Source of the DNA: Spirosoma endbachense
Lineage (GTDB): Bacteria; Bacteroidota; Bacteroidia; Cytophagales; Spirosomataceae
Direction of reading: 5' to 3'
Assembly: GCF_010233585.1 (NCBI RefSeq)
Contig: NZ_CP045997.1
Coordinates: 2,107,237 to 2,171,236, forward strand
DNA length: 64,000 bases
The first letter of the stretch is position 1. The number at the start of each line of letters is the position of its first letter. The position numbers and the translations under genes were made by a program. Positions 1-64,000 of this stretch are shown here, in pieces. The notes below the pieces were generated by a model, which saw only the letters and a list, made by a program, of their open reading frames with translations, was not told the origin of the DNA and made no database searches.

Positions 1-565
1 CGAAATTATTCAGATTGGTGCCGTCCTTTTCGATGACAGTTGGGTCGAAAAGGGTCAGTATCTTACCAATGTGTATCCTGAAAATAAAGACGCCTTTTCG
101 TCATCTTCCGAAAAGATCCATAATCTGTCATTGGCCGATCTGGAAGACGCGCCGATGATCTATGATGTTTTGCCCGAACTGGAAGAGTGGATCTGTCAGC
201 AGCTTGGCATTCGGGTTCCCAAGGGTCAATTAGACCGGACGCCCTTTCTTCGCGACGTGATTATCTGCGGCCAGAGCGTTATCAATGACATCAATTTTCT
301 GAAGGAAGCCTATCGTTACGAGAAGCTCAAATGGCCGTATTCACGGGTCTTGCTGGATCTGCATACGCTGGCCTATTTCACCTTCCGAATCCTGAAAGCG
401 AACGGACGCAAAGTGCCAGATCGGCTGAGTTTGACGGCCATTGCCAATTACTTTGGCTTCTCGCGCGAAGATGGCTTTCATAATGCGCTGGAAGACTCGG
501 TGCTCACGGCCAAGTGTATGAAGGAAGTGTTTAAGCTGAGCGAGGGAATGAAACTACCGGTTTGA
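1..565 (+). CDS. 3'-5' exonuclease, DEDDh (DnaQ-like) family, 5'-truncated by window edge
   Basis: The reading frame is open from base 2, so the gene begins before the window; the GTG at 71 is an internal codon, not a start. The first visible residues (EIIQIGAV) match the segment that follows the catalytic D-x-E of Exo I. Exo II is seen in VIICGQSVINDINFL and Exo III in HNALEDSVLTAKCM, whose H and D are the catalytic pair of DEDDh enzymes. The family removes nucleotides from the 3' end of DNA or RNA using two metal ions (DnaQ, RNase T and oligoribonuclease relatives); the substrate cannot be told from this fragment. No polymerase domain follows. It converges with the CHAT gene and overlaps its 3' end by 35 bp (531-565). 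Confidence 0.85.
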   Translation, partial: EIIQIGAVLFDDSWVEKGQYLTNVYPENKDAFSSSSEKIHNLSLADLEDAPMIYDVLPELEEWICQQLGIRVPKGQLDRTPFLRDVIICGQSVINDINFLKEAYRYEKLKWPYSRVLLDLHTLAYFTFRILKANGRKVPDRLSLTAIANYFGFSREDGFHNALEDSVLTAKCMKEVFKLSEGMKLPV

Positions 566-3326
566 CCTGGCGTTTCCGCCAGAACCACCAGGCTGCAAAA
601 CCACTCAGCAAAACCAATAACCCGCCCGCAATCCATAACCAGTAATTCGTTCGCGACAATGGTTCTGTATCGCCGATAACGATCAGGCCAGCCCAATAAT
701 TAGGTAACTGATTAACACCTTCAGCCTTGGTAAGCCATTCCTGTTTGGCTCGTTGAAGCGCAATATCCTTTGGCAAGCCCTCATCCAGGTATTTATAAAA
801 GAGACTGGTCAATTGATAGGTAGCCTCGTTTTGAACGCTCCAAAGTGTCGTTAACACGCTTGGTACACCCAATGCCGAAAAACCCCGTGCCAGACTGAAC
901 ACGCCTTCGCCCTGCTGATTGGCCCCAATGCCGGTTTTACAGGCCGCCAGCACCACTAACTGCGCATTGGGTAGTGCTCCATCGCCAAGTTCAGAGAGTC
1001 GAAGCGTAGAGTCGGCAAAGTAGAGCATCGGCTCCTGACTGGTACTATCAGCAGCAGCATGGGTGAAGAGAAGCACGACAGGATAAGCCGAGACTTGCCG
1101 CTGGAACGCTCCCCGTGTAGCTGCTTTGTGGGTTAGTAACATGGGCGAATCGAATCGACTGGCAATAGCGATCAGGGCAATATCAGAGCCTGACAGCATA
1201 ACCTGACTTAATCGGGGGGCAAAATCGACCGGCGCAACTCCCAGAAAGCCAGCCTTCTGGAAGCTCGGTACTGGTTTCTGAATAATGCCGTTTTTGAGCA
1301 GTAAACTGGCCGAATACGCATAACTGAATGCATACTCATTGACAGCATAATCGGGATGGTCAGCTGATCGGCTCAAGGCATCGAATGGAATAAAAAAGCC
1401 ATCCGGCGAAACGATAACCCGCCCTTTGGGTAGCTTCAACGGAGCCAGTAACTGTTGATACAGGCCATTACCCAGTGTCAGAAACCGGCTGACATTGGCC
1501 TGTTTGTTCATGGCTTCGGGGCTGTTCAGGAGTGGCGCAAACTGACTGAGTATCTGGTTATAAGCTCCGGCGGATTGCTGCTGAAACGTAACCGAATCAC
1601 CTGTTACGCCCATGACATAAAGCGCACTATCGCCCACAAAATACGTAACAAGCGATCCCGACTGTTTTTTGAGGTAACGCTGCAGATCGGCGAGGGCTGA
1701 CGTCGTATTGTCGTATTTATAGCGGAAGTAAGCTGGATTCGTCGCTTCCAGTTGTTTCAGAAACGCTTCCAAGCTATCCTGTTTAACCAGGAGAACGTCG
1801 CGGACAGCTGCGTAGCTGGCACTATCGGGCGATAATCCGGCAAGTTTATTCTGCTGCTCCCCGACAGTCTGCCTTAACCGTTGTTCATCAGCTGCCTGTT
1901 GCGTAGACAGTTGCTGTTGTGCGCCGAGTTCATTTAGTTTGTCGGCCAGCATCACGGCCCGGCTTTTTTCTAAAAAGCGAAATGCCTGCTCAGTATCGCC
2001 CAGTAAGTAGCACGTTTCAATAGCCCGCTGGTACATCCCTCGCGTTTTCTGCCGCCAGTAGAGTTTTGACTGCTGACCAGTTTGCTCCCAGCGCATGAAG
2101 TCGATAATTTGATCAGCAACATTGTAGGTATCGAGTGCGAATTGAAGCCGTTGGCGGTTATTATTCGTGGCTTTGGCGAAATCGAGCCAGGTATCCGCTT
2201 TGTCCTGAATGATCGTTAGCAGATATTGTTTACGGGCCGCCCTTCGAATAATTTCCAGAGAAGGCGACTTCTCAATTCGTGAATCCATAAACCCAATTGG
2301 CATCGTTCGAAGACCCGTTTGGTAATAACGTAAAGCAGGTATAAACTGCTTCTGTTTCCAATACACTGCCCCAAGGTTATCTAACGACTGTGCTTTGTTG
2401 TACGGACTGGTATTGTGGTCAATACTATACCTAAAATAGGGCGCAGCCTGCTCATACTTCTGCTGTTTGTAATAATGCATCCCTAAGGTCACGGCATAAT
2501 TGGGTGCATAGGGGTCCTTACTATCCCGCGACACCTCAAAAGCCCGGCGTTCGTATTGCAATGCCTCGGCAATTTGCCCCTGTCCTTCGGCAATGCTGCC
2601 AAGCAATCGATAGCCGGTAGCCACAGCGGCCTGAAGTGACTTATCATTCTGAACCAGATTAATGGAGAGTTCAGCCGCTTTACGGGCAGCGACATAGTTA
2701 GCTAATCGAGTCAGCGCTTTTGCTTTCTCCTGGACTAATTTTGCCAATAGTAGCTTATCATGCGTCTTCTGAGCGACAATTTCGGCTCGTTCAGCCGTAC
2801 TTACTGCCTGTTGATAGTCACCGGCTGCATTATAGCCAAAGGCTAAATATAAATACGCATTACCAACCCATTTGGCAGCTGTCGGCACTTTACTACCCTC
2901 TCGGATCGATTGATTCAGAGCTTCCTGAGCTTCTTTAGGTTTCCCCTGAAAGCTTAATATCAATCCTAATCGATAAAACCCTTTTGCCAATTGATCGGCC
3001 GACATGACCGACTGATGGCTTTTGCATAGCTGAATGGCCTTTTCGGTATTCTGAATGGCGGTAGCCAATTCATTCTGGTTAAACTGGGCCAGACCCAATT
3101 CTAACAACCCGTTTACATAGGTCGAGTCGGCAGGATAGCCACAGTGCTCCCATTGTTCTTTCCATTTCTGGAAGGAACTAGCCTGCCTGGCTAAATCAGT
3201 TTGCGCTGAAATAGTCTGGAGTGACCGATAAAACTGGTTTTTCGATGGACATTGTCCGTCAACCGAATTTGTCAGGCCAATAGTTAATCCAACACTGACT
3301 AGTAAGTAGAGTCTGAAACAGCTCAT
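531..3326 (-). CDS. TPR-CHAT domain protein (caspase-like), membrane anchored
   Basis: 931 residues. An N-terminal signal peptide (about 1-24) is followed by many TPR-like helical pairs (about 60-345) and a further helical region to about 540. A CHAT domain covers roughly 555-885, then a single transmembrane helix (about 894-917) and a short basic tail (RKRQ). The CHAT catalytic pair is visible: His756 in LLFTHAAAD and Cys796 in VVLAACKTG. Known CHAT proteins are caspase/separase-like cysteine peptidases (HetF-type; the TPR-CHAT partner of type III-E CRISPR; gasdermin-activating proteases). The signal peptide plus C-terminal anchor would put the protease in the periplasm, which is inference. 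It is the last gene of a co-directional set with a sigma factor, an anti-sigma-like TPR protein and a subtilase, 86 bp after the subtilase. Substrate unknown. Confidence 0.88.
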   Translation of the reverse strand: MSCFRLYLLVSVGLTIGLTNSVDGQCPSKNQFYRSLQTISAQTDLARQASSFQKWKEQWEHCGYPADSTYVNGLLELGLAQFNQNELATAIQNTEKAIQLCKSHQSVMSADQLAKGFYRLGLILSFQGKPKEAQEALNQSIREGSKVPTAAKWVGNAYLYLAFGYNAAGDYQQAVSTAERAEIVAQKTHDKLLLAKLVQEKAKALTRLANYVAARKAAELSINLVQNDKSLQAAVATGYRLLGSIAEGQGQIAEALQYERRAFEVSRDSKDPYAPNYAVTLGMHYYKQQKYEQAAPYFRYSIDHNTSPYNKAQSLDNLGAVYWKQKQFIPALRYYQTGLRTMPIGFMDSRIEKSPSLEIIRRAARKQYLLTIIQDKADTWLDFAKATNNNRQRLQFALDTYNVADQIIDFMRWEQTGQQSKLYWRQKTRGMYQRAIETCYLLGDTEQAFRFLEKSRAVMLADKLNELGAQQQLSTQQAADEQRLRQTVGEQQNKLAGLSPDSASYAAVRDVLLVKQDSLEAFLKQLEATNPAYFRYKYDNTTSALADLQRYLKKQSGSLVTYFVGDSALYVMGVTGDSVTFQQQSAGAYNQILSQFAPLLNSPEAMNKQANVSRFLTLGNGLYQQLLAPLKLPKGRVIVSPDGFFIPFDALSRSADHPDYAVNEYAFSYAYSASLLLKNGIIQKPVPSFQKAGFLGVAPVDFAPRLSQVMLSGSDIALIAIASRFDSPMLLTHKAATRGAFQRQVSAYPVVLLFTHAAADSTSQEPMLYFADSTLRLSELGDGALPNAQLVVLAACKTGIGANQQGEGVFSLARGFSALGVPSVLTTLWSVQNEATYQLTSLFYKYLDEGLPKDIALQRAKQEWLTKAEGVNQLPNYWAGLIVIGDTEPLSRTNYWLWIAGGLLVLLSGFAAWWFWRKRQVKPVVSFPRSA

Positions 3327-3412
3327 AGAACGGTAGTAGCTTACCTATTCCATAAAGTTGAGCATATCTGGTCAATATAAGTAAGAAAACGAATCTTTTA
3401 TGAATAAGGGAG

Positions 3413-5200
3413 TTAAGGAAGCAGATAACGTCCATCATTAACTCCCTCGCTCTTAAGCATTGTATCACGGCCCGTAAGAGCCGCCATTAGCTGCGCTCTG
3501 GTAGAGGCAGGATGAGTACGAAGTTTCTCGGCCACTGCCGCCGATACATAGCCACAGGCAAAAGAACTACCGTTGAGCAGGCCACCGTTCAAGACTGGGC
3601 TCCTGAAATACCCTTGCACATCGCCAACAACCCCTACATTGACAAAAGTGGTCGAATAGTTTTCTACAGCGATCAAGCCCTCAAAACGGAACCGAATGGT
3701 CGGGTCATCAATACCAAACTGTTTCAGGATAGTCCGCCGTTGCCGCTCTTCGTTCAATCCATGTTCAATGGGGTCCTGCGTAGCAGATTCTTTTGTTCGA
3801 CTCCCTACAGTCTGGGTTCGATACGTTCGGGCGGCTGTTGTAACTGTGATCACATTGGGGCAAATGGTACTGTAGCAGGCCGGATATAAGGGTACATTAT
3901 TTAAATTAGGATCGATCGATTGCCCAATATTACCCGAAGCCGCCACCAGAAACACATCTGCGCCCATCAGTTGCTGAACCTTTTGCAATAACAGTGGTTC
4001 ATCTCTACCCGTAATCCAGCTTGCATTAACCACTCGAATGTTATCGGCTTGCTGTCGATTCAGGATATAGTTAAAGGCATTCAGCATATCAAACAGTGTA
4101 CCGAACCCCTGATTGTCAAATGCTTTTACGGGCAAAATGCGAACCTTGGCTTTTTGCTGGATAATGGCTGCAATCGATGTACCATGTCGCCCATCCAGTA
4201 GTTTACCTGTATTATCCAGAATACGATGATCATCAAACGGGCTATTACAAATATCTTTTGTCTGGCATGGCAATCCAGCACTAATTTGGTTTGCCGTTGC
4301 CTGCAGCAGAAAATCCGATTGTTTATATCGGCAAACCGCGCAATAACCGATATGATTACCAGTCAGATTGCGGCAAGCCGAGCCCCGTTCCTCCTGAAAC
4401 GCCACGACAAAATGTCGTAGTTCCCCAGTTTTTGCGTCACGGTAATAATAGGATCCATCCTCAGGTTCTTCCTCTCCTTTATTTCTAAAATTAAATTTCA
4501 AACCCGTATCTAATACGGCTACAGTTGGCCCGGTATAATCATTGGCCCATCGGCGGTAGTGACTAATATCCTCAGGGGTCAATGTCTTGTAATCCGACTC
4601 CCCCAGTACCGTGTTTACGGTAGATGCACAGGCATGAGGAGGTACAGGAGGATCCAGTGTATCATCGGGGCTGATAATAAATGAATTGTCACTCTGCGAA
4701 CCGGCATCAACAATAATTCTTCCATTCTCATTAGAGAAGCGGAACTCCGGCGAAATACTCCCGTTGACGAAGCCCGTATCTTCTTCCCATTCGAGCAATA
4801 CGGTATGGATGTTCTCCCCTTTGACCAGAGCAGGACAGTCACTAACTGTGTACCGAATCGTTAATGGCTTTGAACTGATTTCTCTTCCTCGTTTACGAAC
4901 TACCTGCTCAACAGCTAATTTTTCTGATTCGAATTCCTTTAACTGAGCATCAGTCAACAAAACAATTTTCTGGTTTTTTACGGCCAAATACCTGACTTTC
5001 CGATCCTTAGCGTCTCGTAACTGAACAACGACAGACTTATCTAAATTTTGTAATCGGCTGTACGTTCGTCGATTTCGTAGTTCTGGCTTTATGATCAGGC
5101 CAGGCCGTTTACCAGAAACTGACTCGACAACTACCTGAGCTTTTCCTAATTCAGGAATGGTGATTGTAAATCGGCGGGGTTTAGGGAGATCATAACTCAT
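3413..5200 (-). CDS. subtilisin-like serine protease (S8), leaderless, with cysteine-rich insert
   Basis: 595 residues without signal peptide or membrane segment, so probably cytoplasmic unless exported by another route. The S8 catalytic residues are in order: Asp231 (VAVLDTG), His339 (DGRHGTS), oxyanion Asn424 (VAASGN) and Ser546 (NGSSFACG). The first 225 residues are a basic, beta-rich N-terminal extension that could act as a propeptide or targeting domain. Between Asp231 and His339 lies an insert of about 100 residues with Cys276, a CxxC (Cys287/Cys290), Cys312 and Cys318, which could bind metal or form disulfides. It sits 21 bp after the TPR/anti-sigma-like gene and 86 bp before the CHAT gene. 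Protease class is well supported; substrate and localisation are inferred. Confidence 0.9.
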   Translation of the reverse strand: MSYDLPKPRRFTITIPELGKAQVVVESVSGKRPGLIIKPELRNRRTYSRLQNLDKSVVVQLRDAKDRKVRYLAVKNQKIVLLTDAQLKEFESEKLAVEQVVRKRGREISSKPLTIRYTVSDCPALVKGENIHTVLLEWEEDTGFVNGSISPEFRFSNENGRIIVDAGSQSDNSFIISPDDTLDPPVPPHACASTVNTVLGESDYKTLTPEDISHYRRWANDYTGPTVAVLDTGLKFNFRNKGEEEPEDGSYYYRDAKTGELRHFVVAFQEERGSACRNLTGNHIGYCAVCRYKQSDFLLQATANQISAGLPCQTKDICNSPFDDHRILDNTGKLLDGRHGTSIAAIIQQKAKVRILPVKAFDNQGFGTLFDMLNAFNYILNRQQADNIRVVNASWITGRDEPLLLQKVQQLMGADVFLVAASGNIGQSIDPNLNNVPLYPACYSTICPNVITVTTAARTYRTQTVGSRTKESATQDPIEHGLNEERQRRTILKQFGIDDPTIRFRFEGLIAVENYSTTFVNVGVVGDVQGYFRSPVLNGGLLNGSSFACGYVSAAVAEKLRTHPASTRAQLMAALTGRDTMLKSEGVNDGRYLLP

Positions 5201-5221
5201 AGAAGGTGTGTATAATTTAGA

Positions 5222-5965
5222 TTAAAGATTCTCAATCAACTTCTCAGCCTCTCCTTTCCCTTCCAAGTTCTTCTTAATCACCTCCTCAAGCAATTTTTTG
5301 GCCCTGCTTTTATCCATCGGTTGTCCGCGCTTGAGCAACGTCAGACTTTCGTAGAATAAACCGGGGTTTGCAAAGAGATCGGTGCGCTCGCTCAGGCGGT
5401 GAAACTGGTCAATGGCTTTGTCGTAATTCCCTTGCCGAAGGGCAACAATACCGGCATATTTTAAAGCAGTATCTGTATCCGGATGGCGTGTCAGCACATC
5501 CTGAAAAACAGTAGCCGCTTCGGCCAATTGTCCTCTATTGAATCGATCAATACCCATTTTAAGGCTATCCGTACTGCCATCCATTGTGGTTGGTAGCTGC
5601 ATAAAGTGGGTTGAAACATATGTATCGACCTGTTGGCTGGCAATAAGTGTCGAATCCGTTGAAGGCCAGAAAAAATACCAGCCTAAACTTAGTACCAATA
5701 CAATGCTGGCGGCAGCGGCTACATAGGTTACCCAACTGCTCATCGACCGCTGACCTATACGGGGTTGCTGACGGCGTAGTTCATCGAACTCGGCAAGACG
5801 TTGCTCTCGGGCCTGCACCTTTGCGGCTTGCTTCGACATGACATAAAAAGCCAGTGCATCAGCCACAGCGGGGTCTGTTTTTAGAGCCGATTCAAACTGC
5901 GTCCGCTCGTCGGCGGGCAGCTGGCCCGTTAAATAATTTTCAATTGTTTCCAGATCAGTGTTCAT
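5222..5965 (-). CDS. membrane-anchored TPR protein with anti-sigma-like N-terminus
   Basis: 247 residues. The first 80 or so resemble the cytoplasmic N-terminus of Bacteroidota anti-sigma proteins (IENYLTGQLPADERTQFE followed by a helical stretch), but no zinc-binding HxxxCxxC is present. A transmembrane helix lies at about 83-105 (TYVAAAASIVLVLSLGWYFF), and the extracytoplasmic part holds two or three TPR-like repeats (about 138-235). Its start codon overlaps the stop of the sigma gene as ATGA (5962-5965), so the two are probably translationally coupled, a usual arrangement for a sigma factor and its membrane partner. I infer that it restrains the sigma factor and uses its periplasmic TPRs for signal or protein binding. 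It may instead be a scaffold for the CHAT protein. Confidence 0.75.
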   Translation of the reverse strand: MNTDLETIENYLTGQLPADERTQFESALKTDPAVADALAFYVMSKQAAKVQAREQRLAEFDELRRQQPRIGQRSMSSWVTYVAAAASIVLVLSLGWYFFWPSTDSTLIASQQVDTYVSTHFMQLPTTMDGSTDSLKMGIDRFNRGQLAEAATVFQDVLTRHPDTDTALKYAGIVALRQGNYDKAIDQFHRLSERTDLFANPGLFYESLTLLKRGQPMDKSRAKKLLEEVIKKNLEGKGEAEKLIENL

Positions 5966-6552
5966 AAAATGTCGCGAAAACGTTCACGGAGTTTTTCCAG
6001 GCAACGCAATCGGCTGGTTTTGGCCACCGCGGCCGAATTATAGCCAAGTGTCTGCGCAATTTCATCGTCAGAATATCCTTCCCCCCACGACAGAATCATG
6101 GCACGGCACTTATCGCCCAAGGCCTGTAAGTGTCGATGAAGACGCTCTACGTCACTCTGAGCAATAAGATTCTGTACCGCAGACCGGGCCGCGTCGGGCA
6201 GTTGGAGCAGCGAGTCATCGAGCGAAAGCGCATCGTGGACACTACTTCGATTAGTCGTCTTTTTTCGAATTGCGTCAACACATTTGTTCGTAAATATTTG
6301 ATATAGATACGTTGCTAACTCCGAACGCCCCTCAAAACGATTACTGGCAACGTTTTCGATTACGGTCAGGATGGCATCGGAATAGGCGCTGGCGCACTCA
6401 TCTTCACTTAACCGGTGCTTTCGGGTAGCATCAGCAATACGGTAAGCATATTTTTCATACAACTTGTTTTCGTAGAGCCGACGTTGCGTTCCGCCTGCCT
6501 GGATACCGGCCATGATTTCAGCATCAGAAAGTTGTCGGGGAAAAAGCGGCAT
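5962..6552 (-). CDS. ECF-type RNA polymerase sigma-70 factor
   Basis: 196 residues. Sigma region 2 lies at about 25-95 (LATYLYQIFTNKCVDAIRKK is typical of region 2.3-2.4) and region 4 at about 130-192, with the helix-turn-helix YSDDEIAQTLGYNSAAVAKT followed by a basic recognition end. No region 1.1 or 3 is present, as expected of the ECF group. It is the first gene of the four-gene set and overlaps the next gene by 4 bp, so it probably drives its own operon and perhaps others elsewhere. No clear Bacteroidota promoter (TTTG, then TAnnTTTG) was found in the 163 bp upstream (6553-6715), which fits use of a non-standard, sigma-specific promoter but does not prove it. Confidence 0.88.
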   Translation of the reverse strand: MPLFPRQLSDAEIMAGIQAGGTQRRLYENKLYEKYAYRIADATRKHRLSEDECASAYSDAILTVIENVASNRFEGRSELATYLYQIFTNKCVDAIRKKTTNRSSVHDALSLDDSLLQLPDAARSAVQNLIAQSDVERLHRHLQALGDKCRAMILSWGEGYSDDEIAQTLGYNSAAVAKTSRLRCLEKLRERFRDIL

Positions 6553-6715
6553 AGCATGGGAGATAGAACCTGATGTAAGGTACTAAAAATTGGTAAGTAG
6601 GGAATTGGATAATGAGGTAATTACTATCCAGCTACCCGCATTTACCAATATCAATGCACCTTAATTGCCTGTTTACCGATTCGTTATACTGCTTTGAGCC
6701 GTGCCGGTCACTTAC

Positions 6716-7294
6716 TTATAAATGCAGTCCACGCAGAACCTCTGAGCGGCTCAGTTCCCTAACCTGACCGGGTATCATGCCTTCGGCCGTCAGATCGACA
6801 ATGGCCCAGCGCACGAGCCGAAGCGTTGGAAAACCGACAGCCGCCGTCATTCGGCGTACCTGCCGATTCTTGCCCTCATGAAGTGCTATCGAAAGCCAGG
6901 ATGTTGGAATAGTGGCCCGGTAGCGAATGGGTGGTGTTCGTTCGGGCAGATTAGGCCCTGCCAGCGACCTGGCCTCGGCAGGGAGCGTCTGATACGGTTT
7001 ACCATCGACTGAAATGGTAATTCCTTCCGACAACTGCCAACAGGCTTCGTTGGTCAGCACACCCTCAACCTGTACATAATAGGTTCGGTTATGGCGAAAT
7101 TTCGGGTTCAGTAATCGATGGTTGAGTTGTTTGTCGCTTGTCAGTAACAGCAATCCCTCACTATCGGCATCGAGTCTTCCCACCGGATAAACATCTTTTG
7201 GAAAATCATAATCCAGATCAGCCAGCGTAGGTTTATCACCTTCCCGGCTAAACTGGGAAAGCATCAGGTAGGGTTTATAGATGAGAAAGTACAT
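6716..7294 (-). CDS. rluE: 23S rRNA pseudouridine synthase, RsuA/RluE family
   Basis: 192 residues, the usual length of the short RsuA-family enzymes without an S4 domain. The catalytic motif is GRLDADSEGLLLLTSD with catalytic Asp42. Later motifs are HNRTYYVQVEG and EGKNRQVRRMTAAVGFPTLRLVR, the latter being the RNA-binding and structural signature of RsuA/RluB/E/F enzymes. It isomerises a specific uridine in rRNA; RluE in E. coli acts on U2457 of 23S rRNA, and the target here is only presumed from family resemblance. It lies 31 bp downstream of murF-alr on the same strand. Confidence 0.85.
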   Translation of the reverse strand: MYFLIYKPYLMLSQFSREGDKPTLADLDYDFPKDVYPVGRLDADSEGLLLLTSDKQLNHRLLNPKFRHNRTYYVQVEGVLTNEACWQLSEGITISVDGKPYQTLPAEARSLAGPNLPERTPPIRYRATIPTSWLSIALHEGKNRQVRRMTAAVGFPTLRLVRWAIVDLTAEGMIPGQVRELSRSEVLRGLHL

Positions 7295-7325
7295 AGCTAG
7301 TCAATAGAGCGACGGGCCCGCAAGG

Positions 7326-9809
7326 TCAGTTTCCTTCCTTGAAAAATACCCGTTTCACGCGTTCGCTCACGCCCGTAAGAATTTCGTAAGGAATTGTTCC
7401 CATCTGCTGGGCTAGTTCAGTGATCCGGATTTCGTTTCCGAAGATGATCACATCATCGCCTTCAGCGGCAGATGCTTTGGTCACATCGATCATGGTCATG
7501 TCCATGCAGATGCTACCGACTGTTGGACAGCGTGTTCCGTTGACCCACACGTGCCCGACACCATTGCCAAGTCGGCGATCGTAACCGTCGGCATACCCGA
7601 TAGCGAGTGTAGCAATCCGGGCATCGTGATCCAATACGCCCCGGCGGCTATACCCAACCGACTCGCCCGCCGGTACTGTTTTGATCTGACTGATAACCGT
7701 GTGCAACGTGCCAACCGGCCGAACGGCATCTTTTTCAATCTGGCTTGACTCGACACCATACAGGCCAATGCCCAACCGAACCATATCGAGTCGGTATTCA
7801 GAGAATCGCACAATGCCCGCCGAATTCAGTAGGTGGCGCATTGGTCGATACCCCAGTCCGGCTTCAAGTGCGGCTGTAGCTCGTAAAAACGTTTCGTATT
7901 GCTGCTGCGAAAACGAGTTGAACTGCGCTTCATCGGCCCCTACCAGATGACTAAACACGGTCGCTATATGCAAATGGGGATAGTTTTTCAGATAGTCGAC
8001 AACGATCGGTATTTCGTTTTCCAAAAAACCAAGCCGGTGCATTCCGGTGTCGATTTTAAGGTGAAAAAGACTGGGTGCAGGAATCGGCGTCTCTGGCTGT
8101 TCACTTCGTGCGACAAAATTGGCCCACTCCTGAAGCATCCGAATGCTGTAAATCTCTGGCTCCAGCTTATATTCGAGAAGTGTCGCGAAGGTTTCGGGAG
8201 CAGGATTCATCACCATGATCGGCAATTCAATTCCATTCTGGCGAAGCGACACACCTTCATCGGCATAGGCTACGGCCAGGTAATCGACGCGGTGAAACTG
8301 CAACAGTTGAGCCACTTCGGCGCTGCCACTGCCATAAGCAAATGCCTTCACCATCACCATGATTTTCGTATCGGACCCAACCTTTTCCCGGTAATAGTTC
8401 AGGTTATGCGTCAGTGCATCGAGATTGATTTCGAGCAGCGTTCCGTGCACTTTTCGTTGCAGTCGGTTTACGATCCGCTCAAAAGAGAAAGGCCGGGCAC
8501 CCTTCACCAGAATATCGCTATCCCGTAAATTATTGACCGGGAATGTCGTCAGAAATTGATCGGTTGTGTCGAAGAAAACGCTATTATCGGCAAAAAAACG
8601 ACGATTCCGGCTAACTACCGGACCAATCCCGATGAACTGATCGACGCTGTTTGCTTCAATCAGGCTGGCAACCTGTTCGTAGAGATCTTCTTCCTGTTGA
8701 CCCGACTGGAGCACATCAGACAGAATTACGGCCCGATGCTTGCGGGTACTTTGCTGATGGAGAAAGCTGAGCGCGAGTTGCAGACCAGCCACATCGTTGT
8801 TATACGAATCGTCGATCAGCACGCAGTTATTAATCCCCTCTTTCAGTTCAAGTCGCATCGAAACGGGCCGGAGCCGGTTCAATCGACTTTGCAACGAATC
8901 GGCATCCAAAACCCGCAACGTCAGCATTGTTACGATGCAATGAATCAAATCTTCGACTGATGCCGGGTCAGTAAAAGGCAGTTTCAAGGTAAAGGTGCCC
9001 GATGGGCCACTGATCGATAGCTGATCCTGCTGCAAAGTAGCCTGATAAACAGCACTTTTGCCCGTCAATGACCAGGTAATGAACCGCATATGGGCATTAA
9101 CCGCTTTGAGAAGCATGTTAACCTCTTCATCGATCTGGGTATAATCAGCGCAGTAGACCAGCGTACCGGAGTGAATGAACAGTCGAAGTTTCTCGGCAAT
9201 TTTCTGCTTATGCGTTCGAAATCCTTCGTCATGGGCAGTGCCTATGTTGGTAAAGATGCCGATCGTGGGTCGTATGATTGCTTCCAGCGCCTGCATCTCG
9301 TGCGACTTCGAGATACCAGCTTCAAAGATTCCCAGCGTATGGCTCTCGTTGAGCTGATGGACCGATAGCGGGACGCCTAACTGTGAGTTATAACTTTTAG
9401 GGCTTTTGGCAACCACAAAGTCGTCGGCCAGTAACTGCGCCAGCCACTCTTTTACAATCGTTTTTCCATTGCTGCCCGTAATCCCAATAATTGGAATGCG
9501 AAACTGCCGCCGATGTTCAGATGCCAGCAGCTGCAACATCTGGAGACTGCTATCGGTCTCAATGAACTGAGCATCAGGATACGCCATAAATTCGCTCCGG
9601 CGATCGGGCGTCAGAGCTGCCCGCTCGACAACGAAATGCCTGATTCCTTTCTGATACAATTCACCAATGAAGTCGTGTGCATCGTGGTGTTCACCCTGAA
9701 TGGCAAAAAAAACGGTATTACCCAACTGAGCCGCAGAAGCCTGTTCGCCAACCTGCCGGGAATCGGTAATCCACTGAAGATTATCTAATTGAAGTTCCTG
9801 AGTTGTCAT
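7326..9809 (-). CDS. murF-alr: bifunctional UDP-MurNAc-tripeptide:D-Ala-D-Ala ligase / alanine racemase
   Basis: 827 residues with two fused enzymes of the same pathway. Residues 1-450 are MurF: the ATP-binding P-loop is GITGSNGKT (Lys116), and the Mur ligase central motifs FEAGISKSHEM and LIDDSYNND follow. Residues about 455-827 are a PLP alanine racemase: the PLP lysine is Lys488 in MVKAFAYGSG, the substrate-side motif HRLGF follows, and GYSRRG carries the second catalytic tyrosine. The protein makes D-alanine and adds D-Ala-D-Ala to the peptidoglycan precursor in the cytoplasm. This fusion is known in Bacteroidota, so it supports the taxonomic assignment. A strong ribosome binding site precedes the start. 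Confidence 0.95.
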   Translation of the reverse strand: MTTQELQLDNLQWITDSRQVGEQASAAQLGNTVFFAIQGEHHDAHDFIGELYQKGIRHFVVERAALTPDRRSEFMAYPDAQFIETDSSLQMLQLLASEHRRQFRIPIIGITGSNGKTIVKEWLAQLLADDFVVAKSPKSYNSQLGVPLSVHQLNESHTLGIFEAGISKSHEMQALEAIIRPTIGIFTNIGTAHDEGFRTHKQKIAEKLRLFIHSGTLVYCADYTQIDEEVNMLLKAVNAHMRFITWSLTGKSAVYQATLQQDQLSISGPSGTFTLKLPFTDPASVEDLIHCIVTMLTLRVLDADSLQSRLNRLRPVSMRLELKEGINNCVLIDDSYNNDVAGLQLALSFLHQQSTRKHRAVILSDVLQSGQQEEDLYEQVASLIEANSVDQFIGIGPVVSRNRRFFADNSVFFDTTDQFLTTFPVNNLRDSDILVKGARPFSFERIVNRLQRKVHGTLLEINLDALTHNLNYYREKVGSDTKIMVMVKAFAYGSGSAEVAQLLQFHRVDYLAVAYADEGVSLRQNGIELPIMVMNPAPETFATLLEYKLEPEIYSIRMLQEWANFVARSEQPETPIPAPSLFHLKIDTGMHRLGFLENEIPIVVDYLKNYPHLHIATVFSHLVGADEAQFNSFSQQQYETFLRATAALEAGLGYRPMRHLLNSAGIVRFSEYRLDMVRLGIGLYGVESSQIEKDAVRPVGTLHTVISQIKTVPAGESVGYSRRGVLDHDARIATLAIGYADGYDRRLGNGVGHVWVNGTRCPTVGSICMDMTMIDVTKASAAEGDDVIIFGNEIRITELAQQMGTIPYEILTGVSERVKRVFFKEGN

Positions 9810-9813
9810 AAAT

Positions 9814-9819
9814 CCTCCC
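9814..9819 (-). promoter_or_regulatory. strong Shine-Dalgarno site of murF-alr
   Basis: On the minus strand GGGAGG stands four bases before the ATG at 9809. Most genes in this window lack a recognisable Shine-Dalgarno site, as is usual in Bacteroidota, so this one is an exception and fixes the murF-alr start. Confidence 0.6.
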
Positions 9820-9906
9820 TGTAGACCCTAGCCGTTCAACAAATGAACGAGCATAAATTAGCGAATAGCCAATGTCTATAGTTGACTGGTTAATTAAATT
9901 CGGCCG

Positions 9907-10989
9907 TTACATCCAGCCACGTCGTCTGAAATAAATTACTTCGGCTATGGCCAAAGCTCCCATACTAAAAAGAACCCAAAAGTAGCCGGTTTTGGTGCGA
10001 AGTTCGGGCATATTCTCGAAGTTCATACCATAAATTCCGGCAATGAATGTGAGGGGAATAAAAATGGCCGACACGATTGTCAGCGTTTTCATGACTGAGT
10101 TCATTCGGTTGCTGACAATGGAATAATACACATCCATGAGCCCCGAAATAAGCTCGCGATAAGAATCGAGGGATTCAACAATCTGGTTAACATGGTCGGC
10201 CAGATCGCGCAGGTAAGGCAGCGTACTATGCTGAATCAGAGGTGATTCTTCGCGCAGCAGTACACCGATCATATCGCGTAGTGGGTAAACCGTCCGGCGG
10301 ATAAAGGTCAGCTCGCGTTTCAGGGTATAGAGCACTGCCAGTGTTTGCTGATTGGCACGTTCCTTCACAATTTCCTCCTCCAGTTCATCCATTTTTTCGC
10401 CAATTCGTTCCGTGATCAGTAAGTAATGGTCTACGATCACATCCATCAGCGCATAGAGCAAATAGTCGGCACCGTTGCGCCGGGTCTTCCCCGACGAGGC
10501 TTTGATGCGGTCGATCACCGGCTGAAAAACGTCGTTTGTACGCTCTTCCTGAAACGAAATCAGGTAGTTTTTGCCCAGAATAAGACTTATATGTTCAACA
10601 TCGATCTCCTGCCGCTGGCGGCTGTGGTGCAGCATCTTAAGCGTTACATACACCACCGTATCGTCATAGAGGTCAATTTTGGGCTTCTGCTCAGTGTTCA
10701 TCACATCTTCGAGCAGTAAGGGGTGCAGATGATAAGACTGGCCAATGGTGGAAACGACCTTCTGCTCGTGAATACCATCGACGTTAAGCCAGTTGACGTA
10801 GGGTGAATGAGGATCGGGTAACCGGCATTCGCTTAATTTTTTGCCGTCATTCAGGTGATATTCGGTTGCATTATATTCGATTCGTTTGATTTTGGTCGCG
10901 TGTTCGATTTCTGCACCTACATAGGTGAGCGTACCGGGAGAAGTGCCAAGTGTTTTCTCGGCCGAGCGATAGCGTCGGTGTCTCGACAT
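9907..10989 (-). CDS. corA: CorA family magnesium/cobalt transporter
   Basis: 360 residues. A large N-terminal cytoplasmic alpha/beta domain and long helices are followed by two C-terminal transmembrane helices. The signature GMN motif is at 321-323 (IYGMNFENMPEL), directly after TM1 (about 297-320), and TM2 (about 335-353) ends in a basic tail. CorA forms a pentameric inner-membrane channel for Mg2+ (also Co2+ and Ni2+). The gene is divergent from the lipoprotein gene across a 198-bp spacer, which probably carries both promoters. Confidence 0.93.
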   Translation of the reverse strand: MSRHRRYRSAEKTLGTSPGTLTYVGAEIEHATKIKRIEYNATEYHLNDGKKLSECRLPDPHSPYVNWLNVDGIHEQKVVSTIGQSYHLHPLLLEDVMNTEQKPKIDLYDDTVVYVTLKMLHHSRQRQEIDVEHISLILGKNYLISFQEERTNDVFQPVIDRIKASSGKTRRNGADYLLYALMDVIVDHYLLITERIGEKMDELEEEIVKERANQQTLAVLYTLKRELTFIRRTVYPLRDMIGVLLREESPLIQHSTLPYLRDLADHVNQIVESLDSYRELISGLMDVYYSIVSNRMNSVMKTLTIVSAIFIPLTFIAGIYGMNFENMPELRTKTGYFWVLFSMGALAIAEVIYFRRRGWM

Positions 10990-11187
10990 AGATGATCGGT
11001 TGAACCTGGTTTATAATGTTCGGATAAGATCCATGCAAGCCACCGGTAGCGCCACTTTTTGCACTGTCACGAGCCGGAAACGGTAAACCGAAAACCGACC
11101 TTCTAAACCAGCAGCTTATTTTATAGGTCAAAGATAAACCAACTACCGCGTGCATTGTCGAATGTTCAGAAAATCGTATTTTAGTCT

Positions 11188-12354
11188 ATGTTTCGCCTTC
11201 TTCTACTCTTCGTTACAATAACTACAGTCCTAACCGCCTGTAGCAGTGGCCAGACAGCCTTTAGGCATGGCCATTTCGATCTGGCTGTCAAACAAGCCTC
11301 TCATCGGCTCAACGGCTGGCGCGGATTAACCAAACGGGGTTATACTATAGCACCACTGGTGCTGAAACAGGCATTTGCCCGTGCCTATGAAGAACACCAA
11401 ACGGCCATCCGGAAATTGTCGTCTCCGGCCAACACCGATGCATTCCGTTGGGAAGTTGTTCATACAGAATACGAAAAGCTGCAAACCCTTACCGACAACG
11501 CCCGAACCTGCACTGCCTGTGCCGACTGGCTGGCGGCTTACCCGGTTTCGTATGCCGATCGTCAACTGGAAATCCGTCAACTGGCTGCTGGCGACCGCTA
11601 CGACGTGGCTGAACAGGCTTTTGCCTACCGGGAAGACAATCGACAGGCGGCTAAAGATGCCTATGTCAATTATCAGAAAGCTCTGTCGTGGGTATCCGGC
11701 TTTCGGCAGGCCCACGCTAAAGCCGAAGATGCCCTTCCCTTCGCCATTCTGCGCGTTGTTGTTGAACCCTTATCACCTACTTCTGAAATCAGTCCAGGGG
11801 ATAATCAGGAATTGCAGAATCTGATTTTTCGTCAGATTAACCCGACCGATGCGCCGTCCAAATTTGTGCGGCTCTACCACCCCGACGAATCGGCAGGCGA
11901 TGGCTTTCCGATTCATCAGGCTGTACAGATGCAGGTTTCGAATTATCAGCCCTATAGCGATAACACATCATCATCGTCGACAACGGTATACAGCAGTCAG
12001 ACCTACAAGGTGGGCGAAAAGAAAATCAATGACTCGACAAAGGTCGACATTATGGAAAAAGTAAGCGGCACGCTGACAACCTACCAACGAACAATCAGGG
12101 CCGAACTATCACTTCGCCTGCGAGCCATTGACACACAAACCGGACAAACACGCTGGGAAGATACCATCTGGGAAACCCGCGACTGGAAAACGGAGTGGCA
12201 AACGTTCAGTGGCGACGACCGTGCCCTGAATGGCCACTCGCTGGCCAGTGCCAGTCTATTTGCTCCCTCCCGCTGGTCGCTCTACGATAGTATGCGCGAT
12301 GAACTGGCCGACGACGTTGTTCGACGATTACGCCAGAAGTACTCCAGCGATTAA
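11188..12354 (+). CDS. lipoprotein of unknown function
   Basis: 388 residues. The start MFRLLLLFVTITTVLTACSS is a lipoprotein signal peptide with lipobox LTAC, so the mature protein begins at Cys18 and is lipid-anchored. The middle is helical and contains a CTAC motif (about residues 109-112) that could form a redox or structural disulfide. The C-terminal half is mixed, with a serine-rich low-complexity stretch (DNTSSSSTTVYSS) and a region that speaks of beta strands (LSLRLRAIDTQTGQTRWEDTIWE). That last part faintly resembles domains of envelope lipoproteins that report on oxidised or assembled surface structures. I do not recognise the family. It stands alone between corA (divergent) and the regulator gene. 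Confidence 0.75.
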   Translation: MFRLLLLFVTITTVLTACSSGQTAFRHGHFDLAVKQASHRLNGWRGLTKRGYTIAPLVLKQAFARAYEEHQTAIRKLSSPANTDAFRWEVVHTEYEKLQTLTDNARTCTACADWLAAYPVSYADRQLEIRQLAAGDRYDVAEQAFAYREDNRQAAKDAYVNYQKALSWVSGFRQAHAKAEDALPFAILRVVVEPLSPTSEISPGDNQELQNLIFRQINPTDAPSKFVRLYHPDESAGDGFPIHQAVQMQVSNYQPYSDNTSSSSTTVYSSQTYKVGEKKINDSTKVDIMEKVSGTLTTYQRTIRAELSLRLRAIDTQTGQTRWEDTIWETRDWKTEWQTFSGDDRALNGHSLASASLFAPSRWSLYDSMRDELADDVVRRLRQKYSSD

Positions 12355-12722
12355 GCAAACGCATTACCCGTACTGGCTAAGTCAGTCTATGACAAAGCTG
12401 CGTTAAAAACGCCTGTAAAGCAGCAGTTTAAACATTCGCTACTTAGAGCCAATTATTAGATAAATACAATTTTCAGCTACAATTTTTACGCAATAACTAG
12501 TAGGTCAAATGAGCCCAAATGTAACTACACCTATTTTTTTTACAACAATTTCCGGCAGTTATCCTTTTCTGGCAACGTTCCCGGCAACGATTGCATAAAA
12601 AAAGTCCGTCATATCTTTCGCTTTGTCCAGTATTCTTTGGAAGCTTATAGCTGCCTACTATTTATAGATTATATAGAATAGGCATAGTTCATCTTAGAAT
12701 AATCACTAAAACCTCAAGGATT
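12355..12722. other. intergenic region upstream of the GntR-type regulator
   Basis: This 368-bp A+T-rich spacer separates the lipoprotein gene from the regulator. A 5-bp stem (GCGTTAAAAACGC) near 12409 is too short to call a terminator with confidence. AAGGA at 12716-12720, just before the ATG at 12723, is a plausible ribosome binding site. I see no open reading frame or repeat of note, and no clear TAnnTTTG promoter box. Confidence 0.4.
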
Positions 12723-13817
12723 ATGCTAGCTAAGTTTCCTTCTGATACGTACAGTCGGCGTCAGGCTTATGGTTTTATTGATGTTTACGCCAATTCAGCC
12801 TCTCCGCTCTATAAGCTTCAGTTTAACCCGAAAGACAAAACGCCCAAGTATAAACAGATTGTCCAATCAGTCATCACTGATATTGAACGGGGCGTATTGA
12901 AAAATAAGGAGCAACTCCCATCCATCAGCGAACTAAGTGCCGAGTATTATCTGGCTCGGGATACGGTCGAGAAGGCGTATCGGGAGCTTCGGGAACAGGG
13001 CTACATTACCTCTGTACAGGGAAAAGGCTACTATGTGCAAACGAGCACGACTGCCAAGCTGAAAATTCTGCTCATTTTCAACAAGTTAAGCTCGTATAAA
13101 AAAATCATTTATTATGCTTTCCTGAAAGCACTCGGCGATAAAGCGACCGTCGATCTTCAGATTCACCATTATAGCGCATATCACTTTCAGGAAATCATCG
13201 AGAAGAATCTGGGCAAATACAATTATTATGTTGTGATGCCGCATTTTACGCAGGATCTCGACAAAGCAGATTACATGCAGGTCCTCGAAACGATTCCTTC
13301 CCATGAACTGGTCCTGCTTGATAAGGATGTACTTGAGTTGTCGGGAACTCCGCTGAGCGTCTATCAGAACTTTGACAAGGACATTTGCGGAGCGCTGGAG
13401 AATGCCCAGGATCTGCTGCATAAATACAAACGCATGGTGCTTATCCTGCCAAGCGATGGGAACTATCCCGTTGAAATTGCACACGGGTTTCGCTCGTTCT
13501 GTATCAATTTCAACAAAGAATTCAGCATCAAGGAACACGCTACCGACGAGCATCTTGATGCGGGCACAGCTTACGTAGTCATTGAAGAAACGGATCTCTC
13601 GGAACTGGTCAAAAAAGTCAGGCGAACCAATTACTCGCTGGGTCGCGAAATCGGGGTTATATCCTTCAATGAAACAACGCTGAAAGAATTGCTAAATATA
13701 ACCGTCGTTACAACCGATTTTGAAGCAATGGGCTTTACTGCGGCCTCCCTACTCCTTGATAATAAACACATTAAAGTCAAAAACCCGTTCTACATGATCC
13801 GGCGCGGATCGCTCTGA
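12723..13817 (+). CDS. GntR-family transcriptional regulator with LacI-type sugar-binding domain
   Basis: 364 residues. The winged helix-turn-helix covers about 40-110: YKQIVQSVITDIERGVL, then LPSISELSAEYYLARDTVEKAYRELREQGYI and the wing SVQGKGYYV, typical of GntR. The remainder (about 115-364) looks like a periplasmic-binding-protein-type effector domain as in LacI regulators, an arrangement common in Bacteroidota sugar regulators. It is next to, and convergent with, the pectin-utilisation genes, ending 7 bp from the GH28 gene, so I infer that it controls them in response to a sugar. This locus has no hybrid two-component regulator or SusR-like gene within the window. Confidence 0.88.
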   Translation: MLAKFPSDTYSRRQAYGFIDVYANSASPLYKLQFNPKDKTPKYKQIVQSVITDIERGVLKNKEQLPSISELSAEYYLARDTVEKAYRELREQGYITSVQGKGYYVQTSTTAKLKILLIFNKLSSYKKIIYYAFLKALGDKATVDLQIHHYSAYHFQEIIEKNLGKYNYYVVMPHFTQDLDKADYMQVLETIPSHELVLLDKDVLELSGTPLSVYQNFDKDICGALENAQDLLHKYKRMVLILPSDGNYPVEIAHGFRSFCINFNKEFSIKEHATDEHLDAGTAYVVIEETDLSELVKKVRRTNYSLGREIGVISFNETTLKELLNITVVTTDFEAMGFTAASLLLDNKHIKVKNPFYMIRRGSL

Positions 13818-13824
13818 AATACAG

Positions 13825-15228
13825 TTAAAAGCTAACTCCCGAGCTGTTTTTGATGCCTACAGGGCTGCTGTCTTTGGCGGTGATGTGTACATTTTCGAGT
13901 TTCCAGCTTTGGGCATAATTGATTTCACCGGCCGTTGCCGCCGAAATCGACACGTTTTTCAGCGCGAAATTTTCCAGCAATGATTCGGCAAGTCCTGCCG
14001 CCATAATGCCTCGTTTCGCATCGGTTACAGTCAGATCAGAAATGTTGATCCTCCGAAAGTGGGGTATCCCCTTGCTGGCTGGCTCTACTTTGTGGAGCAT
14101 CGCTTTCCAGTGAGGAGGTAACGTTGCTTCGGTATAGCCTTCGGGCAGCGTCGAATAACTATAGCTCGGGTTCCAGTTCATCGTTACCTCAACCGGTACA
14201 CCCACCCCATCCATCGAAATTCGTTCCAGATAAATATCCTCTACCGTTCCGCCACGGGTCATAGCTGACTTCAGCCGAATGCCAACGCCCGTTCCTTTGG
14301 CCTTCAGATTCCGGGCAAGTACATGTCGTATACTGCCCGACGTTTCGCTCCCGAAGGTAATGAGCCCACCGCCCGCTCCGGATATGCAGTCGCGAATGAC
14401 CACGTATTCTGTTGGCCGATTGACGCGGAGACCATCCCAGTCGCGACCTGCTTTGAGACAAAAATTATCGTCGTTGCAGTCAATATCGCAGTTTTGGACC
14501 AGAATGTAGGTTGATGAGTCGATATCGACGCCATCCGTGCTGGGTCCGTGACCACCTATGTTATTACGAATGATCAGACCATCGGCTGTTACGTGATTGG
14601 AGTACAAAATATGCACTGTCCAGAAACCCGCCTGCTGCAATGTAATGCCCTTGAGGGTGATGTTCGATGAGTTTGAAACGAGCACGGTTCGGGGCCGTTT
14701 GCAGTCATAGTCAACAATCCAGCGTAACCCTTTCTTCTCATACTCTTTTCGCATGGCCCAGTAGCTATCCCAGAAAACCCGCCCCTGCGCATTGACCGTC
14801 CCTTCCCCGACAATGGCTACGTTTGTCTGGTCGATAACATTGATCAGTGCGGCAGGCCATCGCATTTCAATGCCAGCCACGCGGGTATCAATTTCCGGAT
14901 AATCGGCCAGAGACTGGCTTCCCAGCAATTCCACGCCCTTGTCGAGTCGTAACGTAACATTCATTTTGAGGAACAGCGAACCCGTTACATACTGCCCTGA
15001 TTTAAAGGTGACTACTCCTCCCCCTTTGGCTGCACAGGCATCGATGGTGGCCTGAATTGCTTTCGTTTCGAGCGTTTTCCCATCGCCTACTGCGCCATAG
15101 TCTTCAGTTTTAAACACCGTCTTTTGGGTAGGTATCGTTTGCGCTCCAACCTGCTTCACCCAGGGCAGTGGCTCCGGTGCAGTCAGACTGTTCGACAGCA
15201 AAATCAAGAGCGAAAAGAAGAGGATCAT
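13825..15228 (-). CDS. GH28 family glycoside hydrolase (polygalacturonase-like), exported
   Basis: 467 residues with a signal peptide at about 1-17. The protein is a right-handed beta-helix typical of GH28, starting with YGAVGDGKTLETKAIQATID. Family acidic residues are present: Asp232 (STDGVDID) and Asp253/Asp254 (CNDDNFCLKAG); the substrate-binding Arg318-Lys320 (GIRLKSA) is also present. The usual GHG histidine is replaced by alanine in SGAGGGLITFGS (Ala285). GH28 enzymes cut galacturonan or rhamnogalacturonan backbones or release terminal sugars. It is the last gene of the SusC-SusD-GH28 run. A 17-bp stem-loop lies between it and susD. Confidence 0.9.
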   Translation of the reverse strand: MILFFSLLILLSNSLTAPEPLPWVKQVGAQTIPTQKTVFKTEDYGAVGDGKTLETKAIQATIDACAAKGGGVVTFKSGQYVTGSLFLKMNVTLRLDKGVELLGSQSLADYPEIDTRVAGIEMRWPAALINVIDQTNVAIVGEGTVNAQGRVFWDSYWAMRKEYEKKGLRWIVDYDCKRPRTVLVSNSSNITLKGITLQQAGFWTVHILYSNHVTADGLIIRNNIGGHGPSTDGVDIDSSTYILVQNCDIDCNDDNFCLKAGRDWDGLRVNRPTEYVVIRDCISGAGGGLITFGSETSGSIRHVLARNLKAKGTGVGIRLKSAMTRGGTVEDIYLERISMDGVGVPVEVTMNWNPSYSYSTLPEGYTEATLPPHWKAMLHKVEPASKGIPHFRRINISDLTVTDAKRGIMAAGLAESLLENFALKNVSISAATAGEINYAQSWKLENVHITAKDSSPVGIKNSSGVSF

Positions 15229-15257
15229 GGGTTATAGTTGGTCATTTAACAAATGAA

Positions 15258-15314
15258 AAGTTGGTAATTGGGTAGACTGTCTACTGATGTAGACCTTTAC
15301 CCAATTACCAACTT
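15258..15314. terminator. 17-bp perfect stem-loop between susD and the GH28 gene
   Basis: The arms 15258-15274 and 15298-15314 are perfectly complementary (AAGTTGGTAATTGGGTA and its reverse complement) with a 23-nt loop that holds a smaller TCTAC/GTAGA pair. No T-run follows on either side. In a SusC-SusD operon this position often holds an mRNA-stabilising or attenuating hairpin that lowers expression of the downstream enzyme relative to SusC/D; that role here is inference. Confidence 0.6.
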
Positions 15315-15319
15315 CACGC

Positions 15320-16819
15320 TTAATAGCCCGCGTTCTGCGTATATAAACCAGGTTTTGTGTCCAGTTCAGCCTGTGGCACCGGATAGATGATATAGTTTTT
15401 CTGGAATGGCTGCATCTGTTTCTGGGTATCTTCGGCCGCAATCCAGGCCGTTATGATTGCTTCAATCTGGCCGCTTCGGACCAGATCATGCCAGCGGGAC
15501 CCTTCGCCAACAAACTCCTTCCGGCGCTCCTGCAACAGCTGCGACAAGGTCACATTGGTGATGGCAGGCAAACCCGCCCGAACCCGTACCTGATTGACAA
15601 TGGCATCCACATCGGCCTGCGTGCCGCCCGTCGCTCCCCGTAAAATACACTCAGCCTTTAGCATCAGTATGTCCGTATAGCGATAGACAATGAAGTTGAT
15701 AGGCCAGTCGAGTCGGTTATTGGTCGGTACCTTGGTCAGATCAACGTATTTCTTGACAAACGACCGGGTTTCAGCCACGCCATTGTAGGTATAACCCGAT
15801 TGAATGGTAAATGCTTTCCGTGTATCAGCAGTCGCGTAAGCATTCAGCAAATCGACCGATACCGGGCGAATCGTTAGCCCGCCCTGAGTTGCTTTCCCGT
15901 TAGACTGAAACCAGGTATCGGGCACCAGAACCCAGGGAAACGTGCCCCCTACTACCGGAGTAAGCCCATTGGCATACTGTACATCAAAAATAACCTCAGC
16001 GTTATTTTCATTCGTGAACGAGAAAATGTTGGTGAAAGGCGTAATGAATGAAAACTTACCACTCGCAATGATTTCATTCAGCACCGTTAACGCCTGCGAC
16101 CATTCGTTCAGGCCCAGGCCAGGCCCTTCAATATCGTAGGTGGGTCCCGAACGGGTCATATACACCAGCGCCAGAGCCGCTTTGGCAGCATACTTCGTTG
16201 CCCGGCCTTTGTCGGCAGCGGCATAGGTTTCGGGCAGATTCGTTGCCGCAAAAGTCAGGTCCGACAGAATGAGCGTGTATACATCCTTTACGGGACTCCG
16301 TGGAATCGACAGGGCTTCGTTGGCCGTAACGGGATGATCGATAATGGGCACCTTACCGAAAAAACGTACCAGATCGAAGTAGAAAAACGCCCGTAAGAAT
16401 TTAGCTTCGGCCTCCAGTCGGGTTTTCAGGCTAACATCCGTAATCAGCTTTCCATTTTTCTGCAATTGATCCAGCAGCACATTCGCCCGGTAGATTCCAT
16501 TGAAATTGGTCGACCAGGCTTCCGATACATAAACATTACCCGCGATACTTTTCTGGAAACTATTGATGCCTTCCCAGTCGCGAACGCCCCCATCCGAAAC
16601 GGCGTATAGGTTGTCGGAGCGGGTTTCGGAGAGATTCAGTTGCCGATCCGGATAGCCTCTCAGATCGCTGTAGATGGCGTTACTGGCCTGCAAAAAATCG
16701 TTAGTCTGCGAATAAAACGTCGATGTCGTAGCCGATGAGATCGGCACCTGATTCAAATCGCCGGTACAGGAGGCCAGCACGGCCAGAAGCGCTACTATAT
16801 ATAATGCTGTATTTTTCAT
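15320..16819 (-). CDS. susD-like: SusD/RagB-family glycan-binding outer-membrane lipoprotein
   Basis: 499 residues. The lipobox LASC at about 15-18 marks a lipoprotein. The N-terminal part (LNQVPISSATTSTFY, then the TPR-like LEAEAKFLRAFFYFDLVRFFG) and the C-terminal region (RRKEFVGEGSRWHDLVRSG and YPVPQAEL) are classic SusD signatures. SusD sits on the cell surface as a lid over its SusC barrel and binds oligosaccharide. It starts 14 bp after the SusC gene on the same strand, so the two are co-transcribed. The substrate is inferred to be a pectin fragment from the flanking enzymes. Confidence 0.95.
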   Translation of the reverse strand: MKNTALYIVALLAVLASCTGDLNQVPISSATTSTFYSQTNDFLQASNAIYSDLRGYPDRQLNLSETRSDNLYAVSDGGVRDWEGINSFQKSIAGNVYVSEAWSTNFNGIYRANVLLDQLQKNGKLITDVSLKTRLEAEAKFLRAFFYFDLVRFFGKVPIIDHPVTANEALSIPRSPVKDVYTLILSDLTFAATNLPETYAAADKGRATKYAAKAALALVYMTRSGPTYDIEGPGLGLNEWSQALTVLNEIIASGKFSFITPFTNIFSFTNENNAEVIFDVQYANGLTPVVGGTFPWVLVPDTWFQSNGKATQGGLTIRPVSVDLLNAYATADTRKAFTIQSGYTYNGVAETRSFVKKYVDLTKVPTNNRLDWPINFIVYRYTDILMLKAECILRGATGGTQADVDAIVNQVRVRAGLPAITNVTLSQLLQERRKEFVGEGSRWHDLVRSGQIEAIITAWIAAEDTQKQMQPFQKNYIIYPVPQAELDTKPGLYTQNAGY

Positions 16820-16833
16820 GGTTTTAAGGCTGG

Positions 16834-19800
16834 TTAGAACGTTACATTCAATCCGAAAACAAGGGAGCGGGGAAGCGGCAAACCACCGTAATCGCCCGCT
16901 TCAGGGAACGACGAACTTCCACTCAAATCGGTGTTGGAAGCCTCAGGATTAAAGCCGCCTTTGTATTTATCGAACCCAAAAAAGTTTTCGGCTGTCACGT
17001 AGATACGGGCACCCTGGAGCTGGGGCAATTTCACGATCGTTTTCAGATCGTAACCCAGCGTGATGTTGCGAACCCGCACGTAGTCAGACGAATACAGCCA
17101 GTCGGTATTTTTGATCCGGCCAAATGTCGAATAGGCTTTACTAACAATACCCGCTCCTGGGTTCTCGGCAGAGCGCCACCGATCGCGGTAGGTACCGAGC
17201 GCATTGTCGGTGAAACCCTGTCCGGTGCGACCCAATGCCCGACCCAGCAATGAATAGATAGAACCTCCATTCTGACCCTGTACCAGTACCGACAGGTCGA
17301 AGCCTTTGTAACGGAAATTATTCGTAATCCCCCAGACGTAATTGGGATTGGGATGACCAACAATAACCCGGTCATTCGCATCAATTACGCCATCGCCGTT
17401 AGCATCGAAATATTTCGGATCGCCCGCCGTTTCTGATCCAAATACGGCGGCTTTGCCATCAATGTCCTGCTGCGACAGAATGCCGATCTGTCTTACCACA
17501 TAGATGCTATAAAGCGGTTCACCAACGCGCAACAGCGAGTGCGACACATCGAACGACGATGGAATCAGAATCTGCTCCTGCCCTCCCGCCAGCGCTTCCA
17601 CTTTGTTGGCATTATGGCTCAGATTCAACGAAGTATTCCATTTAAAATCACCGGTCGTGTTGCGGCTGTTCAGTTCAAATTCCCAGCCCTGATTACGAAC
17701 GCTACCCGCATTGCTTAAATAGGACGAGAAACCCGTTGCGCCCGGAATCGGAACATTCAGCAATAACCCCTTATTCAGCTTATTATAGATGTCGAACGAA
17801 AAGCTCAGGCGGCTATTGAGCACCGTCGCATCGAGGCCAAAGTCAACTGTTTCGGAGGTTTCCCAGGTAAGGTCGGGGTTTGTCACTCCGCTGGGAGCCT
17901 GACCAATGGCATTCGCGCCGTTAAAGGTATAGTTAGCCGTAGCCAGGGTTGGTAATGTGCTGTAATCGCCAATGTTGTAATTACCCGCCGTTCCGAAACT
18001 GGCCCGTAACTTCAGGTCGTTGATCGGCGTGATGCCTTTCATGAACGACTCCTCTGAAATCCGCCAGCCCAACGACGCTGATGGGAAAAGCCCCCAGCGC
18101 GTATTCGATCCGAACCGGGACGATCCATCGCGCCGGATACTGGCGGAGAGCAGATATTTCTCCGAGTAATTGTATTGAACACGGCCAAAATACGATATCA
18201 GGACATTTCGCGACTCATTCGTATTGCCTGTTACCCCATTGGCCGCATTGAGCGTGGTAATGACATTGCTGCTGAATCCACCGTTCGAATTGAGGGCTAC
18301 CGATTCCAGTTTACCGGAGTTGTAGGAGAAACCACCCAGCAGGGAAAGGTTGTGTCGATTCTGGAATGTGGTAGCATACGACAGGGTATTCTCGTTAACG
18401 AACGTCCGTTTCCGGTAGCTGCTATACGAACCACTGGTTAACGTCGTGAGCTGGGCCAGTCTCGTGGCTAGTGTACTCGCAATTAAATATGGATTATAGG
18501 ATTTCGAACTGTTATCGGTATTGTCCAGATTCACCGATGTCCGGAACGACAAGCCGTTAAGAATCTGGTAGTCAGCAAATACTGAACCCAGCGTCCGGAA
18601 GCGTTTGGTTTCGCCGATTACATTCTGGAGTTTGCCAATTGGGCTATTTGTCGATACGCTCCAGCGGTATTGTCCATTGTTGCCTACGTTGGGATAAATG
18701 CCCATCGTATCTTCCTGCACGGGTGTCATACTGACCAGCTGGTGCAGAATGTTGTCTTTCCCCTCTACTCCAGGATCATTGTTAATCGAATACGTTGGCG
18801 ACAAATTAAGACCCAGCTTGAGTTTGCTGGTGGCATTCACCTCCACATTTGCCCGCGCCGAATAAGCCGTGTAGTTGGTGTTGATAATCATACCCTGCTG
18901 ATTGGCGTAGTTGCCCGAAACATAATACCGCACCTTGTCGGTACCGCCACTAGCCGAAATCTGGTGATTTTGCACAAATCCTTTTCGGAAAGCCTGATCC
19001 TGCCAGTCAATGTAGTTGAGGCCGGGATGTCCTGGCTGCGCCCAGCGATCATCGGTCATGAAGCTCGTATTTACCTGGCCCACTGGCAGACCCAGAATGA
19101 CCCGACGCTGTTCGTTGGTCTGTGTCGCCGTTCGGCCTGTTCCCGACGCTACCCACTGGGCGTTAATCATTTCGGTCGACCGGTCGACCCATTCGTCGGC
19201 GCTGAGCATGTCTAATTTGCGGGTCCGCTCCATAAAACCCGCGTAGGTATTGATCGTGATGCTGGCCTTGCCCTGCTTCCCGCGTTTGGTTGTGATCAGC
19301 ACCACGCCATTGGCCGCTCTTGAGCCATAAATAGCGGCAGAGGCCGCATCTTTCAGTACCTGAATCGACTCAATATCATTGGGGTTGATGTTATCCAGCG
19401 GGTTTCCGGAACTAAAGTTACCGGCCGAGTTAGGGGCTGCGGTTGCCAGTGGGAAACCGTCGATCACATAGAGGGGTTCGTTGCCCGCCGTAATCGAACC
19501 GCTACCGCGCACCTGAATACTAAAGCCTTTGCCCAGACCACCACTCGTTTGCTTGACCTGCACACCCGCCATCTGCCCGACGAGTGCCTGATCGACCCGT
19601 AGGATGGGCCGTTGCTCGATCGTTTTCGTATCGAATGAAGCGACAGCACCTGTAACGTCCGCTTTTCGGGCCGTACCGTAACCGATCACGACGACTTCGT
19701 TAAGCGACCGGTTGTCGGGCTCCAGCTTTACCGATATTACGCCCTGATTTCCTACAACCACCTCCTGGGTGATATAGCCAATGAACGAAAAAGTCAATGT

Positions 19801-20019
19801 AGATGAACCAGCACTCGATAAGCGAAGCGTATATTCTCCTTTGGCATTGGTAACGGCTCCGCTACTCGCCCCTTTCTGCACCACGTTGACACCCGGAATT
19901 CCTTCATTTCTGTCGGAAGAGGTAACAACTCCAGTGATGACCTGGGCCATGACGCCCCCGCTCATCAGTAATGTAACGGTTAGCAACAGTAGCCTGGCTA
20001 ACTGAGTAAATTTCAGCAT
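16834..20019 (-). CDS. susC-like: SusC/RagA-family TonB-dependent outer-membrane receptor
   Basis: 1061 residues. Signal peptide about 1-25, a CarboxypepD_reg-like beta domain (about 27-100), a TonB-box-like segment (EVVVIGYGT, about 108-116), the plug domain with the SusC signature IQVLKDAASAAIYGSRAANG, then the beta-barrel ending in the aromatic C-terminus GLNVTF. It imports oligosaccharides across the outer membrane using TonB energy and the SusD lid. It is first of the SusC-SusD-GH28 run and has a 610-bp upstream spacer that should carry the promoter. No N-terminal anti-sigma-signalling (STN) domain is seen, so control by a trans-envelope anti-sigma pair is unlikely. Confidence 0.96.
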   Translation of the reverse strand: MLKFTQLARLLLLTVTLLMSGGVMAQVITGVVTSSDRNEGIPGVNVVQKGASSGAVTNAKGEYTLRLSSAGSSTLTFSFIGYITQEVVVGNQGVISVKLEPDNRSLNEVVVIGYGTARKADVTGAVASFDTKTIEQRPILRVDQALVGQMAGVQVKQTSGGLGKGFSIQVRGSGSITAGNEPLYVIDGFPLATAAPNSAGNFSSGNPLDNINPNDIESIQVLKDAASAAIYGSRAANGVVLITTKRGKQGKASITINTYAGFMERTRKLDMLSADEWVDRSTEMINAQWVASGTGRTATQTNEQRRVILGLPVGQVNTSFMTDDRWAQPGHPGLNYIDWQDQAFRKGFVQNHQISASGGTDKVRYYVSGNYANQQGMIINTNYTAYSARANVEVNATSKLKLGLNLSPTYSINNDPGVEGKDNILHQLVSMTPVQEDTMGIYPNVGNNGQYRWSVSTNSPIGKLQNVIGETKRFRTLGSVFADYQILNGLSFRTSVNLDNTDNSSKSYNPYLIASTLATRLAQLTTLTSGSYSSYRKRTFVNENTLSYATTFQNRHNLSLLGGFSYNSGKLESVALNSNGGFSSNVITTLNAANGVTGNTNESRNVLISYFGRVQYNYSEKYLLSASIRRDGSSRFGSNTRWGLFPSASLGWRISEESFMKGITPINDLKLRASFGTAGNYNIGDYSTLPTLATANYTFNGANAIGQAPSGVTNPDLTWETSETVDFGLDATVLNSRLSFSFDIYNKLNKGLLLNVPIPGATGFSSYLSNAGSVRNQGWEFELNSRNTTGDFKWNTSLNLSHNANKVEALAGGQEQILIPSSFDVSHSLLRVGEPLYSIYVVRQIGILSQQDIDGKAAVFGSETAGDPKYFDANGDGVIDANDRVIVGHPNPNYVWGITNNFRYKGFDLSVLVQGQNGGSIYSLLGRALGRTGQGFTDNALGTYRDRWRSAENPGAGIVSKAYSTFGRIKNTDWLYSSDYVRVRNITLGYDLKTIVKLPQLQGARIYVTAENFFGFDKYKGGFNPEASNTDLSGSSSFPEAGDYGGLPLPRSLVFGLNVTF

Positions 20020-20629
20020 GAGGTCAGAATTAATTTAGTTAGTGTATCAGTTAGGTTATACGGCCGTAGTACTAAGGACTACTCCAATACAAAGTTGCTT
20101 GACACCATCCGCCTGACACTCCCGCACCCTCCTGCTTAAACTATTTTTATTTTATATTGTAATTATTGACAGATCTGCGGCCTTTAGCTTCATGTCACCT
20201 CTATTTACAGGCGCGGGGCAGGTTCACTTTTATTGCGACTACCTACTGATTGACTCTGCGTATTACTCCCCAATACACGAATCGGAGCCGTAGTGAATTA
20301 TAACTAATTTTATCACTTACCTTTTCTATAGAATTATCTGAATGACCACAATAAGGTTAACAATAAGATAATATAGCTCAGTAAATCAATCCTATACCTT
20401 TGTCAGAATTCAACTTTAAGCCTCTTTTCTGCCTTGCGTCACTGGATACTCGAACTGATGAATCTGTTGGCAGGGAATAGCCGTTATGTCAGCTATTCTT
20501 CACGTCAACAGGCTGTATTTGCCCTCATCCTGCTATTCGTCCTGATCACACCCGCGTTGCTGTACTGGTTGCTCTGATCCGCCGTCAGTTCGGGCCTGTA
20601 TCAGCAAATCGTCAGCCAGGAATTGGCTC
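20020..20629. other. 610-bp intergenic region upstream of susC
   Basis: This spacer lies between the divergently spaced ends of the SusC gene (start at 20019) and the GH31 gene (end at 20630), both on the minus strand. The part nearest susC is A+T-rich (20135-20170, about 20320-20400) and should carry its promoter. On the plus strand TACCTTTG (20395-20402) matches the Bacteroidota -7 box TAnnTTTG and precedes a short membrane-protein-like reading frame (20458-20577). I see no strong hairpin behind the GH31 gene. Confidence 0.4.
20458..20577 (+). CDS. possible small single-pass membrane protein (39 aa)
   Basis: ATG at 20458 to TGA at 20575 encodes 39 residues: a polar start (NSRYVSYSSRQQ) followed by a hydrophobic helix (AVFALILLFVLITPALLYWLL) to the end. 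A TAnnTTTG-like box lies 56 bp upstream (20395-20402). The frame stays open upstream without another good start. The organisation (polar N-terminus, one C-terminal helix) is that of a small membrane protein. The ribosome binding site is weak, and it could be a remnant of a larger gene, since an open frame upstream reads as protein-like (LRHWILEL). Existence is uncertain. Confidence 0.3.
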   Translation: MNLLAGNSRYVSYSSRQQAVFALILLFVLITPALLYWLL

Positions 20630-22843
20630 TCACGGGCTGGTCATAAACCGCCAGGTTACCTTACCGATCGTATCAGGCTTCCCTTTTTCCGGGTTCGATA
20701 CCAAACCTTTCCACTGACCATTTTTCTGCCGCTCAACAGTAATTATTCGCCAGACATACTGACCTTTCTCGTAATTAAACGTCTCACCATCGTCGTCGTA
20801 AAGCCGTGACTGGGCTGGTTTTTCGCCGTAATGCCGAATTTCCAGATCAATCTTCTGGTCTGGCTTTGGCGCATGCAACAGCGGTGGCATCATCGGAATA
20901 ATACCGCCATCTTTTACATAAACCGGAATCTTGTCCAGTCCCGGCGTAACCGTAATTACTTCGCCATCACCAGCGAACTTGCCGGTGTAGAAATCATACC
21001 ATTTCCCTTTCGGAAGAATAACTTTACGCGTTGTCTGTCCGGTAAACAACGGGGCAACCAGCAGGTATTCACCCGCCATATACTGATCCTTAATTTCTTT
21101 ACTGACTGCTTCTGCATAGGGATTTTCTTCCAGACTAGCCGTCAGGACCTCTTTTTTTGCCTCTGTCTGAAAACCGTCCTCCAGATTCATTGCCCGGAAT
21201 GGCGGGGTGCCTTCGAAATGGTATTTCGCGAATTCGGTATACCAGTATGGCATCATCTTCATCCGCAACTGTGCGATCTCTTTGATCTGTTCTGCTACGT
21301 CGGGAAACGACCAGGGCTTGGTGCTACTGGCCCAGGCATTGATCATGGCCATCGGCGAAAAACAAACGGTCTGAAATCGGCGGAGCCATTCTTCGCTCGT
21401 TTTGGAAGCCCGTACTTCCGGCGTCCAGAGAACACCCGCAAACCCACTGTTGATCAGGGCCGTGATGAAGTCTTCGTGGCTGTAATAGTCGTTGTAAATA
21501 ACGTAGGGCAGCGATGAACCACCGGCATTGGATGCCCGAACCAGCCCATAGGTTCGCTGGTTTCGCTGGTGAAACAGATCGGCGCTTTGTTTTTGCACCA
21601 GCAAGCCGTAGGTCTGCCGCATCTGTTCAGCACTCAATCCCGACGGAAACGTAGCCACATCGGGCCAGAGATAAAAATCATACCCGTCGATTTCATCAAT
21701 CTTGTAGCCGCTCACACCAATATCGATATGGTCGCTGGCAAACTTCCCCCAGAAAATTTCCCGTGCCTGCGGCATGGTTAGGTCGGGTACCGCGCCTACC
21801 CAAACCGTGTGAGAACCCGTATAAGGGGCGATTTTTGGATAGATCGATGCCTCGGGCGATACATACGGATTTGTCCATAAATTGATCCGAATACCCCTGT
21901 CCAGCATGGTTTTGACAAACAGACCGGGCTGCGGAAAACGGCCTTTATCCCACTCAAATGTGCAGGGATACGATTTACTCTGCCAGCCCGGTTCCAGGCC
22001 GATAAAATCAAGTGGATATTTTCTGTCTTCAAACTCCTGAGCTTCCTTCTGCACATCGTCGGCCGAGTAGAGCCGATTTACCCGCTGCGTAAAACCCAGG
22101 CCCCAGCGTGGCGGTAAACAGCCTCCTCCATTGAACAGGTTGAATCGGCGAACGGCATCCATCGGTGTCGGGCCGCCAAATACGTACAGATCAACCCCTT
22201 CGGCAGGCACCAGCATCTCAACGGCATCGGAATATGGCCGGGCTTCCCAGGTTTTATCTGTATTTCGATCCTGCACTTTTGGCGGGTTTTTGCTATCCTG
22301 ACGAACGGCGGTACCGGCATAGACATTGATGTATCGGGCAGAGTTCACAAACACGCCGTATCCTTTCGACGACACATAAAACGGAACCGGCGCATGCGTA
22401 CGACCATTATCTTTGTTGCCGTAATGGTCCATGTGCAATTGCAGAATTTTGCCCCGTTGATGAACGGTCTGAAAATTCAGTCCAAAACCAAAAATCTGCT
22501 CTCCCCGGTCAAGCGGTAAACGCAGGTACGTTTTACCACCTTCTACCCGCACCGAAATATCGTCTTTAGCAATTGGAAAGCCCGTTTTGCCCAATTTGGT
22601 CAATGCTTCAGTATTGGGTTTCGATTCGGCAGCGGTCAGTAAATTATACGCTTCGGGTTTACCAACCGACAATTTCCAGATGCCGGGAGCCGTCTCAACC
22701 CAATTCTGCGACTGAGCCAAACCGGAGAAACTCCCTACGAGAAACAAAACTACGATACGCAATCGCACTCTAATTGCATTGGTATACAATTCGCCAAAGG
22801 CGGAAAGAGCACAAGAAAACTTAATCCAGGAAAAACGATTCAT
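20630..22843 (-). CDS. GH31 family glycoside hydrolase (alpha-glucosidase/alpha-xylosidase-like)
   Basis: 737 residues. The N-terminal galactose-mutarotase-like domain is followed by the GH31 TIM barrel: FIGLEPGWQ, then the nucleophile motif GYKIDEIDGYD (Asp383 the candidate nucleophile), and a C-terminal beta domain (VPVYVKDGGIIPM). GH31 enzymes hydrolyse alpha-linked glucose, xylose or galactose from glycan ends. A signal peptide core (VVLFLVGSFSGLAQ) lies at about 31-45, preceded by an unusually long n-region, so the true start may be a downstream GTG at about codon 26. It lies 45 bp after the GH106-type gene on the same strand and belongs to the pectin locus. Confidence 0.9.
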   Translation of the reverse strand: MNRFSWIKFSCALSAFGELYTNAIRVRLRIVVLFLVGSFSGLAQSQNWVETAPGIWKLSVGKPEAYNLLTAAESKPNTEALTKLGKTGFPIAKDDISVRVEGGKTYLRLPLDRGEQIFGFGLNFQTVHQRGKILQLHMDHYGNKDNGRTHAPVPFYVSSKGYGVFVNSARYINVYAGTAVRQDSKNPPKVQDRNTDKTWEARPYSDAVEMLVPAEGVDLYVFGGPTPMDAVRRFNLFNGGGCLPPRWGLGFTQRVNRLYSADDVQKEAQEFEDRKYPLDFIGLEPGWQSKSYPCTFEWDKGRFPQPGLFVKTMLDRGIRINLWTNPYVSPEASIYPKIAPYTGSHTVWVGAVPDLTMPQAREIFWGKFASDHIDIGVSGYKIDEIDGYDFYLWPDVATFPSGLSAEQMRQTYGLLVQKQSADLFHQRNQRTYGLVRASNAGGSSLPYVIYNDYYSHEDFITALINSGFAGVLWTPEVRASKTSEEWLRRFQTVCFSPMAMINAWASSTKPWSFPDVAEQIKEIAQLRMKMMPYWYTEFAKYHFEGTPPFRAMNLEDGFQTEAKKEVLTASLEENPYAEAVSKEIKDQYMAGEYLLVAPLFTGQTTRKVILPKGKWYDFYTGKFAGDGEVITVTPGLDKIPVYVKDGGIIPMMPPLLHAPKPDQKIDLEIRHYGEKPAQSRLYDDDGETFNYEKGQYVWRIITVERQKNGQWKGLVSNPEKGKPDTIGKVTWRFMTSP

Positions 22844-22850
22844 CTGGTTC

Positions 22851-22877
22851 TGACGGGTTCTGAATCAGAACCCGTCA
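22851..22877. repeat. 27-bp palindrome between the GH106-type and GH31 genes
   Basis: TGACGGGTTCTGA and its exact reverse complement flank a single central base (22864). The loop is too small for an ordinary RNA hairpin, so this looks more like a protein-binding (operator) site, or a cruciform/terminator with a minimal loop. It lies just upstream of the GH31 start (22843) within a run of minus-strand pectin genes, so it could be the operator of the nearby GntR/LacI-type regulator or a processing hairpin. Confidence 0.5.
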
Positions 22878-22888
22878 TGTCTTGAAAT

Positions 22889-25480
22889 CTACTGTCCTGA
22901 TGCCGCGCTGACGGGTGTCAGCGTCACGGGCCCCAACAGGCCAGATGGTAACGCGTCCCAGCGGGTAGCGTCGAAGGGTTTGTATCGAATATCCACGATG
23001 TTGATGTCATAAAACTTTTTCCAGCCCGGATTCTGGCGATCATAAAGCCGCATGTAGTTGGCCGACAGGTTTGTAACATCAATTTCCAGCAGATTACCAG
23101 TTGGTTTCAGTCGATTGGCTGGTATTGACAGTCGGAATGGTATACACCAGGCTATTCCGAGCGGCTGGCCATTGAGCCGCACTTCAGCCACTTCCCGCAC
23201 ATCGCCCAAATCGAGATGATACGATTGTGAACCCGATTTATCGGCTGGCAAATCGAAGGTCGTGCTGTAGCGGGCGGTACCCGAAAAATAACCGGCAGAA
23301 TCGGCCAGCGTTATCCAGGATGCAGGGTTCGGTACTGTTACCGACGCCGTTAAAGCCGGACGACCGCGCAAAAACTGCACCTGCCAGGGATTCTGCAAGC
23401 CAATGGGTTTGCCGGTCGAGCGGTCGGCCACTGCCTTTTGGCTGGCCATATCTATCGCTTTACCCGGACTCACATTGACGAAGTACGATTGTCCTGGCTC
23501 CAGTTGCAGGAATACTTCATTTTTTCCACTCTGCCCCTTCCTGATGGGCAGCCAATTCGTCTGATTGGTTAATGGGTCATATCGGCTCACTCGCCCCGAT
23601 GCCGACAGCGTGATCCAGTTCTGGCGGAAGCGATTGTTCAGATTCGTGATAAAATACTGGGTCGTATCGGCCTGCCGCTTCCTGATAAACGAAAGCTCTT
23701 CTGCAGCCCAGGGTTCAACGCGAACGCCCAACTGATTGAGTGTTCCAAACACGTCGGGGCTGACGGCAACAGACTTCAGTTGCCGGAGCGTATTTCCAAG
23801 CCGTTTTACCTCGGCAGATCGCGCTGTGTGATTCTGGAAACCGGGTGCCTGTTCAGGCAATTTTCCATCAAACACAATACGTGCCCCTTGCCGGGCCAGA
23901 CGCTCCAACTCCCGAAGTGACTGCTCGGGCAGATACGTGCTTCGGGGCACCAGAATAACCGGATAGGTAGCCCCGCTGGTACTCCGAACGCCCTGCTTAT
24001 TGACAGTCAGACTCTTGAGTAGGTTATCCGAGACATAATCGAACGAATAGCCACGCTGAAGCAGTTGCTCACACAATTGCCCGAACGGTTGCGGTAACAA
24101 CCATTGCTCCACATGGTGCACTTCCAACTGGTGAATACCTCCTGCCGATTTAGCCCGCGTAGCCCACAAATCATGAATGGGAAAATAAACCAGCACATCA
24201 TTGTCGGGCTTACTGGCCTGCAACCGGGTCTGGCAGCGTTCAATATAGCGGTTCAGCAACGGCAGATGCGGCCAGAAATGCGACGTAGGGCCATAGTTGG
24301 TCGAGGCATAAAACAGCCAGCCGGGCCAGGCTTCGGCGGGTGGTGAATACGGGATACCATGGTAAAAAACGTGATTGATCCCGGCCGTAAATAACTCATC
24401 GACCTGCGGCTTTACCTGCGACAGCGATACCTGAAAATGATTCGCCAGCCACGTTCCCGTTTCTGAACTGACTAACGGTTTACCGGCCAGATTAGCCGCC
24501 GATGACGCAAACTTCATGGCCAGTGGATTCGGTGTGCCGAATCGGTCGACCTCGTAGTTTTCATCGACGCGAAGGCCAGGAATCGGGAACCGGCTCGAGC
24601 CAAACGATTCCGTTTCGGGAATATCGGCTTCGGTGTAGAGATCGATCAAATTTCCGGGCGAACCATGTGCCTGATTACGAACCTGATAGCGATGGGTATG
24701 TGCCCAATCGGCCCATCCCTTCGTGAATCCATCGTGTATTAATTCAGACAGCGTTTGATGATAGTCCTGATGAACAAGGATGCTGCTCTCGGTTTGGTTG
24801 GTATCCAGAAAGGCCGTTAACTGACTATTGAGATCGTAGCCGCGTCGATTCTTAAATTCAGTGAGGAAATTATCCGTCCAGTTCGCGCCGAAGACTTCAT
24901 ACGAGTCGTTGTAGACCGCTCGCGGTTTCTCGTTTAGATGAGCCAGCGTCGAATCGAACCGCTTTACGTATTGCTCAATGGCCGATTTACTAAAATAATC
25001 GATCACCAGCCCCTGTCCTCCGGGCGCAGGTCGCTTGACCTGCTGTTTGGTCAATACCGTTGTCAGTTTGCCATTGTCAACCTTCCAGGCCTTTGCAGCC
25101 GTTTCGGTCGAAATCCCTGGCCCACCAAACGGCCAGCCCGTACCCGTGGTCAGGTCAACGCCCATGCCCAATCGCTTTCCTTCCCGAACGGTATGCGCGA
25201 AAACAGCCAGCCAGCGTTCACTCAGAAACGGAATGAACTGCTTTTCGGAGCCTTTAACGCCATAGATCGGGATAATGTGCACCCCTCCCAGTCCTGCCTT
25301 CGCAAACTGTTCGAGGAGTTGGGTAATGTCTTTTTCGTTGACGGCATTGCCCATCCACCACCAGTATGTCCAGGGTTTGGCCTGCTGGCTGTTAACCGAC
25401 AACGTAGGTTGTGCCTGGCTAATCGAGACTCCGCCCAATAGAACCGCAATTGCCAGAACGTTTAGTATGTATTTTTTCAT
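22889..25480 (-). CDS. GH106-type alpha-L-rhamnosidase-like glycoside hydrolase, exported
   Basis: 863 residues from the ATG at 25480, which gives a clean signal peptide (MKKYILNVLAIAVLLGG, cleavage near SQAQ). An upstream ATG at 25519 would add 13 polar residues before it and is less likely. The motifs WWWMGNAVNEKDITQLL and GMGVDLTTGTGWPFGGPGIS are typical of GH106 (Glyco_hydro_106) proteins, followed by a TIM-barrel-like middle and a C-terminal galactose-binding-like beta-sandwich (LDLGDVREVAEVRLNGQPLG). GH106 members remove L-rhamnose from rhamnogalacturonan side or backbone ends. It lies between PL22 and GH31, consistent with rhamnogalacturonan-I breakdown. Confidence 0.85.
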   Translation of the reverse strand: MKKYILNVLAIAVLLGGVSISQAQPTLSVNSQQAKPWTYWWWMGNAVNEKDITQLLEQFAKAGLGGVHIIPIYGVKGSEKQFIPFLSERWLAVFAHTVREGKRLGMGVDLTTGTGWPFGGPGISTETAAKAWKVDNGKLTTVLTKQQVKRPAPGGQGLVIDYFSKSAIEQYVKRFDSTLAHLNEKPRAVYNDSYEVFGANWTDNFLTEFKNRRGYDLNSQLTAFLDTNQTESSILVHQDYHQTLSELIHDGFTKGWADWAHTHRYQVRNQAHGSPGNLIDLYTEADIPETESFGSSRFPIPGLRVDENYEVDRFGTPNPLAMKFASSAANLAGKPLVSSETGTWLANHFQVSLSQVKPQVDELFTAGINHVFYHGIPYSPPAEAWPGWLFYASTNYGPTSHFWPHLPLLNRYIERCQTRLQASKPDNDVLVYFPIHDLWATRAKSAGGIHQLEVHHVEQWLLPQPFGQLCEQLLQRGYSFDYVSDNLLKSLTVNKQGVRSTSGATYPVILVPRSTYLPEQSLRELERLARQGARIVFDGKLPEQAPGFQNHTARSAEVKRLGNTLRQLKSVAVSPDVFGTLNQLGVRVEPWAAEELSFIRKRQADTTQYFITNLNNRFRQNWITLSASGRVSRYDPLTNQTNWLPIRKGQSGKNEVFLQLEPGQSYFVNVSPGKAIDMASQKAVADRSTGKPIGLQNPWQVQFLRGRPALTASVTVPNPASWITLADSAGYFSGTARYSTTFDLPADKSGSQSYHLDLGDVREVAEVRLNGQPLGIAWCIPFRLSIPANRLKPTGNLLEIDVTNLSANYMRLYDRQNPGWKKFYDINIVDIRYKPFDATRWDALPSGLLGPVTLTPVSAASGQ

Positions 25481-25525
25481 TTTTAAGAAATCACCCGTCC
25501 TCTCACCCTGATCATTCATGTACCC

Positions 25526-26842
25526 TTAAGAATTTGTCCTGGCGATTTCTACCGCATATACCTGACTTTCGCCCTCAAAATTGGCCCGAAAAATAACCCA
25601 CTTCCCATCCGGCGAAAAATGGACGTTGGGTTCCAGCTTGTAGTTGTGGTGTTTCATATTGACCAGTCGTTCGGCCCGAAACCTGTCGCCTGCTGGTCTG
25701 AACAGGTAAATCCACATGCCATCGGTTGCTTTCGCTACCTGCCCCGGATCGCCCCCATCGCCAGCAAACAGCGTCTGATCAGGCGATATGTTGAAGTGAA
25801 TCGACCACTCATTTCGGGTCATTTCGTACTGCTTTTCCTGGCCTGTATTCAGGTCCGTTCCAGCCAGAAAAAATGTTACACTACGGGGTTTCTGCAAATC
25901 GAACCAAATGGTTTTCCCATCATGGCTAAAGAACTCATGACCAGCAATCTCGCCATCGACGGTACGTTTGTGCCTTAATTTGACCGCACCCGTTTTCACA
26001 TTGATGGTCCAGATCCGGTCTACCAGATGCCACGGGCCTTCGTGACAAAACATCAGCAAATCGGGCTCTGTGGGTGAGAATTGCACGTGACCCAGCCAGG
26101 TTTTTTCTTCGTGGATCGTAGTCAGTTTACCGGTCTGCGTGTTTATCGTAAAAAGCGAATGCGGAACTTTAGCCTCGAAGATGCGGGGAAAGAAATCTTT
26201 CTTTTCGGGGTATTTGCGAAGTATTTCACGGGCTTCCTCGCCACTACGGCTCCCGGCCAGCATGGTCTCATCAGCGTTGAGGGTGCTGATTGTCGCCTTC
26301 ATATCGGCTGGAAATACAAAAACCAGCCGTGTTTTTTTCGTGTCGATATGGGTAGCAAAAACACTGTCGCGGCTCTGGTAGAACACCTCTCGTCGTTTGG
26401 GGGCAACGATCTCTCCACCTTTCTGCATGAGCGACTTTGTTAACGGTTCAGCCTGACCCGTTTTCAGATTAACCGTATACAATTGGCGGCCATTGGCATC
26501 GGCATGGTAAAACACCATTTTGTCGCCTTCGCCCGCCAGCTCACGCACAAAGGGGTTGTTGTGAAAATAAAAACTTTCGTTGCTTCCGCCGATTGTGGTC
26601 AGCCGCATGAGTTTATGCCCCGTGTCTTTGTCGATCCACGTTGCGGGCATTGGTGTCTGGCCGCCCGTTTCCAGTTTCGGCTGGGCGAATCCATGCTGGG
26701 CTAATCCAACGGAAACCAGCGTCAGAATAGCTAAATTGAATGTCAGCACAATCCGTTTACCAGGAATTGGTCGGCTTACGACCGGAGGCCAACCCTTAAC
26801 CATCAAACGGCTAAAGGCCAGTAGGTGAGAAAAACGTTGCAT
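25526..26842 (-). CDS. ogl-like: PL22 oligogalacturonate lyase, exported
   Basis: The start was set at ATG 26842: the longer frame to 26878 begins with TTG. ATG 26803 is also possible. The signal peptide hydrophobic core is VLTFNLAILTLVSVGLAQ. The rest is a beta-propeller of repeated W-D-like blades, with the PL22 metal-site region (FCHEGPWHLVDRIW, GHEFFSHDG) and C-terminal histidines (MKHHNYKLEPNVHFSPDG). PL22 enzymes split unsaturated digalacturonate and short oligogalacturonates by beta-elimination, using Mn2+. It is the first gene of the PL22-GH106-GH31 run. An export signal is unusual for a family that is often cytoplasmic in enterobacteria, but exported forms occur in Bacteroidota loci. 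Confidence 0.88.
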   Translation of the reverse strand: MQRFSHLLAFSRLMVKGWPPVVSRPIPGKRIVLTFNLAILTLVSVGLAQHGFAQPKLETGGQTPMPATWIDKDTGHKLMRLTTIGGSNESFYFHNNPFVRELAGEGDKMVFYHADANGRQLYTVNLKTGQAEPLTKSLMQKGGEIVAPKRREVFYQSRDSVFATHIDTKKTRLVFVFPADMKATISTLNADETMLAGSRSGEEAREILRKYPEKKDFFPRIFEAKVPHSLFTINTQTGKLTTIHEEKTWLGHVQFSPTEPDLLMFCHEGPWHLVDRIWTINVKTGAVKLRHKRTVDGEIAGHEFFSHDGKTIWFDLQKPRSVTFFLAGTDLNTGQEKQYEMTRNEWSIHFNISPDQTLFAGDGGDPGQVAKATDGMWIYLFRPAGDRFRAERLVNMKHHNYKLEPNVHFSPDGKWVIFRANFEGESQVYAVEIARTNS

Positions 26843-27010
26843 GGCTAAGGTCAGGGAAATTTGCTCACAAAAAAACAACTTAACCCTGACGAACCTTCCT
26901 GTACTCTTCCGTATGCACCGATCCCGATCTTCAACGAAAACCGTGGTATGGCTCCAATTGAAACCCTGGGCAGTTGCCCGTATTGATTGCTCACAAAGTC
27001 ACCTTATGAT

Positions 27011-28765
27011 TCAACCGTCCAAATCCATCAATTGGTCGAAGCCTAAGCCGCTGCTTCCCTCTCCTCGTCCAACAGTCGCTTTGCGGCCAACCCACAGCGC
27101 TACATTTCCCTCTGGTGTCCGGGTTCGCTGGTAGGTCCGGGTAATGAGCTTGCCCGAGCGGGGAACTTCTTCTTCGTGGATGAGATACGGCGCGGTTTCA
27201 TCCAGAATTTCTCCTTTGAACAAAGCCGCCGAATCGGGCATGCGAGCCCGCTGGAGTTGAATATCCCGGTTATTGTTGGGCACATGAACGGGGATGAACG
27301 GGATCCAGTTGTAGGGCACACTGGTCCCGAGTATATACCGGATTTTTGCCGCAGTGGGTAACAACGTAATGGGTGGCGGCAGGGTGGCATTTTGCGCAGC
27401 CAGTGCTGTTTCATAGCCATTAACTCCTCGTCCCAACGGCGACGGAATCACCGATTCAATGGCCCACACCATGTTCGACATCTCATCGCGGATAAAGTTA
27501 ACCTTTTCGATGGGCTGACTTTCTGCGGGTTTACCCAGCGCGGGGGGCAGAAACGACAGCTCAACCGATACATCAGCCTTTGCGTGCTGTCTGAAGAAGC
27601 TCCAGCGTGTCCATTCATGATCGATCGTAGACCCGGCGGACCTGATGTTCGTCCGTTGCCCGAATACATCGGTAACCACTAATCCCCGAATGTTACACAG
27701 CGACCCAATTTTACGCTCATACGGAAAAACACACCAGTCGTTGCTGTAGAGCAGCATGAACTCGGTCATAATCAACTTAATGACATCGGTGGTATTCACG
27801 TCCATCTGTGCAAATTCAATCCGTTCACTTTCCATCTGCCAGAAACGCGGGTTGGGCATTCCCTGAAACGACACGGGAGCCGGAATAAACGACAGGCACT
27901 CATCCAGCGATTTTATCGGTTCAATCGTGTCCCCTTCAGGTGCCTCAAGCTTATTGTCGATATCCACATCAAACGAATACCAGTCCAGTTGGCCGTTTTC
28001 ATACTGCTCCGCCTGCAACACGACCTCAAATCCATTGGAATCATCATCAGCGGCACAGGCAAACTGATATTCCAGATTCGCACCCGTCCAGGCGTTGTCG
28101 GCGTCAGAAAGTGGCTGCGAACTAAATTGGCTCAACCAGGCAATCAGTTCGTTGCCCGCATCTTTCTGTTTTGTCCGATCAGCTACTGAGGTCGTAGTCA
28201 AATCCACCCAGTTCGCATATGAGCCATCGCGAATAGCCTTGACCAATAACCCGCCATTGATGATTTTACCAGCTACGGCTTCGCGGGTTTGATCAGTGTC
28301 TTTGTCATAAGTCGGGTTGGGCTCATCCGCTCGAATAGGATACTGCGTCAGGTGAGCATTTTTGGTGGAAAACACGCCTTGTTTCCGAAGCAGTTTTTCA
28401 AAATATCGTCCAGTACGTACCTGACTGCCCAGATCATCGGGCCAGGCTTCGCGCTCAACGCGGGTTTCGAGCGGGATGTCGTTGGGTAGTGGCTGAGCGG
28501 GTCCTCCCTTAACGGCATACCGATTCAGGTACGTCTGGTGGGTGAGCATTCGGGCGTCGATGGGTGAACCGGCATCTTCGCCGATAAACTCGCCAAATTG
28601 CCACTGCCGTGTAAGCATCCAGAGTGGATCGCGTACTTCGGCACGCAGACTGCGTTCGAAGTCAGCCTGACGCGGACGGCCTTCCAGCCGATTCCAGCCT
28701 TTAATGGCCGGGCGAAACGGAGGCAACTGAAAAAATAAAGGACGTAAATTATCGATATCGGCCAT
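27011..28765 (-). CDS. uncharacterised conserved protein, last gene of giant-protein operon
   Basis: 584 residues, no signal peptide or membrane segment. The distinctive early segment is RDPLWMLTRQWQFGEFIGEDAG, and the middle carries a W-rich part (FEFAQMDVNTTDVIKLIM-like core, DWCVFPYERKIGSLCNIRG). I do not recognise a named family. It follows the 1596-residue gene by 13 bp and is the sixth and last of a co-directional set of leaderless giants. The C-terminus is a basic and glycine-rich tail (WVGRKATVGRGEGSSG). Function unknown. Confidence 0.75.
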   Translation of the reverse strand: MADIDNLRPLFFQLPPFRPAIKGWNRLEGRPRQADFERSLRAEVRDPLWMLTRQWQFGEFIGEDAGSPIDARMLTHQTYLNRYAVKGGPAQPLPNDIPLETRVEREAWPDDLGSQVRTGRYFEKLLRKQGVFSTKNAHLTQYPIRADEPNPTYDKDTDQTREAVAGKIINGGLLVKAIRDGSYANWVDLTTTSVADRTKQKDAGNELIAWLSQFSSQPLSDADNAWTGANLEYQFACAADDDSNGFEVVLQAEQYENGQLDWYSFDVDIDNKLEAPEGDTIEPIKSLDECLSFIPAPVSFQGMPNPRFWQMESERIEFAQMDVNTTDVIKLIMTEFMLLYSNDWCVFPYERKIGSLCNIRGLVVTDVFGQRTNIRSAGSTIDHEWTRWSFFRQHAKADVSVELSFLPPALGKPAESQPIEKVNFIRDEMSNMVWAIESVIPSPLGRGVNGYETALAAQNATLPPPITLLPTAAKIRYILGTSVPYNWIPFIPVHVPNNNRDIQLQRARMPDSAALFKGEILDETAPYLIHEEEVPRSGKLITRTYQRTRTPEGNVALWVGRKATVGRGEGSSGLGFDQLMDLDG

Positions 28766-28778
28766 GGCAATAACGCAG

Positions 28779-31700
28779 TTAATTTTTCAGTAACGTACTC
28801 CCTTTCGTAAAAATCGTGGACAGGCCACCGGTAGAAAAATCATTCAGAACAGCCGGAAGTATCTGAAAATAGCCGGTTGTCGTCAGCATATCGGGTTCAA
28901 CCGCCCGGCGTTTGGCCCGTTCGAGCGTATCGTACAGAATACCAACCAGTTCGTCCCATGTCCATTTACCAGTCAATACGGGTGGCACTGCCAGTAAAAT
29001 GGCCTGTGGTGGCGAGGCATTGGGGCGGTTATAATGGAAAGCGATACCGGTCGTTTCCTGGTCCGTCGGGATCAACTCTGTCCATTCGTCCAGTAACCAG
29101 CCCGCCTGCGGTAGGGTCATATCGGCCGGGGCCTGGTGTACTACAATCGACATTCGCTCCTGATTTCGTTGCGATTCGGAGAAGGTTTCGCCGACCCATT
29201 TCTCACCCGATACCCAGGGCAATTGCAAGGGGGTAAGCTCGAACGGCTGATCCTGATACAAGTCATGGTGCAGGGCCAGCGTTTCCACATTTTCCATCTC
29301 GGGCCTGACACGCGCCACACTCTGTAGCCAGTTTTCCATAACCAGTTCCGGTTCACCGCTGAGCATCTCTTTACTGTGCTCAAGCGCATCGTCCAGCTGA
29401 CTCTGGTTTTGAAATAGAAATCGAGGAATCCAGCTAAACGATTGTCCGTATACCCGACGAGCCACATCCCGACAACGATCTAGTTGCTGATCCGGGCTAA
29501 TCGTCTCAAAACCAGTAAAGTCAACGGTTGCCAATTGCTTCTGAATAGAACTGACCATGCCTTGTGCCTGAGCGAGTAAAGCGTCGGCAATGGGCAGCGA
29601 CGTAGCATCCGTCGAAGTGGGCAGGGCATCGCTCCAGCCGTAATCAGCAATTGCCAGCAAAGCTGCCCGAACCGTATTTAGCGTTCCCGAAGCTACGCTG
29701 GTCAGTTGGTTCGTCCGGGCCGTTGCGATCTCGGTGCTGAGCTGATCAGCAGCCGTTTTCAGGTTCGACGCGCGCGCATTCAGTTCTACACTAGACGCTT
29801 CCAGGTCCGTTTTACAGGTAGCTAAATCCTGATAGCCCGATGGATTCGCAACACCTTCGAGATAGGATTGTGTTTGTGGAAAAAAGTCGAGTGCATGAAG
29901 CGGCCGGGCTTCTGTCACGATCTTTTTCAGGGAACGCAACAGTGGCAGTAAAACCGCAAACGATACACCGTTTGCTCCGGCTTTATGAAAATCAAACGTA
30001 ATGAGTTGCCCATCCGAAATGTTGAAATTCTGCCGAATCTGGAACGTCAGCCACCGCTCGATTTCCGACGAAAGCGCACCCAGCTCAGACCCAGTCATCA
30101 GGACCAGGTCAAGGGGTTGCAGTGAAAATTGAGCGAACGACAGTATGTCATCTACCGCCCCAGCCTGGCACTGAAACTGGATAGACGCGGCCTGTGGAAG
30201 CCGCTGCCCAAGCCAATAGTTGACAAACGGATTCGCTTTGCTGCGGGGCGAAGCCGGACCGCTCCAGGCCGGATGCTGATCATCGACCCCATCGGTTTGC
30301 AAACAAACGGCTACCCGATGCGTAATGGCCGTGCCACTGCGGGGCGTGTCGACGATTTCGGGAGTCGCGGGCATTTTCCCTTCCGAAATAGCCTGCATCA
30401 TGCCGCCCGCCCGGTCGTAGTTGCCATGAACCGCCTGAAATACACTTTCCGACAACGACAGATCAGCGATGGCGTCGAGTGTATCGGTGAGTCGATTCAA
30501 TTCGTCCAGAATGGCCTGTTTTTCAGTCGTTCCGTCGGCTGGCAGACTGGCTATTCCCTGAAGAGTCGGATGAGAGCGGGCGTAGTCCAGCAAGTCATAA
30601 CCATTAATCACATTACGGGCCTCCACGACTTCCTGCGGGGCATTGTCAGGAACGGGCGTTAACTGTTTTGCTGTCAACGGAAACCGATCACGCAAAACGT
30701 AAATATATTGGTTCAGCAACAAGCCCCGATCGTGCAGACCACGCTCAAACTGATACCCCAGCAAAGCCGCCAGCTCCTGCCCATTCCGAATTCCGTCCAG
30801 ATAACTCAGCGCCTGCCGAACCCGCTCCGACGACAGATTGACGGCAAACTGTGCGTTATCATCCCCGTGGGAGAGATACGCGTTACGAAGTAGGGCAGCC
30901 GTTGTCGCATGACGCAACGAGGGGGTCTGGATATGCCCTCCATTGGCGGCATCTTCGTAAATCGTTTTGTTTTTGGAGTCCTGAAGCGGGGCCGGGTATT
31001 GATCCTGCGGAAAACCCGTTTTGGTAGTGTTGGGTCTTAGGTTTTCGACCCATCCATACGCACCCAGATACGTACCTTTTCGCAGGTATTCGTTCTTTTC
31101 GGTATGCTGGAGATTAAAGAGCCGACGCGCGAAAAGTCCGGTTTGCCAGGCATCCAGGCGGTAGCTGCACAAATCAAGGTGTTCGGCAAACAGCCGTTCC
31201 AGCCGGGCAGTAGGCAAACCGCGAAGCGTGCGTAATGCGTCGATCACGCCCATCAAAGGCAACATCTCGGTGGGGCCGTTGTAAGGCTCGCCCGGTTTGG
31301 GAATTAATGTACGTATATATTCGCCAACGGGCATGGCTGTTTGGGAAAGTCGGAGTTTGGCCGCATCCAGTTGAAAATAATCGGCTTTCGTGATATCCTG
31401 CCGTCCTTCCATATTCTGTATCTGGCCCTCAACAGGCAGGTCCTGAAGGAATCGCTGATCAACGAGCCAGTCGGCAATCCGTTGCCCGAATTCTTCCAGA
31501 TAGGCTCGGTGAAGAAGCTGATACAAAAGTGCTTTGGGCGCAGCAACCGGCTGGTTATTCGCATCCAGAAACTGACCATTTCTGATCGTCTGCAAATCAC
31601 TCGTCAGCAGCCAGTCCATGTAATTATCGGTCCCATTGAATGGCTGAATCAACGCCGTTTCCGACAGCGGGGTTCGCGGATCTGCATCGATAACTGGGCC

Positions 31701-33569
31701 ATTCAACGCATCGGTGGCTGACTGAAAAATCAGCTTTTTGAGTAGAAAATCCGTAGCCGCATTGAATCCTAAGGCCGTAAATTGCTGTTCTTTAGCCCGT
31801 TGCAATCTACCCCAAAGTCCTACGGTCTGGGGTGTTAACGTCCGGAAGTTAAGGTAATTCCAGGCATAGCTATCTGTCACGGCCTTACGGGAATGAAAGA
31901 CCACCGACGAAGCCTGTAGGCCTAGTATGTTCATCAGGTTTTCGGGATTACTTCCCTCCTTTCCGGCAAAGGCCACCTGCGGACGAAGTGTTTCCCACTG
32001 GCTTTGTAGCTGCTGTAGAATAGCCAGCAATTTCATCCAGAAATCTTTATCGGTACCCAGCTCGGCGTCGGTAAATTGCCAACTATTAAAGTCACTTGTC
32101 ACCAGCAACCCATACGGCTGATTACCTACCCGAATGGCGGGCAACCCTCCCCTCCCCGTCACGAATTCGGTGAAAAACTGCCGGGCCAGCGCCTGGCGCG
32201 ACCGACTGACCAACGGCTTCAGCAGGTCATTCAGGAACAGCCCCCAGGTGGCAGGCCAGAGCGCATTATTCATGGCCAATGCCTCCCGAACATCGTTCCA
32301 GCCCGCATTGGGCACAAAAGAAACCGACTCATTACTGACACCTAACGCTTCGGCAAACCGCTGACCATCTGACTGTTGGTAGTAATCGTCGACTGGCGAA
32401 AAATAGGGAGTATTTTCTTCTACTTCCTGCTGGCGATCGATCGATGCTGAAGGCCCTGCCGTCGCTTTGTCAGTGTTGTTGGTAGGTGTACCCTGCGGGA
32501 GAATACTAATTCCTTCGGCAGAGTAATTGTGATTCTGAACCAGTTCTTCCAGGAGCTGTTGATTCTGCACGGCGTCAGTACTGAACCGGACACCCAACAC
32601 TACTAACCGATCAAACCCTCTCTGAAACCAGGGACTTGGCAACGTCATTTTAACTGCCATACCCACAGCCAGGGCCTCGTCGAAATCGAACAGCCACGCC
32701 ATTTCCCTACTGTATACCAGTTTATTATCGGCATCGCGCCCGAACGACGATTCCATCTGTAGGGGATCAGGCCCCATCACCAGATAGTCGGGGATGGGAT
32801 TTCCAACCGTTTCCAGCACTTTCCGTACACCCGAGAAAGCCATGACGACAAACTGATTCGGCATCAGCCGCGTGTGGGGGGCCTGCGTCCAGGGTTGAGA
32901 TTTGGGCGTATTCTGCGGTTTCAGAAGCAGTTCGGACAGGGTTCGCCATTGCGCCGACCAGTTAGTCGGCTGTGTTTGCCGGGCTACCCAGGCCGCCCGG
33001 TTCGCACCAAATCGGTTGGCTAACCCATTCCAAAGGGTTGTCCGCTGCTGTTTACTCGCTTCGTCGGTTTCGGTTCGGGTCGCCCAAACCTGTCGCCAGT
33101 AGGTTTCGCCCGACTCGATTTCATCCGCCGTAAGGTCTTTTTCGTGCGTAAACGTCGTGATCTCATCCGGATAAACCCGGACCCAGAGTTCATGCGTATC
33201 GCCCTCCGAATGGAAATGGGTTTCTATTCGAACCGGAAACAGCACAAACGGCAGGTTGTCGGGCATCTGTTCGATCAGCTTTTGTGGCGTAGCATCGAAC
33301 ATGGCCTGATAATCAGCCAACTCCCGCGTCCGACCCTCCAGAACGCCTTTCTTCATTTCCGCCAGATTCTGCTGAGCGCTGTCGATTTCGGCTAAACGCT
33401 GCTTCAAAATCGCGGTATCACTATCCGACAGTTTTCCACGGGCTTTCAACTGCGTCACTTCTTTTTCGAGTGCATTCAGTATGTAAAATTGCTCCACGAC
33501 CTGGCCGTACGCTTTATCCCGCTCAGCGGCCAATTGTGAGGCTTTCTGTTGGATATCTATCAGATTCAT
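28779..33569 (-). CDS. uncharacterised 1596-residue protein with N-terminal coiled coil
   Basis: The largest protein in the window, without signal peptide. Residues about 1-110 form a coiled coil (LNALEKEVTQLKARG, then LAEIDSAQQNLAEMKK). It is followed by a characteristic segment, LPFVLFPVRIETHF then ELWVRVYPDEITTFTHEKDLT (about 105-150). A second helical coiled stretch occurs near 1240-1300 (LNARASNLKTAADQLSTEI). The rest is mixed, with many aromatic residues. I do not recognise a named domain. It sits 11 bp from the 968-residue gene and 13 bp from the 584-residue gene, so the products are probably made together. A structural or scaffold role is suggested by size and coiled coils, as inference. 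Confidence 0.75.
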   Translation of the reverse strand: MNLIDIQQKASQLAAERDKAYGQVVEQFYILNALEKEVTQLKARGKLSDSDTAILKQRLAEIDSAQQNLAEMKKGVLEGRTRELADYQAMFDATPQKLIEQMPDNLPFVLFPVRIETHFHSEGDTHELWVRVYPDEITTFTHEKDLTADEIESGETYWRQVWATRTETDEASKQQRTTLWNGLANRFGANRAAWVARQTQPTNWSAQWRTLSELLLKPQNTPKSQPWTQAPHTRLMPNQFVVMAFSGVRKVLETVGNPIPDYLVMGPDPLQMESSFGRDADNKLVYSREMAWLFDFDEALAVGMAVKMTLPSPWFQRGFDRLVVLGVRFSTDAVQNQQLLEELVQNHNYSAEGISILPQGTPTNNTDKATAGPSASIDRQQEVEENTPYFSPVDDYYQQSDGQRFAEALGVSNESVSFVPNAGWNDVREALAMNNALWPATWGLFLNDLLKPLVSRSRQALARQFFTEFVTGRGGLPAIRVGNQPYGLLVTSDFNSWQFTDAELGTDKDFWMKLLAILQQLQSQWETLRPQVAFAGKEGSNPENLMNILGLQASSVVFHSRKAVTDSYAWNYLNFRTLTPQTVGLWGRLQRAKEQQFTALGFNAATDFLLKKLIFQSATDALNGPVIDADPRTPLSETALIQPFNGTDNYMDWLLTSDLQTIRNGQFLDANNQPVAAPKALLYQLLHRAYLEEFGQRIADWLVDQRFLQDLPVEGQIQNMEGRQDITKADYFQLDAAKLRLSQTAMPVGEYIRTLIPKPGEPYNGPTEMLPLMGVIDALRTLRGLPTARLERLFAEHLDLCSYRLDAWQTGLFARRLFNLQHTEKNEYLRKGTYLGAYGWVENLRPNTTKTGFPQDQYPAPLQDSKNKTIYEDAANGGHIQTPSLRHATTAALLRNAYLSHGDDNAQFAVNLSSERVRQALSYLDGIRNGQELAALLGYQFERGLHDRGLLLNQYIYVLRDRFPLTAKQLTPVPDNAPQEVVEARNVINGYDLLDYARSHPTLQGIASLPADGTTEKQAILDELNRLTDTLDAIADLSLSESVFQAVHGNYDRAGGMMQAISEGKMPATPEIVDTPRSGTAITHRVAVCLQTDGVDDQHPAWSGPASPRSKANPFVNYWLGQRLPQAASIQFQCQAGAVDDILSFAQFSLQPLDLVLMTGSELGALSSEIERWLTFQIRQNFNISDGQLITFDFHKAGANGVSFAVLLPLLRSLKKIVTEARPLHALDFFPQTQSYLEGVANPSGYQDLATCKTDLEASSVELNARASNLKTAADQLSTEIATARTNQLTSVASGTLNTVRAALLAIADYGWSDALPTSTDATSLPIADALLAQAQGMVSSIQKQLATVDFTGFETISPDQQLDRCRDVARRVYGQSFSWIPRFLFQNQSQLDDALEHSKEMLSGEPELVMENWLQSVARVRPEMENVETLALHHDLYQDQPFELTPLQLPWVSGEKWVGETFSESQRNQERMSIVVHQAPADMTLPQAGWLLDEWTELIPTDQETTGIAFHYNRPNASPPQAILLAVPPVLTGKWTWDELVGILYDTLERAKRRAVEPDMLTTTGYFQILPAVLNDFSTGGLSTIFTKGSTLLKN

Positions 33570-33580
33570 AGCGTTAAGAA

Positions 33581-36487
33581 TTAAGGGGCAACAAGGTTTT
33601 TCAGCATTTCGCGGGCATGAACGGCCACCATGACAGGTTTCTGGAAAAGAATGTAAGCCAGGTCTGCCGACTGGGTATTCCAGTCAACGGCATCCGGGTT
33701 CTGACCCGTCAGCGGCTGGACAAACGGTTTGCCCATGTCAATCACCTCCTGCGTATTACCGAGCGTATTCCAGGAAAGGTTGTCCCATTTCTGCGGGCCT
33801 GGGTTTGTAGCAGCTTCGTCATCAAGGCCAAACCGGGGTTCGCCGGGAACCTGCTGAATCACAAAAAACCAGCCTAAATTGTTGTTACCCAGCCGTTGTT
33901 TTTCGGCCGCGGTTTCTTCTTTCACGTCGCCTTTAGCCTGCGGAATTGATAAATCGAAACCGATAAAATGCAGGTCTGGATCGATCTGGGCTTTATAAAT
34001 CGGATTTTTGATATGAACGCCATCGGCTACAGCCTGACCGGTCGTGTCAACCAGTACTAACCGATTGAGGCTGTCCGGCTCTGTACCCCATTGCGCCTGC
34101 TGTGCATAAATAACCGTATTCGGATAGCGTTTGAGCAAGTCACCCCGAATGACCAATACCAGTAACCCGTCTTCGACCTCCGTCAGCCGATGGTTATGGT
34201 CGCCCAGATGGATTTTCTCCGGTGCATTGAATAGCCACTCATTTATAGGCGGAATATCCTTCTGTTTTTCGGCCTGCACTTTCGGCGGTAAAGCAGCAGT
34301 TTGGGTATCTCCAATTGGTTTCCAGAATTGCCGAAAGGGTGTTCCGCGCTGATCGGTAGGGTATTCGCGCCAGAGTAGTTCCCGCATAAACTCGTGATTG
34401 AGCCCGACCATGTATGCCTCAATGAACGGCTGATTCGTTACCATCAGCGACAGCGTATTGGGCAGAATCAGGTTCAGATTCGGTACAAAGAATTCTTTAT
34501 TGATGGCCACCAGCGGCTCATACATGGCATCTCTGATATCGGGGTATGCCATCACCCGATCCAGTTTCGGAACGATTCCGGTGCCCTGGGTAATGCCGGG
34601 CAACACCCGAATCGGGAACGTATTGAGCGGATTGAGCGCATTCATCACCGTTTGGCTGATCACTTTAATGCCTGCGGGCTGCCGAACCGGTGGGGGTATA
34701 ACCTGTTCGACCATCACCTCGTGCAAATTGGTCAGGGCGGTTCTGAACACTTTCGCGACGGCATTATCCCGGTTGATTCGTCGGATGATCGGGGCCTGGG
34801 TCTGGCCGGGAAGAAGAATTTTAAAGTTGCCCCGTGCACCAATGTTTTTGACCGCATCGGCACTGTAATCCAACTGCTTGCCTATTTCTGCTGGCAGCGT
34901 CTGCGCTTCGGACGGAACGACTTTGGCAGGAGCCGCCGTGAGTTTTCCTGTGTTCATTCCCTGAATCAGACCCGTAAAACTCCGGACGGGCGTACTCATC
35001 TCCAATCGTTTGGCCATCAGTCCCCGTGGTCGAACGAGTTTGCGAAAAGCACCACTTACGCTGGCCACCGGCAACAAACTCTGCTGTACCTGAAAATGCA
35101 CCGTTGTGGCTCCATTTCGTACTTTTTTATGAAGCTGTCCCGTCAAAGCAAGCCGAAGCGTATCATCCAGACTGGCCAGATGCTTCAGATGAAGCTGTAT
35201 GCTGGTCAGCATGGCCAACTGCGAGAACCGAATTTTTTGGTTAGCCGACAGTACATCCCCGATCTGTTGCCAGGCTTTGCGCATGTAATCTTCCTGATTT
35301 TTCTGCACCACAAGGGTTCCCATACCTGCCGGAACACGGTAACGCGGGTCCTGATTCAGTTCATGGACCCAGTTTTGTTCGTCAGGTACAAGGCTTAATC
35401 GGCTGATCAGGGCATGCCATTTGCCATACAAAGGGGGCGTAATAACCGGATCGGTGCTGCCATTTGCCTCGCGCACATCTTCCGACAGATTGATGATCGG
35501 CTGTACTTTTTCGGGGAAGTCACTGACCGAATCGAAGGGATAGTTCGGTTTCCGCTCGGTAGTGGGTGCCAGCAAGGCCCCTTCTAACCCAACCGTGTTG
35601 TCGGGCTGAACCGAAATGGCGCCAATGCCAAAACCGGGAGCCTGCATGTCCATATCCCGAATACCGACCCGTTTGTCCATGTCGCGCGGTTGTAGCAACC
35701 GCACCAGCGATTCAAAATCACCACCGACGCCCGTTCGGAAAAACCAGCGATAGTATACCGGATACTCTTTCTCCCCGGTTTCGTCTTTCGCCCACGACAT
35801 GGTAAGTGCCGGGTCCGAATCGTTGACGGCTTCTCCCAAACCCGCTTTTCGCCCAATCTCGAAAGCGGGTATAAGGAACGCATGATAAGCGGTGTTCGGC
35901 TCCAGATGCCGGGGGCACATTAGCCGCGCAATGCCCAGATCGGGCGAGTTACGTAGCAGATTATCCAACTGTGTTAGATTAGGCTGATTACCCGGATGAT
36001 CGATGGGTTCGTTCAGATGCACATGCGCCCAGGCCCATGTATCGGCCGGTGGCGGCAAAACATCGTTTCTGGCAGCCTTTATAGAAATAGCAGGCAAAGG
36101 CCGATTGCCCGTGTTCACATCCGTAAATTCCGTTTCTTTCAGCACGACCAGCGCAATCCACGGGCTGAGCCGATGGTTGTTCTGAACCCGATCAGGCGTG
36201 TATCGCCAGGGAAAATCTTCATCGTAAAACTCAATAAAAGCCAGGTAGTTCGGCTCGAAATCCGTTATCAGATTACGCGGTTCAGTACGCACAATCATCT
36301 GCTGATTGATACCCACGACGTCGCCCGGCCCAATCAGACTGACGGTTTTAGTGATCGGATGAGCCGTGTCGCCATTAACCGTCAGGCTAACGTCCAGTTG
36401 CGCCCGCGACGTAGTAGCTCCCTGAGTGAGTTGATTGACAATGCCCCGGCGTAGCCACGGCAGGAAGGTGTATCGGGCTAAACTCAT
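33581..36487 (-). CDS. uncharacterised 968-residue protein of giant-protein operon
   Basis: 968 residues, no signal peptide. It opens with YTFLPWLRRGIVNQLTQG and a beta-rich segment, SLTVNGDTAHPITKTVSLIG, then mixed sequence with motifs such as YLAFIEFYDEDFPWRYTPD and PWIALVVLKETEF. The C-terminal third has MRELLWREYPTDQRGTPFRQFW and a conserved-looking LHFIGFDLSIPQAKG. I do not recognise a domain. It is 14 bp downstream of the DUF6603-like gene and 11 bp upstream of the 1596-residue gene. Function unknown; a structural part of the same complex is inference from position. Confidence 0.75.
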   Translation of the reverse strand: MSLARYTFLPWLRRGIVNQLTQGATTSRAQLDVSLTVNGDTAHPITKTVSLIGPGDVVGINQQMIVRTEPRNLITDFEPNYLAFIEFYDEDFPWRYTPDRVQNNHRLSPWIALVVLKETEFTDVNTGNRPLPAISIKAARNDVLPPPADTWAWAHVHLNEPIDHPGNQPNLTQLDNLLRNSPDLGIARLMCPRHLEPNTAYHAFLIPAFEIGRKAGLGEAVNDSDPALTMSWAKDETGEKEYPVYYRWFFRTGVGGDFESLVRLLQPRDMDKRVGIRDMDMQAPGFGIGAISVQPDNTVGLEGALLAPTTERKPNYPFDSVSDFPEKVQPIINLSEDVREANGSTDPVITPPLYGKWHALISRLSLVPDEQNWVHELNQDPRYRVPAGMGTLVVQKNQEDYMRKAWQQIGDVLSANQKIRFSQLAMLTSIQLHLKHLASLDDTLRLALTGQLHKKVRNGATTVHFQVQQSLLPVASVSGAFRKLVRPRGLMAKRLEMSTPVRSFTGLIQGMNTGKLTAAPAKVVPSEAQTLPAEIGKQLDYSADAVKNIGARGNFKILLPGQTQAPIIRRINRDNAVAKVFRTALTNLHEVMVEQVIPPPVRQPAGIKVISQTVMNALNPLNTFPIRVLPGITQGTGIVPKLDRVMAYPDIRDAMYEPLVAINKEFFVPNLNLILPNTLSLMVTNQPFIEAYMVGLNHEFMRELLWREYPTDQRGTPFRQFWKPIGDTQTAALPPKVQAEKQKDIPPINEWLFNAPEKIHLGDHNHRLTEVEDGLLVLVIRGDLLKRYPNTVIYAQQAQWGTEPDSLNRLVLVDTTGQAVADGVHIKNPIYKAQIDPDLHFIGFDLSIPQAKGDVKEETAAEKQRLGNNNLGWFFVIQQVPGEPRFGLDDEAATNPGPQKWDNLSWNTLGNTQEVIDMGKPFVQPLTGQNPDAVDWNTQSADLAYILFQKPVMVAVHAREMLKNLVAP

Positions 36488-36501
36488 GATCAGTTCTGGT
36501 G

Positions 36502-39500
36502 TCAGTTAAGTTGGTAGGAAGGAATTACCTGCAATTCGTCGGCTAATCCGGCATCCTGTCGAACAAGGTTATTTAGCGCTTGCCGCGCTTCCGTTTCTGT
36601 GCTAAACACCAGCTGCTGATGCAGTTGCAGCGTATCTGATGTAGCGACGGCAAATGTTTCGGGACGGACCCGAACCGGTTCTGTTCCCAGCACCGATGGT
36701 TTGCGCTGCCCTTCGGCCAATGAGGAGCGAGCGATCGCATTGGTTGACAGATAAAGCCCAAACAGGCTGCGATCAAAAGTCAGGCGTTTCGGTTTTTGTT
36801 TTTCAGGGACATAAATCAGTTCGTAGGCCACATCCAGACCAACCGCATAATCACTCTGTGGCTGCGTCGACCCTCCCACTCGCACTCCTGAATCAAAAGC
36901 CTCAAACGAAGGTCTGGAGAGCTTTTCAGCGTCCGACATCTCAATGAATTGAGCCGGGGCAAACTGCTCTTTTTCGTAGTCTTCATCGGTAGGCGTCGAC
37001 TGGGTATTGCCCACTTTCACGCCCGATATAGCGAATCGTCGTGGACCATCAGGTTGCTGATAACCAAAGCGGGCAATGTCCAGACGCAGGGGTACAATTT
37101 TCTGCGTTACGTTCAGCGTTCCGAACGGATGCAGGATTAGCGCCTGGCCATCCTGCGGCAACTCCCGCAGCGAAACATACTGATTACCAACGGGTAAATC
37201 AAGCCGCCAGTTACCTGATTGGTTGAGGGCTTCCATCAATTTATCGATGACGCGGACCGGGGGGAGCGTATCGGTACGGCGTTCGCCAAACGTTTTGTCG
37301 AAATGGACAGTAATGGTAACGGTAAATATGAAGCCTATTTCAAACGATGCTTCCCCATGCGCATGCCAGGGCGTGGGGCCTTCGAGCGTTAGTTTGAGCT
37401 TGACACTGAACAACGTATGCGATCCCGACCGAACGGCCAGCATTGCGGCTACATCGGCGATGAAATACAGGGGCGAAAACTGAACCAGTACGTCGAGAGA
37501 CAGAAACCCATACACGTTGAAAACGCTGGCGTCGGCGCTCAACTCAATTTTGGCGCCGAACTGAACGGTATTAGACGTAATGGCGAAATACGATTCGGCC
37601 TTAAGACTCGGATTCCCCGAGAAAATAACCAGACTCAGCCGCTTCATGGCAGGAAGCGACATCGGCGGGGGCGTATAGGATGGATGGAACCCGCCGATCG
37701 AAACCAGAAAGTTGGCGTTTTCTTTCCAGTACAGCCGTAAGACCATATCGCCCGTGAGCGTGAACGTCAGAATCCGGGAATTGATCAGCGATGCATCGAA
37801 CGAAATCTGCCCTTTATCGAAATCGACGTAGCCCAGGAAGTTGACCTGAATTTTCACAATGGGTGCCTGTTCCTCGGGTAAATTCATCCGGAGTACACCC
37901 AACAGGGCAAAACCCGGTCGCGGAATTTCGAGCAACAAACCCAGCTCAAGACTGATCAGTGTGGGTGTTCCCCAACCGATCTTAGCCATTGGCCCGATCA
38001 GAAAATGCCCTTGCTGAGGGGGAAAAATCCGTTTGAGGTTACTAACGATACTGGTGGCATTGGCGACAATGTTTTGCGGAAACAGAATCGAATTGAGCGA
38101 ACCGTCATTAACGCCTTTGCGCAGTTCCTCAATCAGATACGTTCGGTTGAGGCCAAGTAGCCCGCCTACCCCGTTAAGTGTAAAACCATACCCGAGCTGA
38201 ATGGGCGTAAACTCGGCTGTAATGATAATCAGCAACGAAAAACCATCGCTGCCATCGGGCATCCGGGTAGTCAGAATCCCGATTGCCTTGAGGGAAATGG
38301 TATCCGAAAACGTAAGCTCGAGTCCGCCCGAGTATTCTTTTTTGGCATCGTCGAAAAACAGAAACCCTCCGCCCGTAAAGCCTCCGCCATTGATCGAAAT
38401 ACCCACGCCCGTTGGGGGTTTGAAGCCCAGATCAATGTCGAATGGTCCGGCATTACCCCGATCGAAGGTCGTGACCAGGGCCAGTCCAATGTTCTGCACT
38501 ACCAGCGTTAGCGGCCCCAATTGTCCTTTAATGCCCGCGCCTATTTCCAGAATAGCGGCTGGTTTGGGATCAGTTTCTCCACGCAGCCGGATGAGTAGTT
38601 CCTCAATGGAAATCGGCCCCAATACCAGATGTGGATGTACGGCCACTTCAAAACCACCCCCGCCCGTAAACTTAATGCCGTTCTTATTTGACCATTCAAA
38701 TCCAAGCGTAAACGGGATTTTCATTTGTCCACTCCCGATGAGTTTCCGAATAAAACTGTCGGCATCGGCGGGATTGAGAATCAGCGCAAAATCGGTCAGC
38801 TTACCACCAATTTTCAGTTCAGGATCACTGCCATTGAACAGGAAACTGAACTCCAGTGAACCTCCTTTCAGTTCGAGACGGGTTCCGTTCTCGCTTCCAA
38901 CCACGGTTTGCGTCTGAACCGGTGCGTACTCCACACCTGCCCCAAAGCCAGCCGAAGGGAGCTGACCGTCCTGAAATGGGTACTTTACCGAGATCTCACC
39001 GGGTCGGATCAAAATGCCGAACAGCGACGCAATGTTAGTGCCGGCCCGGATAATCAGGTTCACATCGTCACGGACCCGCAATGTCGGTAAGGTAATCTCC
39101 GAGGGCAAGGCAGGCTGAATAATGATGCCCGGCAGCTTGGTATCGACAGCTGGCAGGTCTAAAACCGCCAGACCCAGATCCCGATCCTGCCCGGCAATGT
39201 TCAGGTACGCAAAGGCGATGCGGATAAACTGATCGACACGCGGACTGGCAGGATCATCGGGGTCGGCATCAACGTAACGATAGCCGGTGTCGGTATCTAT
39301 GGGTGATAGCGAGACTGGAATCCGCAGCGCATACAGGAGTTCGAGCAGGTGTTCGGCAAACAGCTCGAAATTGAAATTAGGAGTGCCCCATCCGTAAATC
39401 AGTTCAGGAAGTTGATCAGGATGAGTCAGTATCTGCGGAATCTTATCCCAATTCAGTTTCTGTCGGATAAAGGACGGACGGCTACGATCGGCGGTACCGG

Positions 39501-39984
39501 GCACGGCTAGTTGCTCGATGACGCCCGTCATTTTGAAGAAATTGAGCAGAAATGGCCAGGCTATGGTGAGGTAATCGACAACCAGCAATTCGAAAATCCG
39601 CTCCTGAATCTCAGCCAGAAACGTAACCGCATCGTTAACCCCCGGCGGAGTTTCACTGATTGATTCCAGCGCTTCGTATACCGCTTTCACTTTGTCCAGC
39701 ACATTCAGCGCCTTTACCGGGTCAGGATTGGCCATCAGCGCATCCAGTTCGGACAGAGCCTCATCGACCCTGGTGGTCAGGGCCGTAAAAGATGGTGGTA
39801 TGTCGGTGGGTTTCCAGCCCAGCTGGTAGATAAATTGCCGAAAATGAGCCGCGTCACTCACCGCGTCTTTCAACGGACGAACGGCCAGTGCCAGATGCTT
39901 CCCGATCTCTTCTAAAGTACCCATGTCTTCATCAGGATAATAGGACTTTCGCTTCGGGCCGTGCCACGGTTTGTTAACCGTCAT
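36502..39984 (-). CDS. DUF6603-like beta-strand-rich protein (about 1160 residues)
   Basis: No signal peptide. The N-terminal quarter is helical; the middle (about 340-950) is a long series of glycine-rich alternating beta strands (GGGGFEVAVHPHLVLGPISI, LGYGFTLNGVGGLLGLNRT), resembling DUF6603 proteins as I remember them. The end is less regular. Such long strand-rich grooves recall membrane or lipid-binding proteins, but no function is established. The start is uncertain: a GTG at 39999, ATG at 39984 (chosen) and ATG at 39924 are possible, the first two lying inside a long palindrome. The gene follows the M64-like gene by 17-32 bp. Confidence 0.7.
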   Translation of the reverse strand: MTVNKPWHGPKRKSYYPDEDMGTLEEIGKHLALAVRPLKDAVSDAAHFRQFIYQLGWKPTDIPPSFTALTTRVDEALSELDALMANPDPVKALNVLDKVKAVYEALESISETPPGVNDAVTFLAEIQERIFELLVVDYLTIAWPFLLNFFKMTGVIEQLAVPGTADRSRPSFIRQKLNWDKIPQILTHPDQLPELIYGWGTPNFNFELFAEHLLELLYALRIPVSLSPIDTDTGYRYVDADPDDPASPRVDQFIRIAFAYLNIAGQDRDLGLAVLDLPAVDTKLPGIIIQPALPSEITLPTLRVRDDVNLIIRAGTNIASLFGILIRPGEISVKYPFQDGQLPSAGFGAGVEYAPVQTQTVVGSENGTRLELKGGSLEFSFLFNGSDPELKIGGKLTDFALILNPADADSFIRKLIGSGQMKIPFTLGFEWSNKNGIKFTGGGGFEVAVHPHLVLGPISIEELLIRLRGETDPKPAAILEIGAGIKGQLGPLTLVVQNIGLALVTTFDRGNAGPFDIDLGFKPPTGVGISINGGGFTGGGFLFFDDAKKEYSGGLELTFSDTISLKAIGILTTRMPDGSDGFSLLIIITAEFTPIQLGYGFTLNGVGGLLGLNRTYLIEELRKGVNDGSLNSILFPQNIVANATSIVSNLKRIFPPQQGHFLIGPMAKIGWGTPTLISLELGLLLEIPRPGFALLGVLRMNLPEEQAPIVKIQVNFLGYVDFDKGQISFDASLINSRILTFTLTGDMVLRLYWKENANFLVSIGGFHPSYTPPPMSLPAMKRLSLVIFSGNPSLKAESYFAITSNTVQFGAKIELSADASVFNVYGFLSLDVLVQFSPLYFIADVAAMLAVRSGSHTLFSVKLKLTLEGPTPWHAHGEASFEIGFIFTVTITVHFDKTFGERRTDTLPPVRVIDKLMEALNQSGNWRLDLPVGNQYVSLRELPQDGQALILHPFGTLNVTQKIVPLRLDIARFGYQQPDGPRRFAISGVKVGNTQSTPTDEDYEKEQFAPAQFIEMSDAEKLSRPSFEAFDSGVRVGGSTQPQSDYAVGLDVAYELIYVPEKQKPKRLTFDRSLFGLYLSTNAIARSSLAEGQRKPSVLGTEPVRVRPETFAVATSDTLQLHQQLVFSTETEARQALNNLVRQDAGLADELQVIPSYQLN

Positions 39985-40019
39985 CAGGAACCGTGGCACG
40001 GCTCGAAGCGAAAGTCCTA
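39941..40019. repeat. 31-bp inverted repeat forming a gene junction (copy 1 of a palindromic element)
   Basis: The arms 39941-39971 and 39989-40019 are 31 bp with one mismatch, separated by 17 bp. Outer ends are AGGACTTTCGC and its complement; inner ends are GTGCCACGGTT and its complement. The same end and inner blocks occur in the palindrome at 53534-53624, so this is a repeated element. The right arm contains the TAG stop of the M64-like gene (40017-40019) and the left arm and loop hold the start region of the next gene. Probably a mobile or REP-like hairpin that has been absorbed into the operon. Confidence 0.8.
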
Positions 40020-42896
40020 GGATAAATTGTCAGGATAAATTTTCCGCGTTAAATAATCAGCATCGAAGTCCTCGAATTTGGTTGGGTCAATCAGGTTGAT
40101 GAACGTGTACCGGCATACGGCACAGAGTTCGATCAACTGTTCTTTTTTGTCTTTCGTATCGCTTGGGCTGAGGTAGTAGCCATGCATCATGCATTGAGCC
40201 GACGGATGGTACACTCCGCCAAAGTAGCTCATTCCGCCACTGTACAAACCAATAATTTCTTTCTTCCGACGCGAACAGCAGGGAATGTATTTTGGGGGAA
40301 GTGACGAATTTTGGATGTCGTCCGTATCGATAATTTCTTCGTGCGTGGTATTCGCATTCAACGGAAACGGATTGTCATTCAGATAATCCAGAATCGGCCT
40401 GGCAATCAACTCAGCATATTTATATTGATTGGTTCCCTGGTTATCGCGAACGGGAACGGCTGCGTACAGGAGCATTTCTTCATTGGGGTTGAGCGTGGAA
40501 AGCCCCGCTGGAAACGTAGCCGCACCGACCGGCTGCACCGTAACCTGATTGCCAGCTATCGATTTTATGGTCAGTTCAGGTGAAAGCAAAAAGGTCTGCG
40601 TGTCCGGCTGACCGGCAGTGGTGGCGGGTGTACGCAGGATGGTAAAAATGGGATCAGTCACCCGTTTTTCCCGAATATCCAACCGCTGTCCTACACGAAA
40701 GAAACTGGTTTGACCAGTCATCAGCTCGATAGTCGTCTGATTCGTACCGAAATCGCTTTTGATCGTCAGCTTGTTATTGGCCGCATCGATCGTTTTTACC
40801 TTTACGTAGTACTTTGTAAAAGCTGTCGGCAGGGTAGCCGGATTAACAATGTCGGCCACAACCCGCATGTCTTTATCGAAGACCCGGAGCTGATAGCGAT
40901 TGACTCGTCGTTTTCGAAAAAACACCGATTCGCCCACCTTAAAACCAGCCTTCGGGTTCTTTACCGTCAGCAGAACATCATTCCCGGATGTAGTGACAGC
41001 CGTTACCAACGAACATTTCTGAATGCGGTGATAGCGCCATTTGATTTTATAGGCATCGAGTTCCGTTCCGGCTCCACCGCCTGTTTTGGGCCGTTCAAAA
41101 TCCTTTCTGGGCTGAACATTGCTGTATTGATCGGCATAATAAGCCGGGTCTTTGTAAGTAGTAAAAGGCCAGTTAACTACCAGTGGATCGGTAATGATTT
41201 TACCCTTGTACGCATCATCGTCCGGCTCTTCACCATATTCATCGCCCAGGCCAAATGAGTGAAGCAATTCATGCGTAATGGTCCCTTTTTTCCGCAACGG
41301 AATCGTGGCTGGTACGCTGATCGCTACTTCCGACACCCGGTCGTCGGCTAAGGTGCCCATCAGTGTAATGGTACTGTCGAAGTTGACTGCCGAGAACATA
41401 TAACCCGTTGCATTCTGCGCCCGGCCGCGCCCATCGACCAACAGGAAAATAATATTATCGAAGTCTTTTCCCCGATTACCAGCCGGGGTATCCATCACAA
41501 AAACAGGCCCGATCAGGTTGTTGTCCGTGTCTTTCAAACTCCCCATAAACCCATCCAGAAAATCGCGCTGGACCCTGCGCTTATCAAAATTGATCAGGTT
41601 ATACTGGCCATCCTGTTCAACCGCCGTGTAATCATTCACGCTAATTCCAAAGGCAGTATCTTTCGCGTCGGGCAGTCGGCATTCGGCATCGGAACGCCAG
41701 CTTGCCACCAAACCACTCGTCGGGCCAAACAGCACGTCCAGCTGGGCCGCCGTTAGTTTGGTGGTATTTTCCCAGCGTAGCCGAAGCGCAGTGTTACCAA
41801 CGGTTGCGTCGTTCCTGACCGGAACGCCAACAAAATAAAGCAGGTTTTCGGCAGTCCACGTACTGGCATCAGCGCTGGCAGGCTTCGTAGCTACTTTAGC
41901 CCGTAAGCCTACCATCCGGTTTGGCTCTGTTTCCAGCACTTCCAGCACCGACCGATAGGTTAAACCGTCTTCGCGGGAGGGTACAAATACTTTCCAGTAA
42001 TTGATGGAGCCTTTCAGCAGGTTAAACGGCGACGATATTTTTTTGCTGACCAGATCCGATACGTAATTGTCCAGTAGTTGCCCGAACGCGGTTGAATTCG
42101 TGAAGCCTTCCGCCAGAAAAAGAATGTTGGGCACCTCGTTCAGTTTATCGAAACCTGGGCATTTGCCCGATGTGATCAACTCCGCTTTGATCGTAGTCTG
42201 ACTGGCCGACAGCGCGTCTGACAACTGAACTGTGCCCGTAGCAGTCAGCGTCTGTGAACCGTATTTTACAGTAATGCCGAGAACATGGTTACCAAATCGG
42301 TTACCTGGCGTTATACGTCCGCTATCGTTGATCAATGCGGGCGTAGCCGTACATTTCCATTTAATCTGAACCTTATTGGTAATCGTGTACTTGACAATTT
42401 CTTCGTTGTCGCCTACGTAAATATCGCCGATTTCGGCCACAACTTTATCGTCGAAAAGAGCGTAAACAGCCGCACGCGCTCCGGCCATACCCTGATACAC
42501 CGTGATCGGGTCGGGCGTCATCCAGACTTTCTGAATGGTTTTGTGCACGTGAATTCGGATGGCAGCCTGGCTCGTGGAATTGTCGGACGTATCGGTTACA
42601 ATAGCGTATACCAGAAAGCTCGTTATCTGGAATTTGGCATCAGCGGGGGCAGCCGCATCCAGTTTAATCAGGTAGGTAGGTTTTCGGCTGGTCGGGTTGC
42701 CGAGCGTCGCCGTTATCTTCAGATTAGTCGACGCATTAAAACTCGTTTGAAAACTGTATTTAATCGAGGCATGTGCGTCAGTGTACTCTGGCGCGTCGGT
42801 CCCATCAATCTCCAGCAAGTTCGACAGGTCGATGGATTGCCCCCGAAGCAGGTGAATATCGTAGGGCGGGTTGAAGGCACAACGCGGAGCGGACAT
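40017..42896 (-). CDS. M64-like zinc metallopeptidase, leaderless (copy A)
   Basis: 959 residues, no signal peptide. An Ig-like N-terminal half follows the opening NPPYDIHLLRGQS. The segment NEVPNILFLAEGFT is the start of the M64 (IgA peptidase) fold, and the zinc motif is THELLHSFGLGDEYGE: His542, Glu543, His546 and Asp552. The C-terminal region has Cys-Cys (IPCCSRRKKE), a YHPSAQCMM segment and CAVC, all matching the C-terminal part of M64 proteins. It is a paralogue of the gene at 42979-45888. Known M64 members are secreted, so an unexported form is unusual. It lies 17 bp upstream of the DUF6603-like gene. Confidence 0.85.
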   Translation of the reverse strand: MSAPRCAFNPPYDIHLLRGQSIDLSNLLEIDGTDAPEYTDAHASIKYSFQTSFNASTNLKITATLGNPTSRKPTYLIKLDAAAPADAKFQITSFLVYAIVTDTSDNSTSQAAIRIHVHKTIQKVWMTPDPITVYQGMAGARAAVYALFDDKVVAEIGDIYVGDNEEIVKYTITNKVQIKWKCTATPALINDSGRITPGNRFGNHVLGITVKYGSQTLTATGTVQLSDALSASQTTIKAELITSGKCPGFDKLNEVPNILFLAEGFTNSTAFGQLLDNYVSDLVSKKISSPFNLLKGSINYWKVFVPSREDGLTYRSVLEVLETEPNRMVGLRAKVATKPASADASTWTAENLLYFVGVPVRNDATVGNTALRLRWENTTKLTAAQLDVLFGPTSGLVASWRSDAECRLPDAKDTAFGISVNDYTAVEQDGQYNLINFDKRRVQRDFLDGFMGSLKDTDNNLIGPVFVMDTPAGNRGKDFDNIIFLLVDGRGRAQNATGYMFSAVNFDSTITLMGTLADDRVSEVAISVPATIPLRKKGTITHELLHSFGLGDEYGEEPDDDAYKGKIITDPLVVNWPFTTYKDPAYYADQYSNVQPRKDFERPKTGGGAGTELDAYKIKWRYHRIQKCSLVTAVTTSGNDVLLTVKNPKAGFKVGESVFFRKRRVNRYQLRVFDKDMRVVADIVNPATLPTAFTKYYVKVKTIDAANNKLTIKSDFGTNQTTIELMTGQTSFFRVGQRLDIREKRVTDPIFTILRTPATTAGQPDTQTFLLSPELTIKSIAGNQVTVQPVGAATFPAGLSTLNPNEEMLLYAAVPVRDNQGTNQYKYAELIARPILDYLNDNPFPLNANTTHEEIIDTDDIQNSSLPPKYIPCCSRRKKEIIGLYSGGMSYFGGVYHPSAQCMMHGYYLSPSDTKDKKEQLIELCAVCRYTFINLIDPTKFEDFDADYLTRKIYPDNLS

Positions 42897-42978
42897 ACAA
42901 TAAAGTTGAGTTTAGGAAAAGAAAAGGTAATGTATTCGCTTATAGCGCTTTAGAGCTATTTAGCCAACGGCATTCATT

Positions 42979-45888
42979 TTAATCCGGATAAATTTTCCGT
43001 TTCATGTAATCGGCATCGAAATCACCATGTTTTGTTGGATCGATCTGGTTGACCAGCGTATAGCGGCATACAGCACACAACTCCGTATACTGATCATCGT
43101 CAACCTGTTGACGCATCATGCACTTGGCCGCAGGATGATATACACCACCATGATGCAGATTGCCCCCGCTGTAGAGACCGATGATTTCCTTATCTCTCTT
43201 CGAGCAACAAGGCACTAAATGGCCAGGGATATTCGTGTTATCCGGCGTACGATCAATTACTTCACGGTGTTGATCATCCGTATTGAACGCAAAAGGATTT
43301 ACCAGTAAGTGATTAAGTACTTTCTGGGCTATAATTTCGGCATAGGGATAATCGGCCGATCGCTGCCCTTCAGGCATGGCAATCGGCTCATACACAATGA
43401 TGGCTTCATTCACATCCAGGGTTCGCATGTAGTCGGGCAGGGTAGCGTTTGCCGGACTGGTCAGCGTGAGTCTATTATTGGCAGGATCAGTACTCACGAC
43501 TGTCAGTTCAGCAGAAATAGCCTTCGTAATTAGATCTGGCCCATTGGGTACGGCACCCGCTGTGCGAAATAAGGTCAGCACAGGACCATATCTATTTTCG
43601 GACCGAATCGTAAATCCCGTCCCTGTTTGTAGCGAAGCCGCCTGTCCACGGTCTACCTGAACGATCAACGTATCGGTACCACGACGAAGCGTTACCCGAT
43701 CGTTAGCGACATCAATGGCGGTTATGTCAACAGCGTTTACAAATGCCGCCGGAAGTGGGTTAGGCGTAACAATGGAAGCGATTAATCTATCCTGACCGGT
43801 AGCGCGGGAATGAATAAAATATACGGTGGTATTCCGCCGTCGTTTCCGTAGAAAAACAGGTTTACTGGCGGCAAACTGAGCCGCCTGACCATTCTGCAGC
43901 GTTAGCTCGATTTGATTACCCGTTACGGTGATATTGGTAACGACTCCACACTTCTGAATGCGATGATAGCGCCATTTGATTCGATAGGGCTGAATTTGAG
44001 TGCCTCCACTCGAAACCGGCACTTCCAGGTCAGCCCTGGCCTGAACATTGCTGGACCAATCAACCGCAGAAGCGGCTTTTGTATACTTGGCAAACGACCA
44101 GCCTGAAACCGTTGGATCATCGACCGGTTTATTTTTATAGCTTTCCAGGGGAGGATTCTCCCCGTATTCATCCTCTAACCCAAACGAATGACACAGTTCA
44201 TGGGTAGTGGTTGCTTTTGACTTTATCGGGAGTTTGTCGGGCAAATCAGTTGGCGCAATCGGAACACGCAATGTGGCTAAATCACCGATTAAAACTTCTT
44301 TGGCATTTGAATAAGATGCCTTCTCAACGACGGAGAACATGTATCCTGAACTATTTACAGCCCGCCCCCGACGAATAGCCGATAACACGACAATGTTATC
44401 CCAATCCTTTCCCTGTGGCTGAGTCGGACTCGCCTGCTGAACGAAGGTGGGACCGATCAGGTTGTTTTCATCATCCCTTAATGTACTGAAAAAAGTATCC
44501 AGATCTCCGCGCTGGATTCGCTTAGGGTCCAGACCAATATCACTAAAATCGTTCTCCCTTCTGGCGGCTGTTGTATCCTGAATGGTAACGCCCAAAGCGG
44601 TATCTTTTACCGGAGGCAACCGCCTTTCGCCAAGTCGCTGCCAACTCTTTATCAGCGATTTTTTCGTCTTTAGTTTCTCAATTTCTTCTTCTGTCAGGTG
44701 GGTCGTGGCTTCCCATTTGGTAACTAAGTTATCAATTACGGTCTGGTCATTGGTGTCGCGTTCCGCTCTCACGGGCAACCCGACCCAATACAAGAGGTGC
44801 TCAATGCCCCAGTCGTCGACTGGTTTATTCTGATCTCTTTCAATAAATGGAATCGGACGCCCCGTTAACCTGGGCAGAATTGGTTCGTTCGGTTTCCGGC
44901 GTACTGCCAAATCGCCCAGATAGGTCGCTCCGCTTTCGCGCGAAGGAATAAAAATCATCCAGAAATTGATCGAGCCTCGAAGCAGATTGAACGGTGCGGT
45001 AATTTTATTGCTCATCAAATCTTTGACATAATCTGCAACCAGAATTTTAAAGTTGAATTCCTGTTCGAGCGTAAACCCTTCGGACAAAAAGAGAATATTA
45101 GGCACTTCATTCAATCGGGGAAAGCCTGGGCACCCACCCGTTGCCACTAATTCGGCCTGTATGGGTGAATTGGCTACCAAATTCTCCGATACCATGATCA
45201 GACTGGCCGCCGTTTGCGTGACCCCATCGTAAGCAACCGATACATTCAGATCGTGAATACCGGTTATAGTCTGGGCCCGGATCGAGCCGTTGGCCGGATC
45301 TACTAAAGTAGGGGTAGGCGAATTCCAGCTTATATCGAGCGGGGGATCAATATTAAACAGAGCATTACGATAACGCTGATTACCGATTTCAGCAATAACA
45401 TCGTCGTCAAAACGCCCATGCAGTCGAGCCTGATGCGTAACACCAGGCGTAATGGTTAAACCCGCAGGCGTAATCCATACCTCTTCGATTCTAGTGTGAA
45501 TATGAATTCGTAATGCCGTCCAGTTGCTGGAATTATCAGCCGCATTCTCGACTTCGGCGTATAAGTAAAAGTTACGAACTTGGTTTTGTGCAGCAGCGGG
45601 CTCATTCTCGTCCAACGTGATTAGCCAGTCAGGTTTCCGATCAAACGCATGATCATGCTCGACTGGATTCTCAACGGTTATGCCAAAATCATTGGCCTTA
45701 TCCTCGTCGAAGCTGGTCCAGAATGTATAGCTAATATCATGGTGATTATCGACATAATCGTGAGCAAAATCTCCCCCAATTCTTAGTAAGGTTGCAAAGG
45801 CATTTGTTGCATTGACGATTTGGAACGATTGCCCCCGAAGCAGATGAATGTCGTAGGGTGGTTCAAAATTGATAGCTGGAGCCGGCAT
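42979..45888 (-). CDS. M64-like zinc metallopeptidase, leaderless (copy B), first gene of giant-protein operon
   Basis: 969 residues, no signal peptide, with the same plan as its downstream paralogue: PPYDIHLLRGQS opening, Ig-like half, NEVPNILFLSEGFT, and zinc motif THELCHSFGLEDEYGE (His563, Glu564, His567, Asp573). The C-terminal Cys region (VPCCSKRDKE, YHPAAKCMM, CAVC) is also shared. The two differ throughout, so the duplication is old. It begins the run of six giants with a 326-bp upstream spacer, which should carry the operon promoter, and is 82 bp from copy A. Confidence 0.85.
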   Translation of the reverse strand: MPAPAINFEPPYDIHLLRGQSFQIVNATNAFATLLRIGGDFAHDYVDNHHDISYTFWTSFDEDKANDFGITVENPVEHDHAFDRKPDWLITLDENEPAAAQNQVRNFYLYAEVENAADNSSNWTALRIHIHTRIEEVWITPAGLTITPGVTHQARLHGRFDDDVIAEIGNQRYRNALFNIDPPLDISWNSPTPTLVDPANGSIRAQTITGIHDLNVSVAYDGVTQTAASLIMVSENLVANSPIQAELVATGGCPGFPRLNEVPNILFLSEGFTLEQEFNFKILVADYVKDLMSNKITAPFNLLRGSINFWMIFIPSRESGATYLGDLAVRRKPNEPILPRLTGRPIPFIERDQNKPVDDWGIEHLLYWVGLPVRAERDTNDQTVIDNLVTKWEATTHLTEEEIEKLKTKKSLIKSWQRLGERRLPPVKDTALGVTIQDTTAARRENDFSDIGLDPKRIQRGDLDTFFSTLRDDENNLIGPTFVQQASPTQPQGKDWDNIVVLSAIRRGRAVNSSGYMFSVVEKASYSNAKEVLIGDLATLRVPIAPTDLPDKLPIKSKATTTHELCHSFGLEDEYGENPPLESYKNKPVDDPTVSGWSFAKYTKAASAVDWSSNVQARADLEVPVSSGGTQIQPYRIKWRYHRIQKCGVVTNITVTGNQIELTLQNGQAAQFAASKPVFLRKRRRNTTVYFIHSRATGQDRLIASIVTPNPLPAAFVNAVDITAIDVANDRVTLRRGTDTLIVQVDRGQAASLQTGTGFTIRSENRYGPVLTLFRTAGAVPNGPDLITKAISAELTVVSTDPANNRLTLTSPANATLPDYMRTLDVNEAIIVYEPIAMPEGQRSADYPYAEIIAQKVLNHLLVNPFAFNTDDQHREVIDRTPDNTNIPGHLVPCCSKRDKEIIGLYSGGNLHHGGVYHPAAKCMMRQQVDDDQYTELCAVCRYTLVNQIDPTKHGDFDADYMKRKIYPD

Positions 45889-46214
45889 GATCAGAACCGT
45901 TTAATAGATAACGGAAGGTAGTCAGTCCGGCAATTGAATGGTCAATATTTTGAGCGAACGTACTGCCTGAATAGCATTTTTCAGCTGGCTTCTGATAGGA
46001 TCAGGACTCTTTCCGCATACTCGCCAAAGACCCGGCTATATGATTGTCCATCCGGTTTCGTTACCTTTATGAGTCCGAACGTAATCGATCGGGTTGATTC
46101 ATGTCAGACTGAGTCCAAATGAATCGCCCCATTGTAAAGCGATTCCCGGTCGAATCCGTTATACTATTACACTCCTGCTGCCCGCTTGTCTAAACGTAGT
46201 AAGGTTTGTCTCTA
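45889..46214. other. divergent intergenic region upstream of the giant-protein operon
   Basis: This 326-bp spacer separates the M64-like operon (minus) from the small unknown gene (plus) and should hold promoters in both directions. I see no match to TAnnTTTG on either strand at the needed distance. A 62-residue plus-strand frame (45934-46122) has no family features and is probably not a gene. Confidence 0.4.
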
Positions 46215-46724
46215 ATGACAGTATACCCAAGTAAAGTGTGGAATAAGGCGCAGCTTAAACAGCACCTGAACGTAATTGACCATCATCTCCATGAGGCTGC
46301 ATTCAATCGCAATGCGCCCTACACTAATCTAACCCAGTCGCTTTTTATTGAGCTGCTTAGTCTGGAAGGTGATCTGCTCCAGCAGTCTGAACAGGCGGGC
46401 AAACGCATTGACTTTCTGGATGAAGTGGGGAGCAATGGTAAAATTCAGGACATTACGAGCCTGATTTATTCCATGCGCCAGTCGGTTTATAACTTTAATG
46501 CCAACCGGCATACCCACGAGAACATTACCGTTATTGTTCCAGACATGAATCACTTCTACGGAGCAGGCAATGGTTATTTTCCAAATGGTCTGTTTTTTGT
46601 CTGCAACCATGAAGACGAACTGGCCTTTTTTGTCGGTCAGGATCGTATTTATTTCTACCGGCATCTGGTTAGAGCTTTCAACGAAGCCAGGACTTATTTA
46701 CTAGCGACACTAAAAGAACAGTAG
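46215..46724 (+). CDS. small protein of unknown function
   Basis: 169 residues from ATG 46215; the frame extends to a TTG at 46206, and AAGG (46201-46204) is a plausible ribosome binding site for the ATG. It is largely helical with a histidine-rich start (LNVIDHHLHEAAFNRN) and a hydrophobic centre (FFVCNHEDELAFFVGQDRIYFY). No signal peptide or membrane helix. I do not recognise a family. It is 63 bp upstream of the KAS III gene on the same strand, so the two may be co-transcribed, and is divergent from the giant-protein operon. Confidence 0.65.
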   Translation: MTVYPSKVWNKAQLKQHLNVIDHHLHEAAFNRNAPYTNLTQSLFIELLSLEGDLLQQSEQAGKRIDFLDEVGSNGKIQDITSLIYSMRQSVYNFNANRHTHENITVIVPDMNHFYGAGNGYFPNGLFFVCNHEDELAFFVGQDRIYFYRHLVRAFNEARTYLLATLKEQ

Positions 46725-46787
46725 ATATTCTAAAACCCGCGACTTATTGCCCGAAAAAAGAAGCTGTTTGACGGCTTTTCCGTAACT

Positions 46788-47858
46788 ATGACCAGATCTG
46801 TTTTTACCGCAACAGGAAGCTACATTCCTGATGTTACTATCACTAACCAGTCCTTCCTGACTTCCCAATTTTATACGAAAGAAGGGGTTGCCATCCCACA
46901 AAATCAGGGTCACGTTCTTGAGAAGTTTAAGGAAATTACGGGTATCTGCGAACGCCGTTACGCCCGACCCGACCAAAAAGCGTCGGAATTGGGGTTTCTG
47001 GCGGCAAGTGACGCATTGTCAAGTTCAGGCATCGATCCTGAAACGCTCGACTACATTATTGTTGCCCATAACTTTGGCGATGTTACGTATGGCAGCAACC
47101 GGGTCGATATGGTTCCTTCCCTGGCCTCGCGCATAAAAGCCCTCCTGCACATCAGCAACCCAGATACGATTGCCTATGACCTCGCGTTTGGTTGCCCTGG
47201 CTGGTTAGAAGGGCTCATTCAGGCTAATTATTACATCCGTTCGGGCGACGCCAAACGATGTCTGGTTATTGGTACCGAAACGCTTTCCAGGGTTGTTGAT
47301 CCACACGACCGCGATTCCATGTTATTCAGCGACGGTAGCGGTGCTGTCATTCTGGAAGCGTCGGATAGCAACCAGACAGGCATTTTAGCGCATCATACCC
47401 AAACCCATGCCTGTGAGTATACCACGCTCCTGAGCATGAGCAAATCATATGCCCCCTTACTGGGAGACAGCCCAGACATTTTCATGAAAATGAACGGTCG
47501 TAAGCTCTATGAATTTGCGTTAAATCAAGTGCCATTAGTTATCAAAAAAGCGCTGGATAAAGCGAATATCCATCTGTCTCAAATCAGCAAAGTCCTCATT
47601 CATCAGGCCAATGAGAAAATGGATGTCGCCATACTACAACGGCTCTATAAATTATATAATCTGGACAGCCCTGCCTTGTCATTGATGCCCATGACCATAT
47701 CGTGGCTGGGCAACAGTTCAGTGGCAACTATTCCTACGTTACTGGATCTGATCGAGAAAGGGAAATTTGAAAACCAGCACATAGAGCCGGGCGACAAAGT
47801 AGTGATTGCTTCCGTAGGAGCCGGTATGAATATCAATGCCGTTATCTATCAGTTTTAA
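46788..47858 (+). CDS. 3-oxoacyl-ACP synthase III (KAS III, FabH-like)
   Basis: 356 residues, the normal length. The catalytic triad of the thiolase fold is visible: Cys136 (AFGCPGWLEG), His272 (VLIHQANEKMD) and Asn309 (SWLGNSSVATIP). KAS III condenses an acyl-CoA with malonyl-ACP to start fatty acid or polyketide chains. It differs from typical FabH around the active site, and no acyl-carrier protein or other fab gene is nearby, so it may be a secondary paralogue acting in specialised lipid or pigment synthesis. That is inference. A 10-bp stem-loop (47920-47943) follows the gene. Confidence 0.92.
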   Translation: MTRSVFTATGSYIPDVTITNQSFLTSQFYTKEGVAIPQNQGHVLEKFKEITGICERRYARPDQKASELGFLAASDALSSSGIDPETLDYIIVAHNFGDVTYGSNRVDMVPSLASRIKALLHISNPDTIAYDLAFGCPGWLEGLIQANYYIRSGDAKRCLVIGTETLSRVVDPHDRDSMLFSDGSGAVILEASDSNQTGILAHHTQTHACEYTTLLSMSKSYAPLLGDSPDIFMKMNGRKLYEFALNQVPLVIKKALDKANIHLSQISKVLIHQANEKMDVAILQRLYKLYNLDSPALSLMPMTISWLGNSSVATIPTLLDLIEKGKFENQHIEPGDKVVIASVGAGMNINAVIYQF

Positions 47859-48366
47859 ATAGCACACCTGGGGCTGTCTGTATTGCTCATAAATTTTAGG
47901 CGTGGAGTTCTTTGATATGGTGTCGGTTTCTTCAAACCGACACAGTGAGGACGCCGATGCGACGGTTCGCCGTTTCCCTTCTTCCAACCTCGTCGTTAAA
48001 TAGTTGCGGTTTCCCAACCCGCAGAAGTCAGCTTTAAGAATCAGACATCACGCAATACCCGCAGGCAGGCCAGTGTCAGACAGGGTACCCATCTAAGCAA
48101 TTATACGGAGTCAATCACCTACCGAGAAGTGGCCTTACGCTCAAACTGGCCGTAGACATGTCGACTATCGACGAACTTGTCTAGCAAAAATATGTCACCA
48201 AAATTATTTTTTTAGTTTTTAAATAGACAAAAAATATAACCATAGCTTTCATATTTTCATGAAAAAATAAATCTAAAAATTAAAGTTCTTTAATAAGATT
48301 TTTCAAAACTAATTTTTATTTATTTTTATGAGTTTTTTAGTAACATAAAAATTCATAAAACACGAA
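47859..48366. other. 508-bp intergenic region with hairpins and A+T-rich leader
   Basis: The first half has a 10-bp perfect stem with a 4-nt loop (47920-47943, GTGTCGGTTT/AAACCGACAC) and a second, imperfect one (48005-48023). Neither has a T-run, so they look like REP-type or mRNA-stabilising hairpins, though they may end the KAS III transcript. The second half (about 48180-48366) is extremely A+T-rich and leads into the CBM6-hydrolase gene; A-rich leaders raise translation in Bacteroidota. I see no gene here. Confidence 0.5.
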
Positions 48367-51300
48367 ATGCAAAAACATTTACTCCACACTAGTATTTACG
48401 CTACCCTAATTAGTAGCGTGTTATTTATCGGAACAAGAGAAATACCCATAAATAATAGCCAGAATCAATCTTCCTACCAAACTGCCGTTACGCTACCTGG
48501 TCACATCGAAGCCGAAAGCTACGATGCCATGCAGGGTGCCCAACTGGAAACGACATCGGATGAGAATGGCGGCCAGAACCTGAGCCTGATCACCGATGAT
48601 GGCTGGATGGATTATTCGGTCAATGTGCCCACCGCAGCGGTCTACACCTTCCGCTTTCGGGTCGCCAATGGCTACAGCGATGGCGCTAAATTCCAGCTCA
48701 AACTCGCCGACGGAACCCTGCTGACAACCGTCGATGTGCCCCGAACCGGGGGTGCCCAGAACTGGCAGTCCATTGGCGCCACCGCTCACCTGCCCGCGGG
48801 CAACCAGACCCTGCGGATTCAGATCGTCAAGGGCAGTTGGAACCTCAACTGGTTCGAGGCTGCTGCCAGTCGGCCACTGCCTGCCCGCATCGAGGCTGAG
48901 ACCTTCGATGTGGCTACCGATGTTCGCCCTGAACAGACCGAGGATAGTGGGGGTGGGTCGGATGTGGGCTATATTGATGATGGGGACTGGATGGACTATA
49001 ACGTCAATGTGGCCACAGCAGGCTTGCACACCTTCCAGTTTCGGGTGGCCAACAGTTACGGAAACGGCCAGATCGAGATTCGTTCGGAGAGTGGTTCGGT
49101 GTTGGGGAGCGTGGATGTACCCCGGACGTATGGCTGGCAAACCTGGACAACGGTCAGCACCACGGCCACCCTACCGGCTGGCAGTCAGGTGTTGCGCTTG
49201 TATGCCGTGCGAGGCACCTTCAACCTGAACTGGTTCGATGTTTCCAGGGGCGGTGTTGCCAACTTACCCGGCCACATTGAAGTGGAAGATTTTAAGGCCA
49301 TGCAGGGTGCCCAATTGGAAACGACATCGGATGAGAACGGGGGCCAGAATCTGAGCCTGATCACCGATGATGGCTGGATGGATTATTCGGTCAATGTGCC
49401 CACCGCAGCGGTCTACACCTTCCGCTTTCGGGTCGCCAATGGCTACAGCGATGGCGCTAAATTCCAGCTCAAACTCGCCGACGGAACCCTGCTGACAACC
49501 GTCGATGTGCCCCGAACCGGGGGTGCCCAGAACTGGCAGTCCATTGGCGCCACCGCTCACCTGCCCGCGGGCAACCAGACCCTGCGGATTCAGATCGTCA
49601 AGGGCAGCTGGAACCTCAACTGGTTCGAGGCTGCTGCCAGTCGGCCACTGCCTGCCCGCATCGAGGCTGAGACCTTCGATGTGGCCACCGATGTTCGCCC
49701 TGAACAGACCGAGGATAGTGGGGGTGGGTCGGATGTGGGTTATATTGATGATGGGGACTGGATGGACTATAACGTCAATGTGGCCACAGCGGGCTTGCAC
49801 ACCTTCCAGTTTCGGGTGGCCAACAGTTACGGAAACGGCCAGATCGAGATTCGTTCGGAGAGTGGTTCGGTGTTGGGGAGCGTGGATGTACCCCGGACGT
49901 ATGGCTGGCAAACCTGGACAACGGTCAGCACCACGGCCACCCTACCGGCTGGCAGTCAGGTGTTGCGCTTGTATGCCGTGCGGGGTGCTTTCAACATGAA
50001 CTGGTTCGATGTCGGTCAGGGCGGCACAGTCGTGGCTCCGGCAGTGATCACGTTTGCAGATCTCCCGGCCAAGACGACCGACGATGGCGAATTCAGTTTG
50101 TCGGCAACCAGTACGAACACGGAAACGCCGATTACGTTTAGCTCGTCGAATCAAGCTGTCGTTAGCGTTTCTAATGGATCGGGTTCATGGAAAGCGACAA
50201 TAGTATCGGCGGGAACGGCAACCATTACGGCATCGCAGGCGGGTTCTTCCTCGTTTCTGGCCGCTTCAGATGTTACCCGGACGCAGGTAGTTCAGGCTTC
50301 ATCGAACACTCCGCTCAGCGCCAAAATTCCGATCGATCCCAAACGCTGGTATCAGCTCAATAACGTAAGTAATGGACTGGATGGCTTGTTCGATGGTATT
50401 ACGGATGTAAACGTCGAAACGGGTTATGGTAAAGTATTGCCTAATTACGATGCCTATTACCCCCTACTGGATGGTGAATCGATGACACTGGAGAGCATTC
50501 GTTTTTACGATTTTACGGGGATATATACCGATAATCCGATGACATTGTCGGTCATTACCGATCAGTGGCAACGGATTCCGATTGCAACCTTTACGGGTCA
50601 GGAATACGCAACCTGGGTAGGGCCTTACCCAAACCGAACGACGTCTGGAAATGCTAAATTCAAGCTGGATCAGCCCATTAGTAATGCCCGTTATCTGGTT
50701 ATCAATTCCTGGAGTGTTTACCCGACGGAGATTGAATTATATGGTTCCTACACACCAACCAGTCAACCGCTAACGCCAGCGCCCGCCAAGTCGGTGAAAC
50801 TAAAAGATATGTTCGGGGTAAATGCCTATGAATGGAACTTTGAAGATGGCAATACGCCCTGGCAGATCAATGAAACGAAAATGAACGTCGTGAAAAGTTT
50901 TTCCGGTGTCCGGCATTATATGGACTGGAATAAACTGGAAGGGAATGAAGGCAGCTATTCCTACAATCCGACCATTAGTGGCGGCTGGAATTATGATGCT
51001 ATTTATGAACGCTGCAAAGCCGAAGGAATTGAAGTACTGGCCTGCCTGAAAACGATTCCAGAGTGGATGGTCAATACGTATCCGGACGACCAGCGCGACG
51101 GCGAAAATGTTCCGTTACGCTACGGAAAAGATTTCCTGGACCCGAACTCCTATCTGGAACAGGCGAAAGCAGGCTTTCAGTACATGGCCCGCTACGGCAG
51201 TAATCCGAACGTCAACCCGGCCTTACTCAGTGTAAACTCAACGCCACGCTGGACGGGCGATACACCTAATTCGATCAAGATTGGTCTTGGGCTGATCAAG

Positions 51301-52578
51301 TACATCGAATGCGATAACGAGCGCGATAAGTGGTGGAAAGGCAGAAAAGCATATCAGACAGCCCGCGAATATGCGGCCAATCTGTCGGCGTTTTACGATG
51401 GTCACAAGAACACGATGGGAGCCGGTGTTGGGGTTAAAAATGCCGATCCAAGTGTGAAAGTGGTCATTGGTGGATTGGCGTCGGCTTCCAGTGGGTCCGA
51501 TTATATCAAAGGAATGATCGACTGGTGTAAGCAATATCGGGGCTACAAACCCGACGGCACCGTAAATCTGTGCTGGGATATCATCAATTACCACATGTAT
51601 TCCGACAATACCTCCTCGTCGCAGAGTGGAACCTCAACGCGCGGAGCCGCTCCCGAAGTGACGCCTATCAACCGAATTGCCGAGGATTTCCGTAAAACAG
51701 CCCATCAGCAGTCGTATGACATGCCGGTCTGGATTACGGAAGCAGGTTATGATGTAAACCAGGGCAGTCCCCTGCGTGCCATTCCAATTGGCAATAAGTC
51801 GGCACTGGAAACCCAGGGCGACTGGATTCTGCGGACGTCGTTGTTTTATGCGCGTCAGGGTATCGATAAAGTGTTCTTTTATCAGCTCTATGACGATAAC
51901 AATTCGGGAGGAATGTTCGGCACCTCGGGACTGGCCAACGGCGACAATACAACCCGTCGGCCTGCTGCTGATTACATGTATCAGACCGGCAAACTCTTTG
52001 GTGAGTATTCCTACAAAGAAACGCTCAATCAGAACCCGATTGTCGATCGGTATGAATTGAATGGTAAGTCAGCCTATATTTTGGTTGTGCCCGATGAGGT
52101 TGGCCGAACAGCTTCGTATACCCTGGACCTGGGTAGCGCGGCCCAGGCGCAGGTTTATCGACCCAAAGTAGGGAGCGAAAACATGGATATGGAAGTGGTC
52201 AACACCAACCAGGGCAAACTGCAGCTTACTGTAACCGAAACACCCATGTTCGTTGTCGCGGGGACTGCTGCACCCAATGCACGTGTAGCTGCGAAGGTGA
52301 CTGCCGAAGATAAAAGCCTGGAAGATGTTGTGCGTATTTATCCAAATCCTACTGCCGATTTCGTCACGATACAGGCCGAGCGTTCGAGTAATACGCCCCT
52401 TAAAATCAATCTGTTTGATGCTGGCACCGGCAGAATCCATCGGCAGGTAAAGGTTCAGAAAACCGGCGATCAATTCTCATCAAAAATCGACATATCTCAG
52501 CTTCCAATCGGCACCTATATACTGGAAATCAAGCAGGATGGCGAGCGTGTAATGCGTAAAGTATTAAAAGTGAACTAG
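48367..52578 (+). CDS. T9SS-exported multidomain glycoside hydrolase with four CBM6-type modules
   Basis: 1403 residues. A signal peptide (about 1-24) is followed by four CBM6-like modules (about 43-555; each with IEAE..., WMDYSVNV or WMDYNVNV, and NW ending), an Ig-like domain (about 557-650) and a discoidin-like region. The catalytic TIM-barrel-like part (about 813-1290) has candidate acid/base Glu985 (IECDNERDKWW) and nucleophile Glu1125 (VWITEAGYD). The C-terminal (about 1319-1403) is a T9SS type A sorting domain (VRIYPNPTADFVTI, GTYILEI). The clan looks like GH5/GH39, but I cannot name the family. Modules 1-2 and 3-4 are a near-identical 771-bp tandem DNA repeat. Probably surface-anchored or secreted to act on a plant or algal polysaccharide. 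Confidence 0.85.
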   Translation: MQKHLLHTSIYATLISSVLFIGTREIPINNSQNQSSYQTAVTLPGHIEAESYDAMQGAQLETTSDENGGQNLSLITDDGWMDYSVNVPTAAVYTFRFRVANGYSDGAKFQLKLADGTLLTTVDVPRTGGAQNWQSIGATAHLPAGNQTLRIQIVKGSWNLNWFEAAASRPLPARIEAETFDVATDVRPEQTEDSGGGSDVGYIDDGDWMDYNVNVATAGLHTFQFRVANSYGNGQIEIRSESGSVLGSVDVPRTYGWQTWTTVSTTATLPAGSQVLRLYAVRGTFNLNWFDVSRGGVANLPGHIEVEDFKAMQGAQLETTSDENGGQNLSLITDDGWMDYSVNVPTAAVYTFRFRVANGYSDGAKFQLKLADGTLLTTVDVPRTGGAQNWQSIGATAHLPAGNQTLRIQIVKGSWNLNWFEAAASRPLPARIEAETFDVATDVRPEQTEDSGGGSDVGYIDDGDWMDYNVNVATAGLHTFQFRVANSYGNGQIEIRSESGSVLGSVDVPRTYGWQTWTTVSTTATLPAGSQVLRLYAVRGAFNMNWFDVGQGGTVVAPAVITFADLPAKTTDDGEFSLSATSTNTETPITFSSSNQAVVSVSNGSGSWKATIVSAGTATITASQAGSSSFLAASDVTRTQVVQASSNTPLSAKIPIDPKRWYQLNNVSNGLDGLFDGITDVNVETGYGKVLPNYDAYYPLLDGESMTLESIRFYDFTGIYTDNPMTLSVITDQWQRIPIATFTGQEYATWVGPYPNRTTSGNAKFKLDQPISNARYLVINSWSVYPTEIELYGSYTPTSQPLTPAPAKSVKLKDMFGVNAYEWNFEDGNTPWQINETKMNVVKSFSGVRHYMDWNKLEGNEGSYSYNPTISGGWNYDAIYERCKAEGIEVLACLKTIPEWMVNTYPDDQRDGENVPLRYGKDFLDPNSYLEQAKAGFQYMARYGSNPNVNPALLSVNSTPRWTGDTPNSIKIGLGLIKYIECDNERDKWWKGRKAYQTAREYAANLSAFYDGHKNTMGAGVGVKNADPSVKVVIGGLASASSGSDYIKGMIDWCKQYRGYKPDGTVNLCWDIINYHMYSDNTSSSQSGTSTRGAAPEVTPINRIAEDFRKTAHQQSYDMPVWITEAGYDVNQGSPLRAIPIGNKSALETQGDWILRTSLFYARQGIDKVFFYQLYDDNNSGGMFGTSGLANGDNTTRRPAADYMYQTGKLFGEYSYKETLNQNPIVDRYELNGKSAYILVVPDEVGRTASYTLDLGSAAQAQVYRPKVGSENMDMEVVNTNQGKLQLTVTETPMFVVAGTAAPNARVAAKVTAEDKSLEDVVRIYPNPTADFVTIQAERSSNTPLKINLFDAGTGRIHRQVKVQKTGDQFSSKIDISQLPIGTYILEIKQDGERVMRKVLKVN
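48493..50030 (+). repeat. 771-bp in-frame tandem duplication (two CBM6-type module pairs)
   Basis: Two direct copies, about 48493-49263 and 49264-50030, are offset by exactly 771 bp (257 codons), so the frame is kept. Most of the copies are almost identical at DNA level, with scattered single-base differences, while the first 50 bases or so and the end differ more. Near-identity means a recent duplication or ongoing gene conversion. Each copy encodes one type 1 plus one type 2 CBM6-like module. Confidence 0.9.
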
Positions 52579-52585
52579 TGCTACG

Positions 52586-52645
52586 AACTCGTCAAACAAA
52601 AAACACCGAGCCTGAATGTGCCCGGTGTTTTTTGTTTGACGAGTT
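52586..52645. terminator. bidirectional rho-independent terminator, 23-bp perfect stem
   Basis: The arms 52586-52608 and 52623-52645 are exactly complementary, with a 14-nt loop. The stem is A/T-rich with CACCG/CGGTG at the top, and a T-run lies in the right arm (GGTGTTTTTTG), giving an A-run on the left, so it can work in both directions. It lies between the converging hydrolase and GT2 genes. Confidence 0.85.
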
Positions 52646-52651
52646 AAAAAA

Positions 52652-53431
52652 TCACAGCTTTTTGATGTAAATATCGTAGTTGTATTTAAGTTGTCTATAC
52701 ACATACCGTACCACCACCAGAACCTGATTTTTGCTCACTCCCCACTTTTTCAGGCTATAGGTACTGGGCTCTGTCTGGGTGTTTTTCTGATCAAAAAGCT
52801 GTTTGAATTCGTTGAAAAACAACCCCCTACCCTTGTGTTGAATAAAGGAAACACACATCCAGTACTCAGTTTTATCAGGAGCCAGTCCTTCTACGTAGCG
52901 GCCAAATTTCTCCAGAAATGAACTACGGCGTAAGTGCGGGTGATCGCTGTAATAGTAAATTTTGGTATAATTCGTATCCCATATCGATGGAATAACCATC
53001 TCGGAGAACTGGTTATCATAAGGCTTTAAGTACGCGTAGGGATAATACGCATAAAACCGAATAATATCGAATTCGGGATGTTCATTAATGATCTTTAACG
53101 ATTCTACCAGCCGATCCGGAAAGGCAGGTTTAGGCTCAAAATCTTCCTGAATATAGAGCGTATACGGCGTCTGAACAGCCTCCTGGCCTTTGTTTATATT
53201 ATTCCCTAAGCCTTTGTTTTTGGGCGTCGAAATCATCCGAAAGGAAAACTCTTCCTGAAGCTTTTTCAGATAATTACGGTGTTCTTCTTTACTACCGTCG
53301 TCCGACACAACTATTTCGCCAAACTGGCAATTCAACCGTCGGAAGCTAGTCAGCAGATTCTCCAGCGACTGTGACCGATTATAGTGCGTCACCAGGAGTG
53401 TAACGTCAGGAAAATAGTAATTCTGTTGCAT
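52652..53431 (-). CDS. glycosyltransferase family 2
   Basis: 259 residues. A GT-A fold: VTLLVTHYNRSQSLENLL at the start, IVVSDDGSKEE as the nucleotide-binding part, and the metal-binding QEDFEP in place of a DxD. No transmembrane segment or signal peptide. Such enzymes transfer a sugar from an activated donor, probably to an exopolysaccharide repeat unit in this locus. It is the last gene of the polysaccharide block, separated from the T9SS type B gene by a 298-bp spacer with a palindromic element, so it may have its own promoter. Confidence 0.88.
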   Translation of the reverse strand: MQQNYYFPDVTLLVTHYNRSQSLENLLTSFRRLNCQFGEIVVSDDGSKEEHRNYLKKLQEEFSFRMISTPKNKGLGNNINKGQEAVQTPYTLYIQEDFEPKPAFPDRLVESLKIINEHPEFDIIRFYAYYPYAYLKPYDNQFSEMVIPSIWDTNYTKIYYYSDHPHLRRSSFLEKFGRYVEGLAPDKTEYWMCVSFIQHKGRGLFFNEFKQLFDQKNTQTEPSTYSLKKWGVSKNQVLVVVRYVYRQLKYNYDIYIKKL

Positions 53432-53533
53432 TAATATGATTTTGTGGACAGGATAGACGCATGAAGCTGGTTTTCCCTAAATTATCTGGACTAGGTAAAT
53501 GATGAGCGGTCACGTTTACGAATTGACTTTACC

Positions 53534-53624
53534 AGGACTTTCGCCCAGCAGTAGCACTGTGCCACGGTTCATTGGGAGCATCATCACTAACCGTGGTACA
53601 GTGATACCGCTGGGCAAAAGTCCT
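53534..53624. repeat. 36-bp imperfect inverted repeat (copy 2 of the palindromic element)
   Basis: The arms 53534-53569 and 53589-53624 are 36 bp with four mismatches and a 19-nt loop. Outer ends (AGGACTTTCGC...) and inner ends (...GTGCCACGGTT) match those of the palindrome at 39941-40019, while the middle differs. It lies between the GT2 gene (start 53431) and the T9SS type B gene (end 53730). No coding sequence is seen in it. Confidence 0.8.
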
Positions 53625-53729
53625 ATTTCCATTAACGCAACTTATCAAAAAAACGCTGGACTTCCAACGTCAAAGCAACCAGACTCGCTCTCTAATCGGC
53701 TGATCTAGAGAAAGGCAGGCACTATTTTA

Positions 53730-55229
53730 TTAACGAACCAACATCACCCGCCCGCTACGAGCGTAATGGCGTTCCTGATTCTGGTTATTCAAAACACTAT
53801 AATCAAGGGTCCAGGCATAGATCCCGTCCGGACAGGGCCGATTTTGAAACATACCATCCCAGGCCAGATCGGCCTGCTTGCTTACAAATATGACACTCCC
53901 CCACCGATCATAAACGCGAAAGGAATAGGCCGTAAACGTACCCGCATGAATGACAATCAGGTTATCATTAACCGCATCGTTATTGGGCGAAAATGCATCG
54001 GGTACATAAACATCTTCCAGGTGGCAGTTCTGGGTCGACACGTTTACCGTGTCTCGGTACGTACACCCGCCCAGGTTTGTTTCCAGCCAATAAACCCCGG
54101 CTGCATTGACCGTTAGCTGCCGGTTTGTGCTCCGATCCGACCACACAAACGAAGTTCCTGCGGGCAGCGGGTCAGGCACCTGAAGCACCTGCGACGTGCC
54201 TGCACAAACGGCCAGATCATTACCCAGACTGAAGGGCGCATCAGGACGCCCATTGACAACAAGCACATTAGACTCGGCCGAACATTGTGACCGACCAATG
54301 GCATTGGCGTTAATTGGCTGGGCATTTCGGAGCCGATAATACGTGCGGCCAACCCGCACTGGATTAATCGTATAGGTTGCCTGACCGGTTCCCGGAACGG
54401 GCGTCCAATTGACATTATCCTGACTCTGTTGCCACGAATAAACCGGATTTGGATAGCCTACAGCAGCTCCGACACTGAGTGTCAGGCGTGTATCGGCGCA
54501 GACCGTTGTTTCAGAAGCCGATGAATTGGCGAACTGAATGGTCAGGTTTGGGTGAACCGGGCGGAAGCCAATATCGTCAATCGCCAGATCGTTACCACAG
54601 CCACCCAGACCTTTATTGATCAGTTTAACAACAATGTCGTTGGTGTTAGTCTGGATAACGAACTGCATCGAAAGCTGCACCCAGACAGGAGTTACTGAAC
54701 GGGAAACAGCCGGCTGGATTACCTCTTTGATCAGCGTTCCATCTGCCTGCTCTACCCGCATTGCTATGATCGGGTCGCGAAGGCTAAATTCATCACAGGG
54801 CCCAGGCTGCAATACCTTGTTAATATTCAGTACCCACAACGAAAATTCGTACGTAACACCAGGGCACAGACCCATTGCTTTCTGGCTAAAAAACTCGCTG
54901 GGCTGATAGAACGCGTTGACAACAAACATATTACCTTTCACGTCGCCGGGCGTGTGATCTTCCCGCACCCGGTGCCAGGCATCACCATGACAACTATTGG
55001 CTACGGTATCCATCAAGGTATATTCGCCATCATTGGGGCAGGGATTGCTGGTATAGGCAAATGTAGTTTGCCCTTGTGGTAACGCTCCGCGCGGCCCGGC
55101 ACCAAATGTTTCGCAAATGATTGCCCCCTGGCTACACTGCGCCCGACTATCCACACGGGCAGTCAGTAGCAGCAGAAATAGTGGGACGATCCAGCACAGG
55201 AAAGCCGACTTGCATTGACACACGAGCAT
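53730..55229 (-). CDS. T9SS type B (gliding-motility C-terminal domain) surface protein
   Basis: 499 residues from ATG 55229 (an in-frame TTG at 55235 is less likely). A signal peptide (core FLLLLTARVDSRAQ), a galactose-binding-like domain (about 30-235), Ig-like segments (YSWQQSQDNVNWTPV) and a C-terminal gliding-motility-type domain (VYVPDAFSPNNDAVNDNL, YDRWGSVIF) that ends at Arg-Ser-Gly-Arg-Val-Met-Leu-Val-Arg. Such proteins are exported by the type IX system and fixed to the surface. It stands inside the polysaccharide locus on the same strand, 26 bp from the acyltransferase-GT2 fusion gene. Ligand unknown. Confidence 0.9.
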   Translation of the reverse strand: MLVCQCKSAFLCWIVPLFLLLLTARVDSRAQCSQGAIICETFGAGPRGALPQGQTTFAYTSNPCPNDGEYTLMDTVANSCHGDAWHRVREDHTPGDVKGNMFVVNAFYQPSEFFSQKAMGLCPGVTYEFSLWVLNINKVLQPGPCDEFSLRDPIIAMRVEQADGTLIKEVIQPAVSRSVTPVWVQLSMQFVIQTNTNDIVVKLINKGLGGCGNDLAIDDIGFRPVHPNLTIQFANSSASETTVCADTRLTLSVGAAVGYPNPVYSWQQSQDNVNWTPVPGTGQATYTINPVRVGRTYYRLRNAQPINANAIGRSQCSAESNVLVVNGRPDAPFSLGNDLAVCAGTSQVLQVPDPLPAGTSFVWSDRSTNRQLTVNAAGVYWLETNLGGCTYRDTVNVSTQNCHLEDVYVPDAFSPNNDAVNDNLIVIHAGTFTAYSFRVYDRWGSVIFVSKQADLAWDGMFQNRPCPDGIYAWTLDYSVLNNQNQERHYARSGRVMLVR

Positions 55230-55255
55230 AGCCAATGATGTTGAACGACAATTCC

Positions 55256-57226
55256 CTAATTATTCAATGATGTTTTGGTATCGTGAGGAGGTTGCGCAAC
55301 GAACATACTGCTAAACCGCCGGAGCTCATTGGCAATACGCACAAAGAGCGTTCGCGAGAAACTACCATCCTTTTCGAGCGTTCGCGTACCTGTCCAGGCG
55401 CGGGCTTTGGCCGATTTCACCTGCTTAACGCTTCCATAATTCATCAGGTCAAAACACATACGACCGTCTTCGCCCCGAATTTTATGCATCACATAACCAA
55501 CTTTCAGGCCGTATTCTCTGATGTAACCGATGCTTATTCCGTAGGCGTTCAGGTGCGGCCGTTTCATGTGCCGAACCTCGGCAATACCATCCTTCAGCGT
55601 TTCAAGGATCGATAGTTTCCAGCGCGAGAAGCCCTTTTCGGGAGTCGGGATAAACGAATAACGACCATAAACACAAACAACGCCCGGCTGCTGTAATACG
55701 GCCATCATTTCACTAACCCAATCGGGTGGGTAGAGACCGTCGGCATCGGCTGTCAGAATATATTTCCCCCGTGCGTTCTCCAAACCCATCTGGCGAGCGG
55801 GGCCCCATCCCTGAATCGGTTGAAATACACTACGAACATGCAGGTTGTCCAGCGTCTTCTGCATCTGATCGGTCGAGTTGTTGTTAACGACCACAATTTC
55901 AAAGGGTATGTCGGTTTTCATCTTCGCCAGCGAAGCAACGCTACGAAGTATGTTCACCTCCTCGTTCCAGCCCGGAATAACCACACTAACCAGCGGATCA
56001 TGGCTTTGAACAGCATCAAGATCACGGTTGATTCTATCAAAAACCGATTTCGGAACCTCGTCGAATGTAGCGTAGGGATAGTTGAATTCACTAATCCAGG
56101 CAGGCGCTTTGAGAATATTCATACTCCAATTGTGTTTAGGATTGAGACTAGCTATGGTCATGTTGTCAGACGACCTTTGGGGCCGCTTCGGTGTGGGCGA
56201 CTGGAGAATCAATTCAATGTGGCGATAGGTGAAAACAGACAGCAGATGCACAAAGCCCAGACAACTGAGCACATAGAATAACTCACCGATTGTGGTATGG
56301 TGTACTTTGATAATCTTGAACAGAAGCAGGTCCATGATAGCCAGCACAATCGTATGATTCAGGTAATACGAATACGATAGCTTGCCCAGAAACTCCAGTC
56401 GATCGATCGCCAGAAATTTGGAAATAGCCCCTGTTTCACGCGAAAAGGCAATAATCACGATGGCAAACAGAAGTGGCATCATCCAGCTTTCGGAATGGGT
56501 AAATGACCGAACTGAAAAAATGGTCAGACCCAGTATAATGCCCTCTGTTGCCGTACTCTGCCAGTAACCGAAACCTGATGATAGCTGACGGCTAATCCGA
56601 TACGAAACCATGCCAATCAGGAAGCTGTAGAGGCACCGAACGAATCCGTAATCGTAATTATAAATAATGCTGCCATGATGCTGCACAATGAACCAGGCCA
56701 ATAGGCTGAAACCAATGATGCAGATTAACAATACGTTTTTTCGAAACAGCACCAGCCACAGTGCCCAGACAATGTAGGTGTAGAATTCAACGCTAATACT
56801 CCAGCTGGGGCCATTCCAGGTCACTCGATCAAATAGGCCAAGCGATTGGGTTAGGGTCAGGTTTGCCAGAAACGAAATCAGGGTTTTGTCATCGGCAAAT
56901 ACAGGATTGGATAAACGAACGACGTATCGGTCAATGCCGAAGCGAACGATTTCAAAGAGTAAGACCAGTAGCAGCGTGAAAAGATGAAGCGGGTAAAGTC
57001 GTTTAAATCGTTTACTGACAAATGGCTTTATGCTTCTCAGATCGGTAATTTTATTAAAGTTGCTGTGAGTCATTACAAACCCCGACAGCACAAAAAAGAA
57101 ATCAACAAAAATGTCACTCTTTGCGATAAAGACATTGTCTGACAATAGATTAAGATGCTGCATATGGAATAAAATAACCATAATGGCAGCTATGCCCCGA
57201 AAAGAATCTACCGCTCGAAACCTCAT
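55256..57226 (-). CDS. acyltransferase family 3 fused to glycosyltransferase family 2
   Basis: 656 residues. About 1-345 is an integral-membrane acyltransferase 3 domain (OafA/YrhL type): RAVDSFRGIAAIMVILFHMQ with catalytic-type Arg and His, then FFFVLSGFVMTHSN and many helices. About 413-640 is a GT2 domain (VSVVIPGWNEEVNILRS, IVVVNNNSTDQMQKTL, and ADADGLYPPDW carrying the metal-binding DxD). A linker of about 60 residues joins them; an internal ATG at codon 356 could allow a separate GT2 product. The fusion would let one membrane protein acylate and glycosylate the polysaccharide unit. It overlaps the preceding GT4 gene by 4 bp (ATGA). Confidence 0.88.
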   Translation of the reverse strand: MRFRAVDSFRGIAAIMVILFHMQHLNLLSDNVFIAKSDIFVDFFFVLSGFVMTHSNFNKITDLRSIKPFVSKRFKRLYPLHLFTLLLVLLFEIVRFGIDRYVVRLSNPVFADDKTLISFLANLTLTQSLGLFDRVTWNGPSWSISVEFYTYIVWALWLVLFRKNVLLICIIGFSLLAWFIVQHHGSIIYNYDYGFVRCLYSFLIGMVSYRISRQLSSGFGYWQSTATEGIILGLTIFSVRSFTHSESWMMPLLFAIVIIAFSRETGAISKFLAIDRLEFLGKLSYSYYLNHTIVLAIMDLLLFKIIKVHHTTIGELFYVLSCLGFVHLLSVFTYRHIELILQSPTPKRPQRSSDNMTIASLNPKHNWSMNILKAPAWISEFNYPYATFDEVPKSVFDRINRDLDAVQSHDPLVSVVIPGWNEEVNILRSVASLAKMKTDIPFEIVVVNNNSTDQMQKTLDNLHVRSVFQPIQGWGPARQMGLENARGKYILTADADGLYPPDWVSEMMAVLQQPGVVCVYGRYSFIPTPEKGFSRWKLSILETLKDGIAEVRHMKRPHLNAYGISIGYIREYGLKVGYVMHKIRGEDGRMCFDLMNYGSVKQVKSAKARAWTGTRTLEKDGSFSRTLFVRIANELRRFSSMFVAQPPHDTKTSLNN

Positions 57227-58350
57227 ACTGTAACGCGTTTTATCGCCTGTGGACTGACTAATGACCTGTATACGTCCAACGTTTGATCAATTGATTTTTG
57301 AAGCGGAAAATCGGCGAGCCGCTTCGTACCTTTTTCGACCAATTGGGCTTTCAGGCTCGAATTGGTCAATGTAGTTTCCAGCTTGTCAACCAGATCGTCG
57401 ACGGCCGTGGGTTCGAAATACACCGCAGCATCGACAGCTACCTCCCGAAAACACTCGGTATCACTGAGCAGTATCGGGCACCGGGCTTTAAATGCTTCCA
57501 GAATGGGCAACCCAAATCCCTCATAAAGCGAAGGATACACGAATAATTGCGCGTTTTGATACAGAAAATTGAGTTGTTCGTCAGTGGCATTAATGTGTCG
57601 TACCCGATCCGTCAGGCCCAGCCGATCAAGGAATTCACGATCCGCAATTTCCAGCCTTCCTCCTCCGGTCAGCACAACGTGCAGATCCGGAAAACGGTGA
57701 GCCAGATGCTGGAAAGCCTTCATAAACAGATAAAAGTTTTTATAACCACTGCGATCGCCCACAAACAACAGGTACTGTTTGGGCAGATTTTCTACCGGCT
57801 GAACCAGCAGTGGTGACTCGATATCGATGCCATGATAGATAACCGACACTTTCGCCGGATCGACCCTGAACATATCGAGCAAGTCTTTTCGGGTCGTATT
57901 CGAGATGGTTATAATCGAATCGGCCCGCTCAATATTCAATCGCTTGTTATGGGTAAGTGGGTCCTGCGCCCAGAAATATTCGGGCAGGGCCTCATGGGTC
58001 ATGTCATGAACCGTTATGACCAGCGGCTTTTTTAACTGCTTGAAAAAATAAGGATGGTAATAGGTGGGATGAAATACATCGAACTCCGACTTTTCGAGCA
58101 GCCACTTGCAATAAAGCTGATTCAGTTGCACGTCGTAGCGCTCGTTGCGGCTCAAAATACGATCAGGCAGACGTCCTTTTAGTGACAGAGGTTCGTCCTG
58201 GATATAGTGATTTTTAGCGTGCAGAACACCTAACAGGTAGGTCATATCTTCAGTACGCTTAATGCCCTGGATTATATTCGCGAAATAGCGACTAATACCA
58301 CCGTACTTCTGCGTACTGAATTTCTGGTGATCAATGAAAACATTTAGCAT
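57223..58350 (-). CDS. glycosyltransferase family 4 (GT-B fold)
   Basis: 375 residues. The C-terminal GT4 nucleotide-sugar-binding segment carries the E-x7-E motif EGFGLPILE, and the N-terminal Rossmann half begins FIDHQKFSTQKYGGISRY. Retaining GT4 enzymes use UDP- or GDP-sugars. No membrane helix. It starts 38 bp downstream of the GT11 gene and overlaps the acyltransferase-GT2 gene by 4 bp, so it is translated with it as part of exopolysaccharide repeat-unit assembly. Confidence 0.92.
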   Translation of the reverse strand: MLNVFIDHQKFSTQKYGGISRYFANIIQGIKRTEDMTYLLGVLHAKNHYIQDEPLSLKGRLPDRILSRNERYDVQLNQLYCKWLLEKSEFDVFHPTYYHPYFFKQLKKPLVITVHDMTHEALPEYFWAQDPLTHNKRLNIERADSIITISNTTRKDLLDMFRVDPAKVSVIYHGIDIESPLLVQPVENLPKQYLLFVGDRSGYKNFYLFMKAFQHLAHRFPDLHVVLTGGGRLEIADREFLDRLGLTDRVRHINATDEQLNFLYQNAQLFVYPSLYEGFGLPILEAFKARCPILLSDTECFREVAVDAAVYFEPTAVDDLVDKLETTLTNSSLKAQLVEKGTKRLADFPLQKSIDQTLDVYRSLVSPQAIKRVTV

Positions 58351-58388
58351 AATGAGTCAGCAGTTGGAGAGGTAGACGCAAGTCGTAG

Positions 58389-59264
58389 TTAAAGGGCAAG
58401 CCAGGTCGACGGAACCAGGTCTTTTGTATTCCAGGTTGGCTGTTTCCGGTACCACCGCTTTGGCGTAATGACCAGCTTATCTGGATTCGGATTAAGCCAG
58501 GCCCCCCACCAGCTGAATGAACTATTGGCAATGATATGGTGCCGACATCGACTCATTAGCACCAGGTCTGCCACATCGCCATCCGGGCCACTGTTTCGAA
58601 CAAAAACGGTATTGTCGGGTAGTGGCAGATTTTCCTGCACCCAGACCTGATCATCACTGAAGACGTAGAAACGAGGATTTTTCACTTGCCCTAGTATCTG
58701 ATCAAGTGCCTGCTGGTAGTAGTCAATTCCCACAAAACCAAACGTCTGGCTAAACTCCGGATGATTTACATAATCGCCACGCCGGATGTGAACAGAAATC
58801 GGCATGGAAGCCATGCTGATTGACTCCACGTAGCTGTTAAATTCGGGGCTGGGTGTTGAGGTCAATGTCAACTCTTGACGAATCGCGTCGGCACTCTCCC
58901 GAAAGTATTCTTCTGACTGCCAGAATCCATCCAGCGTAATAAAGCTGGCTCTGGCCTGCACAATGTGTTTATCGAAGTGAAAGTGTTTTTCTTTCAGAAA
59001 CAGAAAAAACGGTCGTAAACTACGATTTGGTAACACCTTTGTAGCCTTTGATACATACTGGATGAGAGGAGAATCCTGAAGTATATGAAACGGAGCCGCA
59101 AAGTGCCCAAGCTTAAAAGCCCGTGGTGTATCAGTATCGTAGGTATAGTCGTAGTAGCTCAGATCCAGATATAAAGTAGTCTTGTTTTTCAGTGACAGGT
59201 GCCGAGCGGCCGCGTACTGAAAAAGTTGATTTCCTAAGCCGCTGGTTATTCTACTGATAATCAT
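58389..59264 (-). CDS. GT11 alpha-1,2-fucosyltransferase-like enzyme
   Basis: 291 residues from ATG 59264, where GT11 proteins usually begin (MIISRITSGLGNQLFQYAAA); ATG 59288 would add eight residues. The donor-binding motif HIRRGDY (about 159-165) and the C-terminal ANSSFSWWGAWLNP are characteristic. GT11 enzymes transfer L-fucose (sometimes galactose) to the 2-position of a sugar. Its presence suggests that the polysaccharide contains fucose, but no GDP-fucose synthesis gene is in the window. Confidence 0.9.
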   Translation of the reverse strand: MIISRITSGLGNQLFQYAAARHLSLKNKTTLYLDLSYYDYTYDTDTPRAFKLGHFAAPFHILQDSPLIQYVSKATKVLPNRSLRPFFLFLKEKHFHFDKHIVQARASFITLDGFWQSEEYFRESADAIRQELTLTSTPSPEFNSYVESISMASMPISVHIRRGDYVNHPEFSQTFGFVGIDYYQQALDQILGQVKNPRFYVFSDDQVWVQENLPLPDNTVFVRNSGPDGDVADLVLMSRCRHHIIANSSFSWWGAWLNPNPDKLVITPKRWYRKQPTWNTKDLVPSTWLAL

Positions 59265-59411
59265 TTTGGCATCATGACATTGTTTCAACCATTAACTATG
59301 CGCAATAGTAACCTATTAACATATACTAAGCCGCATTAGTCAATTCTATGCTGTTTAAAAATACTACATATATCTATATCTAAAAAATGATAAATTAAAT
59401 ATCATTCGAAA

Positions 59412-60377
59412 TTAATAGTTGTCACTTAAATGTTTTAATACCTCTGCCCGATCGCGGGCGTGTAAAATGGTCGCACCCGACAGTTTTGGAAACAAATTCT
59501 GGTATTCATTAAAATGATGCTCCATTCCCCAATTTGGATTCGACAGGATAATGTTGGCTCCTCCGAAGCAACTTGCCAGGGCTGCGGTTCCGCCATGCAT
59601 CGAAATAAAGTGATCAGAATTGGCATACACCATCAGTTGCAGGTGATTGTAATTATTGACCACAGTTGGATGATAACGGGCATAAAGGTCATCCATCAGG
59701 ATTACTTCCGGATGAGTTTCCCGCAACCAGGTATGTTCATTCAATTGCATCGTTTCGCTGTTATCCTGTACGATCTGGGTTGGTAGGGGTCGATTGTAAA
59801 CGATCTGGTACTTAGCGCCATAATCGCGAATGATCTGATCGAGGGTTGGAATATCCAGAAAATTAATGGGCGGCTGGTCCCACTCAATATTGTATTTATT
59901 GGCAATAACCAGCAGGGGTTTATCATAAACGAAAATATCGTTCCGATACTGGGCTTTGTAAGGAACCTGAGCCCAGTTTCGGAAACTATAGGAGTTACTA
60001 TGGGTCATGTTTGGCACATCATAATGCGCATACGACTCCGTCCAGATTCGCTTGTCAAACCGCTCTTCGTGATTGGGGCTAAAAAAATAGAATTCTTTCG
60101 TTTGCTTAGCCCCGATCGTTTTACTTAATGTTCCATTTAAGTAATGCCAATAAGCAAATGGTAACACATAACGCAACTCCTGATCGAACTCTCCGTGATA
60201 GCTAATCACTTTATACTGTTTCCTGAGCACATAATCGTGTATTACATAGCGCCCCTGAACCAGCTTACAGTAGTAGTTGTCGCGCACGAAATAGCTCAGA
60301 TCCTTTCGGAGCCGGGGATATTTCAGACGGGCGACTACATACAAAGATTTCAGAATGAGCTGTTGCATACTAAGCAT
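59412..60377 (-). CDS. putative glycosyltransferase of unknown family
   Basis: 321 residues, no signal peptide. The end of the protein has a glycosyltransferase-like nucleotide-binding segment: MVYANSDHFISMHGGTAAL, then ASCFGGANIILSNPN, where a small residue-rich loop could hold the diphosphate. I cannot assign a family. It is 3 bp downstream of the flippase gene and in a run of polysaccharide genes, so a sugar-transfer role is inferred from position as much as from sequence. The spacer to the GT11 gene (59289-59411) is A+T-rich. Confidence 0.6.
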   Translation of the reverse strand: MLSMQQLILKSLYVVARLKYPRLRKDLSYFVRDNYYCKLVQGRYVIHDYVLRKQYKVISYHGEFDQELRYVLPFAYWHYLNGTLSKTIGAKQTKEFYFFSPNHEERFDKRIWTESYAHYDVPNMTHSNSYSFRNWAQVPYKAQYRNDIFVYDKPLLVIANKYNIEWDQPPINFLDIPTLDQIIRDYGAKYQIVYNRPLPTQIVQDNSETMQLNEHTWLRETHPEVILMDDLYARYHPTVVNNYNHLQLMVYANSDHFISMHGGTAALASCFGGANIILSNPNWGMEHHFNEYQNLFPKLSGATILHARDRAEVLKHLSDNY

Positions 60378-60380
60378 AGA

Positions 60381-61817
60381 TTAACTGGCTTTCCCAAACG
60401 TTTTCAGTTCGGCAAGTGGGTACTTAAATCGGATTGTCAGGGTTATATAAATCAATGCCCCGATTGCTATCTGTGCAATGGTATTAAACACATTGATTGA
60501 ATCCGCGTAGAATTTATAAAGCTCAATGGCTCCCACCATAAGCAGGCAGAAGAGAACCGGCTTGGCTATATTCTGCGCAAACTCCTTCATGAACGGGCCA
60601 ATAAGCGAATGAACAATGCGGAAGTTAATCAGCAAATTAGCTAAAGTGGCCAGTAAAAAAGCCGAAGCAATGCCAACCACGCCCCAATACTGAGCCAGCA
60701 CATACACGAGCGGTATCTTGATAAACAGCGTAATCACGTTCAGGTAAAAGAGCAGTTTCGGTTTTCCCTTCGAAAAAGCCAGTGTGAAAAGCGGATTGCT
60801 CAGCGAAGAGAAAATGCTGACGAAAACAAAAATCCGGATAAGCAGGATCGTTGGCTCCCAACCGGGCCCATAAAATAACGGCACTACGCTATCGGCCGTG
60901 ATAAACAAACCTGCCAGCAACGGCAGATTGATATAACTGAGCAAATCCAGAATGGTCAGATACGACTTTTTAAGTTCATTCGCATCTCCTTTAAGACGGG
61001 CTAAAATGGGGTAGGCCACTTGCAGAATAATCGGACTGAGTCGAGTAATGGGAAAAACAGCCAGTTGAGAAGCCAGTGTATAATAACCCAGTGGCTTCAC
61101 GCCAAGCATCCCTCCCACCAGAATATTATCTGAATTGGCCTGAATGAAGCCAACAATACCATCGCCTACATTATAGAGCCCAAATCGCAGGTGATCTTTG
61201 ATCAGATTCAAATCAAATTTCAGTATCGGCGAAAACAGCTTCAGACCATACACCATCTGAAGGACCGACTTGGCCGCCTGCTGCGCCAGCTGCCCATAAA
61301 TCAGCGATAATTCGGCGAAGCCCGTGTAGGCCAGCACGATGGTAACGGCCGTTCCGGCTATTGTGCCCGTAATATCGATACTGGCTACCGCCTTGAATCG
61401 TAACTCTTTCTGAAGCAGAAACAGGTAAATCTGCCCTACGTAGACAATGATGAAATACAGCGACGACAGTTTGATGACCTTTTCCAGCCGCGGCTCCTTG
61501 TAGTAAGCCACAACCAGTGGCCAACTGAAGAATACCACAACACCAATGAACAGTCCAAGCCCCAGGTTCAGCAGATAGATTGTCGATAATACCTCCCGGT
61601 CTTCCTCCTGCTTATAAATAATTGAGTTGGAGAATCCGAGGTTGGCAAAAATGCCAAAAAAAGCGATCATAAGCGTGCTGACGCTAACGATTCCAAAGAC
61701 CGACGGCTCCAGCAACCGGGCCAGAATGGCCACCTGGCCAAACTGGAACACGGTGGAAATAGCCGTCGATGTACTCATCCACTTACCACCACTAATCGCC
61801 TGTTGCTTATGACTCAT
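60381..61817 (-). CDS. wzx-like: polysaccharide flippase (Wzx/MOP family)
   Basis: 478 residues with about 12-14 transmembrane helices and no catalytic motif. The opening GGKWMSTSTAISTVFQFGQVAILARLLEP and the helices that follow are typical of the WzxC-type MOP transporters that flip lipid-linked oligosaccharide across the inner membrane. It overlaps the chain-length gene by 4 bp (61814-61817, ATGA), implying translational coupling, and is followed after 3 bp by the putative glycosyltransferase. Confidence 0.9.
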   Translation of the reverse strand: MSHKQQAISGGKWMSTSTAISTVFQFGQVAILARLLEPSVFGIVSVSTLMIAFFGIFANLGFSNSIIYKQEEDREVLSTIYLLNLGLGLFIGVVVFFSWPLVVAYYKEPRLEKVIKLSSLYFIIVYVGQIYLFLLQKELRFKAVASIDITGTIAGTAVTIVLAYTGFAELSLIYGQLAQQAAKSVLQMVYGLKLFSPILKFDLNLIKDHLRFGLYNVGDGIVGFIQANSDNILVGGMLGVKPLGYYTLASQLAVFPITRLSPIILQVAYPILARLKGDANELKKSYLTILDLLSYINLPLLAGLFITADSVVPLFYGPGWEPTILLIRIFVFVSIFSSLSNPLFTLAFSKGKPKLLFYLNVITLFIKIPLVYVLAQYWGVVGIASAFLLATLANLLINFRIVHSLIGPFMKEFAQNIAKPVLFCLLMVGAIELYKFYADSINVFNTIAQIAIGALIYITLTIRFKYPLAELKTFGKAS

Positions 61818-64000
61818 TTGGGTTGCCGATCAAGAACTTTTTCGTTTGCTGATGCACCAGCGATTACTTCATTCGGCTCTGCATATCGTTTGGTCCGAAC
61901 GATTCCCTGTTGAATGTCCCCGACAGTTGGCGCATCTATGTCGCCCCCTTCTACTTTATTCAGAGCAATCAGCACTGGGTGCTTGGCAGCTTTGGCATAC
62001 AGTCCAAATAACTGCTTGTCCCGTCGGCCCCAGAGCGTATGAACCGCCAGCACCATCAGTGAAACAGCACTCCGATTGACCAAATGTAGTGGAATCGGGC
62101 TACCGACGAGCGCAGGCAACTCCAGAATTACTTTATTGAATGAGTTCATTGTAAGGGCATGCTCACCAGCCAGTAAATCTTCGGGCTCCCGTATATTCAT
62201 GAAATTGGGATGAAGATCATAAGGAAAAAATGCAATGTTGTCCTGTTCAAACTTCTTATCGTTATCGGTCAGCCGCGGATAGAAATAGGCCACGTGCTCC
62301 CCTGATTCGGCATAAAGTCGGGCCAGACCATGCGCAAACCAGGTTTTCCCCTGCTTCGACCGCATGCTGAACAAGGTAATCAGCGGTGGCTGTTCCGAAA
62401 CGCGCCGGTGTTCTATTTCAATGTTGATGGCATTGCCCAACTGTTCGAACATACTTACAGCAGCACGGCTCGCCTTTGAATTGACGGCAAACTTTTTCAC
62501 CGTTGGAAATACAGCCGTAACCGGGCTACCGATTCGCTGTTCGGCCTGTTCCAGTGTATTAATTCGCTTATCGGCCCAGAAGCGCAGGGCAGCCAGCAGC
62601 AGGGCAATCACAAAACCAGCCCCAGCGCCAATCAAGATGAACAGCAAACGTTTGGCCGGTTTTGGCGAAAACGGAAACCCAGGGGGGTCCAGCACTGATA
62701 ATGATCCATCAATGGCAATGTCCTGCCGATGCGTTGTGGCCTGATTAAGTGATTGAACCAGGCTAAGGTATTCTTTCTCTGCAACCGTCATGTCGCGGGT
62801 AAGTTGCCGTTGTTCAGACTCCAGCGGAGTAAACGTAGTCGACTCTTTCTGGTAATCGTCAAGCCGTTTTTTTACCACATCCATCCGGGCTCCAGATTCC
62901 TCAAACTCCAGCACTTTAGTCAGCCACTCATTGACCAGCTTCAGTTTTGGAACCGATTCGGAGGTATTGTCGGCGGCAAAATAGTTCTGGGCAATCTGTT
63001 TCAAATCAGCCGATGCCTGGTCGATCTTCGCCTGATACCGGTCCAGAACGGCCTGCGGCTGGTTGTTGGTCCGGGCATTGATCAACTGCGCTTCGGCTTC
63101 GGTCAGTTCAGCCTGCTTATCGGTTAGTGCGGTATTGATCTTGAGCAAACTCCCTCCCTGCGTCATTCGCTGACTCAGGGCATCCATGGCGGCTTTAGCC
63201 GCCCGATTCCGCATCACTTCGTCATTATATTCCGTTACTAAAGCCTCACGGGTAACGGAACGGGTCTTCAATTCATCTTCGAAGTTCAGTACGTTGTGCT
63301 GAACGTTAAACGCCCGAAGTTTCGATTCGGCATTATCAAGCAGTTTTTTTGCCTGCTTTGCCTTTTCGTCATAATACTTGACCACCGGATTGGTTTCGCC
63401 ACTTTTCAGCGATGTGTAGCGCTGGTTCAGTTCCGTAATGGCCAGCGCCAATGTTTGCTGCGCCACCGCCGGATCTTCAGCCTCATATTCAAGGTCAAGC
63501 ATATCACTGCCATTTCGACGGTTTGCTTTCAGTTTTTTGCTGATATGCTCGGGTGAATAATCCGAATCTGATTCCAGAATCAGCTTTCTGATCGGGTTAT
63601 CGGTCTGGCTTTGAGCGAGACTATCGATCCGCATGCGTGTGTATTCAGGATCGCCCACCCGCACTAACGACTGGCGCAAACTGGCAGGAATGGCTCGCTG
63701 CAAATTCTGAAAACTGGCCGCCGACAGTTGCTTTTCGGTTGGCTTTGTTAGCTGTAGATGCTGACTCAACAGATTAACGCCCACATGATAGAGCGTCTGA
63801 TTTGAGTTGAGTGTTGTCAGAATATTGTCAAAAGCATTACTGACAGCGGCATAATCGGCCTGAAAACCTTCCTGGGCAGAGCGCAGAGAATAGCCAGATG
63901 TAAAGCCGGTGTAAAGCGTAGCTTTGGTTTCATAAATCCGGGTTTCATTCCGCATGAAATAATAGACCGCTCCTGCCGCCAGGCATGGGAACAGAATAAA
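61814..64000 (-). CDS. wzc-like: Wzz/Wzc-type exopolysaccharide chain-length protein with degenerate tyrosine-kinase domain, N-terminus cut by window edge
   Basis: The frame continues beyond 64000: the bases before ATG 63955 encode a hydrophobic TM1 (FILFPCLAAGAVYYFM). The visible protein has a Wzz-like periplasmic domain with long coiled coils (about 180-400), TM2 (RLLFILIGAGAGFVIALLLA) and a C-terminal cytoplasmic P-loop domain. That domain is degenerate for a bacterial tyrosine kinase: Walker A is SMRSKQGKTW, Walker A-prime is AYFYPRLTD without the usual ID(A/T)D, Walker B is ILELPA, and no tyrosine cluster ends the protein. It controls chain length or export of the polysaccharide. The flippase gene follows with 4 bp overlap. 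Confidence 0.85.
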   Translation of the reverse strand, partial: FILFPCLAAGAVYYFMRNETRIYETKATLYTGFTSGYSLRSAQEGFQADYAAVSNAFDNILTTLNSNQTLYHVGVNLLSQHLQLTKPTEKQLSAASFQNLQRAIPASLRQSLVRVGDPEYTRMRIDSLAQSQTDNPIRKLILESDSDYSPEHISKKLKANRRNGSDMLDLEYEAEDPAVAQQTLALAITELNQRYTSLKSGETNPVVKYYDEKAKQAKKLLDNAESKLRAFNVQHNVLNFEDELKTRSVTREALVTEYNDEVMRNRAAKAAMDALSQRMTQGGSLLKINTALTDKQAELTEAEAQLINARTNNQPQAVLDRYQAKIDQASADLKQIAQNYFAADNTSESVPKLKLVNEWLTKVLEFEESGARMDVVKKRLDDYQKESTTFTPLESEQRQLTRDMTVAEKEYLSLVQSLNQATTHRQDIAIDGSLSVLDPPGFPFSPKPAKRLLFILIGAGAGFVIALLLAALRFWADKRINTLEQAEQRIGSPVTAVFPTVKKFAVNSKASRAAVSMFEQLGNAINIEIEHRRVSEQPPLITLFSMRSKQGKTWFAHGLARLYAESGEHVAYFYPRLTDNDKKFEQDNIAFFPYDLHPNFMNIREPEDLLAGEHALTMNSFNKVILELPALVGSPIPLHLVNRSAVSLMVLAVHTLWGRRDKQLFGLYAKAAKHPVLIALNKVEGGDIDAPTVGDIQQGIVRTKRYAEPNEVIAGASANEKVLDRQPK

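Follow-up and report, generated by a model that had tools for sequence, protein, structure and literature searches.

A tightly packed operon of large leaderless proteins

What do six closely packed genes for very large proteins make together, when none of the proteins carries a recognisable export signal? The question is raised by a window of 64,000 nucleotides (the whole stretch of DNA analysed here) from Spirosoma endbachense, whose genome is 10.3 Mb in a single contig. A first-pass annotation of the window, made from its letters, had described six co-directional genes lying 11-82 bp apart, and these are indeed minus-strand open reading frames with intergenic gaps of 82, 17, 14, 11 and 13 bp and a protein total of 6,241 residues (Table 1).

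Table 1. Positions of the operon genes, of their neighbours in the window and of three features in related loci
Feature	Sequence	Coordinates	Strand	Length	Remarks
M1	window	42979..45888	-	969 aa	M64-type metallopeptidase without leader; variable slot
M2	window	40017..42896	-	959 aa	second M64-type protein; slot gene adjoining P3, gap 17 bp
P3	window	36502..39999	-	1165 aa	DUF6603 protein; chassis
P4	window	33581..36487	-	968 aa	chassis; no Pfam family
P5	window	28779..33569	-	1596 aa	chassis; no significant Pfam family
P6	window	27011..28765	-	584 aa	chassis; no Pfam family
Genes after P6	window	16834-26878	-		same strand as P6
Large neighbour	window	48367-52578	+	1403 aa	internal repeat
Split PhoD slot gene	L118 (Niabella)	6060-8053	-	381 + 283 aa	two pieces
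Kelch protein and tyrosinase	L092	9459-12765	+		ahead of P3, 1 bp apart
Tail-bearing protease	L150	9379-10791	-		NAL1-like

The first two proteins had been called paralogous M64-type metallopeptidases. M1 exceeds the curated cut-off of the M64 family (PF09471; 35.2 bits against 26, E 1e-8) and M2 stays under it with 18.1 bits, while both have the zinc-binding motif HExxHxxG (HELCHSFG at residue 563 of M1 and HELLHSFG at residue 542 of M2). They differ from the solved M64 chains, which are 407-409 residues long, in having about 960 residues, in lacking a signal peptide by a crude test, and in being tied to the cassette described below. P3, earlier noted as DUF6603-like, is a full member of that family (PF20248; E 2.3e-135, 452.5 bits against a curated cut-off of 27), which Pfam lists as one of unknown function.

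M64 and DUF6603 are the only credible Pfam scores among the six proteins. P4, P5 and P6, for which no family had been recognised, gave no significant match in Pfam, NCBIfam or PHROG (none of the six proteins matches PHROG at E 1) and no credible match to a solved chain (best E 0.17); when the members of their alignments were scanned against Pfam (57 for P6, 47 for P4 and 25 for P5), every family was found in at most two members, with a best E of 0.002. Pfam finds no NTPase or sensor domain in the six proteins, and none has a window resembling a transmembrane segment. The predicted model of P6 has a mean pLDDT of 80. Relatives of P4 numbered 5307 among the 8000 candidates scored, the closest named one being from Spirosoma harenae (84% identity).

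A constant four-gene core

Comparison of related loci shows that only the chassis P3-P4-P5-P6 is constant, which led us to reject a fixed unit of six genes: the slot ahead of P3 varies while P3 to P6 stay. Loci were drawn from P6 matches in the named genomes of genome_contigs (the best 80 of 104 relatives), and genes were called by a longest-ORF script; since this hides genes in GC-rich DNA (P4 in L017, and the slot enzymes of L112 and L126), tblastn counts are used. Wherever 9 kb or more precede P6 (69 loci, all from elsewhere), P4, P5 and P6 share one strand, more than chance would give; their order is kept in 68 of the 69. The arrangement is the usual one in 67 of the 69; L070 has P3 last and L075 is permuted. 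P3 was seen in 46 of the 69, the piece of sequence for the other 23 being without it. Within 47 genomes taken from those of the 80 P6-derived loci, DUF6603 was present in every carrier (47/47, against 0/14 controls), and P3 and P4 lie at most 3 kb apart in 43, with no single piece covering both in the other four.

These results bear on the earlier proposal of a single large assembly of undescribed composition, for which two refuting outcomes had been set beforehand: placement of the three unrecognised proteins in a described structure, or failure of co-inheritance. P4, P5 and P6 belong to no described family or solved structure among those searched, have no recognisable signal peptide and are co-inherited in 69/69 loci, so that an assembly of undescribed composition withstands this test; the notion of six genes forming one unit is not supported. 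The literature that we searched yielded no paper describing the P4-P6 cassette with its enzyme slot.

Judging from record titles, the best 80 of the 104 P6 relatives come from Bacteroidota, Chloroflexota, Cyanobacteria, Proteobacteria, Aminicenantes, Actinomycetes, Paenibacillus, Nitrospirae, Acidobacteria and others, and chassis carriers in general span many bacterial phyla as well as haloarchaeal plasmids. Relatives of P5 lie on 13 plasmid records; all four chassis genes lie on plasmids of Natrinema, Salinigranum and Rhizobium, with partial sets on one of Streptomyces (P3-P5) and one of Gemmatirosa (P4-P6). The distribution of the P6 cassette is rare and patchy: P6 was found in 4 of 148 Bacteroidota genomes drawn (that of the window counted) and in 3 of 149 genomes from the phylum of a Streptomyces carrier, G175 (itself counted, one match being partial). 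DUF6603 occurs in 9 of the same 148 Bacteroidota, 8 of them over the cut-off, and all four P6 genomes are among these nine.

We also considered a phage origin of the cassette and rejected it, as a scan of viral_contigs gave 15 pattern stretches and no relative. One locus (L087) is a record labelled “Bacteriophage sp.” (MT835531, UNVERIFIED, a faecal scaffold) that holds relatives of P3, P5 and P6, and is probably mislabelled bacterial DNA rather than phage.

A variable enzyme slot ahead of P3

The slot is filled by a range of enzymes. Direct Pfam hits combined with BLAST kinship (M2 and the genes of L144, L146 and L048 score under Pfam cut-offs) divide the slot genes into M64, PhoD phosphatase, S8 subtilase, trypsin/NAL1-like protease, phospholipase D (PLD), tyrosinase and M15 peptidase, and several match nothing in Pfam. 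On this comparison the M64 pair of the window is one filling of the slot. Motif checks found GDSGS in 9 of the 10 listed trypsin-type genes (the exception being L108), the PhoD pattern in 9 of 10 and HKD in 3 of 3; patterns of our own recovered the S8 serine in 2 of 6 and tyrosinase in 0 of 2.

There is usually a single enzyme per operon. Where a slot gene lies on the same strand it is within 40 bp of P3 or overlaps it in 39 of 45 loci (two duplicates dropped), and an enzyme still directly precedes P3 in L070 and L075, whose operons are permuted. Trypsin-type genes lie downstream of P6 instead in two genomes, and no slot enzyme was found in five chassis loci (L083, L084, L117, L135 and L142). 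Two genomes (G153 and G173) each carry the chassis twice, and the slot genes beside the two copies differ (L123/L124 and L103/L122). A Niabella locus has its PhoD slot gene divided in two, with P4 and P5 likewise split, reflecting either broken genes or sequencing errors; in another locus (L092) a galactose/glyoxal-oxidase-like Kelch protein and a tyrosinase both precede P3 (Table 1).

To follow slot types over descent we used a quick tree of P3 with 48 rows; the slot enzyme could be classed in 41 of them, the other 7 having a slot gene of no known class. Long branches (L075 and L116) and 22 rows of odd composition are included, the trypsin labels of L101 and L103 come from genes after P6, and the tree omits slot-less loci, cut loci, duplicates, loci of the second layout described below, L120 (a slot gene of no known class) and L100/L105 (where M64 was detected by tblastn alone). 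Slot type must have changed 20 times or more on this tree, compared to a least possible number of 7 and to 31.8 for shuffled labels; the former comparison indicates that slot types have been exchanged repeatedly, and the latter that swapping is not free. M64, trypsin-type, S8 and PLD enzymes, for instance, all occur within a fully supported group of nine actinomycetes (three, three, two and one, respectively).

A carrier would be expected to show such a layout, with a core that stays and an enzyme that varies beside it, and we consider it very probable that the core and the slot enzyme function together. The tight spacing, the recurrence of the same enzyme classes and the position that the enzyme keeps in L070 and L075 all argue against neighbourhood without partnership, in which a mobile four-gene cassette would merely tend to settle behind enzyme genes; this explanation, which we regard as the least probable of those weighed here and improbable in itself, would draw on the patchy spread, the plasmids and the five loci where a slot enzyme was not found.

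A C-terminal tail on two unrelated protease types

About 130 C-terminal residues are common to 4 of 6 S8 and 14 of 15 trypsin-type slot enzymes, the latter being 11 of 12 listed genes together with all three in L057. BLAST relates S8 to trypsin-type tails with E values down to 7e-15, no Pfam match for the tail was found in the tail-bearing slot enzymes scanned, and a profile of the tail run over 1678 ORFs matches all 18 of its own seed sequences and nothing else. The whole genomes of the 47 carriers hold 17 tail copies in 12 genomes, all of them these operon proteins; as they were already known, the scan shows that there are no further copies rather than lending independent support. The tail is absent from the M64, PhoD, PLD and tyrosinase slot types and has no copy in the window's own genome. 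It is the best sign of a possible docking, though not for M64. Two copies were found among the 148 Bacteroidota, one in a slot enzyme and one in a NAL1-like protease (L150) from a genome without detected DUF6603 or P6, where it lies near genes that we take to be integrase-like and patatin-like.

The tail bears on the main rival to a carrier, namely an intracellular effector system for conflict or cell death, whose chassis would sense an invader or stress and unleash the bound enzyme on its own cell. We think such a system unlikely, as we do the role that the tail would have within it, which is that of the effector-associated helical adaptor domains of bacterial conflict systems. These are small domains joined to unrelated effectors, trypsin-like ones included (PMC8195603), and in this they resemble the tail, a single element found on two unrelated protease types. 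The tail is C-terminal, about 130 residues long and without a Pfam match in the enzymes scanned, and the chassis has no recognised NTPase.

Leaderless slot enzymes and the large genomes of many carriers would also suit a conflict system, and the PADLOC subtilase model picks up one S8 slot enzyme (E 8e-18). However, PADLOC matches none of the six window proteins, in which Pfam likewise detects no NTPase or sensor. Tyrosinase and PhoD are, moreover, unusual effectors in conflict systems, and we count them against this explanation.

Absence of signal peptides

In agreement with the first-pass annotation, a crude hydropathy rule detects no start resembling a signal peptide in any of the six window proteins. 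Over all loci the same rule gives signal-like starts for 0/108 P4, 0/85 P5, 0/76 P6, 3/64 P3 and 6/47 slot ORFs against 169/638 other ORFs, counts that include some genes twice because loci overlap. Among the nine P3 and slot positives, only the slot gene of L120 looks like a case of a true signal peptide.

This absence, crude as the test is, speaks against a nutritional complex similar to the cellulosome, where the chassis would be displayed outside the cell and keep a single degradative enzyme at its substrate. Hydrolases make up most of the classed slot enzymes, the slot type varies and Kelch propellers occur in both actinomycete P3 proteins tested, as such a complex might have them, but Pfam finds neither dockerin nor cohesin in the six proteins and there is typically one enzyme per operon; we consider this explanation rather improbable.

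The predicted fold of P3

It had been stated that the operon encodes no transport domain, and this is true as far as Pfam is concerned; the model of P3, however, is a beta-meander, and the solved structures closest to it are SprA, SlpA, LptD, ushers, porins and ApoB. In the model (pTM 0.45) a helical N-terminus is followed by 40 predicted beta strands in residues 257-904. Superposition of the whole model is poor (Foldseek TM 0.06-0.15 and rmsd of about 20 A and more among the matches listed; overall TM 0.13 for SprA, porins, LptD and ushers), and the matches that bear on a closed barrel fold have low TM and large rmsd. Hydropathy alternation in P3 is 3.2 times that of shuffled sequence, an unspecific measure that gives only 1.8 for a SusC-like protein. 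The prediction for P3 is thus a long meander of beta strands with a loose likeness to membrane barrels and to ApoB, and these nearest structures make a membrane role plausible.

Both kinds of structure differ from P3. SprA-like barrels differ in that P3 lacks a signal peptide by the crude rule (that of the window is negative, and 3/64 P3 ORFs are positive) and is found in cells without an outer membrane. The beta belt of ApoB-100, a eukaryotic protein, superposes with an rmsd of 10.5 A at 10% identity. A resemblance to ApoB could mean that the proteins form a cytoplasmic lipid-binding particle, in which the belt would store lipid or hydrophobic material together with the enzyme, and nothing would be exported. 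SprA, the top Foldseek match, and many porins nevertheless come within about 1-2 Z of ApoB, and the variety of slot enzymes would suit a store badly; we judge this explanation improbable.

A candidate modular enzyme carrier

What points to an enzyme carrier is the combination of an unvarying core with a leaderless enzyme that changes, a common tail and a membrane-like sheet. Our best explanation is that P3-P6 and the slot constitute an undescribed modular carrier, probably membrane-active, a tentative reading that we hold to be close to evenly balanced. Of its parts, a physical complex between core and slot enzyme is reasonably probable, and delivery onto or across a foreign membrane is possible but distinctly less so.

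For docking, membrane action, release and target we infer the following scheme. P3-P6 would be the constant chassis and the gene ahead of P3, here the M64 pair, the exchangeable enzyme. The closely spaced genes would be expressed as leaderless proteins that come together in the cytoplasm, some enzymes docking by the common C-terminal tail and others, including the M64 pair, by their own folds. The long beta-meander of P3 would insert into or wrap lipid, and the loaded particle, set free by lysis or through an unconventional pathway, may act upon a membrane beyond the producing cell or pass through it.

Extracellular contractile injection systems and Tc toxins have a constant apparatus with a changing enzyme, and consist of large proteins without signal peptides. 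The cassette, known here from its genes, resembles them in its constant part, varying enzyme and large leaderless proteins. Among the six proteins, however, Pfam and PHROG reveal no sheath, tube, baseplate or ATPase protein of contractile injection systems, and no Pfam domain of TcA, TcB or TcC is found at E 1. It is conceivable, though we hold it to be doubtful, that the cassette represents a new class of protein-delivery particle of Bacteria and haloarchaea, in which four giant leaderless proteins without a recognised ATPase or sheath would load one of many unrelated enzymes and bring it to or across a target membrane by means of either a lipid belt or a giant pore of beta-sheet.

The cassette, with its roughly 4,300 residues, with its order kept across many bacterial phyla and haloarchaea and with no Pfam model for three of its four families, allows a sharp question to be asked: does the core bind whichever enzyme fills the slot, and where does it carry that enzyme?

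Related layouts and neighbouring genes

A second DUF6603 layout, without P5 or P6 relatives (L128-L132 and L138), is seen in loci from four other Bacteroidota genomes with DUF6603 above the cut-off and in L138. Here the protein next after DUF6603, which may be whole or split, has a P4-like N-terminal part (94% probability, E 1e-7 over 201 columns, from only six sequences), and the third large protein has no detectable likeness to P5. A class 3 lipase directly precedes DUF6603 in L138, and a protein of metallo-beta-lactamase fold does so in L130. Variants of P3 itself include the two actinomycete DUF6603 proteins scanned (L104 and L142), both of which end in a Kelch propeller, Kelch-like genes adjoining others, and the P3 of L117, with a long extension at its N-terminus that matches no enzyme.

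In the window, P6 is followed by further genes on the same strand, the first three at gaps of 132, 6 and 45 bp, and we take these genes to be a cluster for polysaccharide use that encodes glycoside hydrolases and a SusC-like receptor. Signal-like starts are present in 3 of the 4 tested, so that these genes are probably a unit separate from the chassis operon. On the other side of the operon, the 1403-residue protein contains a block of about 250 residues twice, nearly identical to the letter and thus by its sequence a recent internal duplication; the repeated block presumably consists of carbohydrate-binding domains.
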